From Ensifer adhaerens (GTDB taxonomy: Bacteria > Pseudomonadota > Alphaproteobacteria > Rhizobiales > Rhizobiaceae), in NCBI RefSeq assembly GCF_000697965.2, contig NZ_CP015882.1, forward strand, positions 930,001 to 994,000: a stretch of 64,000 nucleotides of DNA, written 5' to 3'. Below, one piece after another: positions 1 to 64,000 of the stretch. Every line of letters begins with the position of its first letter. Position 1 is the first letter of the stretch. Under the pieces are notes generated by a model. It was not told the DNA's origin. It saw only the letters and a program-made list of their open reading frames with translations, and ran no database searches. The position numbers and the translations under genes were made by a program.

Positions 1-131
1 CCTGTCCGAAGCCAGAGCTTCAAAGAGCGCTCGATAAAAGCCGCCAGCAGCGCTCCCTCCCTTGCCCCGCCGCGGCGCGCGAGGCCGTGACGCAGACGCC
101 GGTAATCTAGATACTTCGGATCCCTTGCTCA
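1..131 (-). pseudogene. possible 5'-truncated gene running off the left edge
   Basis: On the minus strand one frame stays open from about 131 down to position 1 and reads in part as LDYRRLRHGLARRGG followed by an amphipathic Leu/Arg-rich stretch. The codon use looks like real coding sequence. No ATG, GTG or TTG start occurs after the in-frame stop just upstream, so the fragment would be a gene that has lost its 5' end. I do not recognise the protein. The rest of 132 to 271 shows no gene. Low confidence, because only about 40 codons are visible. Confidence 0.2.
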
Positions 132-271
132 GCGTGTGTCATCAGCACGACCGACATCAAAACGCTCGTTTGTACACAATGGTTACGTGTGTTATCCGGC
201 CGCGGTGATTTTCGGCGGTCTGAGAGTCTGCGTCTAGCAGACTGCACTCGCGGTAATGGGATTGGTTGTCG

Positions 272-943
272 ATGTTTGAGAAGGAAGCCTACTGGGTTTC
301 GTGGTTGCGCTGGCATCTCTATCGAAAGCGCAGGGGCAAGCAGGGAGATGCCTTCAAGGGTGCCCTGCTGAAAATGCGGACGGCCGTGCGCAGACTGCCA
401 AGGGGTGCACTGGTGCTTGATTGCGGCGCCAACGTCGGTGACGTCAGCGGCTATTTCCTGGCCAAGGGAATGAAGGTAATCGCGTTTGAGCCGGACCCGA
501 CTGCACTTGCGGTCCTCAAAGCGCGCTTCCCGAACGAGCCGCGACTGGTCATCGAGCAGAAGGCTGTCGGGGCGGCCGCCGGCTTTGCGCCTTTCTATCA
601 GACCGAGGCGCTTGCCGATGGCAACATCAAGGAGACGATTGCCTCCTCCTTGATGCGTCGCGACGTTCACACGACGGCACCCGTTGCTCAGGTGGAGATC
701 GCCAACCTGGCTGAATACATTCGTGGTTTGCCGGAGCGCGTGCGCATCCTCAAACTCGACATTGAAGGTTACGAGGCTGAAGTCCTCGAAGCCCTGCTCG
801 CGGAACGCCTCGAGCGTCAGATCGACTTGATCCTGGTGGAAACCCATGAATTCTTCTCGGAAGAGCTAGCCGCTCGGATCGGTGCGCTGCGCTTGCGGAT
901 CGAACGGGAGAAGATCACGAATGTCTGCCTGGATTGGCACTAG
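272..943 (+). CDS. FkbM family SAM-dependent methyltransferase
   Basis: 223 aa starting at the ATG at 272; a TTG two codons earlier is the only in-frame alternative. The Rossmann SAM-binding loop is at residues 50-62 (DCGANVGDVSGYF), the acidic strand-2 end at 71-76 (AFEPDP), and the family motif KLDIEGYE at 161-168. All are hallmarks of FkbM methyltransferases, which methylate hydroxyls on polyketides, glycans or lipids. The substrate cannot be read from sequence. The protein is near the short end of the family and lies next to IS debris, but the C-terminus seems intact. No operon partner is visible, so it may be a stranded cell-surface glycan gene. Confidence 0.85.
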   Translation: MFEKEAYWVSWLRWHLYRKRRGKQGDAFKGALLKMRTAVRRLPRGALVLDCGANVGDVSGYFLAKGMKVIAFEPDPTALAVLKARFPNEPRLVIEQKAVGAAAGFAPFYQTEALADGNIKETIASSLMRRDVHTTAPVAQVEIANLAEYIRGLPERVRILKLDIEGYEAEVLEALLAERLERQIDLILVETHEFFSEELAARIGALRLRIEREKITNVCLDWH

Positions 944-1185
944 AGCAGGCAGATCGTCGCTCTCACCTGGTTGCGCTTGGGTACTTGGTGGCGATCTTGC
1001 AACATCCATGGCAACCAGGAGGCAGGTGCTTCCGGTCGAAGTCCCGCGCGAACGTCGAGTCTTGGTTTGAGGGGCGAAGCCGGGGGCTCGCTTCTCGTCG
1101 CCAGTCGCGCACCAACTAAGGCGCGCCGGAATGCTCCGCGCAGGTAGGTACATGGTCGCGCTCGGCCGGCGCGTCGAAGGGGCAC

Positions 1186-1246
1186 GGCTTTGACCAGTGA
1201 GTCGAGAGGCGAGACTGTCGCATCTCTAACTGGCCCAACTGTCGCA
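1186..1246 (+). repeat. relic of an ISNCY right end, direct repeat of 3748-3808
   Basis: These 61 bases repeat the subterminal right end of the first ISNCY element (3748-3808) with one mismatch and in the same orientation. They include the internal repeat ACTGTCGCATCTC and the terminal ...AACTGTCGCA. No transposase precedes them, so this is probably the surviving right end of a deleted neighbouring copy. The stretch 944-1185 between this and the methyltransferase shows no gene I can support. Confidence 0.65.
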
Positions 1247-1513
1247 CTTCAAATTAGAATGTACCCGGCCACAAGTTCTGTCAAAGCTGAATAGGGCTGC
1301 GACGTCGCCAGCCATTTAGAAATGCGACACTGCCCGCCGGCTTGCTCTGCCAGTCAGCCCCCGATCCGACCGGCTGGTCCGGGTTGAAAGGGCGGAGCGG
1401 GGGCGGGTGATGACACTCCCCTTCGGCTTTAGCTTTCTCAGTAGCAATTGTTTTGTCGCCGGTTGATACTCGCTTGCACCTGCATAGGGCGAGGTAGGGA
1501 TCACAGCCGCACG

Positions 1514-2251
1514 ATGCTTCCGGAAATCAAGCTGCATGGTGACGTCGATGTCGCCGCACTGTCCCCACTTCTTCGCGGTATGCTTCTTTCGGTTGCCTAT
1601 GCTGACGGTGAGGGCGGCATAGGATTGACGGCGACCGGCGCCATGAACCGCAAGTTCGTGCATTGGGCCGCTGTGCACTTCCTTTGGCCAGGCTTCACAG
1701 CCGAAGACCTCTACAGCATCAACAAGGTGCTCAATGAAAGCGACATGCCGCCGCTTTGGGTGGTGCGCGACATGACCCGTCATCTGAAGCTTCTTCGTCG
1801 GAAAAAAGATGTGCTGCTGCCAACCAGACGCGGCCGGGAGTTCCTGGTGAACCCGCAAGCCTTCTTCGATCTGATCGCCACGGATTATCTCTATTCGTAT
1901 GTCCATACCACCGAGCGGGAAGAGGAGGTCCGAGCGCGGTTACGCTGGTGGCGCATGTTCCTCAATCTTCTCAATATCAAAGCCAGGGAAGGGTGCACGC
2001 CAATAGACGTTGTGAAGATCCTCTATCCAGATTTGGCGCCTCTGTCGGACACCGAAATGACCATAGAAGCCTGGAAGTTGAAATCCGATCTCCAATATGG
2101 CGTCTTTCGGCGCTTGTGCTGGCTCGGTGTGCTCTATGAGGCACGAGAGGGGCTCACGCTCCTCCAGCATGGAGCCTTCCACAAGACGCCACTTTGGCCA
2201 GCTTGCCTGCAGTTGGAATCGGATACGCAGAGCGACATCGGCGTGCATTGA
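1514..2251 (+). CDS. hypothetical protein, probable IS passenger
   Basis: 245 aa from the ATG at 1514 (the frame is open from 1448, but the first 22 codons look non-coding). The protein has no signal peptide. Its middle reads GLTATGAMNRKFVHWAA, then WPG, then a Leu/Arg-rich segment ending in TRRGREFL. This pattern, a winged-helix-like GLT..G / L.LT.RG arrangement, resembles the C-terminal part of some proteins annotated as plasmid pRiA4b ORF-3 or IS1096-passenger family. That resemblance is from memory and weak. The gene lies between the left inverted repeat and the transposase of IS copy 1, 6 bases from the transposase stop and convergent with it. Function unknown. Confidence 0.55.
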   Translation: MLPEIKLHGDVDVAALSPLLRGMLLSVAYADGEGGIGLTATGAMNRKFVHWAAVHFLWPGFTAEDLYSINKVLNESDMPPLWVVRDMTRHLKLLRRKKDVLLPTRRGREFLVNPQAFFDLIATDYLYSYVHTTEREEEVRARLRWWRMFLNLLNIKAREGCTPIDVVKILYPDLAPLSDTEMTIEAWKLKSDLQYGVFRRLCWLGVLYEAREGLTLLQHGAFHKTPLWPACLQLESDTQSDIGVH

Positions 2252-2257
2252 CGCTCT

Positions 2258-3685
2258 TTATTCCGCCGCTGGCCGCCTCATCAACGCTTTCTCTCGTCGC
2301 GCAATCACCGCCGGATCGTTCATGAAATCCGTCCGCCGGCCAGGCTTGGGACCACGCTTCTGGTAGCCGTTGGCTGTGCTACCGTCTCGAATGCCGAACA
2401 TATGATCCGTTTGGCCCGTTCGGCTCGGACCACTCTTGCTGCGCTGCTGTTGGCGTCCGGCCTGCATCTCGGCGACAATTGACAGCATGTCGTCCAGCCG
2501 CTTGTTGTCGACGACCTCGGCACGATGCACCGAGCGCAACGTATCGAAGGTCCTGTAGGGCAGGGCAAAGCTCTCGTGCATGATCTCAAGCCGACCGTCC
2601 GGATAATCGCAGACAATCACCTTCTGGCCCGCCAATGGCCTGGAAATCTCGGTCGGATCGAGAATGAACAGCACCTTGTCGTAACGCAGCGTCAGGGATT
2701 GCGACAGCGTGCGCACTTCCTTGCGGCACATGGCACCATCGAGGTTCTCATGGTCGGACAGCGGCCGGTGCATGTCCTTCGGATTGCGTGGTTGCTTGCC
2801 AAAACGAGTGTTGAAATCTGCAATGAACTCAGGCGCATAGACATTGGCAGCTTCGATCGTATCGATGCCGCGAAGTCGCATCTCCTTGACCAGCCGATCC
2901 TGCAATGTCTGGTTGGCACGCTCCACTCGACCCTTGGCCTGCGGGGTGTTGGCACAGATGATGTCGATATTGAGTTCATAGAGCGCCCGTCCGAACTGCG
3001 TCAGGCCGCTTGTCCGGTCTTTCTTCGACGCATGGAGCGAGCGGAAAACGCCGTGCTTGTCGCTGTAGAAGGCCAGCGGCTTGCCCCATTGCTGCAGATA
3101 GGCCTTCGTCGCGTGCAGATAATCGAATGTATTCTCCGATCCAGCAAAGCGAAGATGTAAAAGCTTGCCGGTGGCGTCATCAATATAGACGAGCAGGGCG
3201 CATTTGGGGCCGCGGTTCTCGAACCACCAGTGATGCGATCCATCGATCTGCACCAGTTCGCCAAAGCAGTCGCGCCGGCCACGTGGCTGGAAAACCCGTT
3301 TCTTGCGTTCCCGACGCGAGATCCAGATGCCAGCCTCGGTCATCCATTGCCGCAGCGTTTCCTTGGCAACAGAAATCCGGTGCAGCTCGATGAGCTTCTC
3401 GCGCGCCAGCGTCGGACCGAAATCCAGATAGCGTTCGCGGATCAGATCCAGCGCCGCATTGCGGAAATCCTCGCCGTGGCGCCGATTGCTCGGCCGGGAT
3501 CGCTTCTTCGAAACAAGACCGGCCGGACCATCTTGATCATAAGCCTGCAGCAGTCTGTGGATCTGACTTCGACTGAGGTTGAGCAGTTCGGCAGCCTGGA
3601 CAACGCTCAGGCGCTCGTCACGGATCTTCTGGATGACTTCGAGGCGATGCAACTCTTTCTGCGACATGGTGATCAAACAGGACAT
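2258..3685 (-). CDS. ISNCY family (IS1202 group) transposase
   Basis: 475 aa. The N-terminus carries a Helix-turn-helix (about residues 18-50, with SVVQAAELLNLSRSQIHRLL) followed by an rve-like DDE domain. D148 lies in LVQIDGSHHWWF, D209 in FYSDKHGVFR, and E255 in QAKGRVERANQTLQDRL, so the triad is complete. The C-terminus ends with the basic FMNDPAVIARREKALMRR tail typical of these transposases. Full length and intact, so it may be active. It is divergent in sequence from the adjacent copy at 4045-5424, so the two are different elements of one family rather than a recent duplication. Confidence 0.93.
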   Translation of the reverse strand: MSCLITMSQKELHRLEVIQKIRDERLSVVQAAELLNLSRSQIHRLLQAYDQDGPAGLVSKKRSRPSNRRHGEDFRNAALDLIRERYLDFGPTLAREKLIELHRISVAKETLRQWMTEAGIWISRRERKKRVFQPRGRRDCFGELVQIDGSHHWWFENRGPKCALLVYIDDATGKLLHLRFAGSENTFDYLHATKAYLQQWGKPLAFYSDKHGVFRSLHASKKDRTSGLTQFGRALYELNIDIICANTPQAKGRVERANQTLQDRLVKEMRLRGIDTIEAANVYAPEFIADFNTRFGKQPRNPKDMHRPLSDHENLDGAMCRKEVRTLSQSLTLRYDKVLFILDPTEISRPLAGQKVIVCDYPDGRLEIMHESFALPYRTFDTLRSVHRAEVVDNKRLDDMLSIVAEMQAGRQQQRSKSGPSRTGQTDHMFGIRDGSTANGYQKRGPKPGRRTDFMNDPAVIARREKALMRRPAAE

Positions 3686-3861
3686 GACGACTCCGACCGC
3701 TCATGGTCTCGACCAGGCTGAAGGTCGTCATCCTTGCTCCCAACGTTGGCTTTGACCAGTGCGTCGAGAGGCGAGACTGTCGCATCTCTAACTGGCCCAA
3801 CTGTCGCATTACTAAATAGCCACTACAAGTTCTGTGGCAGCCAAGTTGAACTGTCCGCTTT

Positions 3862-5497
3862 GGCGCAAAGTTAAAATGTCAATTTGGGCGGCGCGTCGTC
3901 AGCCATTTAGACATGCGACACTCGACATCTCCGTTGGCGCTGAGGCAAGCCCCCGACCGAACCGGCTGGACCGGGTTGCAAGGGAAGGGAGGGGGCGGAT
4001 GAGACGCACCCATCGGCTTTAGCTTGGACAGTTGAAGCAGCCGGTCATTCCGCCGCATCGAGGTCAGAGAGCGCCTGTCGCCGCCGGGCAATGACCGCAG
4101 GATCGTTCATGAAATCCTTCCGACGTCCCGGGCCGCGCGCGCGTCGAACGTAGCCGTTCTTCTCGCTGTTCGTCTTCACGGCGGGCTTCGTCTGCTGCTC
4201 CTGACGTTCCTTGATGTAGGTCAGGAGTTCACCGAGCCGCTTGTTCTCGGTGATCGCCGCATGCGTCACCCGCTGGTCCTTGTCGAACACCCGGTAGGGT
4301 AGGGAATGCCCCTTCCAACGCACATCCAGCCTGCCGTCGGCAAGCGCGTAGGTCTCGACATAGCGACCGACCAGCCCGCGCGTCACCTCGGTCTCTTCCA
4401 GCATGATCCGCTGGCGCTCGTACGAAAACGTCAACTGGGCACCGACATAACGCTGCTCACGTTTGCATAGCACGTCGCGCAGCCGATCCGGGGCAAGGTT
4501 CAGCGGCCGATGCAGATCATCAGATCGGGCAGGGGTAATGGCAAACTGGCGGTTATAGCGCTCCATGAACCGAGGCAGGAAAGCGTTGCCGTCGTCCATG
4601 CCGCAGACGCCCTCCAGACGCAGATCCTTAATCAACCGGTCCTGTAGCGTCCGGTTCATCCGCTCGACCCGGCCCTTGGCTTGACTCGAGTTTGCGCAAA
4701 GAATCTCGATGTTTAACTCGCAAAGTGCACGCCCGAACTGGGTCATGCCTTGGCCGCCCTTGGCATCCTTCTTCGCAACCCGGAACACCGAATGCTTGTC
4801 GGAATAGAAGGCGACGGGAGCACCATGCGCCTTCAGATAGAGTTCCAGCGCCTCGAAATAGCTGAACGCACTTTCCGAGCGCACAAACCGCAACTGCATC
4901 AGCTTGCCGGTCGCATCATCGATGAACACCAGCAATGAACATGGATCGCCGCGATCTTCGAACCAGCGATGCTCGGAACCGTCGATCTGAACCAACTCGC
5001 CGTAGGCCTCGCGCCGCAGCCGCGGCTGATGGAACGTCCGTCGCTGCTTGCGCGACAGCCACAAGCCGGCCTCCGACATCCATTGGCGCAAGGTCTCGCG
5101 CGACACCGTCAGACCATCACGCTCCGCAAGCTTCTCGGCCGCCAGCGTCGGACCAAAGTCGGCATAACGCTCGTGCACGATCGTCATGGCGTAATCGCGT
5201 ACGCCGTCGCAGATCCGGTTGTTCGATGGCCGGCCGATCGCCTGGTGCCGGATCGACGCCGCACCGCCAGTGCTGATCCGCTCCAGCAACCGGCGAACCT
5301 GGCGGGTGCTCAGCTCAAGCACATGTGCCGCCGACACCAACGTCATGCGTCCGGCGATCACCTTCGACAAAACCTCAATCCGCTGCAGATCGCGCTCGCT
5401 CATCGCAATCAATCCCATCCGCAATCTCCCAGGTCATCAAAACCCGGGGAGAGTGACATTCCAACTTTGCAGGATCAGGACACTTTAACTTTGCGGC
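3862..5497 (-). mobile_element. ISNCY-type insertion sequence (IS copy 2)
   Basis: Inverted repeats CGCAAAGTTAAAATGTC (3864-3880) and the complement of 5479-5495 (CGCAAAGTTAAAGTGTC) match at 16 of 17 positions and flank a single transposase. At 1.6 kb this is a standard IS1202-group element. Its left end contains the subterminal block AGCCATTTAG...ATGCGACAC (3901-3920) that is also found at the left tip of copy 1. Only about 40 bases separate it from copy 1. Confidence 0.75.
4045..5424 (-). CDS. ISNCY family (IS1202 group) transposase
   Basis: 459 aa; MSERDLQRIEVL at residue 8 is a possible later start. The order is HTH (about residues 25-50), DDE catalytic core with D148 (VQIDGSEHRWF), D209 (FYSDKHSVFR) and E254 (QAKGRVERMNRTLQDRL), then the C-terminal FMNDPAVIARRRQAL tail. 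The residue spacing matches the transposase at 2258-3685, which confirms a shared family. The frame is open throughout and the triad is complete, so the enzyme may be functional. Confidence 0.93.
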   Translation of the reverse strand: MRMGLIAMSERDLQRIEVLSKVIAGRMTLVSAAHVLELSTRQVRRLLERISTGGAASIRHQAIGRPSNNRICDGVRDYAMTIVHERYADFGPTLAAEKLAERDGLTVSRETLRQWMSEAGLWLSRKQRRTFHQPRLRREAYGELVQIDGSEHRWFEDRGDPCSLLVFIDDATGKLMQLRFVRSESAFSYFEALELYLKAHGAPVAFYSDKHSVFRVAKKDAKGGQGMTQFGRALCELNIEILCANSSQAKGRVERMNRTLQDRLIKDLRLEGVCGMDDGNAFLPRFMERYNRQFAITPARSDDLHRPLNLAPDRLRDVLCKREQRYVGAQLTFSYERQRIMLEETEVTRGLVGRYVETYALADGRLDVRWKGHSLPYRVFDKDQRVTHAAITENKRLGELLTYIKERQEQQTKPAVKTNSEKNGYVRRARGPGRRKDFMNDPAVIARRRQALSDLDAAE

Positions 5498-5764
5498 TAC
5501 AAGTTCAAATCGCATAATCTGAATTATGGAACTGAATGTGATGTATCAAATATGTCATCTAACGCATTGATCAAAATTCACTTCCTCGCGATAGATGATT
5601 GAACCAGCGCTCGCCATTTCGAGTATACGTCTTGCGTCGCTCGATTTCGACCGCACCCTCGATGTGGCCATGGCAGAACCCATCGTGAGGACGCCTGAGC
5701 CACTTCGAGCGTTGTTCGACGCCCTTGCATACGGCTTGAGGAGACGCGAGTGGCAGCCGCTTGT
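5498..5764. other. intergenic, no supported gene
   Basis: About 270 bases between the right end of IS copy 2 and the FMN reductase stop. Short open frames exist on both strands, but none has a convincing ribosome-binding site or recognisable product. The start of the interval (5507-5580) is AT-rich compared with its surroundings. Confidence 0.5.
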
Positions 5765-6337
5765 TCAAGCGTCGCGAGGCAGGACAGAGAGCACGCGCGC
5801 AATGAAGGCTGCAAACTCTTCCATGTAGCCACGGAGAAACTGCTCGGTCGTTTGCACCGTCACTTCTCCGTCGTCGGAAATCAGCCCCGGAGTGAATTGA
5901 ATGTAGGCTTCTGGGGCGTTCATCTGCGGTGAATTGCAGAAGCTAAGAACACTGCGCAGTCCTTGTTGCGCTACCGCGGTTCCGATCGAGCCCGGCGATG
6001 TCCCGATGACAGCCGAAGGCTTGCGTGTGAAGGAGTTCTTTCCGTAGGGGCGACTCGCCCAGTCAATGGCGTTTTTTAGGCCACCCGGGATTGAACGGTT
6101 GTATTCCGGGGTTACAAAGAGAATGGCGTCGACCCCAGCCAACTCTTCTTTGAAAGCTGTCGCGACCGGCGGAAAATCGGCATCATAGTCATGGCTATAG
6201 AGCGGGAGTTCCCTGAACGATATTTCTGTCATTTCAAGCTGTGCAGGAGCCAACCTCACCAGTGCACGGGCGAGCTTGCGATTTATGGAGTCTTTGGCGA
6301 GACTACCAATCAAGTATCCGACCTTATGCGTTTGCAT
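5765..6337 (-). CDS. NAD(P)H-dependent FMN reductase (ChrR/YieF-like)
   Basis: 190 aa flavodoxin-fold reductase. The phosphate-binding loop follows strand 1 (GSLAKDSINRKLA, residues 11-23). The family signature TPEYNRSIPGGLKNAIDW lies at 76-93 and a GTSPG loop further on. Such enzymes use NAD(P)H to reduce FMN, quinones, azo dyes or chromate in the cytoplasm and often act in oxidative-stress defence. The length is typical of the family. It is a lone minus-strand gene, divergent from the acetyltransferase at 6568. The physiological substrate is not inferable. Confidence 0.88.
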   Translation of the reverse strand: MQTHKVGYLIGSLAKDSINRKLARALVRLAPAQLEMTEISFRELPLYSHDYDADFPPVATAFKEELAGVDAILFVTPEYNRSIPGGLKNAIDWASRPYGKNSFTRKPSAVIGTSPGSIGTAVAQQGLRSVLSFCNSPQMNAPEAYIQFTPGLISDDGEVTVQTTEQFLRGYMEEFAAFIARVLSVLPRDA

Positions 6338-6567
6338 AATAATTCTCCCGATACCGTGACCTGTGGCGTGGACTGCAACGACAATGTAGCGCGTCGCGCC
6401 GTGACTGTCATGTTTCCAAGTCGCTGCAAACCCGATCTCAGAACTCTCTTAACGCGCCAGTATGCCGGCAGAACTGCAGCTTTCATCCGGAGCCGGTCGC
6501 CGCGGCGATCGGCATGGTATCCGGCGGATGCGGAAGGAAGAATGGCTACCTTTGAAAGAAGAACATC

Positions 6568-7077
6568 GTGCAAACTATAGCAACTGAACGACTGATATTG
6601 CGCCAATGGCGCGAGGACAATTTTGAGGCCTTCGCTCGATTCTGGGGGGACCCCGTCACCACCGCCTTCGTCGGGGGTCCGATCAAGCGTGAGGATGCCT
6701 GGCGAAGGATGTTGTCGTTCATCGGTCATTGGCACTTGCGCGACTTTGGCTTTTTCGTTGTCGAGGATATTAAAACAGGTGAAATGGCGGGCTACTGCGG
6801 AGCGCAGCTTCCTTTGGACAAGCTTGAACCTGAATTGGGATGGGGCATTTACCCCCAGTTCCAGGGGCAAGGCTATGCTACCGAGGCGATGCTTGCCGTT
6901 CTCGACTTCGCAGCCAGCAAACTTGGCTGGAGGACGGCAATAAGCCTGATCACTGATGACAATTTGGCTTCCCAAGCGGTCGCGAGAAAACTTGGAGGCG
7001 CGCTTGAGCGACACGTGGATATCAGTGGCATGCGCTACGGCGTATACCGGCACGTCTTTGGAGATTCGTCGATTTAG
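6568..7077 (+). CDS. GNAT family N-acetyltransferase (RimJ/RimL-like)
   Basis: 169 aa with a GTG start at 6568, chosen because the purine-rich GAAAGAAGAA lies about 6 bases upstream and the family's opening TERLILRQW follows at once. The acetyl-CoA pyrophosphate loop QGQGYA is at residues 99-104, after the strand ELGWGIYPQF. The C-terminal N..SQAVARKLGG helix is also typical. RimJ/RimL-type enzymes acetylate protein N-termini or small amines; the substrate here is unknown. The gene faces the MFS gene at 7110 tail to tail, 32 bases apart. Confidence 0.88.
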   Translation: MQTIATERLILRQWREDNFEAFARFWGDPVTTAFVGGPIKREDAWRRMLSFIGHWHLRDFGFFVVEDIKTGEMAGYCGAQLPLDKLEPELGWGIYPQFQGQGYATEAMLAVLDFAASKLGWRTAISLITDDNLASQAVARKLGGALERHVDISGMRYGVYRHVFGDSSI

Positions 7078-7109
7078 CCGTTCAAGTGATCCTCATCTGG
7101 TTCGGATAC

Positions 7110-8306
7110 CTACAGCGTGGGTACGCCGGCAGCATCGCGCGTTGGCTCCGGCATTGCCGGAAGCAGGAGCAGGAGGGCCACCGACAGGAGGTGGATAGCA
7201 CAGGCGACGAACGCGAGCGCCGCGAGCCCGGCTGCGATGATTGGCGCGGCGATGACGGTTCCAAGCGTGGTGATCATGAAGATGAAAAAGACGATCAGCG
7301 CCGATCCGCGCGCATTATTGGCACCCGAAGCAAGAATGCCGCGATAGAAGCCAATGGGGCCGCGAAGACCCAGGCCAATCGCCATGGGCGTAAACAATAG
7401 AGGCAACATCAGCGTGTTGGTACCGCCCATGAGACCGTAGGCGAACAGCGCAAGGGCACTCAAGGCAGCCATGACGGTGCCGGTCAGGATGACGTTTTCA
7501 GCGCCAAAACGTTCGGCAATCCGGGCGGTCAGATTGGCGACGATGATGAACCCGGAAATGTTGATGACCTGCATGATGATGAAGTCGTTCAGAGAGCCGC
7601 CCATCGACGCGACGATGACTGTCGGCGCGCCGAAGACGAAGGTGAGCAGTCCGCCGAGCGTCAGGGCCTGGCTGAGCGCGTATCGCATGAAGACGCGATC
7701 CGTGAGCAGTTGCCCATAACTACCGAGCGTGTCGGAGGGTTCTTCCTCACGGGGCAGCCCAAGCACGAGTATGAGGACCGCAGCGAGCATCGTCAAAACA
7801 CCCAGCAGCTCGAATGACGATTGCCATCCGAAATGCGAAAGCAGCAGCACGCCGAAGATCGGCGCAAGCGCCGGCACCAGCGATTCCACGCTGCCGAGAA
7901 ACCCGATGGCGCGCACCGCCGCCTTGTCGCTGAACAGCTGCCGGATCAACCCTGGGCCAAAGACCGGAGCCGCCGCAGACGCCACGCCTTGAACGAACCT
8001 CAGCGCGATAAGTGCCGTGATATTTGGCGAGAAGGCACAGGCGAGCGAGGCGGCTGCAAATCCGGCGAGCGAAGAGAAAAGCAGCGCCTTGCGCGAAAAG
8101 TGGTCCGCCAGGCGCCCATAAAGAAGCAGGCCGAGACCGCCGCCGCCGACATAGGCGGCAAGCACCAGCTGCGCGGTCGCCCGGTCAGTGCCGAAGATTT
8201 CAGGCAATTGCGGAACGGCCGGCAAGACGAGGTCGGTCCCTGCCAGCGATAGCGTTGCACAGATGATGAGAAGTGAAAACGTGATGGCGCGACGCGAATT
8301 TGTCAT
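7110..8306 (-). CDS. MFS multidrug-type transporter (Bcr/CflA-like)
   Basis: 398 aa with about 12 hydrophobic helices. Features of the drug:H+ antiporter group are the D/P-rich first helix (TDLVLPAVPQLPEIF, about residues 24-38), the GRLADHFSRK loop between helices 2 and 3, and RFVQGVASAAAPVFGPGLIR in helix 4. It would export a small molecule across the inner membrane using the proton gradient. An XRE regulator (8465-9034) lies 158 bases upstream on the same strand and is the obvious candidate to control it. The substrate is unknown. Confidence 0.88.
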   Translation of the reverse strand: MTNSRRAITFSLLIICATLSLAGTDLVLPAVPQLPEIFGTDRATAQLVLAAYVGGGGLGLLLYGRLADHFSRKALLFSSLAGFAAASLACAFSPNITALIALRFVQGVASAAAPVFGPGLIRQLFSDKAAVRAIGFLGSVESLVPALAPIFGVLLLSHFGWQSSFELLGVLTMLAAVLILVLGLPREEEPSDTLGSYGQLLTDRVFMRYALSQALTLGGLLTFVFGAPTVIVASMGGSLNDFIIMQVINISGFIIVANLTARIAERFGAENVILTGTVMAALSALALFAYGLMGGTNTLMLPLLFTPMAIGLGLRGPIGFYRGILASGANNARGSALIVFFIFMITTLGTVIAAPIIAAGLAALAFVACAIHLLSVALLLLLPAMPEPTRDAAGVPTL

Positions 8307-8464
8307 TGTCCGGAGTGCTCTTGGCGGATCTATCGTGACCGATGGGATGTGAGCGCAGACGCCCTGCCCGCCGAATTTTTTGGTAGGCGGTTTCGGGGCA
8401 ACTGGCGGTCATGGCAGGCTAGCAGGGGCAGAACAGCTCGGACAACGAATGAAATATTCGCGTC

Positions 8465-9034
8465 TCAGATGGGATCGATACTGGTTACCAGGCGGCCGAC
8501 GCGCCCGTCGGAAATGCCTATTCGTTCCCATCGGATGATGCTCGGGGGGATCGGCATATCGGGGTCGTCGCTGCCGCCGGTCGTGAACTGGACGGCTCCC
8601 GACCAGACCTCTTCAAACCAGCCAAGTTCTTGCAGTTGAAGCTCTCTCTCGATGATTTCCGCCGTCGCGTATCGCCATAGCGAGACGCCGAAAAAGGACG
8701 CGGCAGAGATCCGCCACTGGGCTTGCCTGGCCGGTGAGACGCTCAAAAGCGCATGGGTGTCGTCGCAAACAAGGTGAACCGGAAACGGCGCCGTTTCGAT
8801 GAGCCGACGCAATGTCAAGTCTATCCCGACGCTCTCATGCCGCTCGAGCAGCGTCTCGACCCGGGCCCGGGCCTTTGCTGAAGGCTCATGCTGGCCGGCT
8901 TCCCATCGCGATAGCAGACCCTGCGATACGCCAAGATCCGCCGCCAACGTTTCCTGCTTGATCTGCCTGAGCCTGCGGAAGCGTCGAAGCCGGCATCCGA
9001 GCGGCAAAGCGCTAACCTTCAGATCAAGCTCCAT
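8465..9034 (-). CDS. XRE-family helix-turn-helix transcriptional regulator
   Basis: 189 aa. The HTH is at about residues 15-65 (LRRFRRLRQIKQETLAADLGVSQGLLSRWE is its core), followed by an effector-like C-terminal domain of roughly 110 residues with no recognised name. The C-terminal part (FPVHLVCDDTHALLSVS, then FFGVSLWRYAT) looks PAS-like in composition, but I cannot confirm this. It is on the same strand as, and upstream of, the MFS exporter, which suggests local control of efflux. The start at 9034 has only a weak ribosome-binding site. Confidence 0.8.
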   Translation of the reverse strand: MELDLKVSALPLGCRLRRFRRLRQIKQETLAADLGVSQGLLSRWEAGQHEPSAKARARVETLLERHESVGIDLTLRRLIETAPFPVHLVCDDTHALLSVSPARQAQWRISAASFFGVSLWRYATAEIIERELQLQELGWFEEVWSGAVQFTTGGSDDPDMPIPPSIIRWERIGISDGRVGRLVTSIDPI

Positions 9035-9576
9035 AGCTTCCTCGCGACAATAGCCCTCCCCCGTTGAATAGCAGGGACGCTTGGTCGGTTGTCAACAGAC
9101 ACCCGACGCCAGCGTCTAGCTCGATGTTGGGACGGTGGCATCTTCGACGCTCACTTTCGCCTGACGTCGAGGCCCAACGCATCGGCGATGATGATCGCGT
9201 CCTTGAGACGGACGCTTTCCGGAGCAATGGGCGATGACGTCATCCGGCTGTCGGGAATGAAAGCGGTTGGTCGGCACGTTGCTCCAGGGGAGATCACGGC
9301 GTTACGGGCCGCGCCATTGTCAAAGCGCAAGCCCTTGCAATCCGAACAATCGGACAGAGCTTGGACCTGAAGGGCAGAGAGTTGGCTTGATGGAAGGAGA
9401 GCTTTCTCGACGAGGGTCGCATAGCCAACATTCTCGTGGCGGCTTGGCGACGTTCGGCGCCACTACGGCCGAAGATCAGGCGATGGGCCCCTCATGCTTG
9501 TCAAAATCGCCTGAGCGGGCCCACCCCCTGCAGAGTTCGCTGTCGGCAGTGCAGTTACAGCGCCGCCGGAGCGGCT
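9035..9576. other. relic-bearing intergenic region
   Basis: More than 500 bases with no intact gene. It contains the 3' fragment of a pentapeptide-repeat gene described separately (9148-9225). The remaining open frames on both strands lack plausible starts and homology that I can recognise. The interval looks like decayed sequence between the XRE gene and the small lipoprotein gene. Confidence 0.55.
9148..9225 (-). pseudogene. 3' fragment of a pentapeptide-repeat protein gene
   Basis: On the minus strand this reads E-S-V-R-L-K-D-A-I-I-I-A-D-A-L-G-L-D-V-R-R-K and then stop. It matches the last residues of the intact pentapeptide gene at 17275-17901 (NLRLKDAIITIDQSIIIAEALGLDVRRK in pieces), with the TIDQSI segment missing. 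Orientation is the same as the intact gene 8 kb away. Only the tail survives, so this is a degraded second copy or a recombination scar. Confidence 0.7.
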
Positions 9577-9714
9577 TCAGCGCGGTGCAACCGCGCCCGC
9601 ATAAAAACCGCCGTCGCCACCATAGTAATCCTGTCTGACACTGGTCGCACCGCCGCCGGTCTGGGAGCATCCGGCAAGCGCGGAGAGTACGAGCAAGAAT
9701 GTGGCAATACGCAT
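9577..9714 (-). CDS. small lipoprotein
   Basis: 45 aa, with the start at 9714 chosen because AAAGGA lies about 9 bases upstream and a signal peptide begins there. The peptide has a short charged N-terminus, a hydrophobic core and a lipobox ending LSALAGC, with the Cys at about residue 16. The mature part is about 30 residues, Gly/Tyr-rich (YYGGDGGFYAG). Signal peptidase II processing and membrane anchoring are inferred. I do not recognise a family. The longer in-frame extension to 9840 is not supported by a ribosome-binding site. Confidence 0.6.
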   Translation of the reverse strand: MRIATFLLVLSALAGCSQTGGGATSVRQDYYGGDGGFYAGAVAPR

Positions 9715-10166
9715 TGAGTTTGATCCTTTCTTGGCTGTCACACACATAGTCACAGGCAAACGCCCAGACAACCCGGCGATGACACGACTTTCAACCAAAC
9801 CCTGTATCCGAACGATCACGATACTGAAACAAAGGCGCACATCCTCTCTCTGCGCGCCCTACGCCGGCAAACTTCTTGAGCTACAAGATTTAAGAGAGAA
9901 ACGATCGCAGCCGACACCACGATCGCCGAAGCGCTCGCGCAAATGGATTGGCTGGCACGCAAGACGCTGTTTGCCGAGGACGCCGAGGGCCACCCCAAGA
10001 GGTCGGCCGAGCGGGTGCAATCGTCACGCGTCGTCTGGTTCAACTAACGACCAGTACCGCCAAGACTGCTTGACGTCACGGTCATCGACCTCGCGTGCGC
10101 GTCTGATCAGACGCGCAATCGGAGGCGACTCAAGGAGACAGGCAGTAGCCGCCTGCGTCGTCGCGC
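9715..10166. other. intergenic with a coding-like relic on the plus strand
   Basis: About 450 bases between the lipoprotein and the FabMG-like gene. From 9889 to 10047 a plus-strand frame with no start codon after the preceding stop reads in part TIAEALAQMDWLARKTLFAE and ends in VVWFN-stop. Its helical character and rhizobial codon use suggest the 3' remnant of a gene, but I cannot name it. Nothing else is supported. Confidence 0.3.
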
Positions 10167-11510
10167 TTAGGCCGCTTCGAGAGCGTTGCGGGCTGACCCT
10201 TTCGTCTCGATCAGCGTGCGCGCGACGATGTCGTGGTTGAGCCACAGGACAGGGCCCGATGGCGCCGAGCTCTCACCAAAGATGAGCTGCCCAACCGCTT
10301 CGACCACCAGCCGGCTCAAGAGATCGGAGATCAGCGCCTTGCCGTCCCGGTGCATCGCCGTGATTTCGCTCGACGTACCGATCGTCAGGTCGGACTGTCC
10401 CGGATTATTCGGCATTGGCCAGGACGAAAAGTCGTAGAACGGCCGCATCACTTCGCTCGTCTGCATATCGGAAATCTTCCGCAAGACGTCATCGACGGTG
10501 AAGCCATCTGCCAACAAATCCTGGCAGGCCTGCCATTGCTGCGCGACCCATTCGCCACCGCCCTCTTTTTTCAGCGCGAGCAGAAGCGGAATGAGGGGCA
10601 GCTCGATGCCGGCGAACACGTCGGAAGAATTGGTGCGGATCTCAGGGCAATTGTAGACCGTCGCCTTAATGCCCTTGTTCCAGGCTTCCTCAGCGATGCG
10701 CTCCAGGCGCATCTTGGCGTAGCCCTGCGTGTAATTGGTATAGGTCTGCCAGCGGTACTCGTTAGCAACGAGAATGCCCGTACCGTGGTAGCCAAACGCC
10801 GAATAACGAACCTGGCCACCGGAAGCTTCGATGCGCGCCCGGATGGCTGTGCTCAGATCGATCAGGTGTCGGAACGTGTTGGCCGAAACCTCGTCGAAAT
10901 TCTGAAGAATGAGCTTGCCCAAATCGCTGTCGAGCAGCGTTTGCGACGACATGTGGCGCGCGCCACGTCCCTTGTAGACGCGATTGGCGATGACCATGAA
11001 CACCTTGGCCTTCGGGATGCCACCGGCCATGGTGTGCGCGAAGAAGACATTCCTGCCATCAGCGATCATGCCATCGAGGATCCCCATGACTTCAGAAAGG
11101 GCATTCTTGAACCGTTCGACGCCGACGTTTCGGCATTTCTCGATGTGCGACCAGTCGAGCTTCTCGTCTTGCCACGTCTCGAGCGTCATCTTCGCGAGAA
11201 GGTCGGTCGGAGTGGGCTCGCCTTCAGGCGCGTCAAGATCGAAACCGGCCATGATCGGCACGTTGATGATCTTGCCTCCGAGCCGGGCTTCAGCCGCCGC
11301 AAGTTCCTCGTCGTTCAGTGGCCGCAGAACATTGGCTTCGTCTCGTCTGCCAACCGTGATCCCGACAATTTCCATGCCGGCCTTCTTGGCTTGGTCGACC
11401 AGATGGGTGGCATAGCCCCGATCGAACAGCTCACCAAACAGAACGAAAACATCGCCTGGACGGAAAATGTTCGTCCGCGGGAAGTGCGTCAGAGGGTTCG
11501 GTTTCTTCAT
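10167..11510 (-). CDS. FabMG-like protein (tentative enoyl-ACP reductase family)
   Basis: 447 aa from the ATG at 11510; the frame is open to 11705, but MKKPNPLTHFPRTNIFRPGD is the natural start. An N-terminal FVLFGELFDRGYATHLVDQA segment followed by IVGITVGRRDE resembles a dinucleotide-binding strand-loop-helix. From memory, proteins with this opening are annotated in rhizobia as the enoyl-ACP reductase FabMG family, defined from a triclosan-resistance protein found in a soil metagenome. There is no YX6K motif in the usual FabI context that I can place with confidence. It is a single-gene unit of full-looking length. The family name is the uncertain part; the gene itself is secure. Confidence 0.6.
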   Translation of the reverse strand: MKKPNPLTHFPRTNIFRPGDVFVLFGELFDRGYATHLVDQAKKAGMEIVGITVGRRDEANVLRPLNDEELAAAEARLGGKIINVPIMAGFDLDAPEGEPTPTDLLAKMTLETWQDEKLDWSHIEKCRNVGVERFKNALSEVMGILDGMIADGRNVFFAHTMAGGIPKAKVFMVIANRVYKGRGARHMSSQTLLDSDLGKLILQNFDEVSANTFRHLIDLSTAIRARIEASGGQVRYSAFGYHGTGILVANEYRWQTYTNYTQGYAKMRLERIAEEAWNKGIKATVYNCPEIRTNSSDVFAGIELPLIPLLLALKKEGGGEWVAQQWQACQDLLADGFTVDDVLRKISDMQTSEVMRPFYDFSSWPMPNNPGQSDLTIGTSSEITAMHRDGKALISDLLSRLVVEAVGQLIFGESSAPSGPVLWLNHDIVARTLIETKGSARNALEAA

Positions 11511-11808
11511 ACTGCCGGTTCTCTCAAAGCTGGTCGCGGAGCAACCAAACAAACAACGTGATGAACCACTGCACTGATTGGCGGCAAGTGGGAAGTGACA
11601 ATAAGTATCGTTACAATTCAAACCGTGAGCGGAACGGAACGGCAGTGGCGTCCATTCCAGCCCCGCAGCGATCCGGAATGGTGAACTTTCCCCGTGACCG
11701 TTCACCGCTTCGACTCACCGCTTCGACGTGATTTCTGCCGGCCCCGGATCCTGTCGTGGCCCGGCTGAACGTGGCCTGCGAAACCAAACATATACTCCTG
11801 GGCGCACG
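11511..11808. promoter_or_regulatory. upstream region of the FabMG-like gene
   Basis: Just under 300 bases between the FabMG-like start and the stop of the GT-C membrane protein, both on the minus strand. It should hold the promoter of the FabMG-like gene. I see no clear operator or terminator hairpin. Confidence 0.35.
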
Positions 11809-13587
11809 CTACTTTTCAATCCGCAGGACGATGAGGTCAGACTGTTTGACTGATGATACGGGATGAAGGCCCGGCCCAGCGCTGCCTGTCATGATGGCAT
11901 CGAACAACGGCATCTTCTCGCTTCCCACGAGCCCTAACGGCGCCCGACAAACGGCCAGGTAGTCGAACCCCGCTAAAAGAGCATTCCGCTCATTGTTGCT
12001 ACTCGACATAAAGGCCCGAAGAACCCGTCCGATGGCTGGCGCGGCCCGGTGAAAGGGAACGCTCGACACCGTAAGGCTGTCCTGCGACCTACGGGCGATC
12101 TCAAGCCCCAGTGCCGGCGGCGTCATCACTTGTCCAGGTGGAAGGGTAGCAAGCAGCGAGAAATCCGCCCCCTTGCAATCATTCCAGAGCAGGTGGTCAA
12201 AAGCATCCGTAGTCTTACGCTCAAAAGGCACGACGAAGTAGAATGAGGTGGCCATCACAACAGCCATCCCGCCAAACGCAGCCAACCGCCTAACCGCCAC
12301 CTGGCTGTCTTCGCGAGTTACCGACGCCGCAGCCGGCAGCAACAACGGAACGACGGCAGCAGAGAAGCGCAAATACCGGTTGGAGACCAACGCGGTCAGG
12401 AGGAGCGCTGCGGCGACAGCATAGATGATAGCGAATTGCGGATTTGCCGTTCGGGGGGCGTTCAACGCGCGCTGCAAGCTAACAGCCAGGACGCAGCTGA
12501 AAATACCCAGTAGAGCAAGTGAGCCGTAGTCCCCTGTTCGGAAAAACTCCAGGGCACTCTTTTCCTGGTCGATGCGATCAAACCAATATATCCGGGCCAG
12601 ATCGTCGATGGCTGCATATGGGCCGGCCAAAAGCTGTGGATAGGCGAACAACAGCACAGCCGATAGCATCGAACCGGCGGTAGCCAAAAGTCCAAACTTG
12701 AACGCCGCGCTCGAAGCCTCCGGCACCAGCCATAAGGTCACGGTTGCGATCGCTCCAAAGCCAAGCAGTGCGAATGCAAATGGTGCGGAGAAAGCATCGT
12801 TCTCCACACGCCAGAACCCGGAAGGACCGATTACCAAAAAGGTCAGGATGGGTACCGCAACCAGGCATGTGATGGCGGTTGAGGCAAGCATCGTTCGGGT
12901 GCCGTCCAAACCCGCGGCCCACGCTAGTGCCAAGGCTCCCAACACCAGCGCGATAACAGGCAACGTCTCCAGGCCTACCAAGAGCGAGATCGTCGCTGAA
13001 ATCGCGACGACCGCCCCGCCCATGCGATCGAACCTGCCAACCCCGTATATCAACGTAAGCAACAGCACCATCTGCAAGTTATGGTGGTCAATGCGGCCAG
13101 GGCTAAATTCCCAGATCGCGAAGGCCATAAGGACGAGGACGGCGCATAGCATTCCGGGCGAAAGCTCACCTTCTCGTGGCGCTATCCGGCTCAAAACCCC
13201 AACAACCCCAATGGTGAAAAAGACTGCCATTACGGCTGGCCAAACCTGGAAGGCCACCGCGAGCGCGTCTTCCGCTCCCAAGGCGGACTGAAGAGAGAAA
13301 GCTATGAGCATGTAGGGAAGGTCAACTATTCGCGACCAAGGCGAAATATACGGCTCGGGCATCAGGATCCGCGGTATTGCCGGCCTAAGCCACCCGCCAT
13401 CCTCAAGGAATGCCTTGATTTGCAGACCCCGCAAACTGTCGTCGATGTCAGCGTTGTGAATACGCTCACCGGACAAATCGAACCCGATGAGTAGGCCGAC
13501 GATAAAGATGCAGATCAGCCAATACCCCGTTGCCGACCAGCGTTCATCAACTCGCGCGACACTTGTCTCGCCGACAACTAAACTCAT
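11809..13587 (-). CDS. polytopic membrane protein, GT-C (STT3/PMT-like) glycosyltransferase candidate
   Basis: 592 aa with roughly 12-13 hydrophobic segments and a C-terminal soluble portion of about 130 residues. The first extracytoplasmic loop has the acidic catalytic pattern of GT-C enzymes (NADIDDSLRG, D47, D49 and D50). A second loop carries RIDHHNLQ near residue 168, as in STT3-like oligosaccharyltransferase relatives. Such enzymes transfer sugars from polyprenyl-phosphate donors on the periplasmic face. There are no glycan genes next to it, so the acceptor cannot be inferred. It is divergent from kup. Confidence 0.7.
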   Translation of the reverse strand: MSLVVGETSVARVDERWSATGYWLICIFIVGLLIGFDLSGERIHNADIDDSLRGLQIKAFLEDGGWLRPAIPRILMPEPYISPWSRIVDLPYMLIAFSLQSALGAEDALAVAFQVWPAVMAVFFTIGVVGVLSRIAPREGELSPGMLCAVLVLMAFAIWEFSPGRIDHHNLQMVLLLTLIYGVGRFDRMGGAVVAISATISLLVGLETLPVIALVLGALALAWAAGLDGTRTMLASTAITCLVAVPILTFLVIGPSGFWRVENDAFSAPFAFALLGFGAIATVTLWLVPEASSAAFKFGLLATAGSMLSAVLLFAYPQLLAGPYAAIDDLARIYWFDRIDQEKSALEFFRTGDYGSLALLGIFSCVLAVSLQRALNAPRTANPQFAIIYAVAAALLLTALVSNRYLRFSAAVVPLLLPAAASVTREDSQVAVRRLAAFGGMAVVMATSFYFVVPFERKTTDAFDHLLWNDCKGADFSLLATLPPGQVMTPPALGLEIARRSQDSLTVSSVPFHRAAPAIGRVLRAFMSSSNNERNALLAGFDYLAVCRAPLGLVGSEKMPLFDAIMTGSAGPGLHPVSSVKQSDLIVLRIEK

Positions 13588-14003
13588 GGCAGATGAAACT
13601 CGTGTGAAGCGCCCAAACTCACCCGAGATTGCCTACACCTACTCTCTTAATAAGTGTGTAATTCTAGGTTGCGTGCGAAACTCTGCCTCAAGGGCAACCT
13701 TGCTTAACTCGGTCTGCGATGCGGGCCCAGAGACTTCACAATCGACATTCACTGCGTCGGTCATCGTTCGGTATTCTCGAAGAGAAAAGCGCAATTGGTT
13801 CGCCTCAGCAATGCGGAACACTGATCTCAGCCGATGCGGGTGGGAACGCAAACCATTCCCTGATGTTTTCGCGAGTTAGGTTTGTCCAACGGCCGATTAT
13901 TCACACTCGACATTCTCGAGCGGTCCCTGTGAGAATTGCCTGGACTTTCGCAATGCAGCATATATCTGCCATCGCTAATGCCGACGGTGTTTCAGGAGAC
14001 CTT
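13588..14003. promoter_or_regulatory. divergent control region between the GT-C gene and kup
   Basis: About 415 bases. The region is AT-richer near 13630-13670 and should contain promoters for both flanking genes. Frames open across it (one extends the Kup frame upstream to 13719) lack the ribosome-binding site seen at 14004. I see no riboswitch-like architecture that I would name. Confidence 0.35.
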
Positions 14004-15902
14004 ATGCCCAATGCTCACAGCGAAGCTGTCGGACCTCGATCGGGAACGCAGAGCTTTCTCGTTCTACTGCTTGGATGCATCGGCGTTGTCTATGGCGATA
14101 TCGGAACAAGTCCGCTCTACGCTTTTCGCGAGGCCCTTCGCCCCTTCTTGAACGACGGGGCGCAGCCTGACGAAGTCATCGGTCTCATTTCCCTGATGGT
14201 TTGGACGTTGACGTGTATCGTGACGTTCAAATACGTGCTTTTCCTCCTACGCGCCGACAATGACGGTGAAGGTGGAACATTGTCGCTTCTCGCGCTCTTG
14301 ATGAAGAAGACCGGCAGTTTCATGCCCGTGTTGTTTTTCGCGGGCCTAATCGGGGCGGCCCTGTTTATCGGGGATGCCATGATCACCCCTGCCCTCTCGG
14401 TCATGTCGGCGCTCGAAGGCATGAAACTCGTCACACCAGCCTTTTCGGACTACGTGCTTCCCCTTGCTGCGGTCATTATGGTTGCATTGTTTGCCGTGCA
14501 GTCCAAGGGTACGGAAGCGGTCGCAAGGTTTTTCGGGCCAATCACGGTTGTGTGGTTCCTCGCGATGGCGTGGGGCGGTCTCATCCACATCGGCGACGAC
14601 TGGACCATCCTGCAGGCTCTGAACCCGATCAACGCCCTGTGGTTCATCACGCATGCAGGCTGGGCAGGTCTGATCGTGCTTGGCGCCGTCTTCCTGACGG
14701 TCACGGGAGCCGAGGCCCTTTATGCAGATCTCGGCCACTTCGGGAGGAAACCGATCAGCACGGCATGGTTTATCCTTGTATTCCCCGCATTGGCGCTGAA
14801 CTACCTCGGCCAAGGCGCGCTCGTGCTGAGCCACCCAGACGCGGTCAACAACCCATTCTATCTTCTCTATCCAGACTGGGCGCTGCTGCCGATGGTCATT
14901 CTCGCGACCATGGCGACAATCATCGCTAGCCAAGCTGTCATCACGGGAGCGTTTTCTCTCGCTCGCCAGGCGGTCCATTTGGGCTTTCTTCCTCGACTGC
15001 TGATCAAATTTACGTCCGAAACCAACACCGGCCAGATCTATGTCCCTGCCGTAAATGCGCTGCTGTTCGTCGGGGTCATCGTGCTGATTTTCTCGTTCGG
15101 GGACTCAGAGTCTCTCGCGACCGCGTATGGAATCTCGGTCACAGGCGCGATGGTTGTGACAACAGTGATGGCGTTCCAGTTTCTCCGCTCCGTCTGGGGA
15201 TACTCAACCGTTCTGGCTGCACTGCTTCTAGCGCCATTGCTCGTCATCGAGAGCGTCTTCTTGCTTGCCAATCTGTTCAAGATTCATGATGGCGGCTGGG
15301 TGCCGGTGGCATTGGCACTGACAATCATGGTGGTGATGTGGACTTGGACGCGGGGATCCGCAATGCTGCGCGAAAAGACCGCGCGCAACGATATCCCGCT
15401 GGAAACATTCATCCGCTCGATAGAGAAGTCCACCCATGCGCCCCAGACCGTTCGAGGGACGGCAATCTTTCTAACCAGCGTCGGCGATAAGACACCCGCC
15501 GTTCTCCTCCACAACATCAAACACAATCATGTCCTGCACGAACGCAATGTTATTTTGACGGTTCGCACATCCGAGCATCCGTATGTCGCGCAGGAAGACC
15601 GCGTCTCAATGACTGAACTGTCAGACAGGTTTACAAGGCTCGAGCTTTGCTTCGGCTTCATGGACGAACCGAACGTCTCGAAGGCGCTGTCACTGTGCAA
15701 GAAGGCAGGTTTCAAGTTCGAAATCATGCAGACCTCTTTCTACCTCGGGCGCAGGACCCTTATTGGTGACCCGAACTCAGGTCTGCCCGGCTGGCAAGAC
15801 AAGCTCTACATTGCACTTGCAGGTCTCGGCATCGATCCATCGTCCTATTTCAAGCTGCCAGCCAATCGCGTGGTCGAGATTGGCGAGCAAGTCACGATCT
15901 AA
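14004..15902 (+). CDS. kup: Kup family potassium uptake transporter
   Basis: 632 aa from the ATG at 14004, which has AGGAGA 5 bases upstream; the frame is open further upstream but only this start gives the normal Kup N-terminus. The family motif [10 protein letters not shown] is at residues 31-40, followed by about 12 transmembrane helices and a hydrophilic C-terminal domain of about 150 residues. Kup proteins are K+:H+ symporters of the inner membrane, important at low pH or high osmolarity. The length is standard. The CorA-type gene follows 51 bases downstream on the same strand, so the two may form a cation-uptake pair. Confidence 0.95.
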
Positions 15903-15953
15903 CCTTAGGTCAGATGCTTCACGCTGCGATATCAACTCCCGGAACTTCAAAAA

Positions 15954-16919
15954 ATGCCAGTCGTCGCCTCCTACATGTATCGTTCGGGCAAGCGCGCCGA
16001 AGAAATCCCGCTTGCCGCCAAACCATTCGAAGCATCAGGTAGCGACTTCGCCTGGATCGGTTTGACTGAACCGACAAAGCAGGAAATGGCCGACCTTCAG
16101 GCCATGTTCGCTCTTCACCCACTTGCCGTCGAAGACGCCCTCAACGGCAATCAGGTGCCGAAGGTGGACATCTACGGCGACCAGTTGTTCGTGATCGTCA
16201 AGACGGCCCACCTTGAGGGTGACAAGATCACCTACGGCGAAACCTGCATTTTCGTGGGGAAGCACCACCTGATTTCTGTTCGCCACGGATCTGCCCGCTC
16301 CCACAAGGAACTGCGCCAACACCTGGAACAGTCGCCCCAGCTTCTTGAGCACGGACCGGACTATGTCCTGCACGGCATCATCGACTTCGTTGTCGACGGC
16401 TATTTGCCGGTGGTCGAAACGCTTGAGGACAAAGTTCTGGAGCTCGAGAAACACGTACTTGTGTCCTTCCTGCAGCCCGAGCAGATCAGGCGCATCTTCC
16501 GGATGCGCCGTCACGTCATTCGCTTCCAGCGGGTGCTCGGGCCGATGGGAGAGGTGGCGGGTAAGCTAACTCATCTCGAGCTGCCCTGTATCGACGACAA
16601 TGCCAAGCCATTCTTCAAAGACGTTCTTGACCATGTCAGACGTGTGGAAGGCCTGGTAGGCGGCCTTCGCGAGATAATGACGTCCGTGTTCGAGGCCTCC
16701 AATCTCCTGGAGCAGCAACGACAGGGCACCATCACACGGCAGCTTGCAGCCTGGGCCGCAATTCTTGCCGTACCGACAGCCATTGCCGGAATCTACGGGA
16801 TGAACTTCGAACACATGCCTGAACTGGCAACCCGTTACGGCTACTTTGCCGTCCTCGGTGTCATTGCGACGCTCTGCTCTATTCTCTACTGGCGGTTCAA
16901 AAGGTCCGGATGGCTGTAG
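15954..16919 (+). CDS. CorA family divalent-metal transporter
   Basis: 321 aa. A long alpha/beta cytoplasmic domain (residues 1-250), a stalk helix with the EQIRRIFRMRRHVIRFQRVL region, then two C-terminal membrane helices. The first ends in the selectivity motif YGMNFEHMPEL (Y281, GMN 282-284). This is diagnostic for CorA pentameric Mg2+/Co2+ channels. A basic C-terminal tail, KRSGWL, follows helix 2. It lies just downstream of kup on the same strand and is probably co-transcribed with it. MgtE-like or ZntB (Zn) function is possible, but the GMN-MPEL form favours Mg2+. Confidence 0.93.
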   Translation: MPVVASYMYRSGKRAEEIPLAAKPFEASGSDFAWIGLTEPTKQEMADLQAMFALHPLAVEDALNGNQVPKVDIYGDQLFVIVKTAHLEGDKITYGETCIFVGKHHLISVRHGSARSHKELRQHLEQSPQLLEHGPDYVLHGIIDFVVDGYLPVVETLEDKVLELEKHVLVSFLQPEQIRRIFRMRRHVIRFQRVLGPMGEVAGKLTHLELPCIDDNAKPFFKDVLDHVRRVEGLVGGLREIMTSVFEASNLLEQQRQGTITRQLAAWAAILAVPTAIAGIYGMNFEHMPELATRYGYFAVLGVIATLCSILYWRFKRSGWL

Positions 16920-17066
16920 CCAGCGGAAATATCTTTCCGTGGGTTTCGTTTGGTGTCGACACCGCGGCATTGCAGCATGCTATCGGGTAAAAGCTCTGTG
17001 TGATGGTATCTCTTGGTGCTCTCGGGCAATCCGGCCTTACCTCCAGCCCGCCTCCCCCATCTTCCG

Positions 17067-17160
17067 GCAAGTGACCTCGCGGCCTTCCGGAAGTTCGCCG
17101 AACTCTATCGGCGCAGGCCGAGCTTGACGCGGAAATCAGGACCGGTGCCCTCTAGGAGAT
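17067..17160 (+). pseudogene. remnant of a HigB/RelE-like toxin C-terminus
   Basis: Immediately before the antitoxin fragment one frame reads ASDLAAFRKFAELY, and after a one-frame shift the sequence reads AQAELDAEIRTGAL and then a TAG. This pattern (D.L.AFR.LA..., then L...I..G.L.EI) resembles the end of RelE/HigB-type toxins encoded just upstream of small HTH antitoxins. The frameshift and the missing N-terminal part make it a relic. The identification is inference from pattern and position. Confidence 0.4.
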
Positions 17161-17165
17161 TTGCA

Positions 17166-17288
17166 ATGGCGACCAAGCGCAAGTTCAGGAGCGATGCCTT
17201 TGAGGCGATCCATAGCGCCGTCGAAGACATGTCCGCGGCAGGCACCCGTTGGGTCCTATACGTCGCCGGCAGCGTCACTTTCGCCTGA
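17166..17288 (+). pseudogene. 5' fragment of a small HTH antitoxin gene
   Basis: ATG at 17166 with AGGAGA upstream, reading MATKRKFRSDAFEAIHSAVED. This is the characteristic N-terminus of a family of about 95 aa XRE-type regulators that serve as antitoxins in alphaproteobacteria. After SAAGT the reading changes to unrelated residues and stops at 17288, so the DNA-binding part is gone. The break coincides with the 3' end of the convergent pentapeptide gene (17275), which suggests recombination there. Confidence 0.55.
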
Positions 17289-17901
17289 CGTCGAGACCCA
17301 GAGCCTCGGCGATGATGATCGACTGGTCGATCGTGATGATCGCGTCCTTGAGGCGAAGGTTCTCCGGATCGAAGGCGGTGAGGTCGCTGCCCCTGAGGTC
17401 GCAGGTGGTAAAATCTGCCCCATGCAGCCAGGCACCGGAAAGATCGACGTCCCTGAGCGAGCCGCCTTTGCAGGAGGCGCCGGTCAGATCCGCTTCCCGC
17501 ATTCGCGTTTCCTTGAAGGATGCGCGGCCGAGAGCCGCGCCTGGCAATCCGGTAAAGGACCAGTCGCCGCCCGTCACTTGCATCTGGTCGAACTCGCAAG
17601 CGTCGAACATGCTTCCGACGAACTTGCACTCCTTGAAGCGGCTATCGAAGAACTTACAGGAGACGAACGTGCAGTTGACGAAGGCGCTCGCCTGGTGTGA
17701 CGATGCATTGAACCGGGCTCGCCGGAAGGTGCATTCGTGAAAGACCACGCCGACGGTCTGCGCCTCGGTCAGGTCGAGATCGACGAACAGCGTGTTGTCG
17801 TATCGCTCGCGCTCGATCTGGCGACCGTACCAGTCGGCGCTTGCAATCGTGCTGTCGGTCTTGGGCGGCGCTTCGCCGTATCGTCGTTCAGCCATATCCA
17901 T
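17275..17901 (-). CDS. pentapeptide-repeat protein
   Basis: 208 aa from the ATG at 17901 (MDMAERRYGE; MAERRYGE two codons later is equally possible). From about residue 40 to 180 it is built of A(D/N)LxX-like five-residue repeats, for example FVNCTFVSCKFFDSRFKECKF and then MREADLTGASCKGG, forming a predicted right-handed quadrilateral beta-helix. The size is close to Qnr and MfpA proteins, which shield DNA gyrase from quinolones. Many pentapeptide proteins have other roles, so resistance is only a possibility. A degraded copy of its tail is at 9148-9225. Confidence 0.85.
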   Translation of the reverse strand: MDMAERRYGEAPPKTDSTIASADWYGRQIERERYDNTLFVDLDLTEAQTVGVVFHECTFRRARFNASSHQASAFVNCTFVSCKFFDSRFKECKFVGSMFDACEFDQMQVTGGDWSFTGLPGAALGRASFKETRMREADLTGASCKGGSLRDVDLSGAWLHGADFTTCDLRGSDLTAFDPENLRLKDAIITIDQSIIIAEALGLDVRRK

Positions 17902-18046
17902 CCATCTGCGGCCCCGCACCAAGCGCAATGCCTTTTGTTGCTTCGCCGCTGAGCATTTCCATCTTCGCGATGATTGGCAATGCCGAAAAATCGAGCGCAC
18001 GAGCGAAGCCACCGGGGCACGCAATTACGACGGGCTGGTTTCGACG

Positions 18047-19299
18047 CTATTCCACCAGCCGCACGCCGCCTCCCCTGCCGAAGCCGTTGGGCACGAAATC
18101 TTTGCCCTCTTCCCCCGGCTTCTTGAAGAAGGCCGTTCCGGACACGTAGAGGTTCAAAACCCTGGTAATCAGTGCGGTAAACTTCGATTCCGAATTGAGG
18201 CTTCCGCTGACGTTCCAGTCGACCACCGCATAGGGCAAATAGATCGCCCCATTGTAGAAGCTTCCAGCAGACGTGTTGATGCGGAACTGGACGCTGCTGT
18301 CCTTCGCCTGCCGGCCCTGGAACATCAGGATGCCGGCATGCGCGCCGCTGGTTGGCGCCGATACCTGCAGGATTGCCGCACCGTTCAAAAACAGCGGCGA
18401 TTGCGCGTCCTCGAAATAGAAAAGCACGTCCTTGCCTATGACCTTGGCCGATGTGTTCAAGGTCAACGCGCCGCGGCGGAACGCATAGATTCCGGGCTTC
18501 AGCGTTAACTCGTCCGTGGCATTCACGGTCAGCCCGCCGCAATAGATCCCGGGCTCGAGCGACGACTTGCCCTGGCTGTTGATCGTCTTCAGGCTTTGGG
18601 AGGTACAGGCGTCGTTCGGCGACGCCGGTTCGGGCATGCCGGCCATGGGGTCGGGCACGACAGGAGATCCGTCGACCGGCGGCGGCGAAATCAGGCGGCC
18701 GGAAAGCTTCGACTGGCGAACTTCCCCTGGTTTTCGGCGTAGAACGCACGTTGCGAATGGGACGAGTTCACCTGGAAGCCGCATTCGCTGGTGACCGAGT
18801 TCGAATTGATGATCTTCAGCGCATCGGCCCTGCCCGGATCAAGGATCAGGATGCAGGCCGAGCTGCCGGACCCTCGGGCGGCTTTCGCGATGACTGAGAT
18901 CGGAACCGTCCGGAAGCCGAACATATGCATGATGGCGGTTTCGTAGTCCTCATTGACGGCCACCGCTACCGTATCCCGCTCGACCGTGACCTGATGGTTC
19001 CAGCTCGGGGGCTCTTTCAGATCTTGCGTGTCGTTGCTGCCAAGATGGGCGCCGAGAAAACCCACGGCGATCTTCTGCTCCGAACCGACACCTGCTGCAG
19101 CTCCCGCCAGTGCCGCAGCATCGGCCGCGCTTTGCATAGCGGCCTTTCGGTTGACCGCGGCTGCGAAATCGATCGCAACGCCAAGAGCGGCAATGAGGGG
19201 GATCGCGACAAGCGCTGCCAAGAGGCCGAAGTTCCCGGACCGGCATTTCAGCAGGGCCGAGGCGCAATGCCTGATCAGTGGCAGGGTCAGTATGTTCAT
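18047..19299 (-). pseudogene. TadG-like pilus-associated protein, split by a frameshift
   Basis: Two overlapping minus-strand frames make one protein. The upstream part (from ATG 19299) has a cytoplasmic N-terminus, a TM helix and the start of the Tad_N-type domain (FGLLAALVAIPLIAALGVAID, then KAAMQSAADAAALAGAAA), ending near 18691. The downstream part (to 18047) continues with the Pro-rich linker PVVPDPMAGMPEP and a Gly-rich beta domain (LEPGIYCGGLTV). The join falls in about 18690-18740, where the first frame reads ECGFQVNSS and the second SKLSGRLISPPP. Either a true frameshift mutation or a sequencing indel. TadG-type proteins are minor components of Flp pilus systems. No other tad gene is in the window. 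Confidence 0.7.
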
Positions 19300-19684
19300 G
19301 GCAGTTTCTTTGCAACCAGATGGAGAGTAGTCGCCTCTTCGTGCAGGGAGCCTTGCCAATCCTTTAATTTCGGGCCCATTTAACGGTATGCACTCTTTCA
19401 GACGCTCTTCAGAGCTCTGACACAGGCGCGAAACGAGGTTATTTGAAGATATTTTGCGCTAAACGCGCGTCACTTCGGCACAACCGGCCAGCTGCCACGC
19501 TCGCCGGTTGGAAGCGATTTTGGCGTGCCCGAGACGCGGATTCTGGGTCTTCTTCACTCAGAGGTTGCTGGACTGCTGAGGCAGTGCGGCGACTAACCCC
19601 TTTTGCTCATTGCCTAATCCTTGACTGCACCGTGCGCTGTGCGACGCTTTCGACTTCATGGTTGTACTGCGTAAGGGGCGGACG
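19300..19684. other. intergenic, no supported gene
   Basis: About 385 bases between the start of the TadG-like gene and the small ORF at 19685. It should contain promoters for both. I see no RNA gene, repeat or operator that I can support. Confidence 0.4.
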
Positions 19685-19885
19685 ATGAAATTCACAAAGG
19701 CAAAGAGGAAACATCCCGGTAAGGCATTCAAAATAGGCGGGGCCGATAGAAGCGCATATGACGGCTTCGTCGGGACGGCGCGCGCAGCACCCGGCTTTTC
19801 CTATCGGGGACGATGGACCAGCGAAGGGTGCCCCGGCACCTTCGAAACATGGCTCGTAAACAAGGGCATATTGCCCAAACAATAG
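19685..19885 (+). CDS. small basic hypothetical protein
   Basis: 66 aa from the ATG at 19685, preceded by AAGGGGCGG. It starts with a very basic segment (MKFTKAKRKHPGKAFKIGG) and continues with Tyr/Trp/Gly-rich sequence (GFSYRGRWTSEGCPGTFETW). No signal peptide or membrane helix. I do not recognise a family. The coherent start signal and amino-acid composition favour a real gene, but its size keeps confidence modest. The interval 19886-20157 to the next gene shows nothing. Confidence 0.4.
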   Translation: MKFTKAKRKHPGKAFKIGGADRSAYDGFVGTARAAPGFSYRGRWTSEGCPGTFETWLVNKGILPKQ

Positions 19886-20157
19886 GGCCTTTCATTCTAC
19901 TCAATCACGATCCTGCCGGCGTCAAGGGTGGCGCCGGCCGCGCGCGTCAAGGCGCTCCGCCTAATAAAGCGATTTCGATTCCGCTTGGGCGTTCGAACGC
20001 GTTGGCATGCACGAAAGAACCGGCTTGTCGCGACCGGAGGGGCGGCCGAGAATGCGTCGACGGCTGGCTGACGTCGAGACGTCGGCATCCCTGGCGGTAC
20101 TGAGAGCAGGTTTCCGTTGGCCCATGCTGCAGACGGTCTCTGAACTGCGTTCTCGGG

Positions 20158-20811
20158 TCAGGCCTTCCCGCTCTCAATCGCACGTGCCCATCCCGCGGCT
20201 CGCTCGGCCGAGGCCGCCAGAACCGGTTTGGGCGCCTTGTACCACTCGTCCTTTGGGATCTCGCGCTTCTCGCGGACGAAGTCGATGGCGCGCTCCAATG
20301 TTTCGAATTGATCAGGCAGCGTCAAATGCAGGAACAGCGACACGACGACGACCGAGCGCGATCGGCCACCGCGGCAGTTGACGAGCACACCGCCACGTTC
20401 GCGCCTGGGATAGGACGGCTTTTCGGGTAGGACCTGCTCCAGGGCCGCTCGCAGGATGTAGTGCGCAGCCAGCATTTGCGTGTCCGGGTTCCCATCCCCG
20501 TCGATAAGCCCGATCTTGTAGTAGCGGATTTCGCCCGGTCCATGGATGCTGTTGCGGTGATCCGAGACGAGCTTCGGCTGGTCGACGAAATTGAAGTCCA
20601 GATTGACCGCGCAATTGACGACCGTCGTGATCCCGCTCTTGCGCAGGAGTTCGAGGTCGCTCGCACCTTCCTTGCCGGAAATGAAGATGTCGACGCCATA
20701 GGTCGGATGCTTCGGATACACGAGACTGAGCCTTGGCAATTCGCTGCTGGTCTTTTCCGTGGTTGAGGCATCGCTAAGATTGTCGAGCATGGTTTCCTCA
20801 TGGGCTTTCAT
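20158..20811 (-). CDS. dual-specificity / PTP-like CX5R phosphatase
   Basis: 217 aa from the ATG at 20811, whose ATGA overlaps the stop of the monophosphatase gene upstream, so translation is likely coupled. The P-loop NCRGGRSRS gives catalytic C146 and R152 (CX5R), with Asn where most PTPs have His. LIDGDGNPD (about 102-110) may supply the general-acid Asp. The fold family also includes cysteine phytases and lipid phosphatases. No signal peptide, so it is cytoplasmic. It ends the organophosphate ABC operon (27113 to 20158). A paralogue with the same P-loop is at 32352-32972. The substrate is inferred to be a small phosphorylated metabolite rather than protein. Confidence 0.82.
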   Translation of the reverse strand: MKAHEETMLDNLSDASTTEKTSSELPRLSLVYPKHPTYGVDIFISGKEGASDLELLRKSGITTVVNCAVNLDFNFVDQPKLVSDHRNSIHGPGEIRYYKIGLIDGDGNPDTQMLAAHYILRAALEQVLPEKPSYPRRERGGVLVNCRGGRSRSVVVVSLFLHLTLPDQFETLERAIDFVREKREIPKDEWYKAPKPVLAASAERAAGWARAIESGKA

Positions 20812-21701
20812 GGCGACGGCGCCTTCGCGCTGCGCCCGGCAGAGATTGCGGCGGCGACACGGTTCAGGGTTGGATAGTCGCCACCCCGGCCATAGGCGAG
20901 ATACCCCGGGCAAAGGTAGTCGGCGGATCCTTCCGGCACTTTGCCAAGCGACAACGGCGCATAACGGCCGCCTGCGTTCTTCAGGATCAGCGTCGCTGCG
21001 GCCACATCCCAGGCGTTGACGCCAAAGCCCGCGGCCGCATCGACAAAACCCGCCGCCACATGGGCGATGCTCAAAGCTGCACTTCCAGGGCGACGCACGG
21101 TCGAGAAGGTTTCGACCAGATCACCGAGGCGGGCAAGTGCCTCGTTGCGGCCATCCAGGCGAAAGTCGCGCGAGACCGGGTAGCCGGTGATCAGCGTTGC
21201 CCGGCTTTCGTCACCGATGGCTTTGGAGGCAATGACCTTTCCATTGAGATAGGCACGCTCGACGTCGCTCGAAAACAGGAGATCGGCCACCGGGTCATAG
21301 ACGACCCCGGCCACAACCGATCCGCCTTCAACCGCCGCAATCGATATGCACCAGAAGGCAAGTCCTCGTGCGAAGTTCGCGGTCCCGTCGATCGGATCGA
21401 CATACCATTGGATGTCGCCCTCACCGACCTGCCCGCCCTCTTCGCCAAGCATCGCCGAATTCGGCTCGTGCGCGAAGATGTAGTCGCGGATGGATGCCTC
21501 GGCTTGCCTGTCGTAGACCGTCACGACGTCGTGGAGATCGCGCTTGTAGTCGACGACCATTTCCGAGCGAAACGCAGCGAGCAAGGGGCCGGCGGCCGAG
21601 CGGGCCGCACCTTCGGCGATCGTCATCAGTCGCCGCGAGTAGTCGCGCATGGCGTCTCTATCGGATTGGTTACGGCTCGTGGCGAGATTGGCGTCGGTCA
21701 T
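20808..21701 (-). CDS. inositol monophosphatase family phosphatase (arm 1)
   Basis: 297 aa from the ATG at 21701, preceded by AGGAAGAG. Metal-binding motifs of the IMPase/FBPase superfamily are intact: GEEGG at 86-90, DPIDGTANF at 102-110, and a C-terminal NAWDVAAA motif. The enzyme hydrolyses a phosphomonoester of a sugar or polyol with Mg2+. It follows the two binding-protein genes in the ABC operon and overlaps the CX5R phosphatase. A second family member is at 33029-33868. AccG of the agrocinopine catabolic system is, from memory, a related phosphatase working on an imported phosphodiester. Confidence 0.9.
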   Translation of the reverse strand: MTDANLATSRNQSDRDAMRDYSRRLMTIAEGAARSAAGPLLAAFRSEMVVDYKRDLHDVVTVYDRQAEASIRDYIFAHEPNSAMLGEEGGQVGEGDIQWYVDPIDGTANFARGLAFWCISIAAVEGGSVVAGVVYDPVADLLFSSDVERAYLNGKVIASKAIGDESRATLITGYPVSRDFRLDGRNEALARLGDLVETFSTVRRPGSAALSIAHVAAGFVDAAAGFGVNAWDVAAATLILKNAGGRYAPLSLGKVPEGSADYLCPGYLAYGRGGDYPTLNRVAAAISAGRSAKAPSP

Positions 21702-21726
21702 GCTCTCTTCCTGTTCATACTGGAAC

Positions 21727-21763
21727 GGCCGGCGCGACCTGTCCTCGTGAGGCCGCGCCGGCC
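21727..21763 (-). terminator. strong GC hairpin after the binding-protein gene
   Basis: GGCCGGCGCG (21727-21736) and CGCGCCGGCC (21754-21763) form a perfect 10-bp stem with a 17-base loop. It lies just after the stop of the first binding-protein gene and before the monophosphatase. There is no T-run, so it is more likely an mRNA-stabilising or partial-termination element that lets the binding protein be made in excess. Confidence 0.6.
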
Positions 21764-21769
21764 GGGATT

Positions 21770-22897
21770 TTACTTGCTGTAGTTCATGCGCCAGAAATCC
21801 TGCCACTCCTCGCGCCGGTCGAAATCGTCAAGCCCAGTGGCCGCGTCATAGGGAAAGAGGCGGTCCGCTACCTCCATGATCCCCGACGGTTCGTCTTGAG
21901 GCATCTTGATGTCGACATTGGTCGGCAGCTTGCCGTCCTTCATCTGGGGCGCGATGCCCTCTTCCGTCAGCACGTAGTGGATGAAGAGCTTCGCGGCATT
22001 CGGGCTCGCGGATTTCGAGGCGATCAGGCCGAGCTTGGTGTAGGTCCAGCCGACCCAGGGGGTCAGCTCCGTGCAGAGCCCGAGTTTGTAGCCTTTGCCT
22101 TCGTTATCACGGAACTTGGCGGAGCTCAGGAGCCCGAAAAAGGGCTCCTTCTGGCCGGCGGCGCCGACGGCTTCGGCAACCGGATCGTCGCCGTCCGTTA
22201 CCAGCGGGCCGTTTTGTGCCAGGGCCTTGATCCAGGCGGCCGCTGCACTTTTTTCAACGGTTTCGAGATCCTTGCCGAAGTGGACCTTGTAGGCCTCCTT
22301 CACGGCGTTGTCGGCATGCTTTTCCAACTGGTTGAACCAGTCGGTATAGGTGCTCTTGGTCAGGGGATCGACCAGCGCGATCTTGCCTTTCCATTTTGCC
22401 TCAGTCAGCTCCCAGATATTGCCGACCGGGCATTTGTCATAGGCCTCGGTGTTATAGGCCCAGACATTGGCATTGGTCGAAATCGCCAGCGGGTTCTGGA
22501 AGGCCGCCGGTATCTTCTCCTTCATGTCGCCGGGCAGATAGCTTTCGACGAAGCCCTGCGGCAGAAGCTGGGCGAGCGCTGCCGGCGCGTCGGTGATCAG
22601 GGCGACATCGCCCTGGACGTTGCCGGCCTGGGCTTCGCGGATGATCATCTCCAGCTGGCTGTTGGCCGAGACTTTGACGCCGGTCGCCTTCACCCCGTAT
22701 TTGGCGGTGAAGGCCTCGGCCATCTCGACGATCTTGCCGGTGCTGTCATAGACATTGATCGGCTTTTCTTTCTTCGCCGCCTCCACCAGCGCATTGAGAT
22801 CAAACGCCTCCTCGGCGTTTGCCTCGACGGCCAATGCGGCCGCAAGGGCGGCAAATACCGCCCCCATGATCATAACCCTGTTCTTACCTTTGCTCAT
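21770..22897 (-). CDS. ABC transporter substrate-binding protein (FbpA/AfuA-like), paralogue A
   Basis: 375 aa from the ATG at 22897, with GGGAGGGG upstream. Sec signal peptide to about residue 28 (hydrophobic core then VEANA-EEAF). The mature protein has the family-1/6 type binding fold (INVYDSTGKIVEMAEAF near the N-terminus, then NVWAYNTEAYDKCP). Relatives bind Fe3+, 2-aminoethylphosphonate or hexose phosphates. The cluster is full of phosphatases, so a phosphorylated substrate fits better than iron, and no iron-ligand Tyr pair is evident. About half identical by eye to the paralogue at 22939-24075. Confidence 0.88.
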   Translation of the reverse strand: MSKGKNRVMIMGAVFAALAAALAVEANAEEAFDLNALVEAAKKEKPINVYDSTGKIVEMAEAFTAKYGVKATGVKVSANSQLEMIIREAQAGNVQGDVALITDAPAALAQLLPQGFVESYLPGDMKEKIPAAFQNPLAISTNANVWAYNTEAYDKCPVGNIWELTEAKWKGKIALVDPLTKSTYTDWFNQLEKHADNAVKEAYKVHFGKDLETVEKSAAAAWIKALAQNGPLVTDGDDPVAEAVGAAGQKEPFFGLLSSAKFRDNEGKGYKLGLCTELTPWVGWTYTKLGLIASKSASPNAAKLFIHYVLTEEGIAPQMKDGKLPTNVDIKMPQDEPSGIMEVADRLFPYDAATGLDDFDRREEWQDFWRMNYSK

Positions 22898-22938
22898 GGT
22901 TTCCCCTCCCAAGGAGACCGTTTCACATGTTCAGGCGA

Positions 22939-24075
22939 TTACTTCTGGTAGCTGAGCCGCCAGAGGTCCTGCCAGGTCTCGCGCGCGTCCCAGTCGTCGA
23001 GGCTCGTTGCCATCTGGTAGGGCATGACCTGATCAAGAACGGCGCCGATGCCCGACGGCTCGTCTGCGGGCAGCGAAACGTCCTTGTTGGTCGACATTTT
23101 TCCGTCTTCTGCCTGCGGCGCGATGCCTTCGGCGGTCATCACGTAGTGGATGAAGAGCTTTGAGGCGTTCGGGCTGTTGGTGCCCTTGGTGATCAGCCCG
23201 ACGCCCGGATACATCCAGCCGAGCCAGGGTTTCAGGTCCTTGCAAAGGCCGAGCTTCATGCCCTTTTCGGCATTGTCGCGGAACTTTGCCGAGCTCATCA
23301 GCCCCATGAAGGGTTGCGACTGACCCGGCGCGCCGACGGCATCAGCAGCGGCCGCATCGGCGTCCGTCAGCAAGGGAGCGTTGGCAGCGAGCGCCTTGAC
23401 CCAGGCGGCCGTCGCACTGCCGTCGTCGGTTTCGAGATCCTTCCCGTAAAGCTCTTTATAGGCGGCCGCCACTTTGTCGTCGCCGTGCTTGGCCATCTGG
23501 TTGAACCAGTCGACATAGGATGGCTTGCCGAGCGGATCCTGCATGGCGACCTTGCCTTTCCACTCAGGTCCCGTCAGCTGCCAGATGTTGCTGACCGGGC
23601 ACTTGTCGAAGAGCTCGGTGTTGTAGGCCCAGACATTGGCGCTGGTAACGACGGTCAGCGGGTCCTGATACTCAGTGGGGATGTTGGCTGCGAGATCCGG
23701 CGGCAGCCAGCTTTCGGCAAAGCCCTGCGGGATGAGTTGCGCCATCGCGGCCGGTGCGTCGCTGATGATCGAGACATCGCCCTGGATGTTGTTGGCACGG
23801 GCCTCGCGAATGATCATCTCAAGCTGGGCCGTCGCCTTGACCTTGGAGCCCTCGGCGCCGACGCCATATTTCTCGGCAAAGGCCTTGGCCATTTCGACGA
23901 TTTTGCCGGTGCTGTCATAAACCGTAATCGGAGGTTCCTTGCGCGCGGCCTCGATCAGCGCGTTCAGGTCGAACGGCTCTTGTGCCAGCGCCGGTCCGGC
24001 GAAGGCGACGATGGTCGTTGCCAGCAGCGCGCGCCTGATTGCACGGTGCGTCCTTTCAGTCCTTAGAAATTGCAT
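22939..24075 (-). CDS. ABC transporter substrate-binding protein (FbpA/AfuA-like), paralogue B
   Basis: 378 aa from the ATG at 24075 (GGGAGGAA upstream). The signal peptide ends in GPALA-QEPF. The mature protein begins FDLNALIEAARKEPPITVYD and shares long conserved blocks with paralogue A, including YDSTGKIVEMA, NVWAYNTE, KCPV.NIW and LSSAKFRDN-like sequence. It lies between the ATPase gene and paralogue A with 41 bases to the latter. Two binding proteins feeding a single permease suggest two related ligands or a duplicated receptor under divergence. Confidence 0.88.
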   Translation of the reverse strand: MQFLRTERTHRAIRRALLATTIVAFAGPALAQEPFDLNALIEAARKEPPITVYDSTGKIVEMAKAFAEKYGVGAEGSKVKATAQLEMIIREARANNIQGDVSIISDAPAAMAQLIPQGFAESWLPPDLAANIPTEYQDPLTVVTSANVWAYNTELFDKCPVSNIWQLTGPEWKGKVAMQDPLGKPSYVDWFNQMAKHGDDKVAAAYKELYGKDLETDDGSATAAWVKALAANAPLLTDADAAAADAVGAPGQSQPFMGLMSSAKFRDNAEKGMKLGLCKDLKPWLGWMYPGVGLITKGTNSPNASKLFIHYVMTAEGIAPQAEDGKMSTNKDVSLPADEPSGIGAVLDQVMPYQMATSLDDWDARETWQDLWRLSYQK

Positions 24076-24129
24076 CGTCTGTTCCTCCCGCAGATTATGT
24101 TTCGATTTGTCGTTCGGCACTGAAGCGCC

Positions 24130-25263
24130 TTAGTTCAGCGTGGACTTGCGCAGCAGCGCGTCCGCTTCGGCGATCCGCTGGCCGTCCTTGTTAAAAACGT
24201 GCAGCGCCTCAGGCGGCGCAAAGAACGAAACCCTCGTTCCGGTCTCGACGCGCGGCAGGGCATTGGTCGTCAAGAACAGCGTGTCGCTGCCGTTCCTGAG
24301 CTCCAGGATCCAGCTGCCGCCGGTCGGCAGGACGCCTGTCACCGTCATTTCGCCGGAGAAGCTGCCGGCCGGCACATCGTTGGTTTTGACCGAATAGCCG
24401 ATCGCTTCCGGTCGGATGCCGATCGAGCCAATGCCGCGCAACGACGGGTGGCGCGTGCCAAGATAGGCCTCGGCTGCGCGCGACAGCTCAGAGGCGGCGG
24501 CCGATCCGAAGTTCAGGATGTTGATCGGCGGGCTACCGACGAATTCCGCGACGAAGCGATTGGCCGGGCGATCATAGATATCGTTGGGCGTGCCCATCTG
24601 CTGCAGCGTGCCCTCGTTCATGACGGCGATCGTCGTTGCCAGCGTCATTGCCTCCCACTGGTCGTGAGTGACGAAGACGATGGTCGTCTTGAACTCCTTG
24701 TGGATGCGTTTGAGCTCGGCGCGCATCTCGAGCCGGAGCCGGGCGTCGAGGTTCGACAGCGGCTCGTCGAGCAACAGAACGCCCGGATTGACCGCCAGCA
24801 TGCGGGCGAGCGCCACGCGCTGCTGCTGGCCGCCCGAGAGTTGCGACGGGTAGCGGTCGCGGTACTTGGCGATGTCGAGCGCCTGCATCACTTTCTCGAC
24901 GCGCATTTCACGCTCTTCCTTCGGCAGTTTGCGCAGCCTCAGACCGAAGTCGGTGTTGCGTTCGATTGTCAGGTGCGGCCAGAGCGCGTAACTCTGGAAT
25001 ACCAACCCCATCTCACGCTTTTCCGGCGGGATGAACACGCCTGCCCTGACCGAGTCGACCACCCGCTCTCCGATGCGGATCTCGCCGTCCGAGAGGTTTT
25101 CGAGGCCGGCGATCATGCGCAGCGTCGTGGTCTTGCCGCAGCCAGAGGGTCCAAGAAGGCACATGAACTCGCCGTCGCGGATTTCGAGATCGAGGTTCGA
25201 GACGGCATTGGCGGAATTGACGCCGTAGTTCTTCTGGGCGCCGCTGAGATTGATGGTGGGCAT
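24130..25263 (-). CDS. ABC transporter ATP-binding protein (FbpC/PotA-like)
   Basis: 377 aa from the ATG at 25263, whose ATGA overlaps the permease stop; the much longer open frame upstream is antisense-like read-through of the permease gene. Walker A GPSGCGKTTT at 38-47, signature LSGGQ at 142-146, Walker B LLLDEP at 163-168, and a C-terminal TOBE-like regulatory domain of about 130 residues. It energises the fused permease encoded just upstream. All catalytic motifs are intact. Confidence 0.93.
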   Translation of the reverse strand: MPTINLSGAQKNYGVNSANAVSNLDLEIRDGEFMCLLGPSGCGKTTTLRMIAGLENLSDGEIRIGERVVDSVRAGVFIPPEKREMGLVFQSYALWPHLTIERNTDFGLRLRKLPKEEREMRVEKVMQALDIAKYRDRYPSQLSGGQQQRVALARMLAVNPGVLLLDEPLSNLDARLRLEMRAELKRIHKEFKTTIVFVTHDQWEAMTLATTIAVMNEGTLQQMGTPNDIYDRPANRFVAEFVGSPPINILNFGSAAASELSRAAEAYLGTRHPSLRGIGSIGIRPEAIGYSVKTNDVPAGSFSGEMTVTGVLPTGGSWILELRNGSDTLFLTTNALPRVETGTRVSFFAPPEALHVFNKDGQRIAEADALLRKSTLN

Positions 25264-27113
25264 CAGCTTCCGAGTCCTTCTGCGAGATTGGTCTTGGTCA
25301 GCTTCTGGGCTGCCAGGGTTCCGAGATAGGCGATCGCCGCGATGATCAGCACGACGGCATTGGCGGCTTGCGTGTAGTGGTAGTCGACGAGCCGGAGCGA
25401 ATAGGTGGTCAGAACATCGGTGCTCGGCACGGCGAGGATGACGAAGAGGCTCAGGCCCTTGATGCCCGAGATGAAGGGCAGCAGCACGCCTGTTACCAGC
25501 GAGCCCTTCTGGATTGGAATGACGATCAACATCATCCGCCGGAACCAGCCGGCGCCGGAAATCTGGGCTGCCTCTTCCGGATCCTTGCCAAGCTGGGTCA
25601 TGGCCGAGATACCGGCGCGCGAGGCGTAAGGCATCTGGTCGGCGATCAGCGCCAGGACCAGGATGGTGACGGTACCATAGAGGGCCGGCATCGGTCCGCG
25701 TGGCACGGCGAAGAGCGACAGATAGGCGGCGGCAAAGGCGATACCCGGCACCAGATAGGGCAAGAAGGTGACCTGCCGCAGATAGACCGACAGGACCTTC
25801 ACCGGCGTGCGGATGACCACATAGCCAACAAGAAGTCCGAGAATGCCCGAGGTCAAGGACGCAAGGCCGACGATGACAAGCGTGTTTTTTGCAGCCGCCC
25901 ATAGATCGGGGCTTAAGAGGACCCCGGTCTGCAGTGCCACCGTGTGGAGATCACGGCCGATCCAGTAGTCGAGCGTGAAATTGTCGAGCGTGAACTGCGC
26001 CGGCAGCTTCATGATGGTGGAGAGGAACAGGGTCAGAAGCGGCAGTCCGACGCTCAAGAGAAAGATAAGTGCGGCAAAACCGGTCGCCGGCAGGCGGTAC
26101 TTGCCGAGCCGGCTCTGGCGGTTCATCGAACCCTTCGAGCCAACAGTAACGAAGCGCCGGGCTTCACGAACAAGACGCGCATCGATCATCAGGGTGACGA
26201 TGCCGATCAGCATGATCGAGGCCGCGACGACACCGGCAACGCCGGTCTGGCGCGACGCGATGCTGCGAAAGAGCGAGGTGGAAAGCACTTCGAACCTGAC
26301 CGGCAGGCCGAGCACATAGGGCACGCCAAACTCGCCGAGGCACTTGGCGAAGATCAGCACCATCGAGGACAGAAGTGCGGGACGCATCAGCGGCAGGATG
26401 ATCTGCATCGCCACCTGGTAGCGCTTGGCTCCAAGGATACGGGCGGAATCTTCGAGCTGGGAATCGAAGCGACGAAGGGCAGAGCCAAACAGCAGGATGA
26501 CGAAAGGCGTATAATGTAGCGCCAGGATCACGATGATCGGGAAGCGCCCATAGGCGACCCAGTCGGGCGGCGTCAGCCCCATGGCCTCGAACCAGCCCGG
26601 CTGGCCGCCGACGGTGCGGTTCTTGAAGAGCGTTGTCCAGGCAAGCGCAAAGGTCCAGGCCGGCAGCATGTAGGGCACGATCAGCGCTGTTGCGAACCAG
26701 CGCCGTCCGAACATGTCTGTCCGGCTGATCAACCAGGCGAGCACTGTACCGATCAACAAAGACAGGCTGATCGCTCCGAGCGCGACCGATAGCGTGTTGA
26801 AGAGCGGCCGCCAGAAAAGATCGACCGAGACCGGCGACAGGAAGGCTCGATCAAGGTAGTAGAGCGTAAGCTCACCAAAGTCCTTGCCGAGCCGCCGCTC
26901 GTGGCCGAATTGGACGCGCACGGAATCGAGCACGATCGAGATGATCGGCACGACGATGAGATAGGTAAAGAGAAGTGCCGTCAGGACGCCGATCAGCGTC
27001 GTCGGCTCCCGCGACGCGACCTTCATCCGATAGCGCCAGCGCTGCCATGCCGTCGGCGCCATTGCGCTGCCGGGCAATGTTGCCGCTTTGGCTGTCTCAC
27101 TCAATAAGGCCAT
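25263..27113 (-). CDS. ABC transporter permease, fused two-domain (FbpB/ThiP-type)
   Basis: 616 aa from the ATG at 27113, with AGGGGAAG upstream. Two tandem BPD_transp_1 domains of about 6 helices each. EAA-type loops are visible in both halves (EDSARILGAKRYQVAMQIILP and, later, EEAAQISGAGWFRRMMLIVIP). A single polypeptide therefore supplies the whole transmembrane dimer, as in FbpB, AfuB and ThiP. First gene of the operon permease-ATPase-binding proteins B and A-monophosphatase-CX5R phosphatase (27113 to 20158). Confidence 0.93.
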   Translation of the reverse strand: MALLSETAKAATLPGSAMAPTAWQRWRYRMKVASREPTTLIGVLTALLFTYLIVVPIISIVLDSVRVQFGHERRLGKDFGELTLYYLDRAFLSPVSVDLFWRPLFNTLSVALGAISLSLLIGTVLAWLISRTDMFGRRWFATALIVPYMLPAWTFALAWTTLFKNRTVGGQPGWFEAMGLTPPDWVAYGRFPIIVILALHYTPFVILLFGSALRRFDSQLEDSARILGAKRYQVAMQIILPLMRPALLSSMVLIFAKCLGEFGVPYVLGLPVRFEVLSTSLFRSIASRQTGVAGVVAASIMLIGIVTLMIDARLVREARRFVTVGSKGSMNRQSRLGKYRLPATGFAALIFLLSVGLPLLTLFLSTIMKLPAQFTLDNFTLDYWIGRDLHTVALQTGVLLSPDLWAAAKNTLVIVGLASLTSGILGLLVGYVVIRTPVKVLSVYLRQVTFLPYLVPGIAFAAAYLSLFAVPRGPMPALYGTVTILVLALIADQMPYASRAGISAMTQLGKDPEEAAQISGAGWFRRMMLIVIPIQKGSLVTGVLLPFISGIKGLSLFVILAVPSTDVLTTYSLRLVDYHYTQAANAVVLIIAAIAYLGTLAAQKLTKTNLAEGLGS

Positions 27114-27698
27114 GCTCTTCCCCTTGGAACTCAACATGCGCTGCCTGCGCCGGCGATCGATGCCTGGCGGAACTTTCAAAGTGCCAACGGGGAATAGAAA
27201 TCAGCCGCCAGGGCGTGGCGCTGACCTACGCAAGAAGCCGCTCAATGACGCAAAAGGCGCGGCTGTCGGTTACTCAATCCTCCCCGTTCGCAGGGCAGGC
27301 GCAAGCGCTTGCCAGATGTCGGCGCAAGCTCCTCAACCGCGCCGCCATCACCACGAACATAGACAGAACAAAAATTCCAATCCAGCTCTGTCTATGGAAT
27401 GTATGATCCAATGGTGAGGCGCCGTTGTCAACAAAAAAATGCACACGTGCGCAATGATATAAGCCGTTGTTTTTGATGACTCTTTTGTGACAATGATGTA
27501 TTGTTTTTGGAACACGTGATCATTGAGGTTGGGCGAATGACTTCAGCGGGGAGAAACAGCCGCCATAGACGGAGCGATGGCGACCGTTCACCGGCATCGT
27601 CGGCTGGTTCACCGAGCGGGTAGGCTCGAACTTTTTCGTTGGAATGGGGCTGCTTTTGTGGCCCTGATGAAAAGCATCTGATTCTGCAGGAGAAAGGC
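27114..27698. promoter_or_regulatory. divergent control region, ABC operon / LacI gene, with operator-like dyads
   Basis: About 585 bases between the permease start (minus) and the LacI-type regulator start (plus). TGCACACGTGCGCA at 27440-27453 and a second CACGTG core in AACACGTGATCATT (27511-27524) are spaced about 70 bases. An ACAAT-N5-ATTGT dyad lies at 27490-27504. The first site differs at only two positions from the arms of the perfect palindrome at 33883-33914. LacI-type repressors bind such CpG-centred dyads, so autoregulation and control of the ABC operon are likely. The region 27114-27430 shows no gene. Confidence 0.5.
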
Positions 27699-28688
27699 AT
27701 GGCGAGGGGCTTTGTGACGGCCGAAGAGGTTGCAAAACGCGCGGGCGTCTCACGCTCGGCGGTCTCGCGAACCTTTACGCCCGGAGCCAGTGTATCCCAG
27801 GCTGTGCGGCGCAAGGTTCTCAAAGCCGCCCGGGAGCTCGGTTACCGGGTCAACCGGCTGGCGCAGGGACTGAACAACGACCGCTCCAATCTCATCGGGG
27901 TCGTCGGTGCCAATCTCAGCGCACCCTTCCATGCAAAACAGCTCGATCTCTTGAGCATCGGCCTGTTGCGTCGCGGTCTGCAATGCCTGTTGCTCAACGC
28001 CGCGGATGCGCGAAAGGATATCGCGCCGCTGATCGAGCTACTGTTCGAGTTCCGGGCGCAAGCGATCATCGTTCTTTCCGGAGAGCCGCCGGAATCGATC
28101 GTCGACCAGTGCATTGCCAACGGCGTGCGCCTGATCCTGATCAACCAGAAAATCGATCGCACCGATACCAGCATGGTGCTGAGCGACGATTCCCGCGGTG
28201 CGGACCTTGCAGCACTGCGCCTGATCGAGGCGGGCTGCAAGAAGGTTGCGGTGATCTCGAGTGGCAGCCAAACCCCTGCTCAGGTGCGCCGCACCACTGC
28301 GTTCAAAAAGAAAATGGCGACCGCCGGGGTCGAGGTGGTCGCCTGGTCGGGCGGTACCACGAGTTATGAAAGCGGTTACCAGGCTGGCTGCGAGGTGCTC
28401 GTCGACGAGGCGATCGACGGCGCGTTTTGCGTTACCGATCTCTTGGCTCTCGGCTTTCTCGACGCTGCCCGCACCGAAATGCACCGCCGCGTGCCGGCCG
28501 ATCTTTCCGTCGTCGGCTTCGACGATATTCCGCAGGCAGGGTGGAAGAGCTACGAACTCACCACCGTTGCGCAGTCCTTCTCCGCTCTGACGGAGCATGT
28601 TCTCGAAGCGCTGGAAGCCGACGAGATGGAAACGCGACTTCAGGTCGTTCCCGTCACGATGGTCGAGCGCAAGACCGCCCGACGCTAG
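27699..28688 (+). CDS. LacI family transcriptional regulator
   Basis: 329 aa from the ATG at 27699 with AGGAGA upstream. The N-terminal LacI HTH (residues 5-28, TAEEVAKRAGVSRSAVSRTF) and hinge helix (residues about 50-60) precede a periplasmic-binding-like effector domain (LIGVVGANLSAPFHAKQLDLL, then SVVGFDDIPQAGW). The gene sits between the two arms of the organophosphate cluster, divergent from the ABC operon and convergent with the Na/Pi gene (10 bases apart). It most likely senses the imported compound or its dephosphorylated product. Confidence 0.92.
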   Translation: MARGFVTAEEVAKRAGVSRSAVSRTFTPGASVSQAVRRKVLKAARELGYRVNRLAQGLNNDRSNLIGVVGANLSAPFHAKQLDLLSIGLLRRGLQCLLLNAADARKDIAPLIELLFEFRAQAIIVLSGEPPESIVDQCIANGVRLILINQKIDRTDTSMVLSDDSRGADLAALRLIEAGCKKVAVISSGSQTPAQVRRTTAFKKKMATAGVEVVAWSGGTTSYESGYQAGCEVLVDEAIDGAFCVTDLLALGFLDAARTEMHRRVPADLSVVGFDDIPQAGWKSYELTTVAQSFSALTEHVLEALEADEMETRLQVVPVTMVERKTARR

Positions 28689-28698
28689 ACCGGAATGC

Positions 28699-30345
28699 TC
28701 AAGTGGCCGCCGGCCGGATACGGCTGTCGATCAACAACCCGCTCTGATCAAGGATGGGGTGCGCGACGGTTGCGATGTGTGCATTGATGCGTTTGAGATC
28801 GCGCAGCATGTCGAGATGGAGCGAGCTGGTTTCGATGCTTTCGGCGCGACCATCGCGCAGGCGCTGCAGATGCCGCTCAGCCGACTGCCGCTCCAGCCTG
28901 CGGACATCTTCCTTGGCTTCTACCAGGCGCCGCGCCATCGCGTTGTCACGCGTGGCAAACACGGCCTGGGCCATGCGCAGATTGTCGATCGTGATGGCGA
29001 AGAGACGCGACAGTTCCTCGTGGCCATCGGAGGAGAAAGCCAGGCCGCGGGCGATCTTCTTTGCAAGTTCGGCAAGGAGCCCCTTCTCGATGATGTCGCC
29101 GATATGCTCGAGGTTGATGGCATAGTCGACGATATCCATGGCGTGGCGGCGCTGTTCCTCGGCGATTTCGGACTGGCCGACGCGCGAGACGTAAACCTTG
29201 ATCTCGTGTTGCACGCGATCCACGCGCCCTTCAAGCGTGCTGATCGCAGCAAGCCTGGAAGGGTCCGTCTGCTGCAGGGCGTCGTTTGCTTCGACCAGCA
29301 TGCGCTCGACCAGGTCGCCGACGCCGAGCACTTCCCGACTTGCGCCGGCAAGCGCTGCGACCGGCGTGCCGAGATCGTTCTGTTCAAGGAAAAGCGGGCC
29401 GTCCGTCGCCTTTGGCTCGTCCGGCAACAGGCGCATGGTCAGGCGGGATAGAGGCCGAGCGAGGGGAGCCGCCAGAAGCGCCAGTGCGAGATTGAAGGCG
29501 AGATGCACATCAACCGGCAGATTGCCGCGTGAGACAGGCGACCAGTCGATATGCGGGGCGATGTACCCGGCGAGCGCCAGAGCGGCCAGGCAGCCGACGG
29601 CACGCACGATCAGGTTGCCAAGGGCAACCCGCCTGGCGCTCGCCGCAGCCTTGAATGTGGCTAGAACCGGGGGCACAGCACCGCCGAGATTGGCTCCCAG
29701 AACGAGGGCGATGAGCGGGCCGGTCGAAAGGCTGGCGGATGTTGCAAGAGACAGGATCAGCACCACGACTGTCAGGCTCGATGACGCGAGCGCTGCGAGT
29801 CCTGCCGAGATGACGAGCGCCACCGGCCAGGCATTGTCGAGCATCCCGAAGAAAGCCGAAAGGGCGGCAGAGGTCCGCAGCGGTTCGGTCGCACCGCCAA
29901 TCAGATGCAGCGATAGCAACATCAGCCCGATGCCGACGAGCGCTGCGCCTGATCCCTTGCGCGTGCTCGAGCTGCCGCGCCCGACAACGAAACCGCAAAG
30001 CAGCAAGAGCGGTGAGAGCCAGCCGAGCCCCAAAGCCACGATCCAGGCCGTCATCGCCGTGCCGACGTTGGCGCCGAGCAGCACGATCTGCGCCATGCGC
30101 GGCACGATGAGATCACGCTCGACGAAGGACGCGACCATGAGAGCGGTGGCGGTGGAGCTCTGGAGGGCGATGGTTGCGACGAGGCCACTGAAAAACGAAC
30201 GAAGACCGTCACGCGTCCCGGCCGCCAGTCCGGCTTTCAGACGGGCACCAAAAGCGCGTTGCATGCCGTCGCGAACCTGACCAAGGCCGAACAGGAGGAG
30301 CGCCACCGCGCCGAAGAGGTTGATGCTGACGATCGCAGTGCTCAT
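28699..30345 (-). CDS. Na/Pi cotransporter family protein with PhoU-like domain
   Basis: 548 aa from the ATG at 30345 (GGGGAGGGG upstream). The N-terminal half has two inverted PNaS repeats with the QSSTA motif (about 62-66) and a degenerate second copy (SSSLTVVV). The C-terminal half (about 330-530) is an all-helical PhoU-like domain. Relatives such as YjbB export phosphate when it is in excess, while eukaryotic members import it. At the end of an operon of phosphatases the inferred job is to dispose of phosphate freed in the cytoplasm. Confidence 0.88.
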   Translation of the reverse strand: MSTAIVSINLFGAVALLLFGLGQVRDGMQRAFGARLKAGLAAGTRDGLRSFFSGLVATIALQSSTATALMVASFVERDLIVPRMAQIVLLGANVGTAMTAWIVALGLGWLSPLLLLCGFVVGRGSSSTRKGSGAALVGIGLMLLSLHLIGGATEPLRTSAALSAFFGMLDNAWPVALVISAGLAALASSSLTVVVLILSLATSASLSTGPLIALVLGANLGGAVPPVLATFKAAASARRVALGNLIVRAVGCLAALALAGYIAPHIDWSPVSRGNLPVDVHLAFNLALALLAAPLARPLSRLTMRLLPDEPKATDGPLFLEQNDLGTPVAALAGASREVLGVGDLVERMLVEANDALQQTDPSRLAAISTLEGRVDRVQHEIKVYVSRVGQSEIAEEQRRHAMDIVDYAINLEHIGDIIEKGLLAELAKKIARGLAFSSDGHEELSRLFAITIDNLRMAQAVFATRDNAMARRLVEAKEDVRRLERQSAERHLQRLRDGRAESIETSSLHLDMLRDLKRINAHIATVAHPILDQSGLLIDSRIRPAAT

Positions 30346-30365
30346 GGCCCCCTCCCCAATGCTGC

Positions 30366-30656
30366 TTATTGCCGGCCGCGCAGCAACTCCGCTCGAAAGA
30401 GCTGCTGAAAGGATGCATAGGTCTCAAAGCCGAGGTCGCTGACGAGCCGCATGACTGTCGTCGTCGAGACACCGCTGCGCACGGCCACTTCCCGTGCGCT
30501 CGCAAAGGCGACGTCGTACGGATGGGCAAGCACGAACTTGGCCACTTCCAGGCGCCCACCCTTCAGATGACGTCGGCCCAGACGGCAAGATTCCCGCAAC
30601 TCGATGAAAGTCGCCGGCGGCGCGGAGGAAGAGGCCGTGGAGAGCAACTGGTCCAT
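30366..30656 (-). CDS. HTH-only RpiR/MurR-type regulator
   Basis: 96 aa containing only the RpiR HTH: EVAKFVLAHPYDVAFASAREVAVRSGVSTTTVMRLVSDLGFETYASF is split across residues about 37-83. Normal RpiR proteins are 280-300 aa and carry a SIS domain that binds phosphosugars; here the gene stops after the HTH. No SIS-like sequence follows, because the next gene downstream is the Na/Pi transporter. The start is 2 bases from the metallophosphoesterase stop. It could act as a constitutive DNA-binding protein or compete with a full-length RpiR. Confidence 0.8.
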   Translation of the reverse strand: MDQLLSTASSSAPPATFIELRESCRLGRRHLKGGRLEVAKFVLAHPYDVAFASAREVAVRSGVSTTTVMRLVSDLGFETYASFQQLFRAELLRGRQ

Positions 30657-30658
30657 GG

Positions 30659-32359
30659 TCAGGCAGCCTCTTCCGTGTCGGAGGTGCTCTCGATGCGGAT
30701 GTGCAGGCTTCCCGCTTCGGCACGATCGAGGAAGGCGTCGAAGGCCCCGAAGAAGATCGCCAGGAAGCCTGATGTCGATCCGTCCCAGCCGGTCCCGGGC
30801 GGACGGCCGAAGTGTTTGGCGAGCAGGCGATAAAGCGCGCGCCGCCGCTCAGGTATCTTGTCAAGCGCAAGGACGCCGGCCTGGCGCAGGCAATACCAAT
30901 CGGCGATCACCTCGATCATGTCGAGGCTGGCGGCGTCCTCAGAGATGGCGATCGCTCCTTGCCCGGAAGCGCTCGTCATGGCGCCGGCGTCGGGCATCAA
31001 CTTGCAGACCGCAGCGATCGAAAGCCCGGATATTTCGTTGACGACATCTCCGGGCCATTCCTTCGGAAAATAGCGATGCTGGACCAGGGCACGCTTGTGT
31101 GCCTTCAGGAAGGAACCGTAATCCGCCGCGGCAAAGGCTGGGTCCGGATATTCGCCGGCTCGCGCCGCTTCGCGACGATAGGCGCGCAGCACGCGTGGAT
31201 CGACGGCCATCGCGGACAGTTCGACGGTTTCGATGGACGACGCCGATTGAGACGGTTCGACGATCTTGAAGGCCGGCGGAAAGGCCACGAGCGACGGCAC
31301 GGCGACATTGATCAGCGAGCGGCAGCCGCGCGCGCGGCGCGTAACGCCTTCGACATGCAGGTGCCCGCTAAAATGCAGCGTCATGCCGGCGGTCATCAGT
31401 GCATCTGCGACCGCCTGCTGTGGTGTCCTGCGGGCAATATTGGTCTCGCCGAAGAGAACGCTTTCGGCTCCCGTTGCGCCATCGAAGGGATCGAGCACCG
31501 GATAATGCGAGAATGCGAGCAGCGTTTTTCCGAGTTTCGTTGCGCGCGCGGACACGTCGGCAATCCAGTCGACGATGAACGGTTTCAGCCTGATAAGCGC
31601 GTTCCAGCCCGCGCCGGTGCTGTCGACGAAAGCGGCTTCATCACCCTCCTCAAACAGGCCGTCGCGTGGTTCGAAGACGTTGGCGTCGATCATCAGCAGC
31701 CAGAGACCCGGCTCGGGCTCGACCAGATAGGAGGCATCCATCAGCCGGTAGCAATTCCGGCCGTCCGGAGACGAGACCGGGTAGAGCCGATCCTCGACGC
31801 GGTCAGACGCCCCGAACGGGGTTTCCCAATGAAGATAGTCCGGCCGTCGGAAGTACCCATGGGTAGCCACGGGGGCAAGGCCCGTCGGATATCCCTCGCA
31901 ATACATGCGCGGCGTTGCGTGGCTGCCGGGGGCTGCCTTTCCTATGTCGCTCGTGACGAGGACCCTCACGTCGTTCCGATCAAGAAATTGTTTGGTGTGG
32001 TGTCGCCCCTTGGGCCCGAAGATGTCGTGGTTGCCCGGAAGCGCATAAAAGCGCGTGCCATGGGCGCTCTCGTGCCCATCAAGAATGGTGCGCACGCGCG
32101 CCGTTGTCTGTCTTTGCCCGTCGTCCGTGTAGTCGCCCAAAAGGACGACGTGACGGATGCCGCGGCGCGCGACCTCCGCCAAGGCCTCGTCCAGCGCTTT
32201 GGCACTTTCGTTGAAGACGCGGGTGGATTCGCGCGTGTCGGCCCAGCTTCTGACGGCCAGTTTTTCGCCGTCGATCTCTATCCGCGGGAACTCGAAATCG
32301 CCTTCAAGATCATGGAAATGGGCGTCGGCGATGATGGCGATCCGAGGCAAATCAGACAT
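30659..32359 (-). CDS. metallophosphoesterase (calcineurin-like)
   Basis: 566 aa with the five-block binuclear-metal signature: D12/H14 (IADAHF), GDYTDD at 75-80, GNHD at 109-112, an FSHYP His, and GHLH near residue 328. Long for the family: a C-terminal extension of about 180 residues has no name. No signal peptide is visible, so it acts in the cytoplasm. It overlaps the CX5R phosphatase gene by 8 bases and precedes the HTH-only RpiR gene. A phosphodiesterase acting before the two phosphomonoesterases would fit the cluster; this is inference. Confidence 0.88.
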   Translation of the reverse strand: MSDLPRIAIIADAHFHDLEGDFEFPRIEIDGEKLAVRSWADTRESTRVFNESAKALDEALAEVARRGIRHVVLLGDYTDDGQRQTTARVRTILDGHESAHGTRFYALPGNHDIFGPKGRHHTKQFLDRNDVRVLVTSDIGKAAPGSHATPRMYCEGYPTGLAPVATHGYFRRPDYLHWETPFGASDRVEDRLYPVSSPDGRNCYRLMDASYLVEPEPGLWLLMIDANVFEPRDGLFEEGDEAAFVDSTGAGWNALIRLKPFIVDWIADVSARATKLGKTLLAFSHYPVLDPFDGATGAESVLFGETNIARRTPQQAVADALMTAGMTLHFSGHLHVEGVTRRARGCRSLINVAVPSLVAFPPAFKIVEPSQSASSIETVELSAMAVDPRVLRAYRREAARAGEYPDPAFAAADYGSFLKAHKRALVQHRYFPKEWPGDVVNEISGLSIAAVCKLMPDAGAMTSASGQGAIAISEDAASLDMIEVIADWYCLRQAGVLALDKIPERRRALYRLLAKHFGRPPGTGWDGSTSGFLAIFFGAFDAFLDRAEAGSLHIRIESTSDTEEAA

Positions 32360-32972
32360 CGGCCTTCACCTCCAGACGGGAGGCCTCGACGAGGTCGATC
32401 CAGGCCGAAGCGCGGCGCGCTGCCTCATAGAGCATGGGCTTCGGCGTCTCGAACCATTCATCCGGCCGCAGTTCGCGATGCTCGCGGATGTGGGCGACGG
32501 CCGCGTCGAGTGTGGGAAACAGATGCGGCTGCTGCTTGTGCAGGAACAGCGCCACCAGCGACACCGAGCGGCTGCGTCCGCCGCGGCAATTGACGAGGAT
32601 GTTGCCGCCATCGGCGAAGGGGTAGGTTGCGCGCTTCGGCATCGTCTGGCGTAGCGCACCGTCGAGAATGTAATAGGCACCGAGCATCATCGTGTCGGGG
32701 CTGCCATCACCGTCGATCATGCCGAGCTTGTAATAGCGGACGGCCGCATAGCCGCTTGCACAAAGATCATCATTGATGCTGACTTCTTCTTCGCGCACGA
32801 GGTTGATGTCCAGGTTGATCGCGCAATTGACGACAATGGAGATCCCGTGACGCTTGAGCAGGTCCAGGTCACGCGCGCCGTCACTGCCGCCGATATAGAG
32901 ATCGGCGCTGTGGGGCCCGAGTTCTCTGGCGATCAGACTGATAGCGGGCCGGGTGTAGACCGGTGCGTCCAT
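32352..32972 (-). CDS. dual-specificity / PTP-like CX5R phosphatase, paralogue (arm 2)
   Basis: 206 aa. The P-loop NCRGGRSRS (C129, R135) and the LGMIDGDGSPD segment match the arm 1 enzyme at 20158-20811, as do YIL(D/R)GAL..., and DEWFETPKP versus DEWYKAPKP. The two are clear paralogues, about 45 percent alike by eye. Its cytoplasmic location and pairing with an inositol-monophosphatase-family gene are repeated in both arms. The gene lies 56 bases from the monophosphatase upstream and is probably in the same transcript. Confidence 0.82.
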   Translation of the reverse strand: MDAPVYTRPAISLIARELGPHSADLYIGGSDGARDLDLLKRHGISIVVNCAINLDINLVREEEVSINDDLCASGYAAVRYYKLGMIDGDGSPDTMMLGAYYILDGALRQTMPKRATYPFADGGNILVNCRGGRSRSVSLVALFLHKQQPHLFPTLDAAVAHIREHRELRPDEWFETPKPMLYEAARRASAWIDLVEASRLEVKADV

Positions 32973-33028
32973 TGGATTTCCCCTTGTGTATGCGAACGGG
33001 TGGCATGCGTGTTCAGGCTACCGCGGTT

Positions 33029-33868
33029 TCAGGCCAGCTGGAGCCTGGCGGCTTGCTCCCTTTTTTGGACCGGGATGCCTGAAGCCACACTTACGCCGCC
33101 GGCAATCGCCGGCGTCGATGCGAGCACCGGCCCGCCGTCGAGCAGGCTGCCTATTTCCATGAAGGGACACACGGCGCCGCCCGCCTCGGCAACGAGCAAC
33201 AGTCCGGCAAGGCAATCCCACGAGTTCATGTGCAGCTCGACATAGGCGTCCGAGCGCCCATCGGCGACGTAAGCGAGCGCAAGTGCCCCCGAAGCGCCGC
33301 GCCGCACATTGGCGCCCTTCTCCAGCATCTGCCGCATCGTCTCCAGATAGGTCTCGTCCGGCACCCGCCGCGACCAGCCCATTTCGACCGACGCGGCATC
33401 GAAGGTCGCCGTCGACGAGACCGTGATGACCTTGCCGTTGAGCGTTGCACCTTCTCCCCGGCGGCAGAAATAAAGTTCGTCGTGGGCCGGATTGTAGATT
33501 GCGCCGATCTCTGCGTGTCCGTGTTCGACATAGGTTATGGAGATGCAGAAGTGCGGGATTCCGCGCGCGAAGTTTGCCGTGCCGTCGACGGGATCGACGA
33601 CCCAGACGCGATCGGCAACGGTCCCGCCGCCCTCCTCGCCCAGGAACGCATCGGCCGGAAAATGGGTGGCAATTGCGTCGCGAATATGGGCCTCGGAGGC
33701 CGCATCGGTTTCCGTCAGAAAATCCTGCGGGCCCTTTAGGGAAAAGCCACGCTCGGCACTTGCCTTGAAGCCGTCGAGCACCAGAGCGCCGGCAGAGCGA
33801 ATGACATCCCGACACAACAGGGCCCGCCCCGAAAGGTCGTTCGAATAGCGCGGCTTGTGATCGTTCAT
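33029..33868 (-). CDS. inositol monophosphatase family phosphatase (arm 2)
   Basis: 279 aa from the ATG at 33868, which has GGAGT 7 bases upstream; the open frame to 34114 runs through the operator and is not used. GEEGG at 77-81 and DPVDGTANF at 92-100 give the metal-binding core, and NSWDCLAGLLLVAEAGG supplies the third motif. Paralogue of the arm 1 enzyme at 20808-21701. First gene of the arm 2 operon (33868 to 28699), which is divergent from the MFS gene. Confidence 0.9.
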   Translation of the reverse strand: MNDHKPRYSNDLSGRALLCRDVIRSAGALVLDGFKASAERGFSLKGPQDFLTETDAASEAHIRDAIATHFPADAFLGEEGGGTVADRVWVVDPVDGTANFARGIPHFCISITYVEHGHAEIGAIYNPAHDELYFCRRGEGATLNGKVITVSSTATFDAASVEMGWSRRVPDETYLETMRQMLEKGANVRRGASGALALAYVADGRSDAYVELHMNSWDCLAGLLLVAEAGGAVCPFMEIGSLLDGGPVLASTPAIAGGVSVASGIPVQKREQAARLQLA

Positions 33869-33882
33869 CGGCGATACTCCAT

Positions 33883-33914
33883 TGCACACGCGTGCATATT
33901 TGCACGCGTGTGCA
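33883..33914. promoter_or_regulatory. perfect inverted repeat, probable operator
   Basis: Arms TGCACACGCGTGCA (33883-33896) and TGCACGCGTGTGCA (33901-33914) are exact reverse complements with the 4-base spacer TATT. The repeat lies 15 bases before the monophosphatase start and in front of the divergent MFS gene. Each arm is itself nearly palindromic with a central CpG, so it may hold two repressor dimers. A close relative is at 27440-27453 in the other control region of the cluster. Confidence 0.72.
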
Positions 33915-34070
33915 TGTCGCGCAAGTCGAAATTGCCGGTCCGTGCCAGGTGCCCGGAAGATTGGTCGATCCTCGCGGCCGCACTCAGCCGGACATCTGCG
34001 GCATTTCTGCAATATCCAAGCAGGCGCGGTCGACGTAGTGTCCACACGTCGAATCTCAAGGTAGGGTCGA

Positions 34071-35384
34071 ATGACGACGATCACGATACAGGAAGCGCTC
34101 GACCGGGCGGGCACGGGCCCCTATCAGCGGCGCCTGATGGGCATATTTGGCCTGGTTTGGACGGCCGACGCCATGCAGGTGCTCGCCGTCGGGTTCACCG
34201 CCGCCTCCATTGCCGCAACATTCGGGCTGACGGTTCCCCAAGCGCTGCAGACGGGCACGTTGTTTTTCCTGGGCATGCTGATCGGCGCCGTCGGCTTCGG
34301 CAGGCTTGCCGATCGGATCGGCCGGCGCCGGGTCCTGATCGTAACCGTTGCCTGCGACGCGGTCTTCGGCATTCTGTCGATCTTCGCTCCGAATTTCGTG
34401 GTCCTGCTTGTCCTGCGCTTCCTCACCGGCGCTGCGGTCGGCGGCACACTTCCCGTCGATTATGCGATGATGTCGGAATTCCTGCCGGCGCGCAGCCGCG
34501 GGCGATGGCTGGTCATGCTCGAAGGCTTCTGGGCCGTGGGCACGCTGATCGTGGCACTGGCGGCATGGCTCATCGCTCTTGCCGGCCTTACGGACGGATG
34601 GCGCTACATCTTTGCCGTCACGGCCATTCCGGCAGTCATTGGCGTCGGACTACGCTTTCTCGTGCCGGAATCGCCGCTTTACCTGTTGCGCGCGGGCAAG
34701 GCGGAGGCGGCCAAGGCGATCGTCGATCGAATGCTGGCAGCCAACGCTCGACCGCAACTCGAGCCGACCGTATCGATCGCCCTGCCTGTACCGACCGCCG
34801 ATATCAGTATCTTTTCGAAGGACTTGCGTCGCCGCAGCCTTCTGATCCTTTCGGTCTGGTTCCTCGTCTCGGTCTCCTACTATGGCGTCTTTACCTGGAT
34901 GCCGCCGCGGCTTGCGGGAGAAGGCTTCGGCTTCGTGCGTGGCTATGGGTTCCTCGTTCTCATCGCTCTGGCGCAGATCCCGGGCTATGCGCTTGCCGCC
35001 TACGGCGTCGAGAAGTGGGGACGGCGCCCGACGCTGGTCGGTTTCTGCCTGCTCTCCGCCCTCAGTTGCCTGTTGTTCGTCGTGGCGGATGCGGCCTTGG
35101 TCGTTGCTGCTGCGCTCCTGATCATGAGCTTTGCACTGCTCGGCACATGGGGCGCACTCTATGCCTATACGCCGGAACTCTATCCGACCGCCTCGCGCGC
35201 GACCGGCATGGGGGCGGCCGGCGGCATGGCTCGGCTCGGTGGCCTGCTTGCGCCTTCGCTCATCGGATTGCTGGTGGCGAAGGGCTTCGGCCTGGCGATC
35301 GGCACCTTTGCAGGCTTGCTGCTTGTGGCGGCGATCGCCGCTGCGATGATCGATGCGGAAACCCGTAAGGTATCGCTGACCTGA
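34071..35384 (+). CDS. MFS transporter (sugar/acid porter-like)
   Basis: 437 aa with 12 predicted helices. It shows the MFS loop-2 motif GRLADRIGRRR, LRFLTGAAVGGTLPVDYAM in helix 4, and PESPLYL after helix 6, which are typical of the sugar porter / SV2-like or aromatic-acid families. The start at 34071 has AAGGTAGGG upstream. It is divergent from arm 2 across the palindrome at 33883-33914, so it belongs to the same regulon. It may import a related non-phosphorylated compound or export a product. Confidence 0.88.
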   Translation: MTTITIQEALDRAGTGPYQRRLMGIFGLVWTADAMQVLAVGFTAASIAATFGLTVPQALQTGTLFFLGMLIGAVGFGRLADRIGRRRVLIVTVACDAVFGILSIFAPNFVVLLVLRFLTGAAVGGTLPVDYAMMSEFLPARSRGRWLVMLEGFWAVGTLIVALAAWLIALAGLTDGWRYIFAVTAIPAVIGVGLRFLVPESPLYLLRAGKAEAAKAIVDRMLAANARPQLEPTVSIALPVPTADISIFSKDLRRRSLLILSVWFLVSVSYYGVFTWMPPRLAGEGFGFVRGYGFLVLIALAQIPGYALAAYGVEKWGRRPTLVGFCLLSALSCLLFVVADAALVVAAALLIMSFALLGTWGALYAYTPELYPTASRATGMGAAGGMARLGGLLAPSLIGLLVAKGFGLAIGTFAGLLLVAAIAAAMIDAETRKVSLT

Positions 35385-35590
35385 TACGGTGCATTCTTTT
35401 CAGGGGCAGTAGCTCACAGTTTGGAAAACTGAACTGCGTTTCAACGCGTTAGCGCCTCCTTTCCCTGTGAACAACCTGTGGACCGGCTGCGGACAAGGCC
35501 GGAAGTCGGGTTGCCGGCTGTTCGATCGTAAAAGCGCTCGTAAAATGGCTGTGCGGTCAAGCTCACGACCGTTAGTGTAGCAACTATCTC

Positions 35591-35620
35591 ATCGGGGCCG
35601 GCACGTGTGCCGGTCCCGAT
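35591..35620. repeat. long palindrome
   Basis: ATCGGG-G-CCGGCAC is followed after GT by GTGCCGG-T-CCCGAT, giving a stem of up to 14 pairs with one G-T wobble. No T-run follows (TGTATG), so it is not a standard terminator for the MFS gene 200 bases upstream. It could be an operator or a structural transcript end. Confidence 0.5.
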
Positions 35621-35757
35621 TGTATGCCGGGGCGGCTGTCCTTGGCGACGTCCCCCTCCTCCCGACGTACGCTCATTTTGGCACCGTTTGGCAGTTCCGG
35701 CCGACGACCGCGGCGCACGTCTTGCGTTTATGCATAGCTGCATTGCACAATAAATGT

Positions 35758-35904
35758 TTTCCAGCTGGTCAAAAATCAGGCATAAAGCACACAGCTGATG
35801 CACATGGCGGGTCTCCTCCCAGTCCGCCGCAGCAGCTGTTCCCCTCTGGAGGTTTTTGACCTTCACACCTTTATGGGCCGCGGTCTTCCGCTGGCCCTTT
35901 TTTC
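35758..35904 (+). ncRNA. candidate trans-acting sRNA with anti-Shine-Dalgarno loop (alpha-r14-like)
   Basis: GGCGG (35806-35810) and CCGCC (35824-35828) close a hairpin whose 13-base loop contains CTCCTCCC, complementary to Shine-Dalgarno sequences. The transcript would end at the strong terminator at 35875-35904. Rhizobial alpha-r14 sRNAs (including NfeR1) are known for unpaired CCUCCUCCC motifs and are of similar size. The 5' end is a guess based on a weak promoter-like pair near 35722 and 35746. No ribosome-binding site or ORF explains this block. Confidence 0.4.
35875..35904 (+). terminator. Rho-independent terminator
   Basis: GGGCCGCGG (35875-35883) pairs with CCGC-T-GGCCC (35888-35897), with one bulged T, and a run of six T follows. 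This is a strong intrinsic terminator for the plus strand with no protein gene immediately before it, which supports a small RNA upstream. Confidence 0.75.
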
Positions 35905-36025
35905 TTTTCTGCGACCCTTCACCTTCGGCAAGGCTCCACGCCACTGTTGCTGCACGCGCAATTGCGTTTCGAAAAAACGTGTTCTGTAATGGGCCGCGTC
36001 ATTGAGCGATGGAGGCGGGAGACCG

Positions 36026-37609
36026 GTGGAGCCGATACATCTGTTCGAACTGGTGATCGGCATGTTTGTCGCGATCATCGCGCTGCACTACGTCGCGCAT
36101 CGGCTCGGCCTGCCGCCGTCGGTGGCGCTTCTTAGCGGTGGCGCGATGCTCGCCTTCATGCCGGGGCTGCCGGCCATCGCGGTCGACCCGGAGCTGGTGC
36201 TCGTCATCTTCTTGCCGCCGCTGCTCCTCGACGGCGCCTGGACGATCGCGGTCGGCCGCCTGCGCCGTCACCTGATCGGCATCGCCTCGCTTGCGATCGG
36301 CGCAGTGTTTTTTACCGCGGCCGTCGTTGCCGTCGTGACGCACCTCATCTTCCCGTCCCTGCCTTGGGCCGCATGCGCCGCACTCGGGGCGATCGTCTCG
36401 CCGCCCGACGCCGTCTCGGCACGGGCCGTGCTGCAGCGCGTGCAGTTGCCGCGACGGCTGCAGATCCTGCTCGAAGGCGAAAGCCTGCTCAACGACGCAA
36501 GCGGACTGGTATTGTTCCGCTTCGCGATCGCCGCCGGCGTCACCGGGGCATTTAGCGCCGGCGAGGCGGTCGGCAACTTCTTCCTGCTGGCGATCGGCGG
36601 TGCCCTTGTCGGCCTCGCCATCGGTACGGCGTGGGTGCTGCTTGCCCGCCGCCTCGGAGATGAGTACCTGATCATCGCCGCGACGGCCCTTTTGTCCTGG
36701 ACGTCCTACCTGCTCGGCGAGTTCCTGCATGTTTCCGGCGTGATCGCGACAGTTACCACCGGCCTCGTCGCCAGTTGGCACCAGCACACCGTGCTCTCGG
36801 CCGCCACCCGTATGCGCGGCTCCGCCTTCTGGACCGTCATCGTCTTCCTGATGGAGGCCGCGGTTTTCATCCTGATCGGCCTGTCGCTTCGCGGCGTGGT
36901 CGAGCGCGGCGGCGGGTTCGAGACCGTTGCAGCGACCTTGGGGTGGCCGATCCTCATGGTGCTCTTCGCGCTCACTGTCGCCCGCTTCTTCTGGGTGTTC
37001 GGTTCCGACTTCGCAATCTGGCTTGGCAACAGGCTGGGGCTCAAGCGCTACACGCCGGTCGGCGCGCGCGGTGCGACCGTGCTTTCCTGGGCCGGCGTTC
37101 GCGGCGTGGTAACGCTCGCCCTTGCGCTGAGCGTGCCCGAAGGCTTCCCCGGCCGGGACTTCATCCTGGTGACCTCCTTTGCCGTGATCCTTGGAACGGT
37201 GCTGATCCAGGGAACGACGCTCGGGCGGGTGATCGCCTGGGCGAGGCTCGTCGAGCCTTCGTCTGAAAAGGCGCCCCTCACCCTAAGCCAGGCCGAGGCG
37301 GCGATGGCCCAGGCGCAGCTCATCACCATTCAAAGCCGCGCCTATGACACGGCGGGCAATCTCATCCATCCGCAATTGCTGGACCGCTATCAGCGCCGAG
37401 CGGTTTCGATCGTCGACTATGCCGCGCGCACGGAGCATTACACGCCGATCCTCCACGCCCATTTCGACGTCGTGCTCGAAGCGGTCGCGACCGGGCGGCG
37501 CGAACTCATCCGGCTTCATCGCGCCGGCGAAATCGACGATGAAACGCTGCACGAACTGGAGCGCGATCTCGACCTTGAGGAATTGAGCGCAATATCTGCC
37601 AAGGCGTGA
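36026..37609 (+). CDS. CPA1 family Na+/H+ antiporter
   Basis: 527 aa with a GTG start at 36026, chosen because GGAG followed by GGGAGA lies just upstream; a TTG at 36002 would place the ribosome-binding sequence inside the gene. About 12 helices. ILLEGESLLNDASGLVLFRFA carries the conserved ND pair of the ion-binding helix 5, and SWAGVRGVVTLALALSVP is the helix-10-like signature of NhaP/NHE proteins. The C-terminal cytoplasmic tail is about 120 residues. It exchanges Na+ or K+ for H+ at the inner membrane. Confidence 0.92.
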   Translation: MEPIHLFELVIGMFVAIIALHYVAHRLGLPPSVALLSGGAMLAFMPGLPAIAVDPELVLVIFLPPLLLDGAWTIAVGRLRRHLIGIASLAIGAVFFTAAVVAVVTHLIFPSLPWAACAALGAIVSPPDAVSARAVLQRVQLPRRLQILLEGESLLNDASGLVLFRFAIAAGVTGAFSAGEAVGNFFLLAIGGALVGLAIGTAWVLLARRLGDEYLIIAATALLSWTSYLLGEFLHVSGVIATVTTGLVASWHQHTVLSAATRMRGSAFWTVIVFLMEAAVFILIGLSLRGVVERGGGFETVAATLGWPILMVLFALTVARFFWVFGSDFAIWLGNRLGLKRYTPVGARGATVLSWAGVRGVVTLALALSVPEGFPGRDFILVTSFAVILGTVLIQGTTLGRVIAWARLVEPSSEKAPLTLSQAEAAMAQAQLITIQSRAYDTAGNLIHPQLLDRYQRRAVSIVDYAARTEHYTPILHAHFDVVLEAVATGRRELIRLHRAGEIDDETLHELERDLDLEELSAISAKA

Positions 37610-37669
37610 GCCTCTTGCCCGAACGTTTCTTTCCATTTTCTCCTTTGACATGAGGGGCGGATGTCCTAG

Positions 37670-38209
37670 ATGTCCGCAAATTGGCGCCAAGTATCGAGGA
37701 GCTTGAGAGCGATCAAGAAGTCAAAGGCGCCGAAACCACCAAAACCGAAGACGCTGTTGCAGAAGCTGGCTGCCTCGCCCGAGAAACTGTTTTCGGGTTC
37801 GTTTCGCCAGCAATGTGCAGCACTTTGCTATCGTTACGTGCCTGACGGCGCGATCGAGATCCTTGTGGTGACGTCGCGCGACAGCGGCCGCTGGCTCATT
37901 CCAAAAGGCTGGCCGATGAAACAGAAGGAACCGCACGAGGCCGCGGCGATCGAAGCCTTGCAGGAGGCCGGTGTTCGCGGGAAAGTTCGCAAGAAGCCGA
38001 TTGGCAGCTACACCTACTTAAAGATGCTCGATGACGGCGACGTGGTGCCCTGTATCGTTGACATCTTCCAGATCGAAGTCACCAAGCTGGCGGAAAAATA
38101 CAAGGAGAAAGGCGAGCGTTTGGTCGCCTGGGTCAGCCCCGATGAAGCGGCGCGGCGCGTCCGCGAAATCGAGCTCAAATCGCTTCTGGTCGACTTCAAG
38201 CCGCGGTGA
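37670..38209 (+). CDS. Nudix-fold protein with degenerate Nudix box
   Basis: 179 aa. The fold is recognisable from SGRWLIPKGWP and a box-like helix EAAAIEALQEAGV. Compared with the consensus GX5EX7REUXEEXGU, the first Glu is Lys, the Arg is Ile and one of the EE pair is Gln. Loss of metal ligands suggests altered or absent hydrolase activity. Alphaproteobacterial relatives with the KGWP motif are diphosphoinositol-polyphosphate-phosphohydrolase-like. The N-terminal 35 residues are a Lys/Pro-rich extension. It is convergent with the WGR gene and has a weak ribosome-binding site. Confidence 0.8.
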   Translation: MSANWRQVSRSLRAIKKSKAPKPPKPKTLLQKLAASPEKLFSGSFRQQCAALCYRYVPDGAIEILVVTSRDSGRWLIPKGWPMKQKEPHEAAAIEALQEAGVRGKVRKKPIGSYTYLKMLDDGDVVPCIVDIFQIEVTKLAEKYKEKGERLVAWVSPDEAARRVREIELKSLLVDFKPR

Positions 38210-38228
38210 AGTCGCGCACCTTTCCGGA

Positions 38229-38477
38229 TCACATCCTCGGACGATAGCCGCGCTGACGTTTGCTACGCGTTAGCTCGAGGAAGAGTTTGACCGCCTCCTC
38301 CTCCCGCGCGAAGTGGTGCACCATCATCTGGCCGTGACTTCCGATCCGTCCCCAGCGCCGCGTCAGGCACGCCTCGCCCAATAGGGACATGGAGATCTGC
38401 ATGGAGTAGTAGCGCGCCATGTTTCTGGCCGCGTCCCTTCGCTCGACATAGATCTGGTAGGGCTGAACGATCGTCAT
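38229..38477 (-). CDS. WGR domain protein
   Basis: 82 aa from the ATG at 38477, the start used by the family (MTIVQPYQIYVERRD); the frame is open to 38549. It consists almost entirely of a WGR domain: RRWGRIGSHGQ near residues 40-50, then a helix EEAVKLFLELTRSKRQRGY. WGR domains occur in PARP proteins and bind nucleic-acid ends. Free-standing rhizobial versions of this length are common and uncharacterised. It lies 19 bases from the Nudix stop, tail to tail. Confidence 0.82.
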   Translation of the reverse strand: MTIVQPYQIYVERRDAARNMARYYSMQISMSLLGEACLTRRWGRIGSHGQMMVHHFAREEEAVKLFLELTRSKRQRGYRPRM

Positions 38478-38625
38478 GCGCGAAGATTCGGCGATCGGCG
38501 CGCATAGGTCCAACGAGAGTTTTGAATCGATCACGTGCGACCGATTCATTTTGGTGATCTGTCACGACCCTTGCCGCAACGGATAAGGGTCAACGGGCGC
38601 ACCGGCGAAAGCTCCGCAGACAAGC

Positions 38626-38656
38626 AAAAGCCGGAACGGCGTGCACCGATCCGGCC
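38626..38656 (-). terminator. Rho-independent terminator of the fucose operon
   Basis: On the minus strand GCCGGA (complement of 38650-38655) pairs with TCCGGC (complement of 38630-38635), with a further CGG/CCG pair in the 14-base insert, followed by TTTT. It lies 22 bases after the stop of the L-fuconate dehydratase gene, the last gene of the long minus-strand operon. Confidence 0.65.
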
Positions 38657-38677
38657 TTCGAAATCTTGAAGCCTTGG

Positions 38678-39955
38678 TTAGCCGCGGAACGTGTAGTCTG
38701 CGATCGACTGCGGTTTCATCTCGATCGAGAAACCCGGCCGCTGCGGCGGCATATAGGCGGCATTCTCGATCACGCAGGGGTCGAGGAAGTGTTCGTGCAG
38801 ATGGTCGACATATTCGATGACGCGACCATCCTTGGTGCCGGAAACCGCCAGATAGTCGATCATCGACAGATGCTGGACATATTCGCACAAGCCGACGCCA
38901 CCGGCATGCGGCCAGACCGGCAGCCCGTATTTGGCGGCGACGAGCAGCACCGCCAGAACCTCGTTCAGGCCCCCCATCCGGCAACTATCGATCTGGACGA
39001 TGTCGATCGCGCCCTCGGCGATGAACTGCTTGAACATGATGCGGTTCTGGCACATCTCGCCGGTTGCGACCTTCACCGGTCCGATCGCCTCGCGGATCTT
39101 GCGGTGACCGGCAACGTCGTCGGGGCTCGTCGGCTCCTCGATGAAGAAGGGCTTGGCAAAAGCGAGCTGCTTGACCCAGTCGATCGCCTCGCCGACTTCC
39201 CAGACCTGGTTGGCGTCGATCATCAAATAGCGGTCCGGGCCGATCACCTCGCGCGCGATCGTCAGTCGCCGGATGTCGTCGGCAAGGTCGCGACCGACCT
39301 TCATCTTGATATGGTTGAAACCTTCGTCAATCGCCTCCTGGGCGAGACGCCGGAGCTTATCGTCGTCATAACCGAGCCAGCCGGCCGATGTCGTGTAGCA
39401 GGCATAGCCTTCCTTCTCGAGCGTCGCGATGCGCTGAGCCTTGCCGGGTTCGGCCCTGCTGAGGATGGCGACCGCCTCGTCACGCGTCAGCACGTCGGTC
39501 ATGTAGCGATAGTCGACGATATCGGCGATCTCTTCCGGCGACATTTCGGCGACAAGCCGCCAGACGGGCTTGCCCGCCTCCTTGGCAAGCAGGTCCCAGA
39601 CGGCGTTGACGACGGCGCCGGTCGCCAGATGCATCGCACCTTTCTCCGGACCGATCCAGCGCAGCTGGCTGTCGCTGGTCAGGTGCCGCCAGAACCGGCC
39701 GGGATGGGCGAGAATGTCTGATGTCTCCTGGCCGACGATCAGATGCCGCATGGCCTTGATCGCCATGCAGCAAATGTCGTTGCCGCGGCCGATAGTGAAG
39801 GTGAGACCATGGCCCGCAAGTCCCTCCCGATCGGTGTCGAGGATGACATAGGCCGCGGAATAGTCCGGGTCCGGGTTCATCGCGTCGGAACCGTCGAGGC
39901 TCTGCGAGGTCGGAAAGCGCAGGTCGAAGACGCGCAGATCAGTGATGCGGGTCAT
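38678..39955 (-). CDS. L-fuconate dehydratase
   Basis: 425 aa from the ATG at 39955 (GGAGTG upstream). Enolase superfamily. The key positions fall where they do in the characterised Xanthomonas FucD: KMK with K217/K219, metal ligands D247, E273 or E274 and E300, and general acid/base H350. It removes water from L-fuconate to give 2-keto-3-deoxy-L-fuconate. It is followed upstream by the FAH-family hydrolase and SDR that complete the pathway. Function is assigned from motif spacing and gene context. Confidence 0.88.
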   Translation of the reverse strand: MTRITDLRVFDLRFPTSQSLDGSDAMNPDPDYSAAYVILDTDREGLAGHGLTFTIGRGNDICCMAIKAMRHLIVGQETSDILAHPGRFWRHLTSDSQLRWIGPEKGAMHLATGAVVNAVWDLLAKEAGKPVWRLVAEMSPEEIADIVDYRYMTDVLTRDEAVAILSRAEPGKAQRIATLEKEGYACYTTSAGWLGYDDDKLRRLAQEAIDEGFNHIKMKVGRDLADDIRRLTIAREVIGPDRYLMIDANQVWEVGEAIDWVKQLAFAKPFFIEEPTSPDDVAGHRKIREAIGPVKVATGEMCQNRIMFKQFIAEGAIDIVQIDSCRMGGLNEVLAVLLVAAKYGLPVWPHAGGVGLCEYVQHLSMIDYLAVSGTKDGRVIEYVDHLHEHFLDPCVIENAAYMPPQRPGFSIEMKPQSIADYTFRG

Positions 39956-39974
39956 GGTCACTCCAGTCTTATGA

Positions 39975-40820
39975 TCAATCGTCCGCGCGCACGGACTGCT
40001 TCTGGCTGCCGAGGCCCTCGATGCCGAGTTCGACGACGTCGCCGGCCTTAAGGTAACGCGGCGGCTTCATGCCCATGCCGACGCCGGGCGGCGTGCCGGT
40101 CGAGATGATGTCGCCCGGCTGCAGCGACATGAACTGCGACAGGTAGGAGACGAGGTAGGCAACGCCATAGACCATGGTCTTCGACGAGCCGTTCTGCATG
40201 GTTTCGCCGTTGACCTTCAGCCACATCGGCAGGTTCTGCGGGTCCGCCACTTCGTCCTTGGTCACCAGCCACGGGCCTGTCGGACCAAAGGTGTCGCAGG
40301 ACTTGCCCTTGGTCCACTGCCCCTGGCGCTCGATCTGGAAGGCGCGTTCGGAGACGTCGTGCACGGTGCAGTAGCCGGCGACATAGTCGAGTGCTTCCGC
40401 CTCGGTGACGTACTTGGCCTTGCGGCCGATGACGACGCCGAGTTCCACTTCCCAGTCGGTCTTCTCCGAGCCGCGCGGAATGATCAGGTCGTCATTCGGG
40501 CCAACGATCGCCGACGTCGCCTTCATGAAGATGATCGGTTCGGAGGGAACCGTGGCGCCCGTCTCGGCGGCATGGTCGGAGTAGTTGAGGCCGATGCAGA
40601 TGAACTTGCCGGTACCGGCCACGCAAGGGCCGAGCCGCTGGTTGCCGTCGACAGCCGGAAGGCCGGCGAGATCGAGTGCCTCGAGTTCGGCGAGTTTGTC
40701 CGGGTCGAGCGCCGCACCTGAGAAATCGGCGACGTGGCCGGAAAGATCACGCAAGGTGCCGTTCGCATCGAGGATGCCCGGCTTTTCCTGGCCCGGGAGG
40801 CCGTAACGAAGAAGTTTCAT
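39975..40820 (-). CDS. fumarylacetoacetate hydrolase family, likely 2,4-diketo-3-deoxy-L-fuconate hydrolase
   Basis: 281 aa from the ATG at 40820 (MKLLRYGLPGQEKPG); the longer frame to 41237 is antisense to the SDR gene. The FAH core is complete: FICIGLNYSDHAAETG, EKTDWEVELGVVIGRKAKYV (metal-binding E..E) and DIISTGTPPGVGMG. In the non-phosphorylating L-fucose pathway this enzyme cleaves 2,4-diketo-3-deoxy-L-fuconate to pyruvate and L-lactate. General annotations of such genes include ureidoglycolate lyase, which does not fit here. It lies between the dehydratase and SDR genes. Confidence 0.85.
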   Translation of the reverse strand: MKLLRYGLPGQEKPGILDANGTLRDLSGHVADFSGAALDPDKLAELEALDLAGLPAVDGNQRLGPCVAGTGKFICIGLNYSDHAAETGATVPSEPIIFMKATSAIVGPNDDLIIPRGSEKTDWEVELGVVIGRKAKYVTEAEALDYVAGYCTVHDVSERAFQIERQGQWTKGKSCDTFGPTGPWLVTKDEVADPQNLPMWLKVNGETMQNGSSKTMVYGVAYLVSYLSQFMSLQPGDIISTGTPPGVGMGMKPPRYLKAGDVVELGIEGLGSQKQSVRADD

Positions 40821-40845
40821 ATCTCTGCTTCCTGCTTGTCTGTTG

Positions 40846-41580
40846 TCAGATGGTCCAGCCGCCATCGATGGCATAGGCCTGGCCGGTCGTATAGGTGGCG
40901 CCCGCGAGATGGACGGCAAGGTCGGCGATCTCTTCCGGGGTGCCGAGACGTCCCATTGGCTGGCGGGCGATAAAGGCGGCACGCGCAGTTTCATAGTCTC
41001 CCTGGGCGCGCATGCGGTCCTGCAGCGACGGGCTTTCGACGGTGCCCGGGCAAATGGCGTTGCAGCGAATGCCCTCAGACACGTAATCGGCTGCGACGGC
41101 CTTTGTGAGACCGATGACGGCGGCCTTGGTGACGCCGTAGGCAAACCGGTTGGGTACGCCCTTGATGCTGGAAGCGACCGAAGCCATGTTGATGATCGCG
41201 CCGTCCTTGCGGACAAGCATGCCCGGAAGGACCGCACGAATGGTGCGGATCATCGCCTTGACGTTGAGGTCGAGCGCGAACTCCAGATCGCTATCCTTCA
41301 TCTCCAGGATCGAACCGGCATGCACGAAACCGGCGCAGTTGAAGAGGACGTCGACGGCGCCGATCTCTGCCACGAGCGCTTCGACCGCTTGCGTGTCGAG
41401 AACGTCGAGCCGGTGCGTTTCGACGTCGGCTTCCTTTGCAAGTGCCGCAAGCGCATCGGTATTGATATCGGTCGCGTGCACCTTTGCGCCGGCCTTCACA
41501 AAGGCCAAAGCCGAAGCGCGGCCGATGCCTTGAGCCGCAGCCGTAATCAGGACGACCTTGCCTTTAAGATCCGCTGTCAT
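40846..41580 (-). CDS. SDR family dehydrogenase, likely 2-keto-3-deoxy-L-fuconate dehydrogenase
   Basis: 244 aa from the ATG at 41580. TGxxxGxG-like cofactor loop (ITAAAQGIGRASA, with Ala for the usual Thr-Gly), NCAGFVHAG, and the catalytic Ser and YGVTK (Tyr-Lys). D in VHATDIN at the end of strand 2 favours NAD+. It would oxidise 2-keto-3-deoxy-L-fuconate to the 2,4-diketo acid. Placement between MaoC and FAH genes in the fucose operon supports this. An L-fucose dehydrogenase role cannot be excluded. Confidence 0.82.
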   Translation of the reverse strand: MTADLKGKVVLITAAAQGIGRASALAFVKAGAKVHATDINTDALAALAKEADVETHRLDVLDTQAVEALVAEIGAVDVLFNCAGFVHAGSILEMKDSDLEFALDLNVKAMIRTIRAVLPGMLVRKDGAIINMASVASSIKGVPNRFAYGVTKAAVIGLTKAVAADYVSEGIRCNAICPGTVESPSLQDRMRAQGDYETARAAFIARQPMGRLGTPEEIADLAVHLAGATYTTGQAYAIDGGWTI

Positions 41581-41590
41581 TCTCGATCCC

Positions 41591-42037
41591 TCATGCTTTG
41601 CGTTCAACGACCAGGATATGGTCGGCGGCGAGAACGACCTCGCCACGCTGGTTGATGACTTCTAACCGTTCGACGATGCGTCCCGCCTTCGGCCGCTTCG
41701 GATCGTCCTCCTTGGCGGCGATCGTCACGCGGGTACGGATCGTATCGCCGATATGAACCGGGCGCACGAAGCGCAGACGATCATAGCCGTAGGAAAACGC
41801 AACCGGATTGATCAAAGATGCGGTCAGCCCGACCCCGATCGAAAAGATCATGGTGCCGTGGGCGATGCGCTGGCCGCCCGGCAGGGTCTTGGCGAACTCC
41901 GCATCCATGTGGTGCGGAAAGAAATCGCCGGTGTGGCCGGCATGAACGACGAAGTCGGTTTCGGTAATCGTCCGGCCCGTCGTCAGGCGCTCATGGCCGA
42001 GCTCGTAGTCTTCGAAATGGATGATCTGTTCCGACAT
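41591..42037 (-). CDS. MaoC family hydratase/dehydratase
   Basis: 148 aa from the ATG at 42037. Hot-dog fold with the hydratase-2 motif: [26 protein letters not shown], containing the D..H pair. MaoC-type enzymes hydrate enoyl-CoA or related thioesters. No step of the canonical fucose route needs this, so it may process a side product or belong to a parallel substrate. A second MaoC gene is at 53080. It overlaps nothing and lies 1 base from the oxidoreductase stop. Confidence 0.82.
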
Positions 42038-42038
42038 C

Positions 42039-43118
42039 TCAGCGTCCCGGAAGTGGCGCGATCGCCGTGGCCGGCGCGGCACTCGATTGATAGGCGGCCT
42101 CGACCAGGGCCATTGTCTGCCAGGCGTCTTCCACCGAGCCGATCAGCTCCGGGTCTTCGCCGGAGGCGAAACGCTGCAGATTGGCCATTCGGTTGGCGAA
42201 GGCGTCGGGGAACCAGGCGCCTTCAAGCGGAACCGACACCCACTCGACAGCCCCGGTTGGCCGGATCCAGAGCTCGTCGGGCTCGCCCTTGGGATAGTCG
42301 AGGTTGACACCGAGTTTTACATAAGCAGCACCCGACGTGCCCGAAATGCGGAACTCGCAGGCCTGGAACTTGCGGCCGAAATCATGGTCGTGATTGACCG
42401 AAAGTACGCAGCGCACGCGGTCGCCATAGTCGAGGATCGCAGCCGTCCGTGTCTGGGCGACCTCATGGTTCGGATGGCCGATCGTCTTTGCATGCACGCC
42501 CAATGGATTGCCAAGCAGGCCGCGCACGAGATCCAGATAGTGGATCGAGTGCATGGCGATCTCGATGCGCGGCAGGCCCTTCAAGAAGGGCCACAGACCC
42601 CAGGGCGTAGCAAGTGCAAGCCAGGCGTCGAAATCGACGACCTCGCCGAGGTATCCCTTGGCGATCGCGTCTTTCAGCGCCAGCATCATCGGCGCGAAGC
42701 GGAGCTGGAAATTGACCGCCGCCTTCAGTTTGCGCGTCCGGCAGAGCTCGAGAATGGCGGTCGCGGCTTCAAGGTCCGAGCCCATCGGCTTCTGGATGAG
42801 GGCAGCGGCGCCGATCGGAAGCTTCGCCAGGATGGCGGCATGGGCCGCCGGCGGGGTCGCCAGATCAAAGATTGCATCAGCGACCGCAAGCGCATCCTCT
42901 TCCCGTTCGAAGGCGGGAATGCGCCAGGCGCCGGCAAGCTTCGCGGCCTTCTCCCGGTCTGGATCATAAAGGCCCGCGACTGGGAAGCCGGCCTGGCGAT
43001 AAGCCGGCAGATGTGCGTCGCCGACGATGCTGCCGGCGCCGAAGATCACGATCGGCCGGGGCTCTGCCGGTTTCGGCCACCACTGCCTGAGCGCGCCCGG
43101 ATCGAAATTTTCAGCCAT
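42039..43118 (-). CDS. Gfo/Idh/MocA family oxidoreductase
   Basis: 359 aa. N-terminal Rossmann fold ([22 protein letters not shown], about residues 23-44), QKPMG near 110 in place of the usual EKP motif, and a C-terminal alpha/beta domain with [19 protein letters not shown]. Such enzymes oxidise sugars at C1 or other positions with NAD(P). It is a candidate L-fucose 1-dehydrogenase. The Gln in the QKP motif is conservative in position but unusual. It overlaps the mutarotase gene by 8 bases. Confidence 0.82.
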
Positions 43119-43461
43119 TGTGGGAGACCTTGCCGTCGTGATGGAAGACCTCTTCCATCATCGCCCACCACTCGCCTTCCTGGCGCGTCTCAAGCGGCTT
43201 CTGGCAGGGCATACAGACCGACCACCATTCCTGGTTCTTCGGATGTGCGGCCATCTTGGCCATGTCCGCCTCAAAATCAGAGCCGACATACTCCCAGTAG
43301 CCGAAGAGCAGGTTTTCCGGCTCCTTGAGGAAGATCGAATAGTTGGTAACGTTGCACTCGGAAATCAGCGCGAGGATCTCCGGCCAGACGGCGGCGTGCA
43401 ACGCCTTGTATTCGGCGACCTTGGACGCCTCCAGACCGATCACCATTCCCATTCGCTGCAT
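43111..43461 (-). CDS. L-rhamnose/L-fucose mutarotase family protein
   Basis: 116 aa, RhaM/YiiL-type dimeric alpha-beta barrel: RMGMVIGLEASKVAEYKALHAAVWPEIL near the N-terminus (split across residues 3-30) contains the conserved Tyr and His, and NYSIFL and WWSVC are also family features. It interconverts alpha and beta anomers of the deoxysugar so that the dehydrogenase has its preferred form. Good ribosome-binding site GGGAGG. In this operon L-fucose is the likely substrate. Confidence 0.88.
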   Translation of the reverse strand: MQRMGMVIGLEASKVAEYKALHAAVWPEILALISECNVTNYSIFLKEPENLLFGYWEYVGSDFEADMAKMAAHPKNQEWWSVCMPCQKPLETRQEGEWWAMMEEVFHHDGKVSHNG

Positions 43462-43476
43462 GATGACCTCCCTATC

Positions 43477-44589
43477 CTAGCCCCGAAACTCGCGGGTAAA
43501 CTCGTCGATCGAGCGGGCGCGCACGGCATCCCAGTCCCAGGAAATCCCGATGCCTGGCTCGGACGGCGCCAATGCGCGACCGTTCCGGATCTCCATGCCC
43601 TTGGTCGTGAGATCATCGAGCTGCGGAATGTACTCAACATATTTGCCGTTCGGCACGGCGCAGACGAGGCTGACATGCAGCTCCATCAGGAAGTGCGGGC
43701 AGACCGGAATGTCGAAGGCTTCCGCCGCATGCGCGACTTTCAACCACGGCGTGATGCCGCCGATACGGGCAACGTCGACCTGGACGATCGAGCAGGCGCC
43801 CTTCTGCATGTATTCGCGGAAATGACGGATCGAGTACATGGATTCACCCACCGCAATCGGCGTGGGCGTCGAGCGCGTCAACCGGATATGACCGTCGAGA
43901 TCGTCGGCCGGCAGCGGCTCCTCGATCCAGGCAAGGTCGAGCTCCTTCAGCCTGGACGCGCGGCGGATCGCCTCGTCGACGGTGAAGCCCTGGTTGCAGT
44001 CGGTCATGATCTCGAAGCCGTCGCCGAGCGCCTTGCGCATTGCCGACAGGCGATCGTAATCCTCCGAGCCGTGCGGCTTGCCGATCTTCACCTTCGAACC
44101 TGAAAAGCCCTTGGTCTTGGCGGCAAGCGCGTCCTCGACCAGCGCTTCCTTTTCGATGTGCAGCCAGCCGCCCTCGGTGGTGTAGAGGGGGCAGCTTTCC
44201 TTGGCGCCGCCGGCAAGCTTCCAGAGCGGCAGCTTCTGCTTTTTGGCGCGCAGGTCCCAAAGTGCTGTGTCAACTGCCGCCAGCGCCAGCGCCGTTATCG
44301 GGCCGATCGTCGTCGCGTGGGTCGCAAATTCTAGTCTGTGCCAGATCGCCTCGATGCAATCGGCATCCTCGCCGATCAGGATCGGCACCAGGTGGTCGGA
44401 GAGAAGCCGCATCACCGACGAACCGCCGGTACCGATCGTATAGCTGTAGCCGGTGCCCGTCGCACCATCGCTGTCGGTGATGGTGACGATCGGGGTTTCC
44501 TGGCTGACGAAGCTCTGGATCGCATCGGTCCGCTTCACCTTCGGCGGCAGGTCGACCATGCGCAGTTCAATTTTCTCGATTCTTGCCAT
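43477..44589 (-). CDS. mandelate racemase/muconate lactonizing family enzyme
   Basis: 370 aa enolase-superfamily protein. KVK at 166-168, metal ligands D197, E223 and E249, and a His299/Asp272 dyad put it in the mandelate-racemase subgroup (Lys plus His-Asp bases). Members dehydrate or epimerise sugar acids. It is a second enolase-superfamily enzyme in the same operon as the L-fuconate dehydratase, so it may act on a related acid or on an epimer. The exact reaction is unknown. It lies next to the ABC ATPase gene with 1 base between. Confidence 0.85.
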   Translation of the reverse strand: MARIEKIELRMVDLPPKVKRTDAIQSFVSQETPIVTITDSDGATGTGYSYTIGTGGSSVMRLLSDHLVPILIGEDADCIEAIWHRLEFATHATTIGPITALALAAVDTALWDLRAKKQKLPLWKLAGGAKESCPLYTTEGGWLHIEKEALVEDALAAKTKGFSGSKVKIGKPHGSEDYDRLSAMRKALGDGFEIMTDCNQGFTVDEAIRRASRLKELDLAWIEEPLPADDLDGHIRLTRSTPTPIAVGESMYSIRHFREYMQKGACSIVQVDVARIGGITPWLKVAHAAEAFDIPVCPHFLMELHVSLVCAVPNGKYVEYIPQLDDLTTKGMEIRNGRALAPSEPGIGISWDWDAVRARSIDEFTREFRG

Positions 44590-44590
44590 G

Positions 44591-45688
44591 TCAGCCTTCC
44601 AGAGCCTTGCCGGTATCGATGTCGAAGAGATGGGCGCGCGAGAGGTCGAAGCTCATGTGCACCTTCTCGCCCGGGCCAAGCGGGCGCGGATTGAGCATGC
44701 GCGAAACCCAGTCTCGACCGTTGAACTGGATGAAGACCAGCGTTTCATTACCCAGCGGTTCGGTGATCGACACCGGTAGCTCGACCTCGTGCACGGCGGC
44801 CGGGTCGCCGGCATGCAGACCATGGCCGCTCGGATAGATGTCGTCAGGCCTCAGACCGAAGGTGACCTTCTGTCCCGGACGGAGCGCGTTCACAAACCGC
44901 GGCGGGATCGGCAGCCGCATGCCGCTTACAAAGACGAGCGTACCGTTGTCGACGATCGCCTCGTCCATGTTCATCGGCGGCGAGCCGATGAAGCCGGCCA
45001 CGAACTTTGTGGCCGGGCGCTGGAACACTTCTTCCGGCGTGCCTACTTGTTCGATATAGCCGTCACGCATGATGACGATGCGGTCTGACAAGGTCATCGC
45101 CTCGACCTGGTCGTGGGTGACGTAGATCATCGTCGCCTGCATGCGGGCATGCAGCTTCTTGATCTCGGTTCGCACCTGGGTGCGCAGCTTCGCATCCAGG
45201 TTCGACAGAGGTTCGTCGAACAGGAAGACATCCGGCTGGCGCACGATCGCGCGGCCCATGGCGACGCGCTGGCGCTGGCCGCCGGAAAGCTGCGACGGGC
45301 GGCGCTCCAGGAGATGGCTAAGATCGAGGATGGCAGCGGCTTCATCGACCCGCGTCTTGATCTCGTCTGCCGAGCGTCCGGCGATCTTCAGCGAAAAACC
45401 CATGTTTTCGGCGACCGTCATATGCGGATAGAGCGCATAGGACTGGAAGACCATGGAGATATTGCGCGCCCGAGGCGGCAGGTCGTTGACCTTCTTTCCG
45501 CCGATTTCGATCGCGCCATCGCTGACGTCTTCGAGGCCTGCGATCATGCGCAGCGTTGTCGACTTGCCGCAGCCCGACGGGCCGACGAGCGCGATGAACT
45601 CGCGGTCCTTCACTTCGAGGTCGATGCCGTGGACGACCTCGAGCGCGCCGTAGCGCTTGACCAGTTTCCTGAGAGTGACAGGAGCCAT
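44591..45688 (-). CDS. sugar ABC transporter ATP-binding protein (MalK/UgpC-like)
   Basis: 365 aa. Walker A GPSGCGKSTT (about 36-45), signature LSGGQRQRV, Walker B VFLFDEPLSNLDAKLR, H-loop VTHDQVEAMTLSDRI, and a C-terminal MalK-type regulatory domain with TOBE folds. It powers the permease pair at 45695-47457. Start at 45688 with AGGAG upstream. Confidence 0.94.
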   Translation of the reverse strand: MAPVTLRKLVKRYGALEVVHGIDLEVKDREFIALVGPSGCGKSTTLRMIAGLEDVSDGAIEIGGKKVNDLPPRARNISMVFQSYALYPHMTVAENMGFSLKIAGRSADEIKTRVDEAAAILDLSHLLERRPSQLSGGQRQRVAMGRAIVRQPDVFLFDEPLSNLDAKLRTQVRTEIKKLHARMQATMIYVTHDQVEAMTLSDRIVIMRDGYIEQVGTPEEVFQRPATKFVAGFIGSPPMNMDEAIVDNGTLVFVSGMRLPIPPRFVNALRPGQKVTFGLRPDDIYPSGHGLHAGDPAAVHEVELPVSITEPLGNETLVFIQFNGRDWVSRMLNPRPLGPGEKVHMSFDLSRAHLFDIDTGKALEG

Positions 45689-45694
45689 GAACGA

Positions 45695-46561
45695 TTATCC
45701 TTTCACCGCGCCGAAGGTGAGACCCGAAACGAGGTGCTTCTGAATGATGAAGGTAAGGGTCAGCGCCGGGATGATCATCACGACGGCGAGCGCACACATG
45801 CCGCGCCAGTCGATGGTGAATTCGGCGGTGTAGTCGAGAAGCCCGACCGGCAAGGTCTTGGAATTGACCGAGCGGGTGATCTGCGAGGCAAGCGCATACT
45901 CGTTCCAGGACGTCAGGAACGCAAAGATGCCGGCGGATGCGATGCCGGGACCGGCAAGCGGAAACTCCACCTGCCAGAAGGCCTGCCACGGCGTGCAGCC
46001 GTCTATCTGGGCGGCCTCGGCGAGATCCTTCGGCACCTGGCGGAAGAAGCCGTCGATCAGCCAGATGGTGAAGGGCACGTTGAGCGCGACATAGGTCAGG
46101 ATCAGCGAAAAATGCGTGTCGATGATCCCGGTGCGGGCGTAGAGCATGAAGAGCGGCAGCGAGAGCGCGATGCCAGGCACGGCGCGCGTCAGCATGAAGC
46201 CGAGGAAGATCGCCGACTTCGCCTTGAAACGATAGCGGGCAAAGGCGTAGCCGCCGGCCATGCCGATCGCCAGTGCAATCACCGTCGAGGTCACCGAGAT
46301 GATCAGCGAATTGCGAAAATAGTCCCAGACGGGAACGCCACCCTGCCCGGCGCCCGCAAACATGGCGCGATAGGCATCGAGCGAAATGCTCTCGGGGATC
46401 CAAACCGGTGGTTTCGCCATGATTTCGACGGTCGGACGCAGCGACGACAGCACGATCCAGAGGCCGGGAAGGCAGATCACGGCCATTGCGAGAAACAGGC
46501 CGATCAGGTGCACCGTCTTCAACAGGCGGCGGCGCAGTCGGTGCGAAGCGTTGATATCCAT
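45695..46561 (-). CDS. sugar ABC transporter permease (MalG-like)
   Basis: 288 aa with six predicted helices. The EAA loop reads LAEAAQIDGCTPWQAFWQVEFPLAGPG. The start codon is the ATG at 46561, which overlaps the upstream permease stop as TAATG, so translation is coupled. Forms the transmembrane dimer with the protein at 46561-47457 for the carbohydrate uptake class 1 family. Confidence 0.93.
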   Translation of the reverse strand: MDINASHRLRRRLLKTVHLIGLFLAMAVICLPGLWIVLSSLRPTVEIMAKPPVWIPESISLDAYRAMFAGAGQGGVPVWDYFRNSLIISVTSTVIALAIGMAGGYAFARYRFKAKSAIFLGFMLTRAVPGIALSLPLFMLYARTGIIDTHFSLILTYVALNVPFTIWLIDGFFRQVPKDLAEAAQIDGCTPWQAFWQVEFPLAGPGIASAGIFAFLTSWNEYALASQITRSVNSKTLPVGLLDYTAEFTIDWRGMCALAVVMIIPALTLTFIIQKHLVSGLTFGAVKG

Positions 46562-47457
46562 TACCACTCGGCTCCGATCTGCTGGCGCGCCGCGGCGAGC
46601 TTGCGGAAGAAATAGACGGTGAAGACGATCGACAGGAGGATCGCGACATAGGCCATGGCGTTGGCGAGCCCCATGCGGGCATCGGCATAGGCCGTGCGGC
46701 CGACGAGCGTCCAGAGTAGCTCCGTGCGCTTGGCCGGGCCGCCATCGGTCATGATCTTGACGATGTCATAGGCGCGCGCGACGTCGAGAGAGCGGATCGT
46801 CATGGCGATGAAGGCGAACGGCATCAGATAGGGCCAGGTGACATAGCGGAAGGTCTGCCAGGGTGTGCAGCCGTCGACATGGGCAGCCTCGACCGGATCC
46901 TTCGGCATGGCGAGCAGGCCGGCCAGAATCAGGATCGCAAAGACTGCGGTCGAGGACCAGACTTCGGCGATGATGATCGAGAGCAGTGCGAGATTGCCGT
47001 CGATCAACCAGGGAATTGCCTGATCCGTCAGTCCCAGCGACTGCAGCGCATTGTTGACGAAGCCGATATTGTCGTTGAAGAGGAACTTGAACTGGAAGCC
47101 GACGAGCACGGGCGAAAACATCATCGGAAACATCATCATGGTGCGCAGCAGGCGCTGGCCGTGGGTCGCCTTGTTGACAAGCAAAGCCAGGCCGAGACCG
47201 AGCAGCATCTCGGCGTTCAGAGCCACAGTCAGCAACAGCACGGTGCGGCCAAACGCGACCCAGAATTCGGCGTTGCCAAGTACGGTCGCGTAGTTGCGCA
47301 GGCCTACAAAGACCCACAGCGTCTCCGGTTTGGTCAAGCGGAACGGCGTGAAGCTCGAATAGAAGGAAAAAAGGAGCGGCAACACGATCACCGCCGCGAG
47401 CACGACAAAGGCCGGAAGCAGAAGCAGGGCCGGTGCTGACAATTTCTTGAGCTTCAT
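46561..47457 (-). CDS. sugar ABC transporter permease (MalF-like)
   Basis: 298 aa with six helices from the ATG at 47457 (MKLKKLSAPALLLLPAF); the open frame upstream to 47529 lacks a good start. The EAA loop reads PVEAAHVDGCTPWQTFRYVTWPYLMP. Partner of the MalG-like permease. It is 81 bases downstream of the binding-protein stop. Confidence 0.92.
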   Translation of the reverse strand: MKLKKLSAPALLLLPAFVVLAAVIVLPLLFSFYSSFTPFRLTKPETLWVFVGLRNYATVLGNAEFWVAFGRTVLLLTVALNAEMLLGLGLALLVNKATHGQRLLRTMMMFPMMFSPVLVGFQFKFLFNDNIGFVNNALQSLGLTDQAIPWLIDGNLALLSIIIAEVWSSTAVFAILILAGLLAMPKDPVEAAHVDGCTPWQTFRYVTWPYLMPFAFIAMTIRSLDVARAYDIVKIMTDGGPAKRTELLWTLVGRTAYADARMGLANAMAYVAILLSIVFTVYFFRKLAAARQQIGAEW

Positions 47458-47538
47458 CGGGCAGTCCTGAGGATTGCATGAAATGGCTGAGGCGGCGCCG
47501 GCGCCTTCAAGGCATCGGCGCCGCCTCATGGGTAACGA

Positions 47539-48858
47539 TCAGAGCTTGCCCGCGTCTTCGAGAATGCCGGTCGCTTTCTGAGCGGCGGCATCAAGCGCTT
47601 CCTTCGACGTCTTGTCGCCGAGGATGGCGGCCTGGAGTTCCGGATAGACGGCGTTGGAGATTTCGATCCACTCGGCCGTCTTCGGAACCGGGAAGGCATG
47701 CTTTGCGGCTTCCTGGAAAGCCTGCAGCACTTCCGTCTTGTAGGCGTCGCCCTCGGCTTGCTTGATGTTGTATTCCCAGACGGCAGTCCGGGTCGGCAAC
47801 GGGCCGGCAGCCGATTCCAGCTTCTGGCTGTCCTCGTTGGTCAGCCACCAGACGAGCGAAGCGGCCGCTTCCTTGTTGGCGCAATCTTCGGTGACCGAGA
47901 AGCCATGATGGCCCGACCAGCCGGTGCGCTTGCCGGAAGAACCGGCCGGCTGCACCTTCACGCCGACATTGCCGGCGACCTTGGAGGACTTCGGGTCGTT
48001 GAAGAAGCTCGCCCAGCCAGGCCAGTCGAGGTTGAGGGCGATCGAACCCGAGGCAAAGCCCTGGCCGAGGTCGTCCCAAAGATAGTTGGTCGTGCCCGGC
48101 GGTACGGCCTTGTCCTTGTAGAGCTTGACGAACCAGTCAAGCGCATGGACACCGGCTTCCGAGTTGAAGGCGGGGCGCCCGTCCTTGTCGAGATATTCGC
48201 CACCTTCGGCGACCAGCATTTCATAGAAGCGACCGTTGATTGCCTCTTCCTTACCGGCAAACTGCGTGCCGTAGAAATTCGGCGGGGCGGCGAAGAACTC
48301 GGCCTGATCGCTGACCTGGGCCCAGGTGTCCGGCGGCGCGAGGTCGTAACCGTATTTCGCCTTGAAGGCGGTCTTCTTGGCTTCGTCCTGGTAGAGGCTC
48401 TTCTGGTAGTAGAGCGCCGACACGTCGAACTGGGCGCGCGGCAACATCACCAGCTTGCCGTCGAGCGTCGAAGCGTCGATCAGCGCCGGCACGAATTTGG
48501 CGATCTCCTCCGGCGGCAGGAGCGCCAGGAGATCAGTGTAGATGTCGGGGTATTGCGGCGCGAAGGAGGAATGGTTCGAGCCGACGCACCAGCTGACGCC
48601 GCCAGTCGCGATATCCGACTTGATCTCCTTGTCGAGTTCGAAGTGGTTCTTCTTCGACAGGATGTTGACCTTGGCGCCGGTCGCCTTCTCCCATTCGCCG
48701 ATCCGCTCGTAGAGCTTTTCGTATTGCTGTCCGCCGATCAGCTTGGCGTCGATCGTGACGCCCTCGAACTTGCCGGGCAGTTCTGCGGCATTCGCCGCTC
48801 CCCCTGCACAGGCAAGCATAACGACGCCGGCGGAGACGCCGGCAAGCAGCCTTTTCAT
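47539..48858 (-). CDS. sugar ABC transporter substrate-binding protein
   Basis: 439 aa from the ATG at 48858 (GGAGGAG upstream). The signal peptide ends ANA-AELPGKF near residue 24. The mature protein is a family-1 (MalE-like) binding protein with WEKATGAKVNILS, then WNYLWDDLG-type aromatic residues and a C-terminal GWSGHHGFSV. It is first in the fucose operon. L-fucose, or a fucose-containing oligosaccharide from plant cell wall, is the inferred ligand. Confidence 0.9.
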   Translation of the reverse strand: MKRLLAGVSAGVVMLACAGGAANAAELPGKFEGVTIDAKLIGGQQYEKLYERIGEWEKATGAKVNILSKKNHFELDKEIKSDIATGGVSWCVGSNHSSFAPQYPDIYTDLLALLPPEEIAKFVPALIDASTLDGKLVMLPRAQFDVSALYYQKSLYQDEAKKTAFKAKYGYDLAPPDTWAQVSDQAEFFAAPPNFYGTQFAGKEEAINGRFYEMLVAEGGEYLDKDGRPAFNSEAGVHALDWFVKLYKDKAVPPGTTNYLWDDLGQGFASGSIALNLDWPGWASFFNDPKSSKVAGNVGVKVQPAGSSGKRTGWSGHHGFSVTEDCANKEAAASLVWWLTNEDSQKLESAAGPLPTRTAVWEYNIKQAEGDAYKTEVLQAFQEAAKHAFPVPKTAEWIEISNAVYPELQAAILGDKTSKEALDAAAQKATGILEDAGKL

Positions 48859-49022
48859 ATCCACTCCTCCCATGTTCACGCCCTCTTCCTGACGTGACGT
48901 TCTCATTTGTGAGAAACTAATTCATATACAAACAACATTTTCATGAGGCGTCAAGGGAGAACTTTCCTTTGTGGGCGCCTTCGTCTGCGTATATGGATAT
49001 GAATATTCACCAAGGAGGCTTC
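48859..49022. promoter_or_regulatory. divergent control region, fucose operon / IclR gene
   Basis: Contains the perfect dyad TTCTCA-TTTG-TGAGAA (48900-48915) and next to it, on the minus strand, TATATGAAT (complement of 48920-48928). The combined block is shared with two other places in the cluster (49838-49866, 53720-53749) and is the best candidate for the IclR operator. Confidence 0.6.
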
Positions 49023-49811
49023 ATGGACACCGAAGAGTCAGATCGCTACCGCGCACCGGCCCTTGATAAGGGGCTCGACATTCTCGAGCTGCTTGCCAGC
49101 GTCGACGGCGGACTGACGCAGGCCGAGATTTCCAAGCGCCTGAACCGGAGTCCGAACGAGTTCTACCGCATGCTCGATCGGCTGGTGCGGCGCGGCTATG
49201 TCACGCGCATCGACGGAGATCGCTATTCGCTGACATTGAAGCTCTTCGGGTTGTCGCAACTGCATGCGCCGGTCCGCAGGCTTGCCTCCTACGCCACGCC
49301 CTTGATGCGGGATCTGGCCCAGCGCTCGAAGCAGGCAAACCACCTCGCCGTCTTCGATCGCGGCTCCGCCGTCGTCATCGCCCAGCAGGAAGCGCCTGAT
49401 TATTGGGGCATTTCGATCCGGGTCGGGTCGCATATCAGCCTCTTCGACACGGGTTCCGGCCATATCCTGCTTGCCTTCCGCTCGGCCGAAGAGCGCGAAA
49501 TGATGATCGCGGAACATGCCAGGAGCAAAGACGAGGTCCCGCGCGGGCCTGAGTTCTACGCGCGCCTCGATCAGATCCGCGAGCGCGGCTATGAAATGAT
49601 GGCGAGCGCGCAGACAGCCGGCGTCTATAACCTCTCGGCGCCGATCCTGGGGCCTGATGGCCGCGGCATCGCGGCGCTGACCGTTCCCTATATCGCGCTC
49701 GTCAACGCGCCCTCGGCGCCAGACATCACTGAAAGCATCGCCCTTTTGCTGAAAACCGCCGAGCAACTGTCGACGTTGGCCGGTTCGGACGTGGCCTCCA
49801 CAACAGATTGA
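49023..49811 (+). CDS. IclR family transcriptional regulator
   Basis: 262 aa from the ATG at 49023 with AAGGAGG 5 bases upstream; the frame is open to 48969, but that start has no such signal. The N-terminal winged HTH is at about 10-70 (LDKGLDILELLAS, LTQAEISKRLNRSPNEFYRMLDRL), and the C-terminal GAF-like effector domain follows (LAQRSKQANHLAVFD to LTVPYIAL). It is divergent from the fucose operon, so it is the likely local regulator with a sugar-acid pathway intermediate as ligand. Confidence 0.92.
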   Translation: MDTEESDRYRAPALDKGLDILELLASVDGGLTQAEISKRLNRSPNEFYRMLDRLVRRGYVTRIDGDRYSLTLKLFGLSQLHAPVRRLASYATPLMRDLAQRSKQANHLAVFDRGSAVVIAQQEAPDYWGISIRVGSHISLFDTGSGHILLAFRSAEEREMMIAEHARSKDEVPRGPEFYARLDQIRERGYEMMASAQTAGVYNLSAPILGPDGRGIAALTVPYIALVNAPSAPDITESIALLLKTAEQLSTLAGSDVASTTD

Positions 49812-49837
49812 CGGCACTTGGGAACGGTCGTACTTCT

Positions 49838-49866
49838 TATCTGAATAGATCATTCTTATGTGAGAA
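49838..49866 (+). promoter_or_regulatory. IclR-operator-like site before the lactonase gene
   Basis: TATCTGAATAG...ATTC followed by TTATGTGAGAA. Aligns with the sites at 48900-48928 (minus) and 53720-53749. It ends 21 bases before the TTG start of the amidohydrolase gene. Confidence 0.5.
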
Positions 49867-49887
49867 GCCGTTCGGAGGAGGCGCGCC

Positions 49888-50724
49888 TTGATCATCGACA
49901 CCCATCTTCACCTCATCGACAGGTCGAGGCTCGCCTATCCCTGGCTCGCCGGTGTGCCTGCCCTCAACCAGGACTTTCTCTACGCCACCTACGAGCGCGA
50001 AGCGCGGCGGCTCGGCATTACTGCCAGCCTGCACATGGAGGTCGATGTCGATCCTTTAGAGATGGAGAAGGAGACATCCGAGGTCGCGCGGCTCGCAGGC
50101 CAGGCGGATAGCCTGCTGAAGGGCGCTATTGCCGCCTGCCGACCTGAAGAGGATGGCTTTTCGGCCTATCTAGAACGCCAGGAAGCAAACGGCCTCATCA
50201 AGGGCTTCCGCCGCGTGCTGCATGTGATGCCGGATGACCTCTCCGAAGGAGCGACTTTTCGCGACAATATCCGCCGGCTCGGCGGCCGTCGCTTCACCTT
50301 CGACCTCTGCGTCCTGCCGCACCAGATCGAAAAGGCGATTGCGCTTGCCGATCTGGCGCCCGACGTTCCGTTTATTCTCGACCATTGCGGCGTGCCCGAC
50401 ATTCGCGCCGGCGCCGAGCATCCCTGGCGCGAGCACATGAGCGAGATCGCCCAACGTGCGAACGTCACGGCAAAAATCTCCGGCGTCGTCGCCTATGCGG
50501 ACGAGGCCTGGCAGGTCGAGACGCTGCGCCCGTATGTCGAGCACACGATCGACGTCTTTGGTTGGGATCGGGTGGTCTGGGGAAGCGATTGGCCGGTCTG
50601 CACGCTCGGCGGCAATCTTTCGACCTGGGTCGGCGCCACCCACGCGCTTCTGGAAGGCTGCAGCGCGGAGGAAAAGCGCAAGCTGCTTGCCGACAACGCG
50701 CGCCGGATCTGGAATCTCGCCTAG
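49888..50724 (+). CDS. amidohydrolase, likely L-fuconolactonase
   Basis: 278 aa with a TTG start at 49888, preceded by GGAGGAG, and MIIDTHLHLID follows at once. COG3618-type TIM barrel: HLH metal ligands at residues 6-8, FILDHCGVPD, WGSDWPVC at the C-terminal metal Asp, and NARRIWNL. Members hydrolyse L-fuconolactone or L-rhamnonolactone. It provides the missing lactonase step between the sugar dehydrogenase and the dehydratase at 38678. Confidence 0.85.
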   Translation: MIIDTHLHLIDRSRLAYPWLAGVPALNQDFLYATYEREARRLGITASLHMEVDVDPLEMEKETSEVARLAGQADSLLKGAIAACRPEEDGFSAYLERQEANGLIKGFRRVLHVMPDDLSEGATFRDNIRRLGGRRFTFDLCVLPHQIEKAIALADLAPDVPFILDHCGVPDIRAGAEHPWREHMSEIAQRANVTAKISGVVAYADEAWQVETLRPYVEHTIDVFGWDRVVWGSDWPVCTLGGNLSTWVGATHALLEGCSAEEKRKLLADNARRIWNLA

Positions 50725-50743
50725 CAAGCCCTGCCCTAAGTCC

Positions 50744-50771
50744 GTTCCGGGACGCCTGGGCATCCCGGAAC
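50744..50771. terminator. bidirectional hairpin between convergent genes
   Basis: GTTCCGGGA (50744-50752) and TCCCGGAAC (50763-50771) form a perfect 9-bp stem with a 10-base loop in the 54-base gap between two converging genes. There is no strong T-run, so termination efficiency is uncertain. Confidence 0.5.
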
Positions 50772-50778
50772 TCAGAAA

Positions 50779-51915
50779 TCAGGCTGTAGCAAAACTCTCT
50801 GCAAACAGCCGATTGAGATCGTCGACGACCTTTCGCGCCGCCTCTTTGCCCGTGAGGCCGTCGTTGATGCGATCGGATGCCGCCTGTTGGAAGGCCATGT
50901 AGCCATCGTACCGTGGGCGAACCCAGGCGCTCTCCAGCGTCTTGCGCGTCGCACGATAGAAATCGGAGGTCGCGGCATTGACGGCGTCGTCATCCCAGGC
51001 GGCCGCGTGGCCGGGCTGCCCGCCTCCTGAGGCATAAGGACCGCGCTGGACGGCGCCGCTCGCAACGAAATAGGCGAAATCGATCGCCGCTTCCCGCGCC
51101 TGTGAGAAAGCCGAGACCGCAATCCCCGTTCCGCCGAGGGCCGAGCCTGCCGGACCATTGGTTCCGGCAATCGGAACATCGCCGAACGTCACGAGCGACG
51201 GCCGGAAGCCCGGCATCGCGTAGCTGACATAGCCGTAGATCAGAGGTGCACAGACAACTTTCGACGGCGGATCGCTCATTGCCTCCAGCACGGCGATCGG
51301 GTCCATGGAAAAGCAGGAGGGATCGATCAGGTCTGTCAGTTCACGCAGGCGCTCGAAGGCGTTGATGCCCGCATCCGGATCGATCAGCGGCCCGGTAGCG
51401 TCACTGCGGCAGGGGGAACCGAGATTGCCGGCGAGCGTGTAGAAGCTCATCAGGGAATGCGGTGGGCGCATCGGCAGCGCCACCCTTCCCTGTCGCGCGA
51501 GCGCCAGCATGTCGGTCCAGCTTTCCATGCGGTCCGTCAGGTCCGGGCGCCACGCCTGGACCTGGGTCGCCGCATCGATCGGAAAGGCCCATTGCCGGCC
51601 CTGCCAAGTATAGCTCGGATAGGAGCGCCCGACGCTCGCATCCTCAAGCGCCTTCCTCTCGGCTTGGCGGCCTTCCACATCGAGCGGCGCCAGGCACTTC
51701 TCCTTGGTGATTTGGCCGACATGCGGATGATCGATGACGATAAGATCATAGGCCCGCGCCAATTCCTCGACCGGATAGGTCTCAAAATCCTGTAGCGAGC
51801 GCTTGTCCCATTCTACCGTTATGCCGGTGCGTTCCTGCCAAAGCCGCGAACAGGCGATCATCGGATCGTAGCCGCGCGGGTGGCTCCAGGTCATGCCCTT
51901 CAATGTGACGCTCAC
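50779..51915 (-). CDS. extracellular-solute-binding-like protein without signal peptide
   Basis: 378 aa with a GTG start at 51915 that overlaps the CoA-transferase stop (GTGA); GAGGAG lies upstream. The fold is that of family-1 ABC binding proteins (GITVEWDKRSLQDF, then DLIVIDHPHVGQI and YASGGGQPGH). The N-terminus MSVTLKGMTWSHPRGYDPM has no hydrophobic signal, and no permease or ATPase is adjacent. It is therefore probably cytoplasmic, perhaps binding a pathway acid or its CoA ester. It forms an operon with the MaoC and CoA-transferase genes. Confidence 0.78.
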   Translation of the reverse strand: MSVTLKGMTWSHPRGYDPMIACSRLWQERTGITVEWDKRSLQDFETYPVEELARAYDLIVIDHPHVGQITKEKCLAPLDVEGRQAERKALEDASVGRSYPSYTWQGRQWAFPIDAATQVQAWRPDLTDRMESWTDMLALARQGRVALPMRPPHSLMSFYTLAGNLGSPCRSDATGPLIDPDAGINAFERLRELTDLIDPSCFSMDPIAVLEAMSDPPSKVVCAPLIYGYVSYAMPGFRPSLVTFGDVPIAGTNGPAGSALGGTGIAVSAFSQAREAAIDFAYFVASGAVQRGPYASGGGQPGHAAAWDDDAVNAATSDFYRATRKTLESAWVRPRYDGYMAFQQAASDRINDGLTGKEAARKVVDDLNRLFAESFATA

Positions 51916-53072
51916 AGGCCGAACTCCTCTCGGATCGAGGCGCTATGCTCGCCGATCCGTGGTGCTGCGCGGTCCACCTGCGCACGCTTGCCGTTGACCC
52001 TGAGCGGCGAACGCGTCGTCAGGATCGAAACGTCGTCTTCGCGCACCACCGTCTGCAGCATGTCGAGCACGCGGAAGCCTTCGCTTTCGAGCAGTTCGTT
52101 CCAGTTTAGAACCCGGGCGCACCAGATGTCCGCAGGCTCAAGCACGCCAAGCCAATGGTCGATGGTGTTTTCGGCGATCCGCTTGGCGATCAGCGCCTTG
52201 ATTTCGTCCCGTTCGGAGAACCAGGAAGCCGGATCGTCGCGATAGGCGTCGAGTTGTGGCATTTGCAAGAGATCGGCAAGCTTCGGGATGGGCGTCATGG
52301 CGATGGCGAGATAGCCATCCTTGGCCGGATAGACCCCATAGGGCGCCGACAGATAGGCATGGGCGCTGCGAAAACCCGACCGGGTCGGCAGCCGGCGGCC
52401 GTCATTCAAGTGCGTCGTCAGCACTTCGAACTGGAAGTCGACGAGGGCCTCGAGCAAGCTCGTCTCGATCAGGCTGCCCTTGCCGGAAATGCCACGACGG
52501 ACGAGGGCTGCAAGGATACCTTGCGCTGCTGCGGCGCCCGCAAGCATGTCGCCGATCGCCAGACCAAAGGGCACCGGCCCTTGGCCCTCATCGCCGTTCA
52601 GCCACATGACGCCGGAGCGCGATTGCGCGAGCAGATCCTGCCCCGGCCGCTTCACCCAGGGGCCTTCCTCGCCATAGCCGCTGATCGAGGCATAAACGAT
52701 CTTCGGGTTGATCGCCTTGACCGCCTCGTAGTCGAGCCCGAGCCGCTGGATGACGCCGGGACGGAAATTCTGGATCAGCACGTCGGCCTTGGCGAGCAAC
52801 GTCTGCAATGCTTTAAGATCGGCCTCGTTCTTGAGGTCGATCGCGAGGCTTTCCTTGGCGCGGTTGATGGCATGAAAGATCGTCGAATCGCCGCCGATCT
52901 CGGTGTCGCTCAGATAAAGCCGGCGCGACAGGTCGCCACCGTCGGGGCGCTCGATCTTGATGACGCGCGCCCCGAGATCCATGAGGCGCAAGGAGCAGTA
53001 GGGGCCTGAGAGAAACTGGCTCATGTCGACGACGACAAGGCCAGAGAGCGGCAGTTCGTTGGTTTCGGTCAT
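51912..53072 (-). CDS. CaiB/BaiF family (class III) CoA-transferase
   Basis: 386 aa. Class III CoA-transferase features: GLVVVDMSQFLSGPYCSLRLMDLGARVIKIE at the N-terminus (split), then DVLIQNFRPGVIQRLGLDYEA, and the catalytic Asp in this region (DLKNEAD...). It moves CoA between acids, for example from succinyl-CoA. It lies between the MaoC-type hydratase (8 bases away) and the leaderless binding-like gene, which suggests activation and hydration of an unsaturated or hydroxy acid. Confidence 0.9.
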   Translation of the reverse strand: MTETNELPLSGLVVVDMSQFLSGPYCSLRLMDLGARVIKIERPDGGDLSRRLYLSDTEIGGDSTIFHAINRAKESLAIDLKNEADLKALQTLLAKADVLIQNFRPGVIQRLGLDYEAVKAINPKIVYASISGYGEEGPWVKRPGQDLLAQSRSGVMWLNGDEGQGPVPFGLAIGDMLAGAAAAQGILAALVRRGISGKGSLIETSLLEALVDFQFEVLTTHLNDGRRLPTRSGFRSAHAYLSAPYGVYPAKDGYLAIAMTPIPKLADLLQMPQLDAYRDDPASWFSERDEIKALIAKRIAENTIDHWLGVLEPADIWCARVLNWNELLESEGFRVLDMLQTVVREDDVSILTTRSPLRVNGKRAQVDRAAPRIGEHSASIREEFGL

Positions 53073-53079
53073 CGGTATC

Positions 53080-53631
53080 TTACTTCTCGGTCTTGCCGAC
53101 GAAGTCGGCGGGGTTCTTGTATTTCACGGTCTGCAGGTGCTCGCAGTAGAGCACCAGCTCTCCCTCGCCCTTGAAGACCTGGTAGCTGGCCCGGATAAGC
53201 CCGAGCTCCCTGTAGCGGGGCGTTTTGTCCATGTTGGTACGGATCGTGTAGATCGTTTCGCCGATGAAGACCGGCTTGATGAAGCGCAGCTTGTCATAGC
53301 CGTAGGAAAAGGCGTTGACGCAGTTGGTGGCGACCAGCCCGAGGCCTGCGGAAAAGACGAAGGCGCCGGCAACGAGACGCCTGCCGAAGATGCCCTCGCG
53401 CTCGGCAAACATCTGATCCTGCACGTAAGGATGGATGTCGACGACGAGCGTATTGAAGAGGTGGCTGTCGCTCTCGGCGATCGTGCGACGCAAGGACCTT
53501 ATACGCTGGCCGACTGGCCAGTCCTCATAGAACCAGTTTTCCGCGTTCCACACGGGAAGCGCGGCGTGCTCCTCCGGCATGTCCCCGGGACGGGTCGAGG
53601 ACACCCCGACAGTGGGCATGAAGTCATCCAT
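53080..53631 (-). CDS. MaoC family dehydratase
   Basis: 183 aa. Hot-dog fold with [30 protein letters not shown] and [18 protein letters not shown], which resembles mesaconyl-CoA-hydratase-type MaoC proteins. The [10 protein letters not shown](I/V)KPV(F/H)IG block is shared with the MaoC at 41591, so the two probably handle similar substrates. First gene of the small operon 53631 to 50779; the shared operator-like motif at 53720-53749 is upstream. Confidence 0.82.
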
Positions 53632-53719
53632 TGGTCAGTCCCTGATGCAATAGGTCGGCAACTGCGGGTCCGTTCGACGGTTCCCGAGGGCAATGCCGCT
53701 CGATCTCCATTCGGATCCT

Positions 53720-53749
53720 TATATGAATAGTATGTTCACATATGGATTC
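53720..53749 (+). promoter_or_regulatory. IclR-operator-like site before the MaoC/CoA-transferase operon
   Basis: TATATGAATAG-TATG-TTCACATATGGA aligns with the sites at 48900-48928 (minus strand) and 49838-49866. It lies about 90 bases before the MaoC start and 180 bases before the SorC-type regulator. Confidence 0.5.
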
Positions 53750-53862
53750 CGTTTGCAACCGGCTGTGGACTGCAAGCGCGTTCGCGGCGAGAAGCGACGC
53801 CGTAAAGACCATCACTCAAATAGAGGTTCAGCTTCTGCAGTGCGCGCGAGGTGGCGACATTC

Positions 53863-53877
53863 GTCAACGACGTTGAC
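53863..53877. promoter_or_regulatory. operator-like dyad GTCAACG-A-CGTTGAC
   Basis: Perfect inverted repeat 52 bases before the SorC-type regulator start. Its outer frame GTCAA-N5-TTGAC is the same as the core of the palindrome at 61074-61098. TGAC-TTTT-GTCA overlaps it at 53874-53885, which makes the region rich in the half-site. Confidence 0.6.
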
Positions 53878-53929
53878 TTTTGTCAGTATAGATGAAATAT
53901 GTCAGATCCATCTTGCGAAGGTTCCGCCA

Positions 53930-54910
53930 ATGCCCATCCGAGCCACAGACCAGATCATTCACAAGGCCGCCTGGCTCTATTATACGCACGGCCTGCGCCA
54001 GGACGAAGTGGCGCAGCGGCTGGAGATATCCCGCGCCTCGATCGCCATGTATCTGCGCAAGGCCCGCGAGATGGGCATCGTCACGATCACCACGTCGACA
54101 GAACTGTTTTCGCAGGACGTGCTTGCCCGCGAGCTCGAAGACGCCACCGGGCTTACGACTGCATGGCTCGTGCCGGAAGATCGGCAGGCGATGGACCCGG
54201 CCGCCGAAATGCCCGTCGTCGCGGCCTCCGTCTTTCTCGAACTGATCAACAAGGGCGACCGGATCGGTGTTGCCTGGGGCCGCACCGTCTATCATATCGC
54301 CGACGTCATGCCCTTTGCGGACCTGCGCGGCGTCACGGTCGTGCAACTTTGCGGCAACCTCGGCGCGCCCTATTCCTACCGCCCGGATCAATGCACGACG
54401 GAAATCGCCCGCCGCCTCAATGCCGAAGGGATTAATTTTTATGCGCCGCTCGTGCTTTCCTCCGAGCGGCTCGCCGAAGAACTGCGCGGCGAACCCGTCA
54501 TCAAGGAGCAGCTCGCGACCATCTCCGACTGCGGTCTGGCGCTCTATTCGGTCGGCGGCATCGAGGATGACAGCCACCTCGTCAAATGCGGCGCGCTCTC
54601 GGCTGCAGACATGCATGCGATGGGCGAAAAGGGCGCGGCCGGCGTCATTGCCGGACAGCTCATCGATCGCGACGGCCAATGGATGGATTGCGAGCACAAT
54701 CGCCGCTGCATTTCGGCCGATCTCGGCTCCATCCGCACGATCAAGAAGCGCATGCTGGTCGTGCAGGAGGACAGCAAGTTCGAACCGCTGATGGCGGCCT
54801 TGAAGGGCGGCTTCGCCTCGCATCTCGTCATCACCGAGTCGATGGCACGCAAAGTCCTCGATCGCTGGAACCGCGAAGGGCTTGGCAGAAGCGGCTCAGG
54901 CGCCCCCTGA
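53930..54910 (+). CDS. SorC/DeoR-type sugar-binding transcriptional regulator
   Basis: 326 aa from the ATG at 53930; the frame is open to 53693 but crosses the operator. N-terminal HTH (about 15-45: YTHGLRQDEVAQRLEISRASIAMYLRKARE) and the SorC sugar-phosphate-binding domain (GDRIGVAWGRTVYHIAD, GALSAADM). SorC proteins are tetramers whose effectors are usually phosphorylated sugars. It precedes the aldolase-SDR fusion by 57 bases on the same strand. Effector inferred to be an intermediate such as methylthioribose phosphate. Confidence 0.9.
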   Translation: MPIRATDQIIHKAAWLYYTHGLRQDEVAQRLEISRASIAMYLRKAREMGIVTITTSTELFSQDVLARELEDATGLTTAWLVPEDRQAMDPAAEMPVVAASVFLELINKGDRIGVAWGRTVYHIADVMPFADLRGVTVVQLCGNLGAPYSYRPDQCTTEIARRLNAEGINFYAPLVLSSERLAEELRGEPVIKEQLATISDCGLALYSVGGIEDDSHLVKCGALSAADMHAMGEKGAAGVIAGQLIDRDGQWMDCEHNRRCISADLGSIRTIKKRMLVVQEDSKFEPLMAALKGGFASHLVITESMARKVLDRWNREGLGRSGSGAP

Positions 54911-54967
54911 GCCTCGAATTTGGGTCCGCCGATACCGGCCGGGCCGGTTTATCGGGAGGCTGAACTT

Positions 54968-57022
54968 ATGGATAATCTCTGGCGCGACGACGAGGCGGAG
55001 AAGGTCGTTACGGGCTATCAGGCCAAGGGCACCGGCCGCGATCTGGCGCTGCGGACCTATACGACGCGACTGCTTGGCGGCGAGCCGCGGCTCGTGCTGC
55101 ATGGCGGCGGCAACACCTCGGTGAAAACCGAAATCACAGACCTCGTCGGGGACACGCATGCCGTGCTCTGCGTCAAGGGCAGTGGCTGGGACATGGGCAC
55201 GATCGAGCCCGCCGGCCTGCCAGCCGTCAAGATCGCCCCCCTGCTCAAGAGCCGCAAGCTCGAAAGGCTTTCGGACGAGGACATGGTGACGCTGTTGCGC
55301 GCCAACCTCATCGACCCGGCCTCGCCGAACCCGTCCGTGGAGGCGCTGCTGCACGCCTTCCTGCCACACAAGTTCGTCGACCACACCCATTCGACCGCCA
55401 TTCTTGCCATCGCCGATCAGGCCAAGAGCCGGGAGATGTGCGCCGAGCTTTTCGGCAGGAAGATGGGCTTCGTGCCCTACATCATGCCGGGCTTCGCGCT
55501 GGCGAAGGCTGCGGCGGACGTGTTCGATCAGGATCCAACGGTCGAGGGGCTGATCCTCGACAAGCACGGGATCTTCACCTTCGCCGACACGGCGAAGGAA
55601 GCCTATGACCGGATGATCCACTATGTCACGCGCGCCGAAGAGCATGTGAAAGCGAAGGGGCACAATCCGTTTACGCCCGCCGCCCTGCCCGCAGTGCTTG
55701 CAAGCCCTGCCGATATCGCGCCAATGCTGCGCGGCGCCGTTGCCGTCGACAAGGGCGAAGGCCGTTTTGACCGCATGGTCAGCGTGTTCCGCACCTCGCC
55801 CGACATCCTCGACTTCGTCAATGCGCAGCAAGTTGAGGAGATGGCAGCCAGGGGCGTTTCGACGCCCGATCTTTCCATCCGCATCAAGACCGGCCCGTTG
55901 GTGCTTCCGGCGCCGGCTAAAGATGATCTCTCGGGTTACCGGGCCGTGATCGACGCGCGGGTCACCGCCTTTGCCGCCGACTACACCGGGTATTTCCACA
56001 GCAACGACGCACGAGACGACGTCAAGCGCATCATGCTCGATCCCATGCCGCGCCTGACGCTGGTGCCCGGGCTCGGCATGTTCGGCCATGGCCGCACCTA
56101 CAAGGACGCGATGATCGCCGTCGACGTCGGCGAGATGTGGATCGAGGCTGCGCGCGACGCAGAATCCGTTGGCCGCTTCGAGCCGGTCAGCCGGCCGGAT
56201 CTGTTCGATCTCGAATACTGGTCGCTGGAACAGGCGAAACTCGCGGGCGCCAAGCCGAAGCCGTTTACCGGCCAGGTCGCGCTCGTCACCGGCGGCGCCG
56301 GCGCCATCGGCGCTGCCATCGTCAAGGCTTTCGTCGCCGAGGGCGCGCATGCCGTCGTGCTCGACCTCGACGGCGACAAAGCAAGCGCAGTGGCGAAGGC
56401 GGCCGGCAACAACTCGATTGGCATCGCCTGCGACATCACCGATCCCGCTTCGGTGCGCGCCGCCTTCGACCGGGTGGTCGCGACCTTCGGCGGCGTCGAT
56501 ATCGTCGTCTCCAATGCGGGCGCCGCCTGGGAAAGCCCGATTGCGACGATGGACGACGCCCTGCTGCGCCGTAGCTTCGAGCTGAATTTCTTCGCGCATC
56601 AGACGGTCGCGCAGAATGCCGTGCGCGTCATGAAGGAACAAAAGACCGGCGGCGTGCTGCTCTTCAACGCCTCCAAGCAGGCAGTCAACCCGGGCGCGAA
56701 GTTCGGCGCCTACGGATTGCCGAAAGCGGCGACGCTGTTTCTGTCGCGGCAATATGCGCTTGAGCATGGTGCCGACCATATCCGCGTCAATGCCGTCAAC
56801 GCCGATCGCATCCGCTCGGGCCTGCTCAATGACGAGATGATCGCCAATCGTGCAGCCGCCCGCGGCCTTTCGGTCAAGGACTACATGGGCGGAAACCTGC
56901 TCGGTCTCGAAGTGACGGCCGAGGACGTAGCGCGCGCCTTCGTGCACCACGCGCTCGCAGAACGAACCACCGCGGATGTGACGACTGTGGATGGCGGCAA
57001 TATCGCAGCGGCGATGCGCTGA
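54968..57022 (+). CDS. bifunctional class II aldolase / short-chain dehydrogenase
   Basis: 684 aa from the ATG at 54968 (GGGAGG upstream). Residues 1 to about 420 are a class II aldolase/adducin domain: HGGGNTS at 45-51, HTH metal ligands H139 and H141 (FVDHTHSTA), and DKHGIFTFADTA with a third His. Residues from about 435 are an SDR with VTGGAGAIG, SNAGAAWES and YGLPK. The aldolase would cleave a ketose 1-phosphate into DHAP and an aldehyde, and the SDR would oxidise or reduce that aldehyde. Similar fusions act on rhamnulose 1-phosphate in rhizobia, but this one is a different clade and shares an operator with mtnK. Confidence 0.88.
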   Translation: MDNLWRDDEAEKVVTGYQAKGTGRDLALRTYTTRLLGGEPRLVLHGGGNTSVKTEITDLVGDTHAVLCVKGSGWDMGTIEPAGLPAVKIAPLLKSRKLERLSDEDMVTLLRANLIDPASPNPSVEALLHAFLPHKFVDHTHSTAILAIADQAKSREMCAELFGRKMGFVPYIMPGFALAKAAADVFDQDPTVEGLILDKHGIFTFADTAKEAYDRMIHYVTRAEEHVKAKGHNPFTPAALPAVLASPADIAPMLRGAVAVDKGEGRFDRMVSVFRTSPDILDFVNAQQVEEMAARGVSTPDLSIRIKTGPLVLPAPAKDDLSGYRAVIDARVTAFAADYTGYFHSNDARDDVKRIMLDPMPRLTLVPGLGMFGHGRTYKDAMIAVDVGEMWIEAARDAESVGRFEPVSRPDLFDLEYWSLEQAKLAGAKPKPFTGQVALVTGGAGAIGAAIVKAFVAEGAHAVVLDLDGDKASAVAKAAGNNSIGIACDITDPASVRAAFDRVVATFGGVDIVVSNAGAAWESPIATMDDALLRRSFELNFFAHQTVAQNAVRVMKEQKTGGVLLFNASKQAVNPGAKFGAYGLPKAATLFLSRQYALEHGADHIRVNAVNADRIRSGLLNDEMIANRAAARGLSVKDYMGGNLLGLEVTAEDVARAFVHHALAERTTADVTTVDGGNIAAAMR

Positions 57023-57092
57023 GCGCTTCCGTCTAAGCGTAAAAACGTGCCACACTGCGGTCTCCCGCCAGAGTTGTTCGGATGGAGACGAA

Positions 57093-57317
57093 ATGGTCGA
57101 TCGATGGCCCGCAGATGCCGCGTTTCAAATGGGTGACTATGCAGCCAAGAAAGGCCGCGCCTCATGGCGCGGCAAGATCGTCGGCTGGTATCGCACAGAC
57201 CTGACCAGCCTCGGCTACGCGATCGAAAGCCATTTCGAGCCGGGCTCCGTGCAGATCTATCCCGAGACGGCGATCGAAGCCTGGGTGCCGCCAAAGGCGG
57301 AAAGCGAATTAGAGTAG
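57093..57317 (+). CDS. DfrB (type II, R67-like) dihydrofolate reductase homologue
   Basis: 74 aa from the ATG at 57093 (GGAG upstream). The SH3-like core matches R67 DHFR closely: FQMGD at 11-15, W25, GWY at 31-33, and GSVQIYP at 51-57. R67 catalytic positions K32, W38, W45 and Q67-I68-Y69 correspond to K19, W25, W32 and Q54-I55-Y56 with identical spacing. R67 forms a tetramer with a single central pore and is naturally trimethoprim-insensitive. It is only 70 bases after the aldolase-SDR gene and outside any integron, so it may be an ancestral chromid version. Activity is not proven. Confidence 0.85.
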   Translation: MVDRWPADAAFQMGDYAAKKGRASWRGKIVGWYRTDLTSLGYAIESHFEPGSVQIYPETAIEAWVPPKAESELE

Positions 57318-57324
57318 TCAGGAC

Positions 57325-57357
57325 AAAAAAAGGGGCGGTCTGATCGACCGCCCCTTT
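57325..57357. terminator. bidirectional Rho-independent terminator
   Basis: A7 precedes GGGGCGGTC (57332-57340), loop TGATC, GACCGCCCC (57346-57354) and TTT. The stem is a perfect 9 bp. The A-run makes it work in the minus direction too, serving both the DfrB-like gene and the binding-protein gene. Confidence 0.85.
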
Positions 57358-57374
57358 CGTTTCGCCTTGGGAGA

Positions 57375-58418
57375 TTAAGGCTTCGGCATCCATGCGGGCA
57401 TGACAACATCTGCATGGGCGAACTGCGGCAGCTTCACGCCGAGCTCTTCCATGTTCTTGATGTCCTGATCGTTCAGGTCCTTCTGGGTGATCAGCGTCGG
57501 CGGTACCACCACCTGGCGGCCCGGGTTTTCGCCGGCAAGCAGCATGGCGAGCGAGCGGACCGAGACCTGGCCGACGACGGCGGGGTTGGTGGCGGCCGTC
57601 GCCGTCCAGGCCGAGCCCGTTTCGCGCATGGCGGCGATGTCGGACGTCGAAATGTCGGCCGAGTAGATCTTGACGCTGGAAGACAGGCCCGCTTCGTCGA
57701 CGGCGATCTTCACGCCCTTGGCGAACTCGTCATAGGGCGCGAACATCACGGTGATGTCGGGCTTGGCCGAAATCACCGCGCGGGCCTGGTTGGCTACCGA
57801 GTTGGCGATCGGGTTGTCCATCGTTCCGAATTGCGCGGCTTCCTCGATGCCGGAATACTTCGCCTTGAATTCCTTCCAGGTCTCGTCGCGGCGGTCGAGC
57901 GGCGCGATGCCGGCGACATAGACGTAGCCTGCCTTGAAGCTTTCGCCATTGTCCTTGACGGCCTGCTCGAGCGCGAGGCGGGCCAGGTCGCGGTCGGACT
58001 GCTCGATCTGCGGGATCTTCTCGTTCTCGACGTTTACGTCGAAGGCGACGACCTTGATGCCGGCGTCAACCGCGCGCTGGGCAGCTTCCTTCATCGATTC
58101 GGTCAGGCCGTGCTGGATGATGATGCCCTGCACGCCAAGCGCGATCGCCTGGTCGACCATGTCGGCCTGGAGCGCTGCATCCTGGCGGCTGTCGAAGACC
58201 TGAAGCTGCACGCCGAGCGCCTTGGACTGCGCCTCTACGCCTGCGAGATAGGACTGGAAGAAGTCGCCGGTCGAAAGGTAGCGCACAAGCGCGATCTTGA
58301 CATCGCCGGCCTTGTCGAACGGCTTTGGCATCTCGGCGGCAAAGGACGGCACGCCGAAGGCGGCTGCCCCCATCAACCCAAGCGTCAAGCGGCCCAGGCT
58401 TCTGCGAGTCATGTTCAT
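57375..58418 (-). CDS. sugar ABC transporter substrate-binding protein (RbsB-like)
   Basis: 347 aa from the ATG at 58418, with GGAGGAG upstream. Twin-arginine-like or Sec signal (MTRRSLGRLTLGLMGAAAFGVPSFA-A, about residues 3-29). The mature protein is a class I LacI-type periplasmic binding domain (VKIALVRYLSTGDFFQSYLAG, IIIQHGLTESM, GTMDNPIANSVANQARAVI). It is third in the operon ATPase-permease-binding protein, divergent from mtnK. A 5-deoxy- or 5-methylthio-ribose ligand is inferred from the neighbours. Confidence 0.88.
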   Translation of the reverse strand: MNMTRRSLGRLTLGLMGAAAFGVPSFAAEMPKPFDKAGDVKIALVRYLSTGDFFQSYLAGVEAQSKALGVQLQVFDSRQDAALQADMVDQAIALGVQGIIIQHGLTESMKEAAQRAVDAGIKVVAFDVNVENEKIPQIEQSDRDLARLALEQAVKDNGESFKAGYVYVAGIAPLDRRDETWKEFKAKYSGIEEAAQFGTMDNPIANSVANQARAVISAKPDITVMFAPYDEFAKGVKIAVDEAGLSSSVKIYSADISTSDIAAMRETGSAWTATAATNPAVVGQVSVRSLAMLLAGENPGRQVVVPPTLITQKDLNDQDIKNMEELGVKLPQFAHADVVMPAWMPKP

Positions 58419-58469
58419 GTCAGTCTCCTCCACTGGTGAACTTTTTGTTTTCCGCTGAAGGGCACCCCT

Positions 58470-59519
58470 TCAGCGTTTGCCTCTTTTCGAGAGCGCAAAG
58501 GTGAAGATCAGGGCAGCGACGAGCACGGCGCCCTTGATGAAATCCTGGGTGTAATAGGGCGCGTTCATCATCGTCAGGCCCTGCAGCAGGATGCCGACGA
58601 AGAGCGCGCCGATCGCCGTGCCGAAAGCGTTCGGCTTGGCGGCGCCGAGCACGGCAAAACCGATCAGCGCTGCGGCAACCGCATCGAGCAGCAGGTTGTT
58701 GCCCGACGCGATGTCTCCGCGACCAAGACGGGCGGCAAGCAGGATGCCGCCGATCGAGGCGAAGACGCCGGAAATGATATAGGCCGAAATCTTGTAGGCA
58801 TTGACCGGCGCACCGGCGAGGCCGGCTGCCCGCTCGTTGGAGCCGACGGCATACATCATGCGGCCGAAGCGGGTGTATTCGAGGAAGAACCAGATGACGA
58901 TCGCCAGCACGATCAACACCACGACCGAAACCGGCACGAGGTTGGGCAGGACGAAATCGAAGCGGTGGCGGCCGAGTGCCAGGAAGGCCGGGCTGAAAGT
59001 GCCGCCGGCGACCGAGCCGTCGGGAAGCGTCATGCCTGTGGCAATCGACCGACCCTCCGTCGGGATGCGCTGGAGGCCGAGCAAGAGGAACATCATGCCG
59101 AGTGTCGCCAGCAGATCAGGCACGCGCATGTAGACGATAATGACGCCGTTGACGAAACCGACCAGGACACCGATGGCAAGGCACACGAGCGTCGCCGTCA
59201 GTGCGTCGCCGCCCATCACCACCATCACATAGGACGAGGCCATCATCGCCGTCGTCGCGACCGAGCCGATCGAAAGATCGAAGCCGCCGACGACAAGCGT
59301 GGCTGTCACGCCCAGCGCCAGGATGCCGGTAATCGACACCGACTGCAGGATGAAGACCGCACTCTGCGGTGAGGCGAAGCCGCCGGTCACGAGCGAGAAA
59401 TAGAGGACCATCCCGGCGAGAAGCACGAGGAAGCCGTATTTGATGGCCGCCTCGCGAATTCCCGATGCGCTCGAAGGGACCGCAACCGGTGCTGCGGAAT
59501 TGCTCTGTTCACTGCTCAT
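58470..59519 (-). CDS. sugar ABC transporter permease (RbsC-like)
   Basis: 349 aa with about 9-10 hydrophobic helices in the BPD_transp_2 family. GFDLSIGSVATTAMMAS and AGAPVNAYKISAYIISGVFASIGGILLAARLG (split) are the conserved cytoplasmic loops. Its start overlaps the ATPase stop (ATGA). Confidence 0.92.
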   Translation of the reverse strand: MSSEQSNSAAPVAVPSSASGIREAAIKYGFLVLLAGMVLYFSLVTGGFASPQSAVFILQSVSITGILALGVTATLVVGGFDLSIGSVATTAMMASSYVMVVMGGDALTATLVCLAIGVLVGFVNGVIIVYMRVPDLLATLGMMFLLLGLQRIPTEGRSIATGMTLPDGSVAGGTFSPAFLALGRHRFDFVLPNLVPVSVVVLIVLAIVIWFFLEYTRFGRMMYAVGSNERAAGLAGAPVNAYKISAYIISGVFASIGGILLAARLGRGDIASGNNLLLDAVAAALIGFAVLGAAKPNAFGTAIGALFVGILLQGLTMMNAPYYTQDFIKGAVLVAALIFTFALSKRGKR

Positions 59520-61033
59520 GACGCATGGACCTGTTGATAGAATTGACCGGCGATTTCCGACAGGAGCCGCTCGACATCGATGTCGGCATTGCGGTGCTCT
59601 CCGACGATGGTCTGTTCCGACATCACGAGGATGCGGTCGGCGACTTCGAAGGCTTCGTCGAGTTCGGTCACGAAGAGGATCGTGGCGCGGCCCGCGGCCG
59701 AGGCGCGCAGCTTCTCGCCGATGTCGCGGCGTGCGGCGATGTCGACGCCCTGGAACGGTTCGTCGAGGATGAGCAGGCGCGACGGCTCGGAAAGCCAGCG
59801 CGCGACCATCACCTTCTGTTGGTTCCCGCCCGAAAGCGTCTGCAACTCGTCGCGCTCGCTGCGGCAGACGACACCGAGGGCGGCGATCTGCTGGCGTGCC
59901 TTGGTCTTTTCCGCCCGCCGGCTCGATATGCCGAAGCGCGAGAGCCGGCTCAGGAACGGCAGGCTGATATTTTCGTAGATGTTGAAGTCGGGCACGATGC
60001 CGCTTTCGGCGCGGTCCTTGGCGACGAGGAAGACGCCGCGGGCGATAGCCCTTCCGGTGCTTGCCGGCGCGTAACGCGCGCCGTCGAGCGTCATCTCACC
60101 GGCAAACGGAGCGCGCGCGCCAAACAGAGTTTCGGCAAGCGCGGTCTTGCCGACGCCGACGAGCCCGGTGACGGCGACGATTTCCCCGTCACGGAGCGTG
60201 AAATCGAAGGGGCGCGCCTGCTCCGACAACTTCAGGCCGCTGACCGCAAAGACCGGAGCGCCGCCGTCGCGCAGATCAACGGCGCCAGCCAAGACCTTGC
60301 GACCGAGCATGGCGTTGACCGCACCCTCATAGTCCAGTTCCGGCCCTTCGAAGCGGCCACTGATGCGGCCATCACGCAGCGCCACGATGCTATCGGCCAG
60401 CCGGCGAATATCCGACATGCGATGCGAGATATAGAGAATGGCGACGCCGCGCGCCTTCAGCCGATCGACGAGATCGAAAAGCCGGTCGGCCTCCGCGCTC
60501 GACAGCGACGAGGTCGGTTCGTCAAGGATCAGCACCTTCGGCTCATGCGCCATGGCACGGGCGATCGCCACCATCTGCCGGTCGGCAAGCGTCAGGTCGT
60601 TGATATTGGCGGCAAGATCGATCGCAAGCCCCATGCGCGAGGCGACCGCGGCGGCCTCTCGGCGCACCCGACGCGGGTTGAAGAACAGTCGCGCACCGCG
60701 CCCGTTCAAGCGGTCGAGCGTTAGATTGGTGGCGACGTCGAGATCGGCGACCACCCCGTCATTGATGTTCTGATGCACGGTGACAACGCCGGCGCGGATC
60801 GCCTCGGCCGGGGCCGTCGGCTCGAAGGGCATGCCGGCGAGCGTGATCGTGCCGGCGTCGCGCGTGTAAACGCCGCTCAGGATCCGCACGAGCGTGGATT
60901 TGCCGGCGCCATTGGCGCCCATCAGAACGGTAACCGCCCCAGCCTTGAGATCGAGATCCACCCCTCGAAGAACCGGTACCGGTCCGAAGGATTTGCGCAC
61001 GCCCTCAATGCGAAACACTGCCTGTTCGCTCAT
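59516..61033 (-). CDS. sugar ABC transporter ATP-binding protein (RbsA-like)
   Basis: 505 aa with two tandem nucleotide-binding domains, as in RbsA/XylG. Domain 1 has Walker A GANGAGKSTL (about 38-47) and Walker B VLILDEPTSSLSSAEAD, with an unusual signature (LTLADRQMVAIARA). Domain 2 has GLVGVGKTALAE, the signature LSGGNQQKV and LLILDEPFQGVD. The start at 61033 has GGAGGAG upstream. First gene of the operon, facing the operator at 61074-61098. Confidence 0.93.
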   Translation of the reverse strand: MSEQAVFRIEGVRKSFGPVPVLRGVDLDLKAGAVTVLMGANGAGKSTLVRILSGVYTRDAGTITLAGMPFEPTAPAEAIRAGVVTVHQNINDGVVADLDVATNLTLDRLNGRGARLFFNPRRVRREAAAVASRMGLAIDLAANINDLTLADRQMVAIARAMAHEPKVLILDEPTSSLSSAEADRLFDLVDRLKARGVAILYISHRMSDIRRLADSIVALRDGRISGRFEGPELDYEGAVNAMLGRKVLAGAVDLRDGGAPVFAVSGLKLSEQARPFDFTLRDGEIVAVTGLVGVGKTALAETLFGARAPFAGEMTLDGARYAPASTGRAIARGVFLVAKDRAESGIVPDFNIYENISLPFLSRLSRFGISSRRAEKTKARQQIAALGVVCRSERDELQTLSGGNQQKVMVARWLSEPSRLLILDEPFQGVDIAARRDIGEKLRASAAGRATILFVTELDEAFEVADRILVMSEQTIVGEHRNADIDVERLLSEIAGQFYQQVHAS

Positions 61034-61073
61034 TCTCTCCTCCCGATGAAGGCAGGTTAGGATAGGCTTCCGT

Positions 61074-61098
61074 CAAATGTCAAGGCCATTGACATTTG
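61074..61098. promoter_or_regulatory. perfect palindrome in the ABC/mtnK divergent promoter
   Basis: CAAATGTCAA (61074-61083), spacer GGCCA, TTGACATTTG (61089-61098). Its core GTCAA-N5-TTGAC is also present at 53863-53877 before the SorC-type regulator gene. It lies midway between the ATPase start (minus) and the mtnK start (plus), ideal for coordinated repression of import and kinase. Confidence 0.75.
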
Positions 61099-61180
61099 CT
61101 AGAATGCCGCCTTAGTTGTGACCACACACGGCATGGCTGCGAGCGGTGGAGGCCCGCGCCATGCGTTGGAGGAGAACGAT

Positions 61181-62452
61181 ATGGACAAGCAGGTCTTCGA
61201 GGCGCTGAGCGCTGCGACGTTGCCGGAAAAACTCGGCGGCAACACCGTCCTGAGAGAAAAAATCGGGCCGGACTTTTCGCGCTGGAGCGTTAAGGAAGTC
61301 GGCGACGGCAACCTCAATCTGGTCTTCATCGTCTCCGGCGACAGGGGCGCTGCCATCGTCAAGCAGGCGCTGCCCTATGTGCGCCTTGTCGGCGAAAGCT
61401 GGCCGCTGCCGCTGAAGCGCTCCTATTTCGAATATCATGCCCTGAAGCGCCAGGCAGCGCGTGACCCCGGCCTCGTGCCGGAGATCTATTTCTTCGACGA
61501 ATCCCAGGCGCTCATCGTCATGGAGTTCCTGACGCCGCACGTCATTTTGAGGCGCGCGCTGATCGACGGGCGGCAACTGCCGAAAATCGGGCGTGACCTC
61601 GGCCTCTTCGTCGCCCGCACGCTCTTTCGCGGCTCCGACCTCTCCATGGCCACGCGAGAAAAGAAGACGGACCTTGCGCTTTTCGCCGACAATATCGAGC
61701 TTTGCGACATCACCGAAAACCTGGTGTTTTCCGATCCCTATTTCGAGGCCGAGCTCAATCGTCACACCACGCCCCAGCTCGATCCGATCGTGGCCGAGCT
61801 TCGCGCCGACCGCGACCTCAAGGTCGAAGCACAGCGGCTGAAACATCTGTTCTCGGCAAAAGCCGAAACGCTCTGCCATGGCGATCTGCATATCGGTTCT
61901 GTTATGGTGACCGACGACGAGACCCGCGTCATCGACCCGGAGTTCGCGTTCTACGGACCGATCAGCTTCGACGTCGGCATGCTGCTTGCCAATTTCTGGA
62001 TGAGCTATTTTTCGCAGAGCGGACACGAAAACGCGCCCAGTGCCCGAGATGGCATGCGCACCTATCTGCTCGATACGGTCGAAGTCATCTGGGAAACCTT
62101 CCGCACCGAATTCGCCCATCTCTGGCGCACGGAGCGTAACGGCATTCTCTACCAGGCAAGCCTCTTTGAGGCGCGCAACGATCCGTTCGGCGCCGAACAG
62201 GCGCTCGATATCGTCATCGACGAGATCTGGCGCGAGATGTTGGGCTTTGCCGGCGTCGAGATGCACCGCCGCATCCTGGGGCTCGCCCACAACGCCGACT
62301 TCGAAACCATTGTCGACCCCGATCGCCGTGCTGCCTGCGAAACCAGGGCGCTGAAGCTCGGGCGTCACCTCGCCGTCAACCGGCATCATATCCACAGCCT
62401 CAAGGACATCCGCGCACTCGCGGAGCGCCTTCAGAAGGAGACATCAGCGTGA
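61181..62452 (+). CDS. mtnK: S-methyl-5-thioribose kinase
   Basis: 423 aa from the ATG at 61181 (GGAGGAG upstream). Kinase-like fold of the MtnK/APH group: an opening TLPEKLGG and [13 protein letters not shown] (nucleotide-binding strand-loop), [12 protein letters not shown] as the catalytic loop (Asp in GDLH) and [21 protein letters not shown] with the metal-binding Asp. It phosphorylates 5-methylthioribose on O1 with ATP. Overlaps mtnA by 4 bases, so the two are translationally coupled. Confidence 0.94.
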
Positions 62453-63543
62453 AAGTCGGAGAACGCCACTACCATACGATCTGGCTCAACGAGGACGGAC
62501 GCTCCGTCGATATCATCGACCAACGCTGGTTGCCGCACGAGTTCCGCGTCGTGACGCTGAAAACGGTCGCCGATGTCGCCGTCGCCATCCGCGACATGTG
62601 GGTGCGCGGCGCACCGCTGATCGGCGTCACGGCCGCCTACGGTGTTGCGATTGCGATGGCCAAGGACCCGTCGAACGCCCATCTCGACGCCGTCTGGGAG
62701 GAACTCAACGAAACACGCCCGACCGCCATCAATCTGCGCTGGGCGCTGAACGCCATGCGCGACCATCTGCGCCCCTTGCCGGAAGGCGGGCGTGCCAAGG
62801 CGGCCTATGATCGTGCCGCCGAGATCGCGGCCGAAGATGTCGAACTCAATCGCGCCATTGGCGCAAACGGCCTGAAGGTCATCCGCGAGATTGCTGCGAA
62901 GAAGGCGCCGGGTGAACCCGTGCGCATCCTCACCCATTGCAACGCCGGCTGGCTTGCGACCGTCGACTATGGCACTGCGACTGCACCCATCTACATGGCT
63001 GTCGAGGAAGGCATTCCGGTGCATGTCTATGTCGACGAAACACGCCCGCGCAATCAGGGCGCCTATCTCACCGCCTGGGAAATGAACGGCCACGGTGTGC
63101 CGCACACGCTGATCGTCGACAATGCCGGCGGGCACCTGATGCAGCACGGCGATGTGGATATGGTCATTGTCGGCACGGACCGGACGACGGCCAATGGCGA
63201 TGTCTGCAACAAGATCGGCACCTATCTGAAGGCGCTAGCTGCGCGCGACAATGGCGTCCCCTTCTATGTCGCCCTTCCCTCGCCGACGATCGACTGGACG
63301 GTCCGCGACGGGATCAAGGAAATCCCGATCGAGGAGCGAACCGCCGACGAGGTGAGCTTCGTCCAGGGGCGCGCCAGCGACGGCTCGATTGCCAGCGTGC
63401 GCATTTCGCCGGAGGGCAGCCCTGCCGCCAATCCGGCCTTCGACGTCACGCCCGCCCGACTCATCACCGGCCTGATCACCGAGCGCGGCATCGCAACACC
63501 ATCGCCCGAAGGCCTCAAGGCGCTTTTCCCAGAACGGAGCTGA
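62449..63543 (+). CDS. mtnA: S-methyl-5-thioribose-1-phosphate isomerase
   Basis: 364 aa with a GTG start at 62449 overlapping the mtnK stop. The eIF2B-like isomerase family signature [13 protein letters not shown] appears near residue 53. The active-site Cys lies in [10 protein letters not shown] and the Asp in [19 protein letters not shown]. It converts MTR-1-phosphate to methylthioribulose-1-phosphate. No mtnB, mtnC or mtnD follows here, so the downstream fate of the product may differ from the classic methionine salvage route. Confidence 0.94.
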
Positions 63544-63547
63544 GACG

Positions 63548-64000
63548 ATGACACTCACGAACCGGGTTTCAACGGAAGAGATCGCGCTCGGCATCCGCCG
63601 ACGGGTGTTCTTCCACACGATGAAGAACAATGGCGGTTACCTCAGCCAGGCCTGCTCGGCTGCCGAAAGCCTTGCGCTGCTCTATAACGAGCTTCTGACG
63701 CTCGGCGAGCCGACGTTGCCGAAGGTGCCGCTGCCGTTTCGCGGTGTTCCTTCGGCGCACAATCCGGACGCCTTTACCGGCGCCGGCTATCACGGACCGG
63801 TTGGGCCGGCGTTCGACCGTTTCTTCATCTCGCCCGCCCACTATGCGCTCGTCATCTATTCGGCGCTGATCGAGATGGGGCGCATGGACGAGCACGCGCT
63901 CGATCACTTCAACAAGGACGGCGGTTCGGTCGAGATGATCGGCGCCGAGCACAGCCCCGGCATGGAAGTGACCACGGGCTCGCTGGCGCAGGGTCTCTCC
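63548..64000 (+). CDS. transketolase-type TPP-dependent enzyme, N-terminal part (runs off the window)
   Basis: The first 151 residues are visible from the ATG at 63548, 4 bases after mtnA. IRRRVFFHTMKNNGGYLSQACSAAESLALLYNELL and, further on, FISPAHYALVIYSALIEMG and PGMEVTTGSLAQGLS match the TPP-binding N-terminal domain of transketolases (GxGHxGxxLS-like start, SxGHxAxxxYxxL block). It could be a one-piece enzyme or the N-subunit of a split transketolase. Being in the mtnKA operon suggests it works on the carbon skeleton from the salvage pathway. Confidence 0.82.
   Translation, partial: MTLTNRVSTEEIALGIRRRVFFHTMKNNGGYLSQACSAAESLALLYNELLTLGEPTLPKVPLPFRGVPSAHNPDAFTGAGYHGPVGPAFDRFFISPAHYALVIYSALIEMGRMDEHALDHFNKDGGSVEMIGAEHSPGMEVTTGSLAQGLS

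Follow-up and report, generated by a model that had tools for sequence, protein, structure and literature searches.

A predicted LacI-controlled importer and phosphatase gene set on a large plasmid of Ensifer adhaerens, with inositol phosphates as candidate cargo

Gene content and arrangement

A large plasmid of Ensifer adhaerens carries importer, phosphatase, and LacI regulator genes grouped in two co-directional arms. Judged from sequence, the importer and the phosphatases look like one co-regulated, widely conserved system. It may constitute a catabolic unit that is under LacI control and handles a phosphorylated polyol, inositol phosphates being the likeliest, a reading to which we assign slightly less than an even chance. 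The set comprises an FbpA-type ABC importer (a fused permease, two binding proteins, and an ABC ATPase), five enzymes (two of the inositol-monophosphatase (IMPase) family, two CX5R phosphatases, and one metallophosphoesterase), a Na/Pi carrier, and LacI. The genes, with positions in the window (the whole stretch of 64,000 nucleotides analysed), are as follows.

20158..20811, minus strand: dspA, CX5R dual-specificity-type phosphatase, 217 aa
20808..21701, minus strand: impA, IMPase family, 297 aa, PF00459 at 163.2 bits, 4-base overlap with the dspA start
21770..22897, minus strand: sbp2, periplasmic binding protein, 375 aa, PF13531 at 62.3 bits
22939..24075, minus strand: sbp1, periplasmic binding protein of the FbpA/AfuA fold, 378 aa
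24130..25263, minus strand: atp, ABC ATPase, start ATG at 25263 overlaps the stop of perm; closest to the NCBIfam models UgpC and PhnT2, below cut-offs
25263..27113, minus strand: perm, fused double permease, 616 aa, two BPD_transp_1 stretches, start at 27113 with a ribosome site
27699..28688, plus strand: lacI, regulator of the LacI family, predicted to repress both arms (domain match, operator footprint)
28699..30345, minus strand: napi, Na/Pi carrier with a PhoU domain, TIGR01013 at 341.7 (cut-off 306.15)
30366..30656, minus strand: rpiR, RpiR-like, HTH-only, 96 aa
30659..32359, minus strand: mpe, calcineurin-like metallophosphoesterase, 566 aa, PF00149 at 38.0 bits
32352..32972, minus strand: dspB, CX5R dual-specificity-type phosphatase, 206 aa
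33029..33868, minus strand: impB, IMPase family, PF00459 at 187.5 bits, ATG at 33868 proposed, GTG at 33889 possible
34071..35384, plus strand: MFS carrier, divergent from impB

A search of positions 19300-36000 against Rfam at gathering scores gave a single match, an sRNA lying outside both operons.

Conservation of the set

Through the CX5R phosphatase, 80 loci were collected. The IMPase, binding protein, and permease occur together in 71 of them, and these three with the metallophosphoesterase and lacI in 64; a metallophosphoesterase match is missing in 7 of the 66 loci with full flanks. Accessory genes are less regular: the Na/Pi carrier is found at 55/80 loci, RpiR at 12/80, and the MFS carrier at 3/80. 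The set occurs in Sinorhizobium meliloti 1021, and a class-wide sample yielded one carrier beyond the E. adhaerens genome itself, in the same place as locus L049; carrier counts, 307 in all, are lower bounds, since the searches of whole genomes scored no more than the top candidates from an initial pass. Two apparent neighbour clusters (C8 and C14) were rejected as antisense shadows, by all appearances, of atp and sbp.

The two-arm arrangement around lacI given in a preliminary description of this DNA is borne out by gene calls and domain matches. The proposal made there that the genes form one importer-plus-phosphatase system, to be checked by their co-occurrence in other genomes, is supported by the 71/80 loci and by the operator shared between the arms. 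Its inclusion of the MFS, RpiR, and Na/Pi carrier genes as integral parts does not agree with their locus counts.

Regulation

A single repressor, LacI, probably switches both arms through its own DNA sites, as the distribution of a palindromic motif suggests. The sites and one promoter-like element are:

27440..27453, no strand assigned: predicted LacI operator TGCACACGTGCGCA, a palindrome upstream of perm
33883..33896, no strand assigned: predicted LacI operator 1 upstream of impB (genome motif scan)
33901..33914, no strand assigned: predicted LacI operator 2 upstream of impB and of the divergent MFS gene (motif scan)
27403..27431, minus strand: promoter-like hexamers TTGACA and GATCAT with a 17-base spacer, directed at perm, a consensus match only, of a kind not commoner in the region than in shuffles

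The operators upstream of impB end 15 bases before its proposed start. The palindrome has three matches in the whole 7.27-Mb genome, every one at the head of an arm. Over the 80 loci, 131 sites fall in the 101,857 bp upstream of impB, perm, or lacI, against 5 in 1,461,504 bp elsewhere. Where LacI is at least 60% identical, an operator stands at impB in 42/43 loci (the exception being a locus with no impB match) and at perm in 33/43, even where the permease is only about 39% identical. A scan of the 64 kb with a Pho box consensus found one match with three mismatches, at 6712 (3.6 expected), and none upstream of the arms; membership in the Pho regulon is not supported.

Importer and binding proteins

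Sbp1 and Sbp2 are 62% identical, and the predicted structure of mature Sbp1 has a mean pLDDT of 95.8. Neither protein matches any NCBIfam model at E 0.001, PhnS and UgpB models included. The name nearest to the permease is PhnU2 (138.8, cut-off 593.25), and the ATPase likewise stays below the cut-offs of UgpC (359.1 of 432) and PhnT2, its second name (327.2 of 457.7).

The structural neighbours ranked first for the Sbp1 model are HitA and MctA, and MctA is also the best PDB profile match. Binders of iron, citrate, and sugar phosphates are not separated by comparisons with Foldseek or VIA-align. In the FbpA/HitA iron binders the iron ligands are adjacent tyrosines. Two adjacent conserved tyrosine columns are absent among 37 close relatives of the binding protein, of which five have YY anywhere.

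An importer for iron or metal-citrate, with the phosphatases as unrelated passengers, would account for these structural neighbours and for the S. meliloti ABS7 annotation "iron ABC transporter permease". It is very improbable, since one operator type is common to enzymes and importer, the two occur together in 71/80 loci, and a conserved tyrosine pair is lacking in the 37 relatives.

Phosphatases

DspA and DspB, 47% identical, show the CX5R loop, the catalytic Asp, and the fold of dual-specificity phosphatases; no study was found in the open-licence literature of the putative bacterial family that they represent. The folds nearest to theirs are those of human dual-specificity protein phosphatases, from which one might take them for protein phosphatases of a signalling module lying by chance beside a transporter. 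Human enzymes of this sort abound in the PDB, so that fold closeness says little, and the CX5R genes share an importer operon with IMPase genes and a repressor of the sugar type. We give this explanation least credence of all.

ImpA and ImpB match PF00459 above the cut-off and carry DPIDGT and DPVDGT, respectively, each with WD. DPIDGT and WD are metal motifs of the inositol-monophosphatase family, which also includes histidinol-phosphatase and CysQ; no equivalog cut-off of NCBIfam was attained by ImpA. In the metallophosphoesterase, the metal-motif residues Asp, His, and Asn are unchanged in 30/30 sequences. Its nearest solved structure is Lmo2642; the profile matches are Lmo2642, Rv0805, and Icc, which we take to be phosphodiesterases, and likewise nucleases of the SbcD/Mre11 kind.

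Linkage to inositol catabolism

In 8 of 50 carrier genomes, the eight representing seven genera, iolC is no more than 15 kb from the phosphatase gene; these 50 of the 80 loci were picked after five iol-linked loci were known and include all five. Neither glycerol kinase (glpK) nor xylulokinase (xylB) is found within that distance in any of the 50, all three distances being read by eye. Fisher p is 0.006 when one control is used, 1e-4 when the two are pooled, and 0.001 with all 80 loci as denominator. Chance expectations, which assume mean genome sizes, are 0.37/50 or 0.59/80 within 15 kb and 0.09/7 within 25 kb. Among seven further carriers iolC is within 15 kb in none and within 25 kb in two, and two have no iolC. 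In the 30 loci outside the test, mostly close Rhizobiaceae relatives, the iolC cluster is not represented within 10 kb (incomplete frames at the edges of loci may escape). In one genome beyond the 50 (G242), iolC lies at 9.4 kb; a candidate iolC in locus L028 (cluster C20) was rejected, being by eye a different PfkB-type kinase.

In locus L090 (the L064 genome), iolC-iolD-iolE-iolB-perm-atp-sbp-impA-impB follow each other on one strand, and in L012 iolB, iolE, iolD, iolC, and iolG exceed the NCBIfam cut-offs. The iol genes form the sole complete catabolic pathway among the identified recurrent neighbour clusters (C19, C22-C24, and C26, among others, are outside the identified set). Other recurrent neighbours, assigned by eye, are an RbsC-like permease (C9) and a short-chain dehydrogenase (C15).

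Organophosphate importers also adjoin the enzymes at some loci. One group of AfuA-like proteins, of which a single member was compared (E 1.5e-92 to AfuA), is found near 11/80 loci; in L017 its gene stands upstream of impB-dspB-mpe-napi, all reading in one direction. The L045 phosphatase gene comes after those for UgpB (512.5, cut-off 411), UgpC, GDPD, a regulator of the DeoR family, and a HAD hydrolase. These neighbours strengthen the organophosphate theme of the preliminary description, and the presence of iol genes close by in part of the carriers narrows the cargo towards inositol phosphates, which were one of several compounds it had put forward for testing.

Proposed function and alternatives

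In the scheme that we propose, Sbp1 and Sbp2 would bind the phosphorylated compound once it is in the periplasm, and the fused permease and ATPase would import it with the phosphate still on. In the cytoplasm the metallophosphoesterase would open a phosphodiester or cyclic phosphate where there is one, the two CX5R enzymes and both IMPases would strip the phosphates, and the freed polyol would enter the iol pathway; the Na/Pi carrier, where present, would balance phosphate. LacI would sense the compound or a product and govern both arms via one operator type. The sequence itself shows the genes, how well they are conserved, the operator-like site common to both arms, and the iol linkage in some carriers; we infer LacI binding to the site, the cargo, the enzyme order, the direction of the Na/Pi carrier, and the LacI effector. 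ABC import of intact inositol phosphates (or glycerophosphoinositol), with internal dephosphorylation by the CX5R, IMPase, and metallophosphoesterase enzymes under LacI, is advanced tentatively, as somewhat less probable than the broader catabolic unit.

The same machine might serve hexose, pentose, or heptose phosphates or a sugar bisphosphate, the iol neighbours being incidental in catabolic islands. IMPase-family and HAD phosphatases have many sugar phosphates as substrates, which counts in favour, as do the AfuA-like cluster near 11/80 loci, preceding the enzymes on one strand in L017, and three carriers without iolC. AfuA itself binds G6P, F6P, and S7P (PMC4546632). With iol the only complete pathway among the identified neighbours and xylB at 0/50 within 15 kb, a sugar-phosphate cargo is nonetheless unlikely. 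Uptake of a glycerophosphodiester, such as glycerophosphoinositol or glycerophosphoglycerol from lipids, cut first by the metallophosphoesterase, is more doubtful still. It would suit that enzyme's profile matches, which are Lmo2642, Rv0805, and Icc but also SbcD/Mre11-type nucleases, and the place of the L045 phosphatase after a ugp-GDPD run, and glycerophosphoinositol would account for the iol linkage too; against it, glpK is at 0/50 within 15 kb and the metallophosphoesterase is unmatched in 7/66 full-flank loci.

Inositol phosphates are a major form of organic phosphorus in soil. Should they be the cargo, this would be the first bacterial ABC importer for intact inositol phosphates as far as the literature searched reaches, and these alphaproteobacteria would import the phosphorylated ring rather than secrete phytase and take up free inositol. 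In the parts of the open-licence literature available, no description was found of the gene set as one system or of a bacterial inositol-phosphate importer. The set offers a substrate lead for a transporter group annotated as "iron" importers and a lead for the bacterial dual-specificity-type phosphatase family. The system is compact and probably inducible, and since S. meliloti 1021, a model legume symbiont, carries it, the question is directly testable in a standard strain.

Comparison with known systems

The agrocinopine (acc) system, likened here by description alone, pairs an importer with an IMPase-like phosphatase. UgpBAEC-UgpQ combines ABC import of an organophosphate with a phosphodiesterase; the present system differs in its binding-protein family, its fused permease, and the absence of a detected Pho box, and resembles it in the one locus with a CX5R phosphatase behind a ugp-GDPD run. 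As for the 2-aminoethylphosphonate importers PhnSTU and PhnS2T2U2, the nearest permease name is PhnU2, yet scores are far below cut-offs, and the present binding proteins have no PhnS match (NCBIfam, E 0.001). A genome survey of iol clusters has no occurrence of "phosphatase" or "ABC transporter" in its main text (PMC9430895), and so does not treat the present set, within 15 kb of which the iol cluster lies in 8/50 carrier genomes.

P5PA of Actinobacillus, an FbpA-fold organophosphate binder, belongs to a vitamin B6-phosphate importer (structure 6wce). It differs from the present binding protein, with 14% identity. We know of no phosphatase set accompanying that importer. AfuABC of Actinobacillus and Citrobacter is a hexose- and heptose-phosphate importer once taken for an iron importer, and His205, Asp206, and Glu229 of AfuA define its type of binding protein (PMC4546632). 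Common to both systems are a binding protein of the FbpA fold, an ABC importer, and a phosphorylated carbohydrate as cargo, here a predicted one. They differ in that the binding proteins are about 20% identical and that LacI, a fused permease, and a phosphatase set stand beside the importer in the present case, and AfuA-like proteins adjoin the present cassette as separate genes.

Organization of the cassette

The region at window 20158..35384 contains thirteen intact genes, assigned to families with Pfam and NCBIfam and arranged as follows:

Arm 1, (-) strand: perm (fused double permease), atp (ATPase), sbp1 and sbp2 (binding proteins), impA (IMPase), dspA (CX5R phosphatase)
lacI, (+) strand, after arm 1
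Arm 2, (-) strand: impB (IMPase), dspB (CX5R phosphatase), mpe (metallophosphoesterase), a 96-aa HTH-only RpiR-like frame, napi (Na/Pi carrier with a PhoU domain)
MFS gene, divergent from impB

In their aligned parts, the sbp, dsp and imp pairs are 62%, 47% and 38% identical, respectively. All 15,227 bases match the Ensifer adhaerens plasmid record NZ_CP121310.1 (1,459,375 bases) at 100.0%, which places the window on that plasmid or on one nearly identical to it. The flanking genes, coding for a sodium/proton exchanger (window 36002-37609, +) and a Tad-like pilus protein (18691-19359, -), are outside the system. An ar15 (RF02345) small RNA is located directly past the MFS gene (35793-35903, +; 110.7 bits against a gathering score of 40); the AbcR RNAs, which act on ABC-transporter messages, belong to this family, and the RNA may therefore bear on the cassette locus.

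Predicted operator and regulation

A palindrome, TGCACACGTGCGCA, occupies positions 27440-27453 in the space separating perm from lacI, and two near-copies are found directly upstream of impB (33883-33896 and 33901-33914). With one mismatch allowed, the pattern has seven matches in the window, both strands counted, a number reached by none of 100 shuffles; a single match, at 32089, is coding. In the 7,267,502-base genome, TGCNCRCGYGNGCA occurs only at the three places by perm/lacI and impB, a pattern derived from these very sites, so that only its absence elsewhere is a test; a control pattern gave one match per strand. Among the 80 loci of relatives described below, a slightly wider pattern found 131 sites in the DNA preceding impB, perm or lacI (101,857 bases), not independent because many of the loci are closely related, and 5 in the remaining 1,461,504 bases. 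The sites at impB are mostly pairs, spaced by 17-18 bases.

Where LacI is at least 60% identical (43 loci), the operator is present at impB in 42 and at perm in 33; it was found in only 6 of the 33 loci with a more distant LacI, and four of the 80 have no lacI match. Fourteen loci carry a different permease (35-45% identical); where their LacI is a close one, the operator is shared, which indicates that repressor and site stay while the importer changes. The operator sites common to both support the two arms of the preliminary description as one regulon, and we infer that LacI itself binds them.

Conservation across genomes

A search of genome contigs with the CX5R phosphatase alignment gave 307 encoding stretches, of which the best 80 were retrieved with flanks of up to 10 kb, some shortened by contig ends.

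Cassette components in the best 80 of 307 phosphatase loci (in brackets, the 66 with full flanks)
lacI: 76 (64)
IMPase: 74 (64)
Permease: 74 (63)
Binding protein: 73 (63)
Metallophosphoesterase: 69 (59)
Na/Pi carrier: 55 (47)
RpiR frame: 12 (12)
MFS: 3 (3)

The trio of IMPase, binding protein and permease is found jointly in 71/80 loci, and with the metallophosphoesterase and lacI added in 64/80; the cassette looks like one system. Judged by record titles, the hosts belong to Rhizobiaceae, other Hyphomicrobiales, Rhodobacterales and a few Rhodospirillales bins. On pSymB of S. meliloti 1021 (165,716-179,479) the order is impB, dspB, mpe, napi, lacI, perm, atp, sbp1, sbp2, impA, dspA and, last, a weak RpiR match, with three operator sites.

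A second sample, drawn from a single family (394 genomes; cut-off E 1e-60), yielded seven new carriers besides the centre. All seven have perm, atp, sbp and dsp together; lacI adjoins in five, a sixth having only a 27% match ca. 5 kb off, and an IMPase is present in four, one of the remaining three lying on a 6.9-kb contig. In a sample of the order, 10 of 297 genomes are carriers at E 1e-30, five of them strong, own genome counted. Carriage is patchy.

Several variants were observed. On pSymB of S. meliloti ABS7 a short MurR/RpiR-type regulator follows dspA (L088:26537-26905), the one in the window following mpe. Three Agrobacterium loci (L031, L034, L044) keep dsp, mpe and lacI, with no match to the permease and binding proteins; in L034 and L044 an unrelated ABC transporter, sugar-type by eye, lies close by. 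A HAD-family hydrolase gene is inserted beside the IMPase in 4/80 loci (L073, L074, L078, L079) and in one further genome (L094:12283-13092), and a NUDIX hydrolase lies near the cassette in 10/80 (L001:4741-5268 and nine others), including Ensifer, Devosia and Aminobacter.

Linkage to myo-inositol catabolism genes

All-against-all clustering of neighbour proteins recovered iolC, D, E, B and G, and the iol genes of one locus (L012) pass NCBIfam cut-offs. Of 50 carrier genomes out of the 80, eight have iolC no more than 15 kb from the phosphatase, five of these loci being already known when the 50 were picked. The distances are 4.1, 5.9, 7.2, 7.5, about 9, 10.2, 10.5 and 12.5 kb, and the genomes are Neorhizobium, Aureimonas, Cucumibacter, Alloyangia, Devosia (twice), Pelagibacterium and Parasedimentitalea. 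Glycerol kinase and xylulokinase, each present in 48/50, lie within this distance in none (Fisher p 0.006 against one control and 1e-4 against both pooled; 0.001 with all 80 as denominator). In the genome of L064 (locus L090), iolC-D-E-B runs directly into perm-atp-sbp-impA-impB on a single strand.

Among the four other strong carriers of the order sample, iolC is at 9.4 kb in one, at 28 kb in another and far away in two; it is near in none of the five weak ones. The association was weaker in the seven later carriers, none of which has iolC within 15 kb; it is at 19 and 23 kb in two (0.09 expected within 25 kb), the 19-kb one scoring as the shorter iolC type, and absent in two. The linkage therefore holds up, although it does not extend to every carrier.

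Proposed function and relation to known systems

The IMPases keep their metal motifs, the CX5R enzymes their Cys, Arg and an Asp (40/40), and the metallophosphoesterase its Asp, His, Asn set (30/30), so all look active. Since no signal-type N-terminus was seen by eye in the frames of the cassette enzymes, dephosphorylation is placed inside the cell; the cargo would be imported with its phosphate still attached and lose it afterwards. The metallophosphoesterase would act on diester or cyclic forms, and the CX5R and IMPase enzymes on monoesters. Some form of organophosphate import system is the probable reading.

As to the cargo, inositol phosphates fit best, accounting jointly for the IMPases, the iol linkage and the sugar-phosphate-like importer; we name them only tentatively as the main cargo, with confidence slightly lowered because five linked loci were already known when the 50 genomes were chosen. 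Sugar phosphates are a less likely alternative. A cluster of AfuA-like neighbour proteins occurs near the cassette in 11/80 loci; the single member tested matches AfuA at E 1.5e-92 and retains both HD and CEGTGYE. In L017, impB-dspB-mpe-napi is preceded on the same strand by two of these proteins, along with one permease, one ATPase and a third IMPase. Glycerophosphodiesters are likewise a less likely cargo. In Rhizobium sp. Root1203 (L045:3151-10615), where the CX5R phosphatase is separate from the rest of the cassette, it is preceded by UgpB, two permease-type frames, UgpC, GDPD, a DeoR-family regulator (GlpR-like, below cut-off) and a HAD hydrolase; the cassette importer itself misses the NCBIfam Ugp cut-offs. 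The iol, AfuA-like and ugp-GDPD neighbour pathways all handle polyols or their phosphates.

Every part of the cassette belongs to a known family, and the literature searched gave no description of the assembled LacI-linked set. The cassette would work like AfuABC, a sugar-phosphate importer, or like the glycerophosphodiester system Ugp, with phosphatases in addition.
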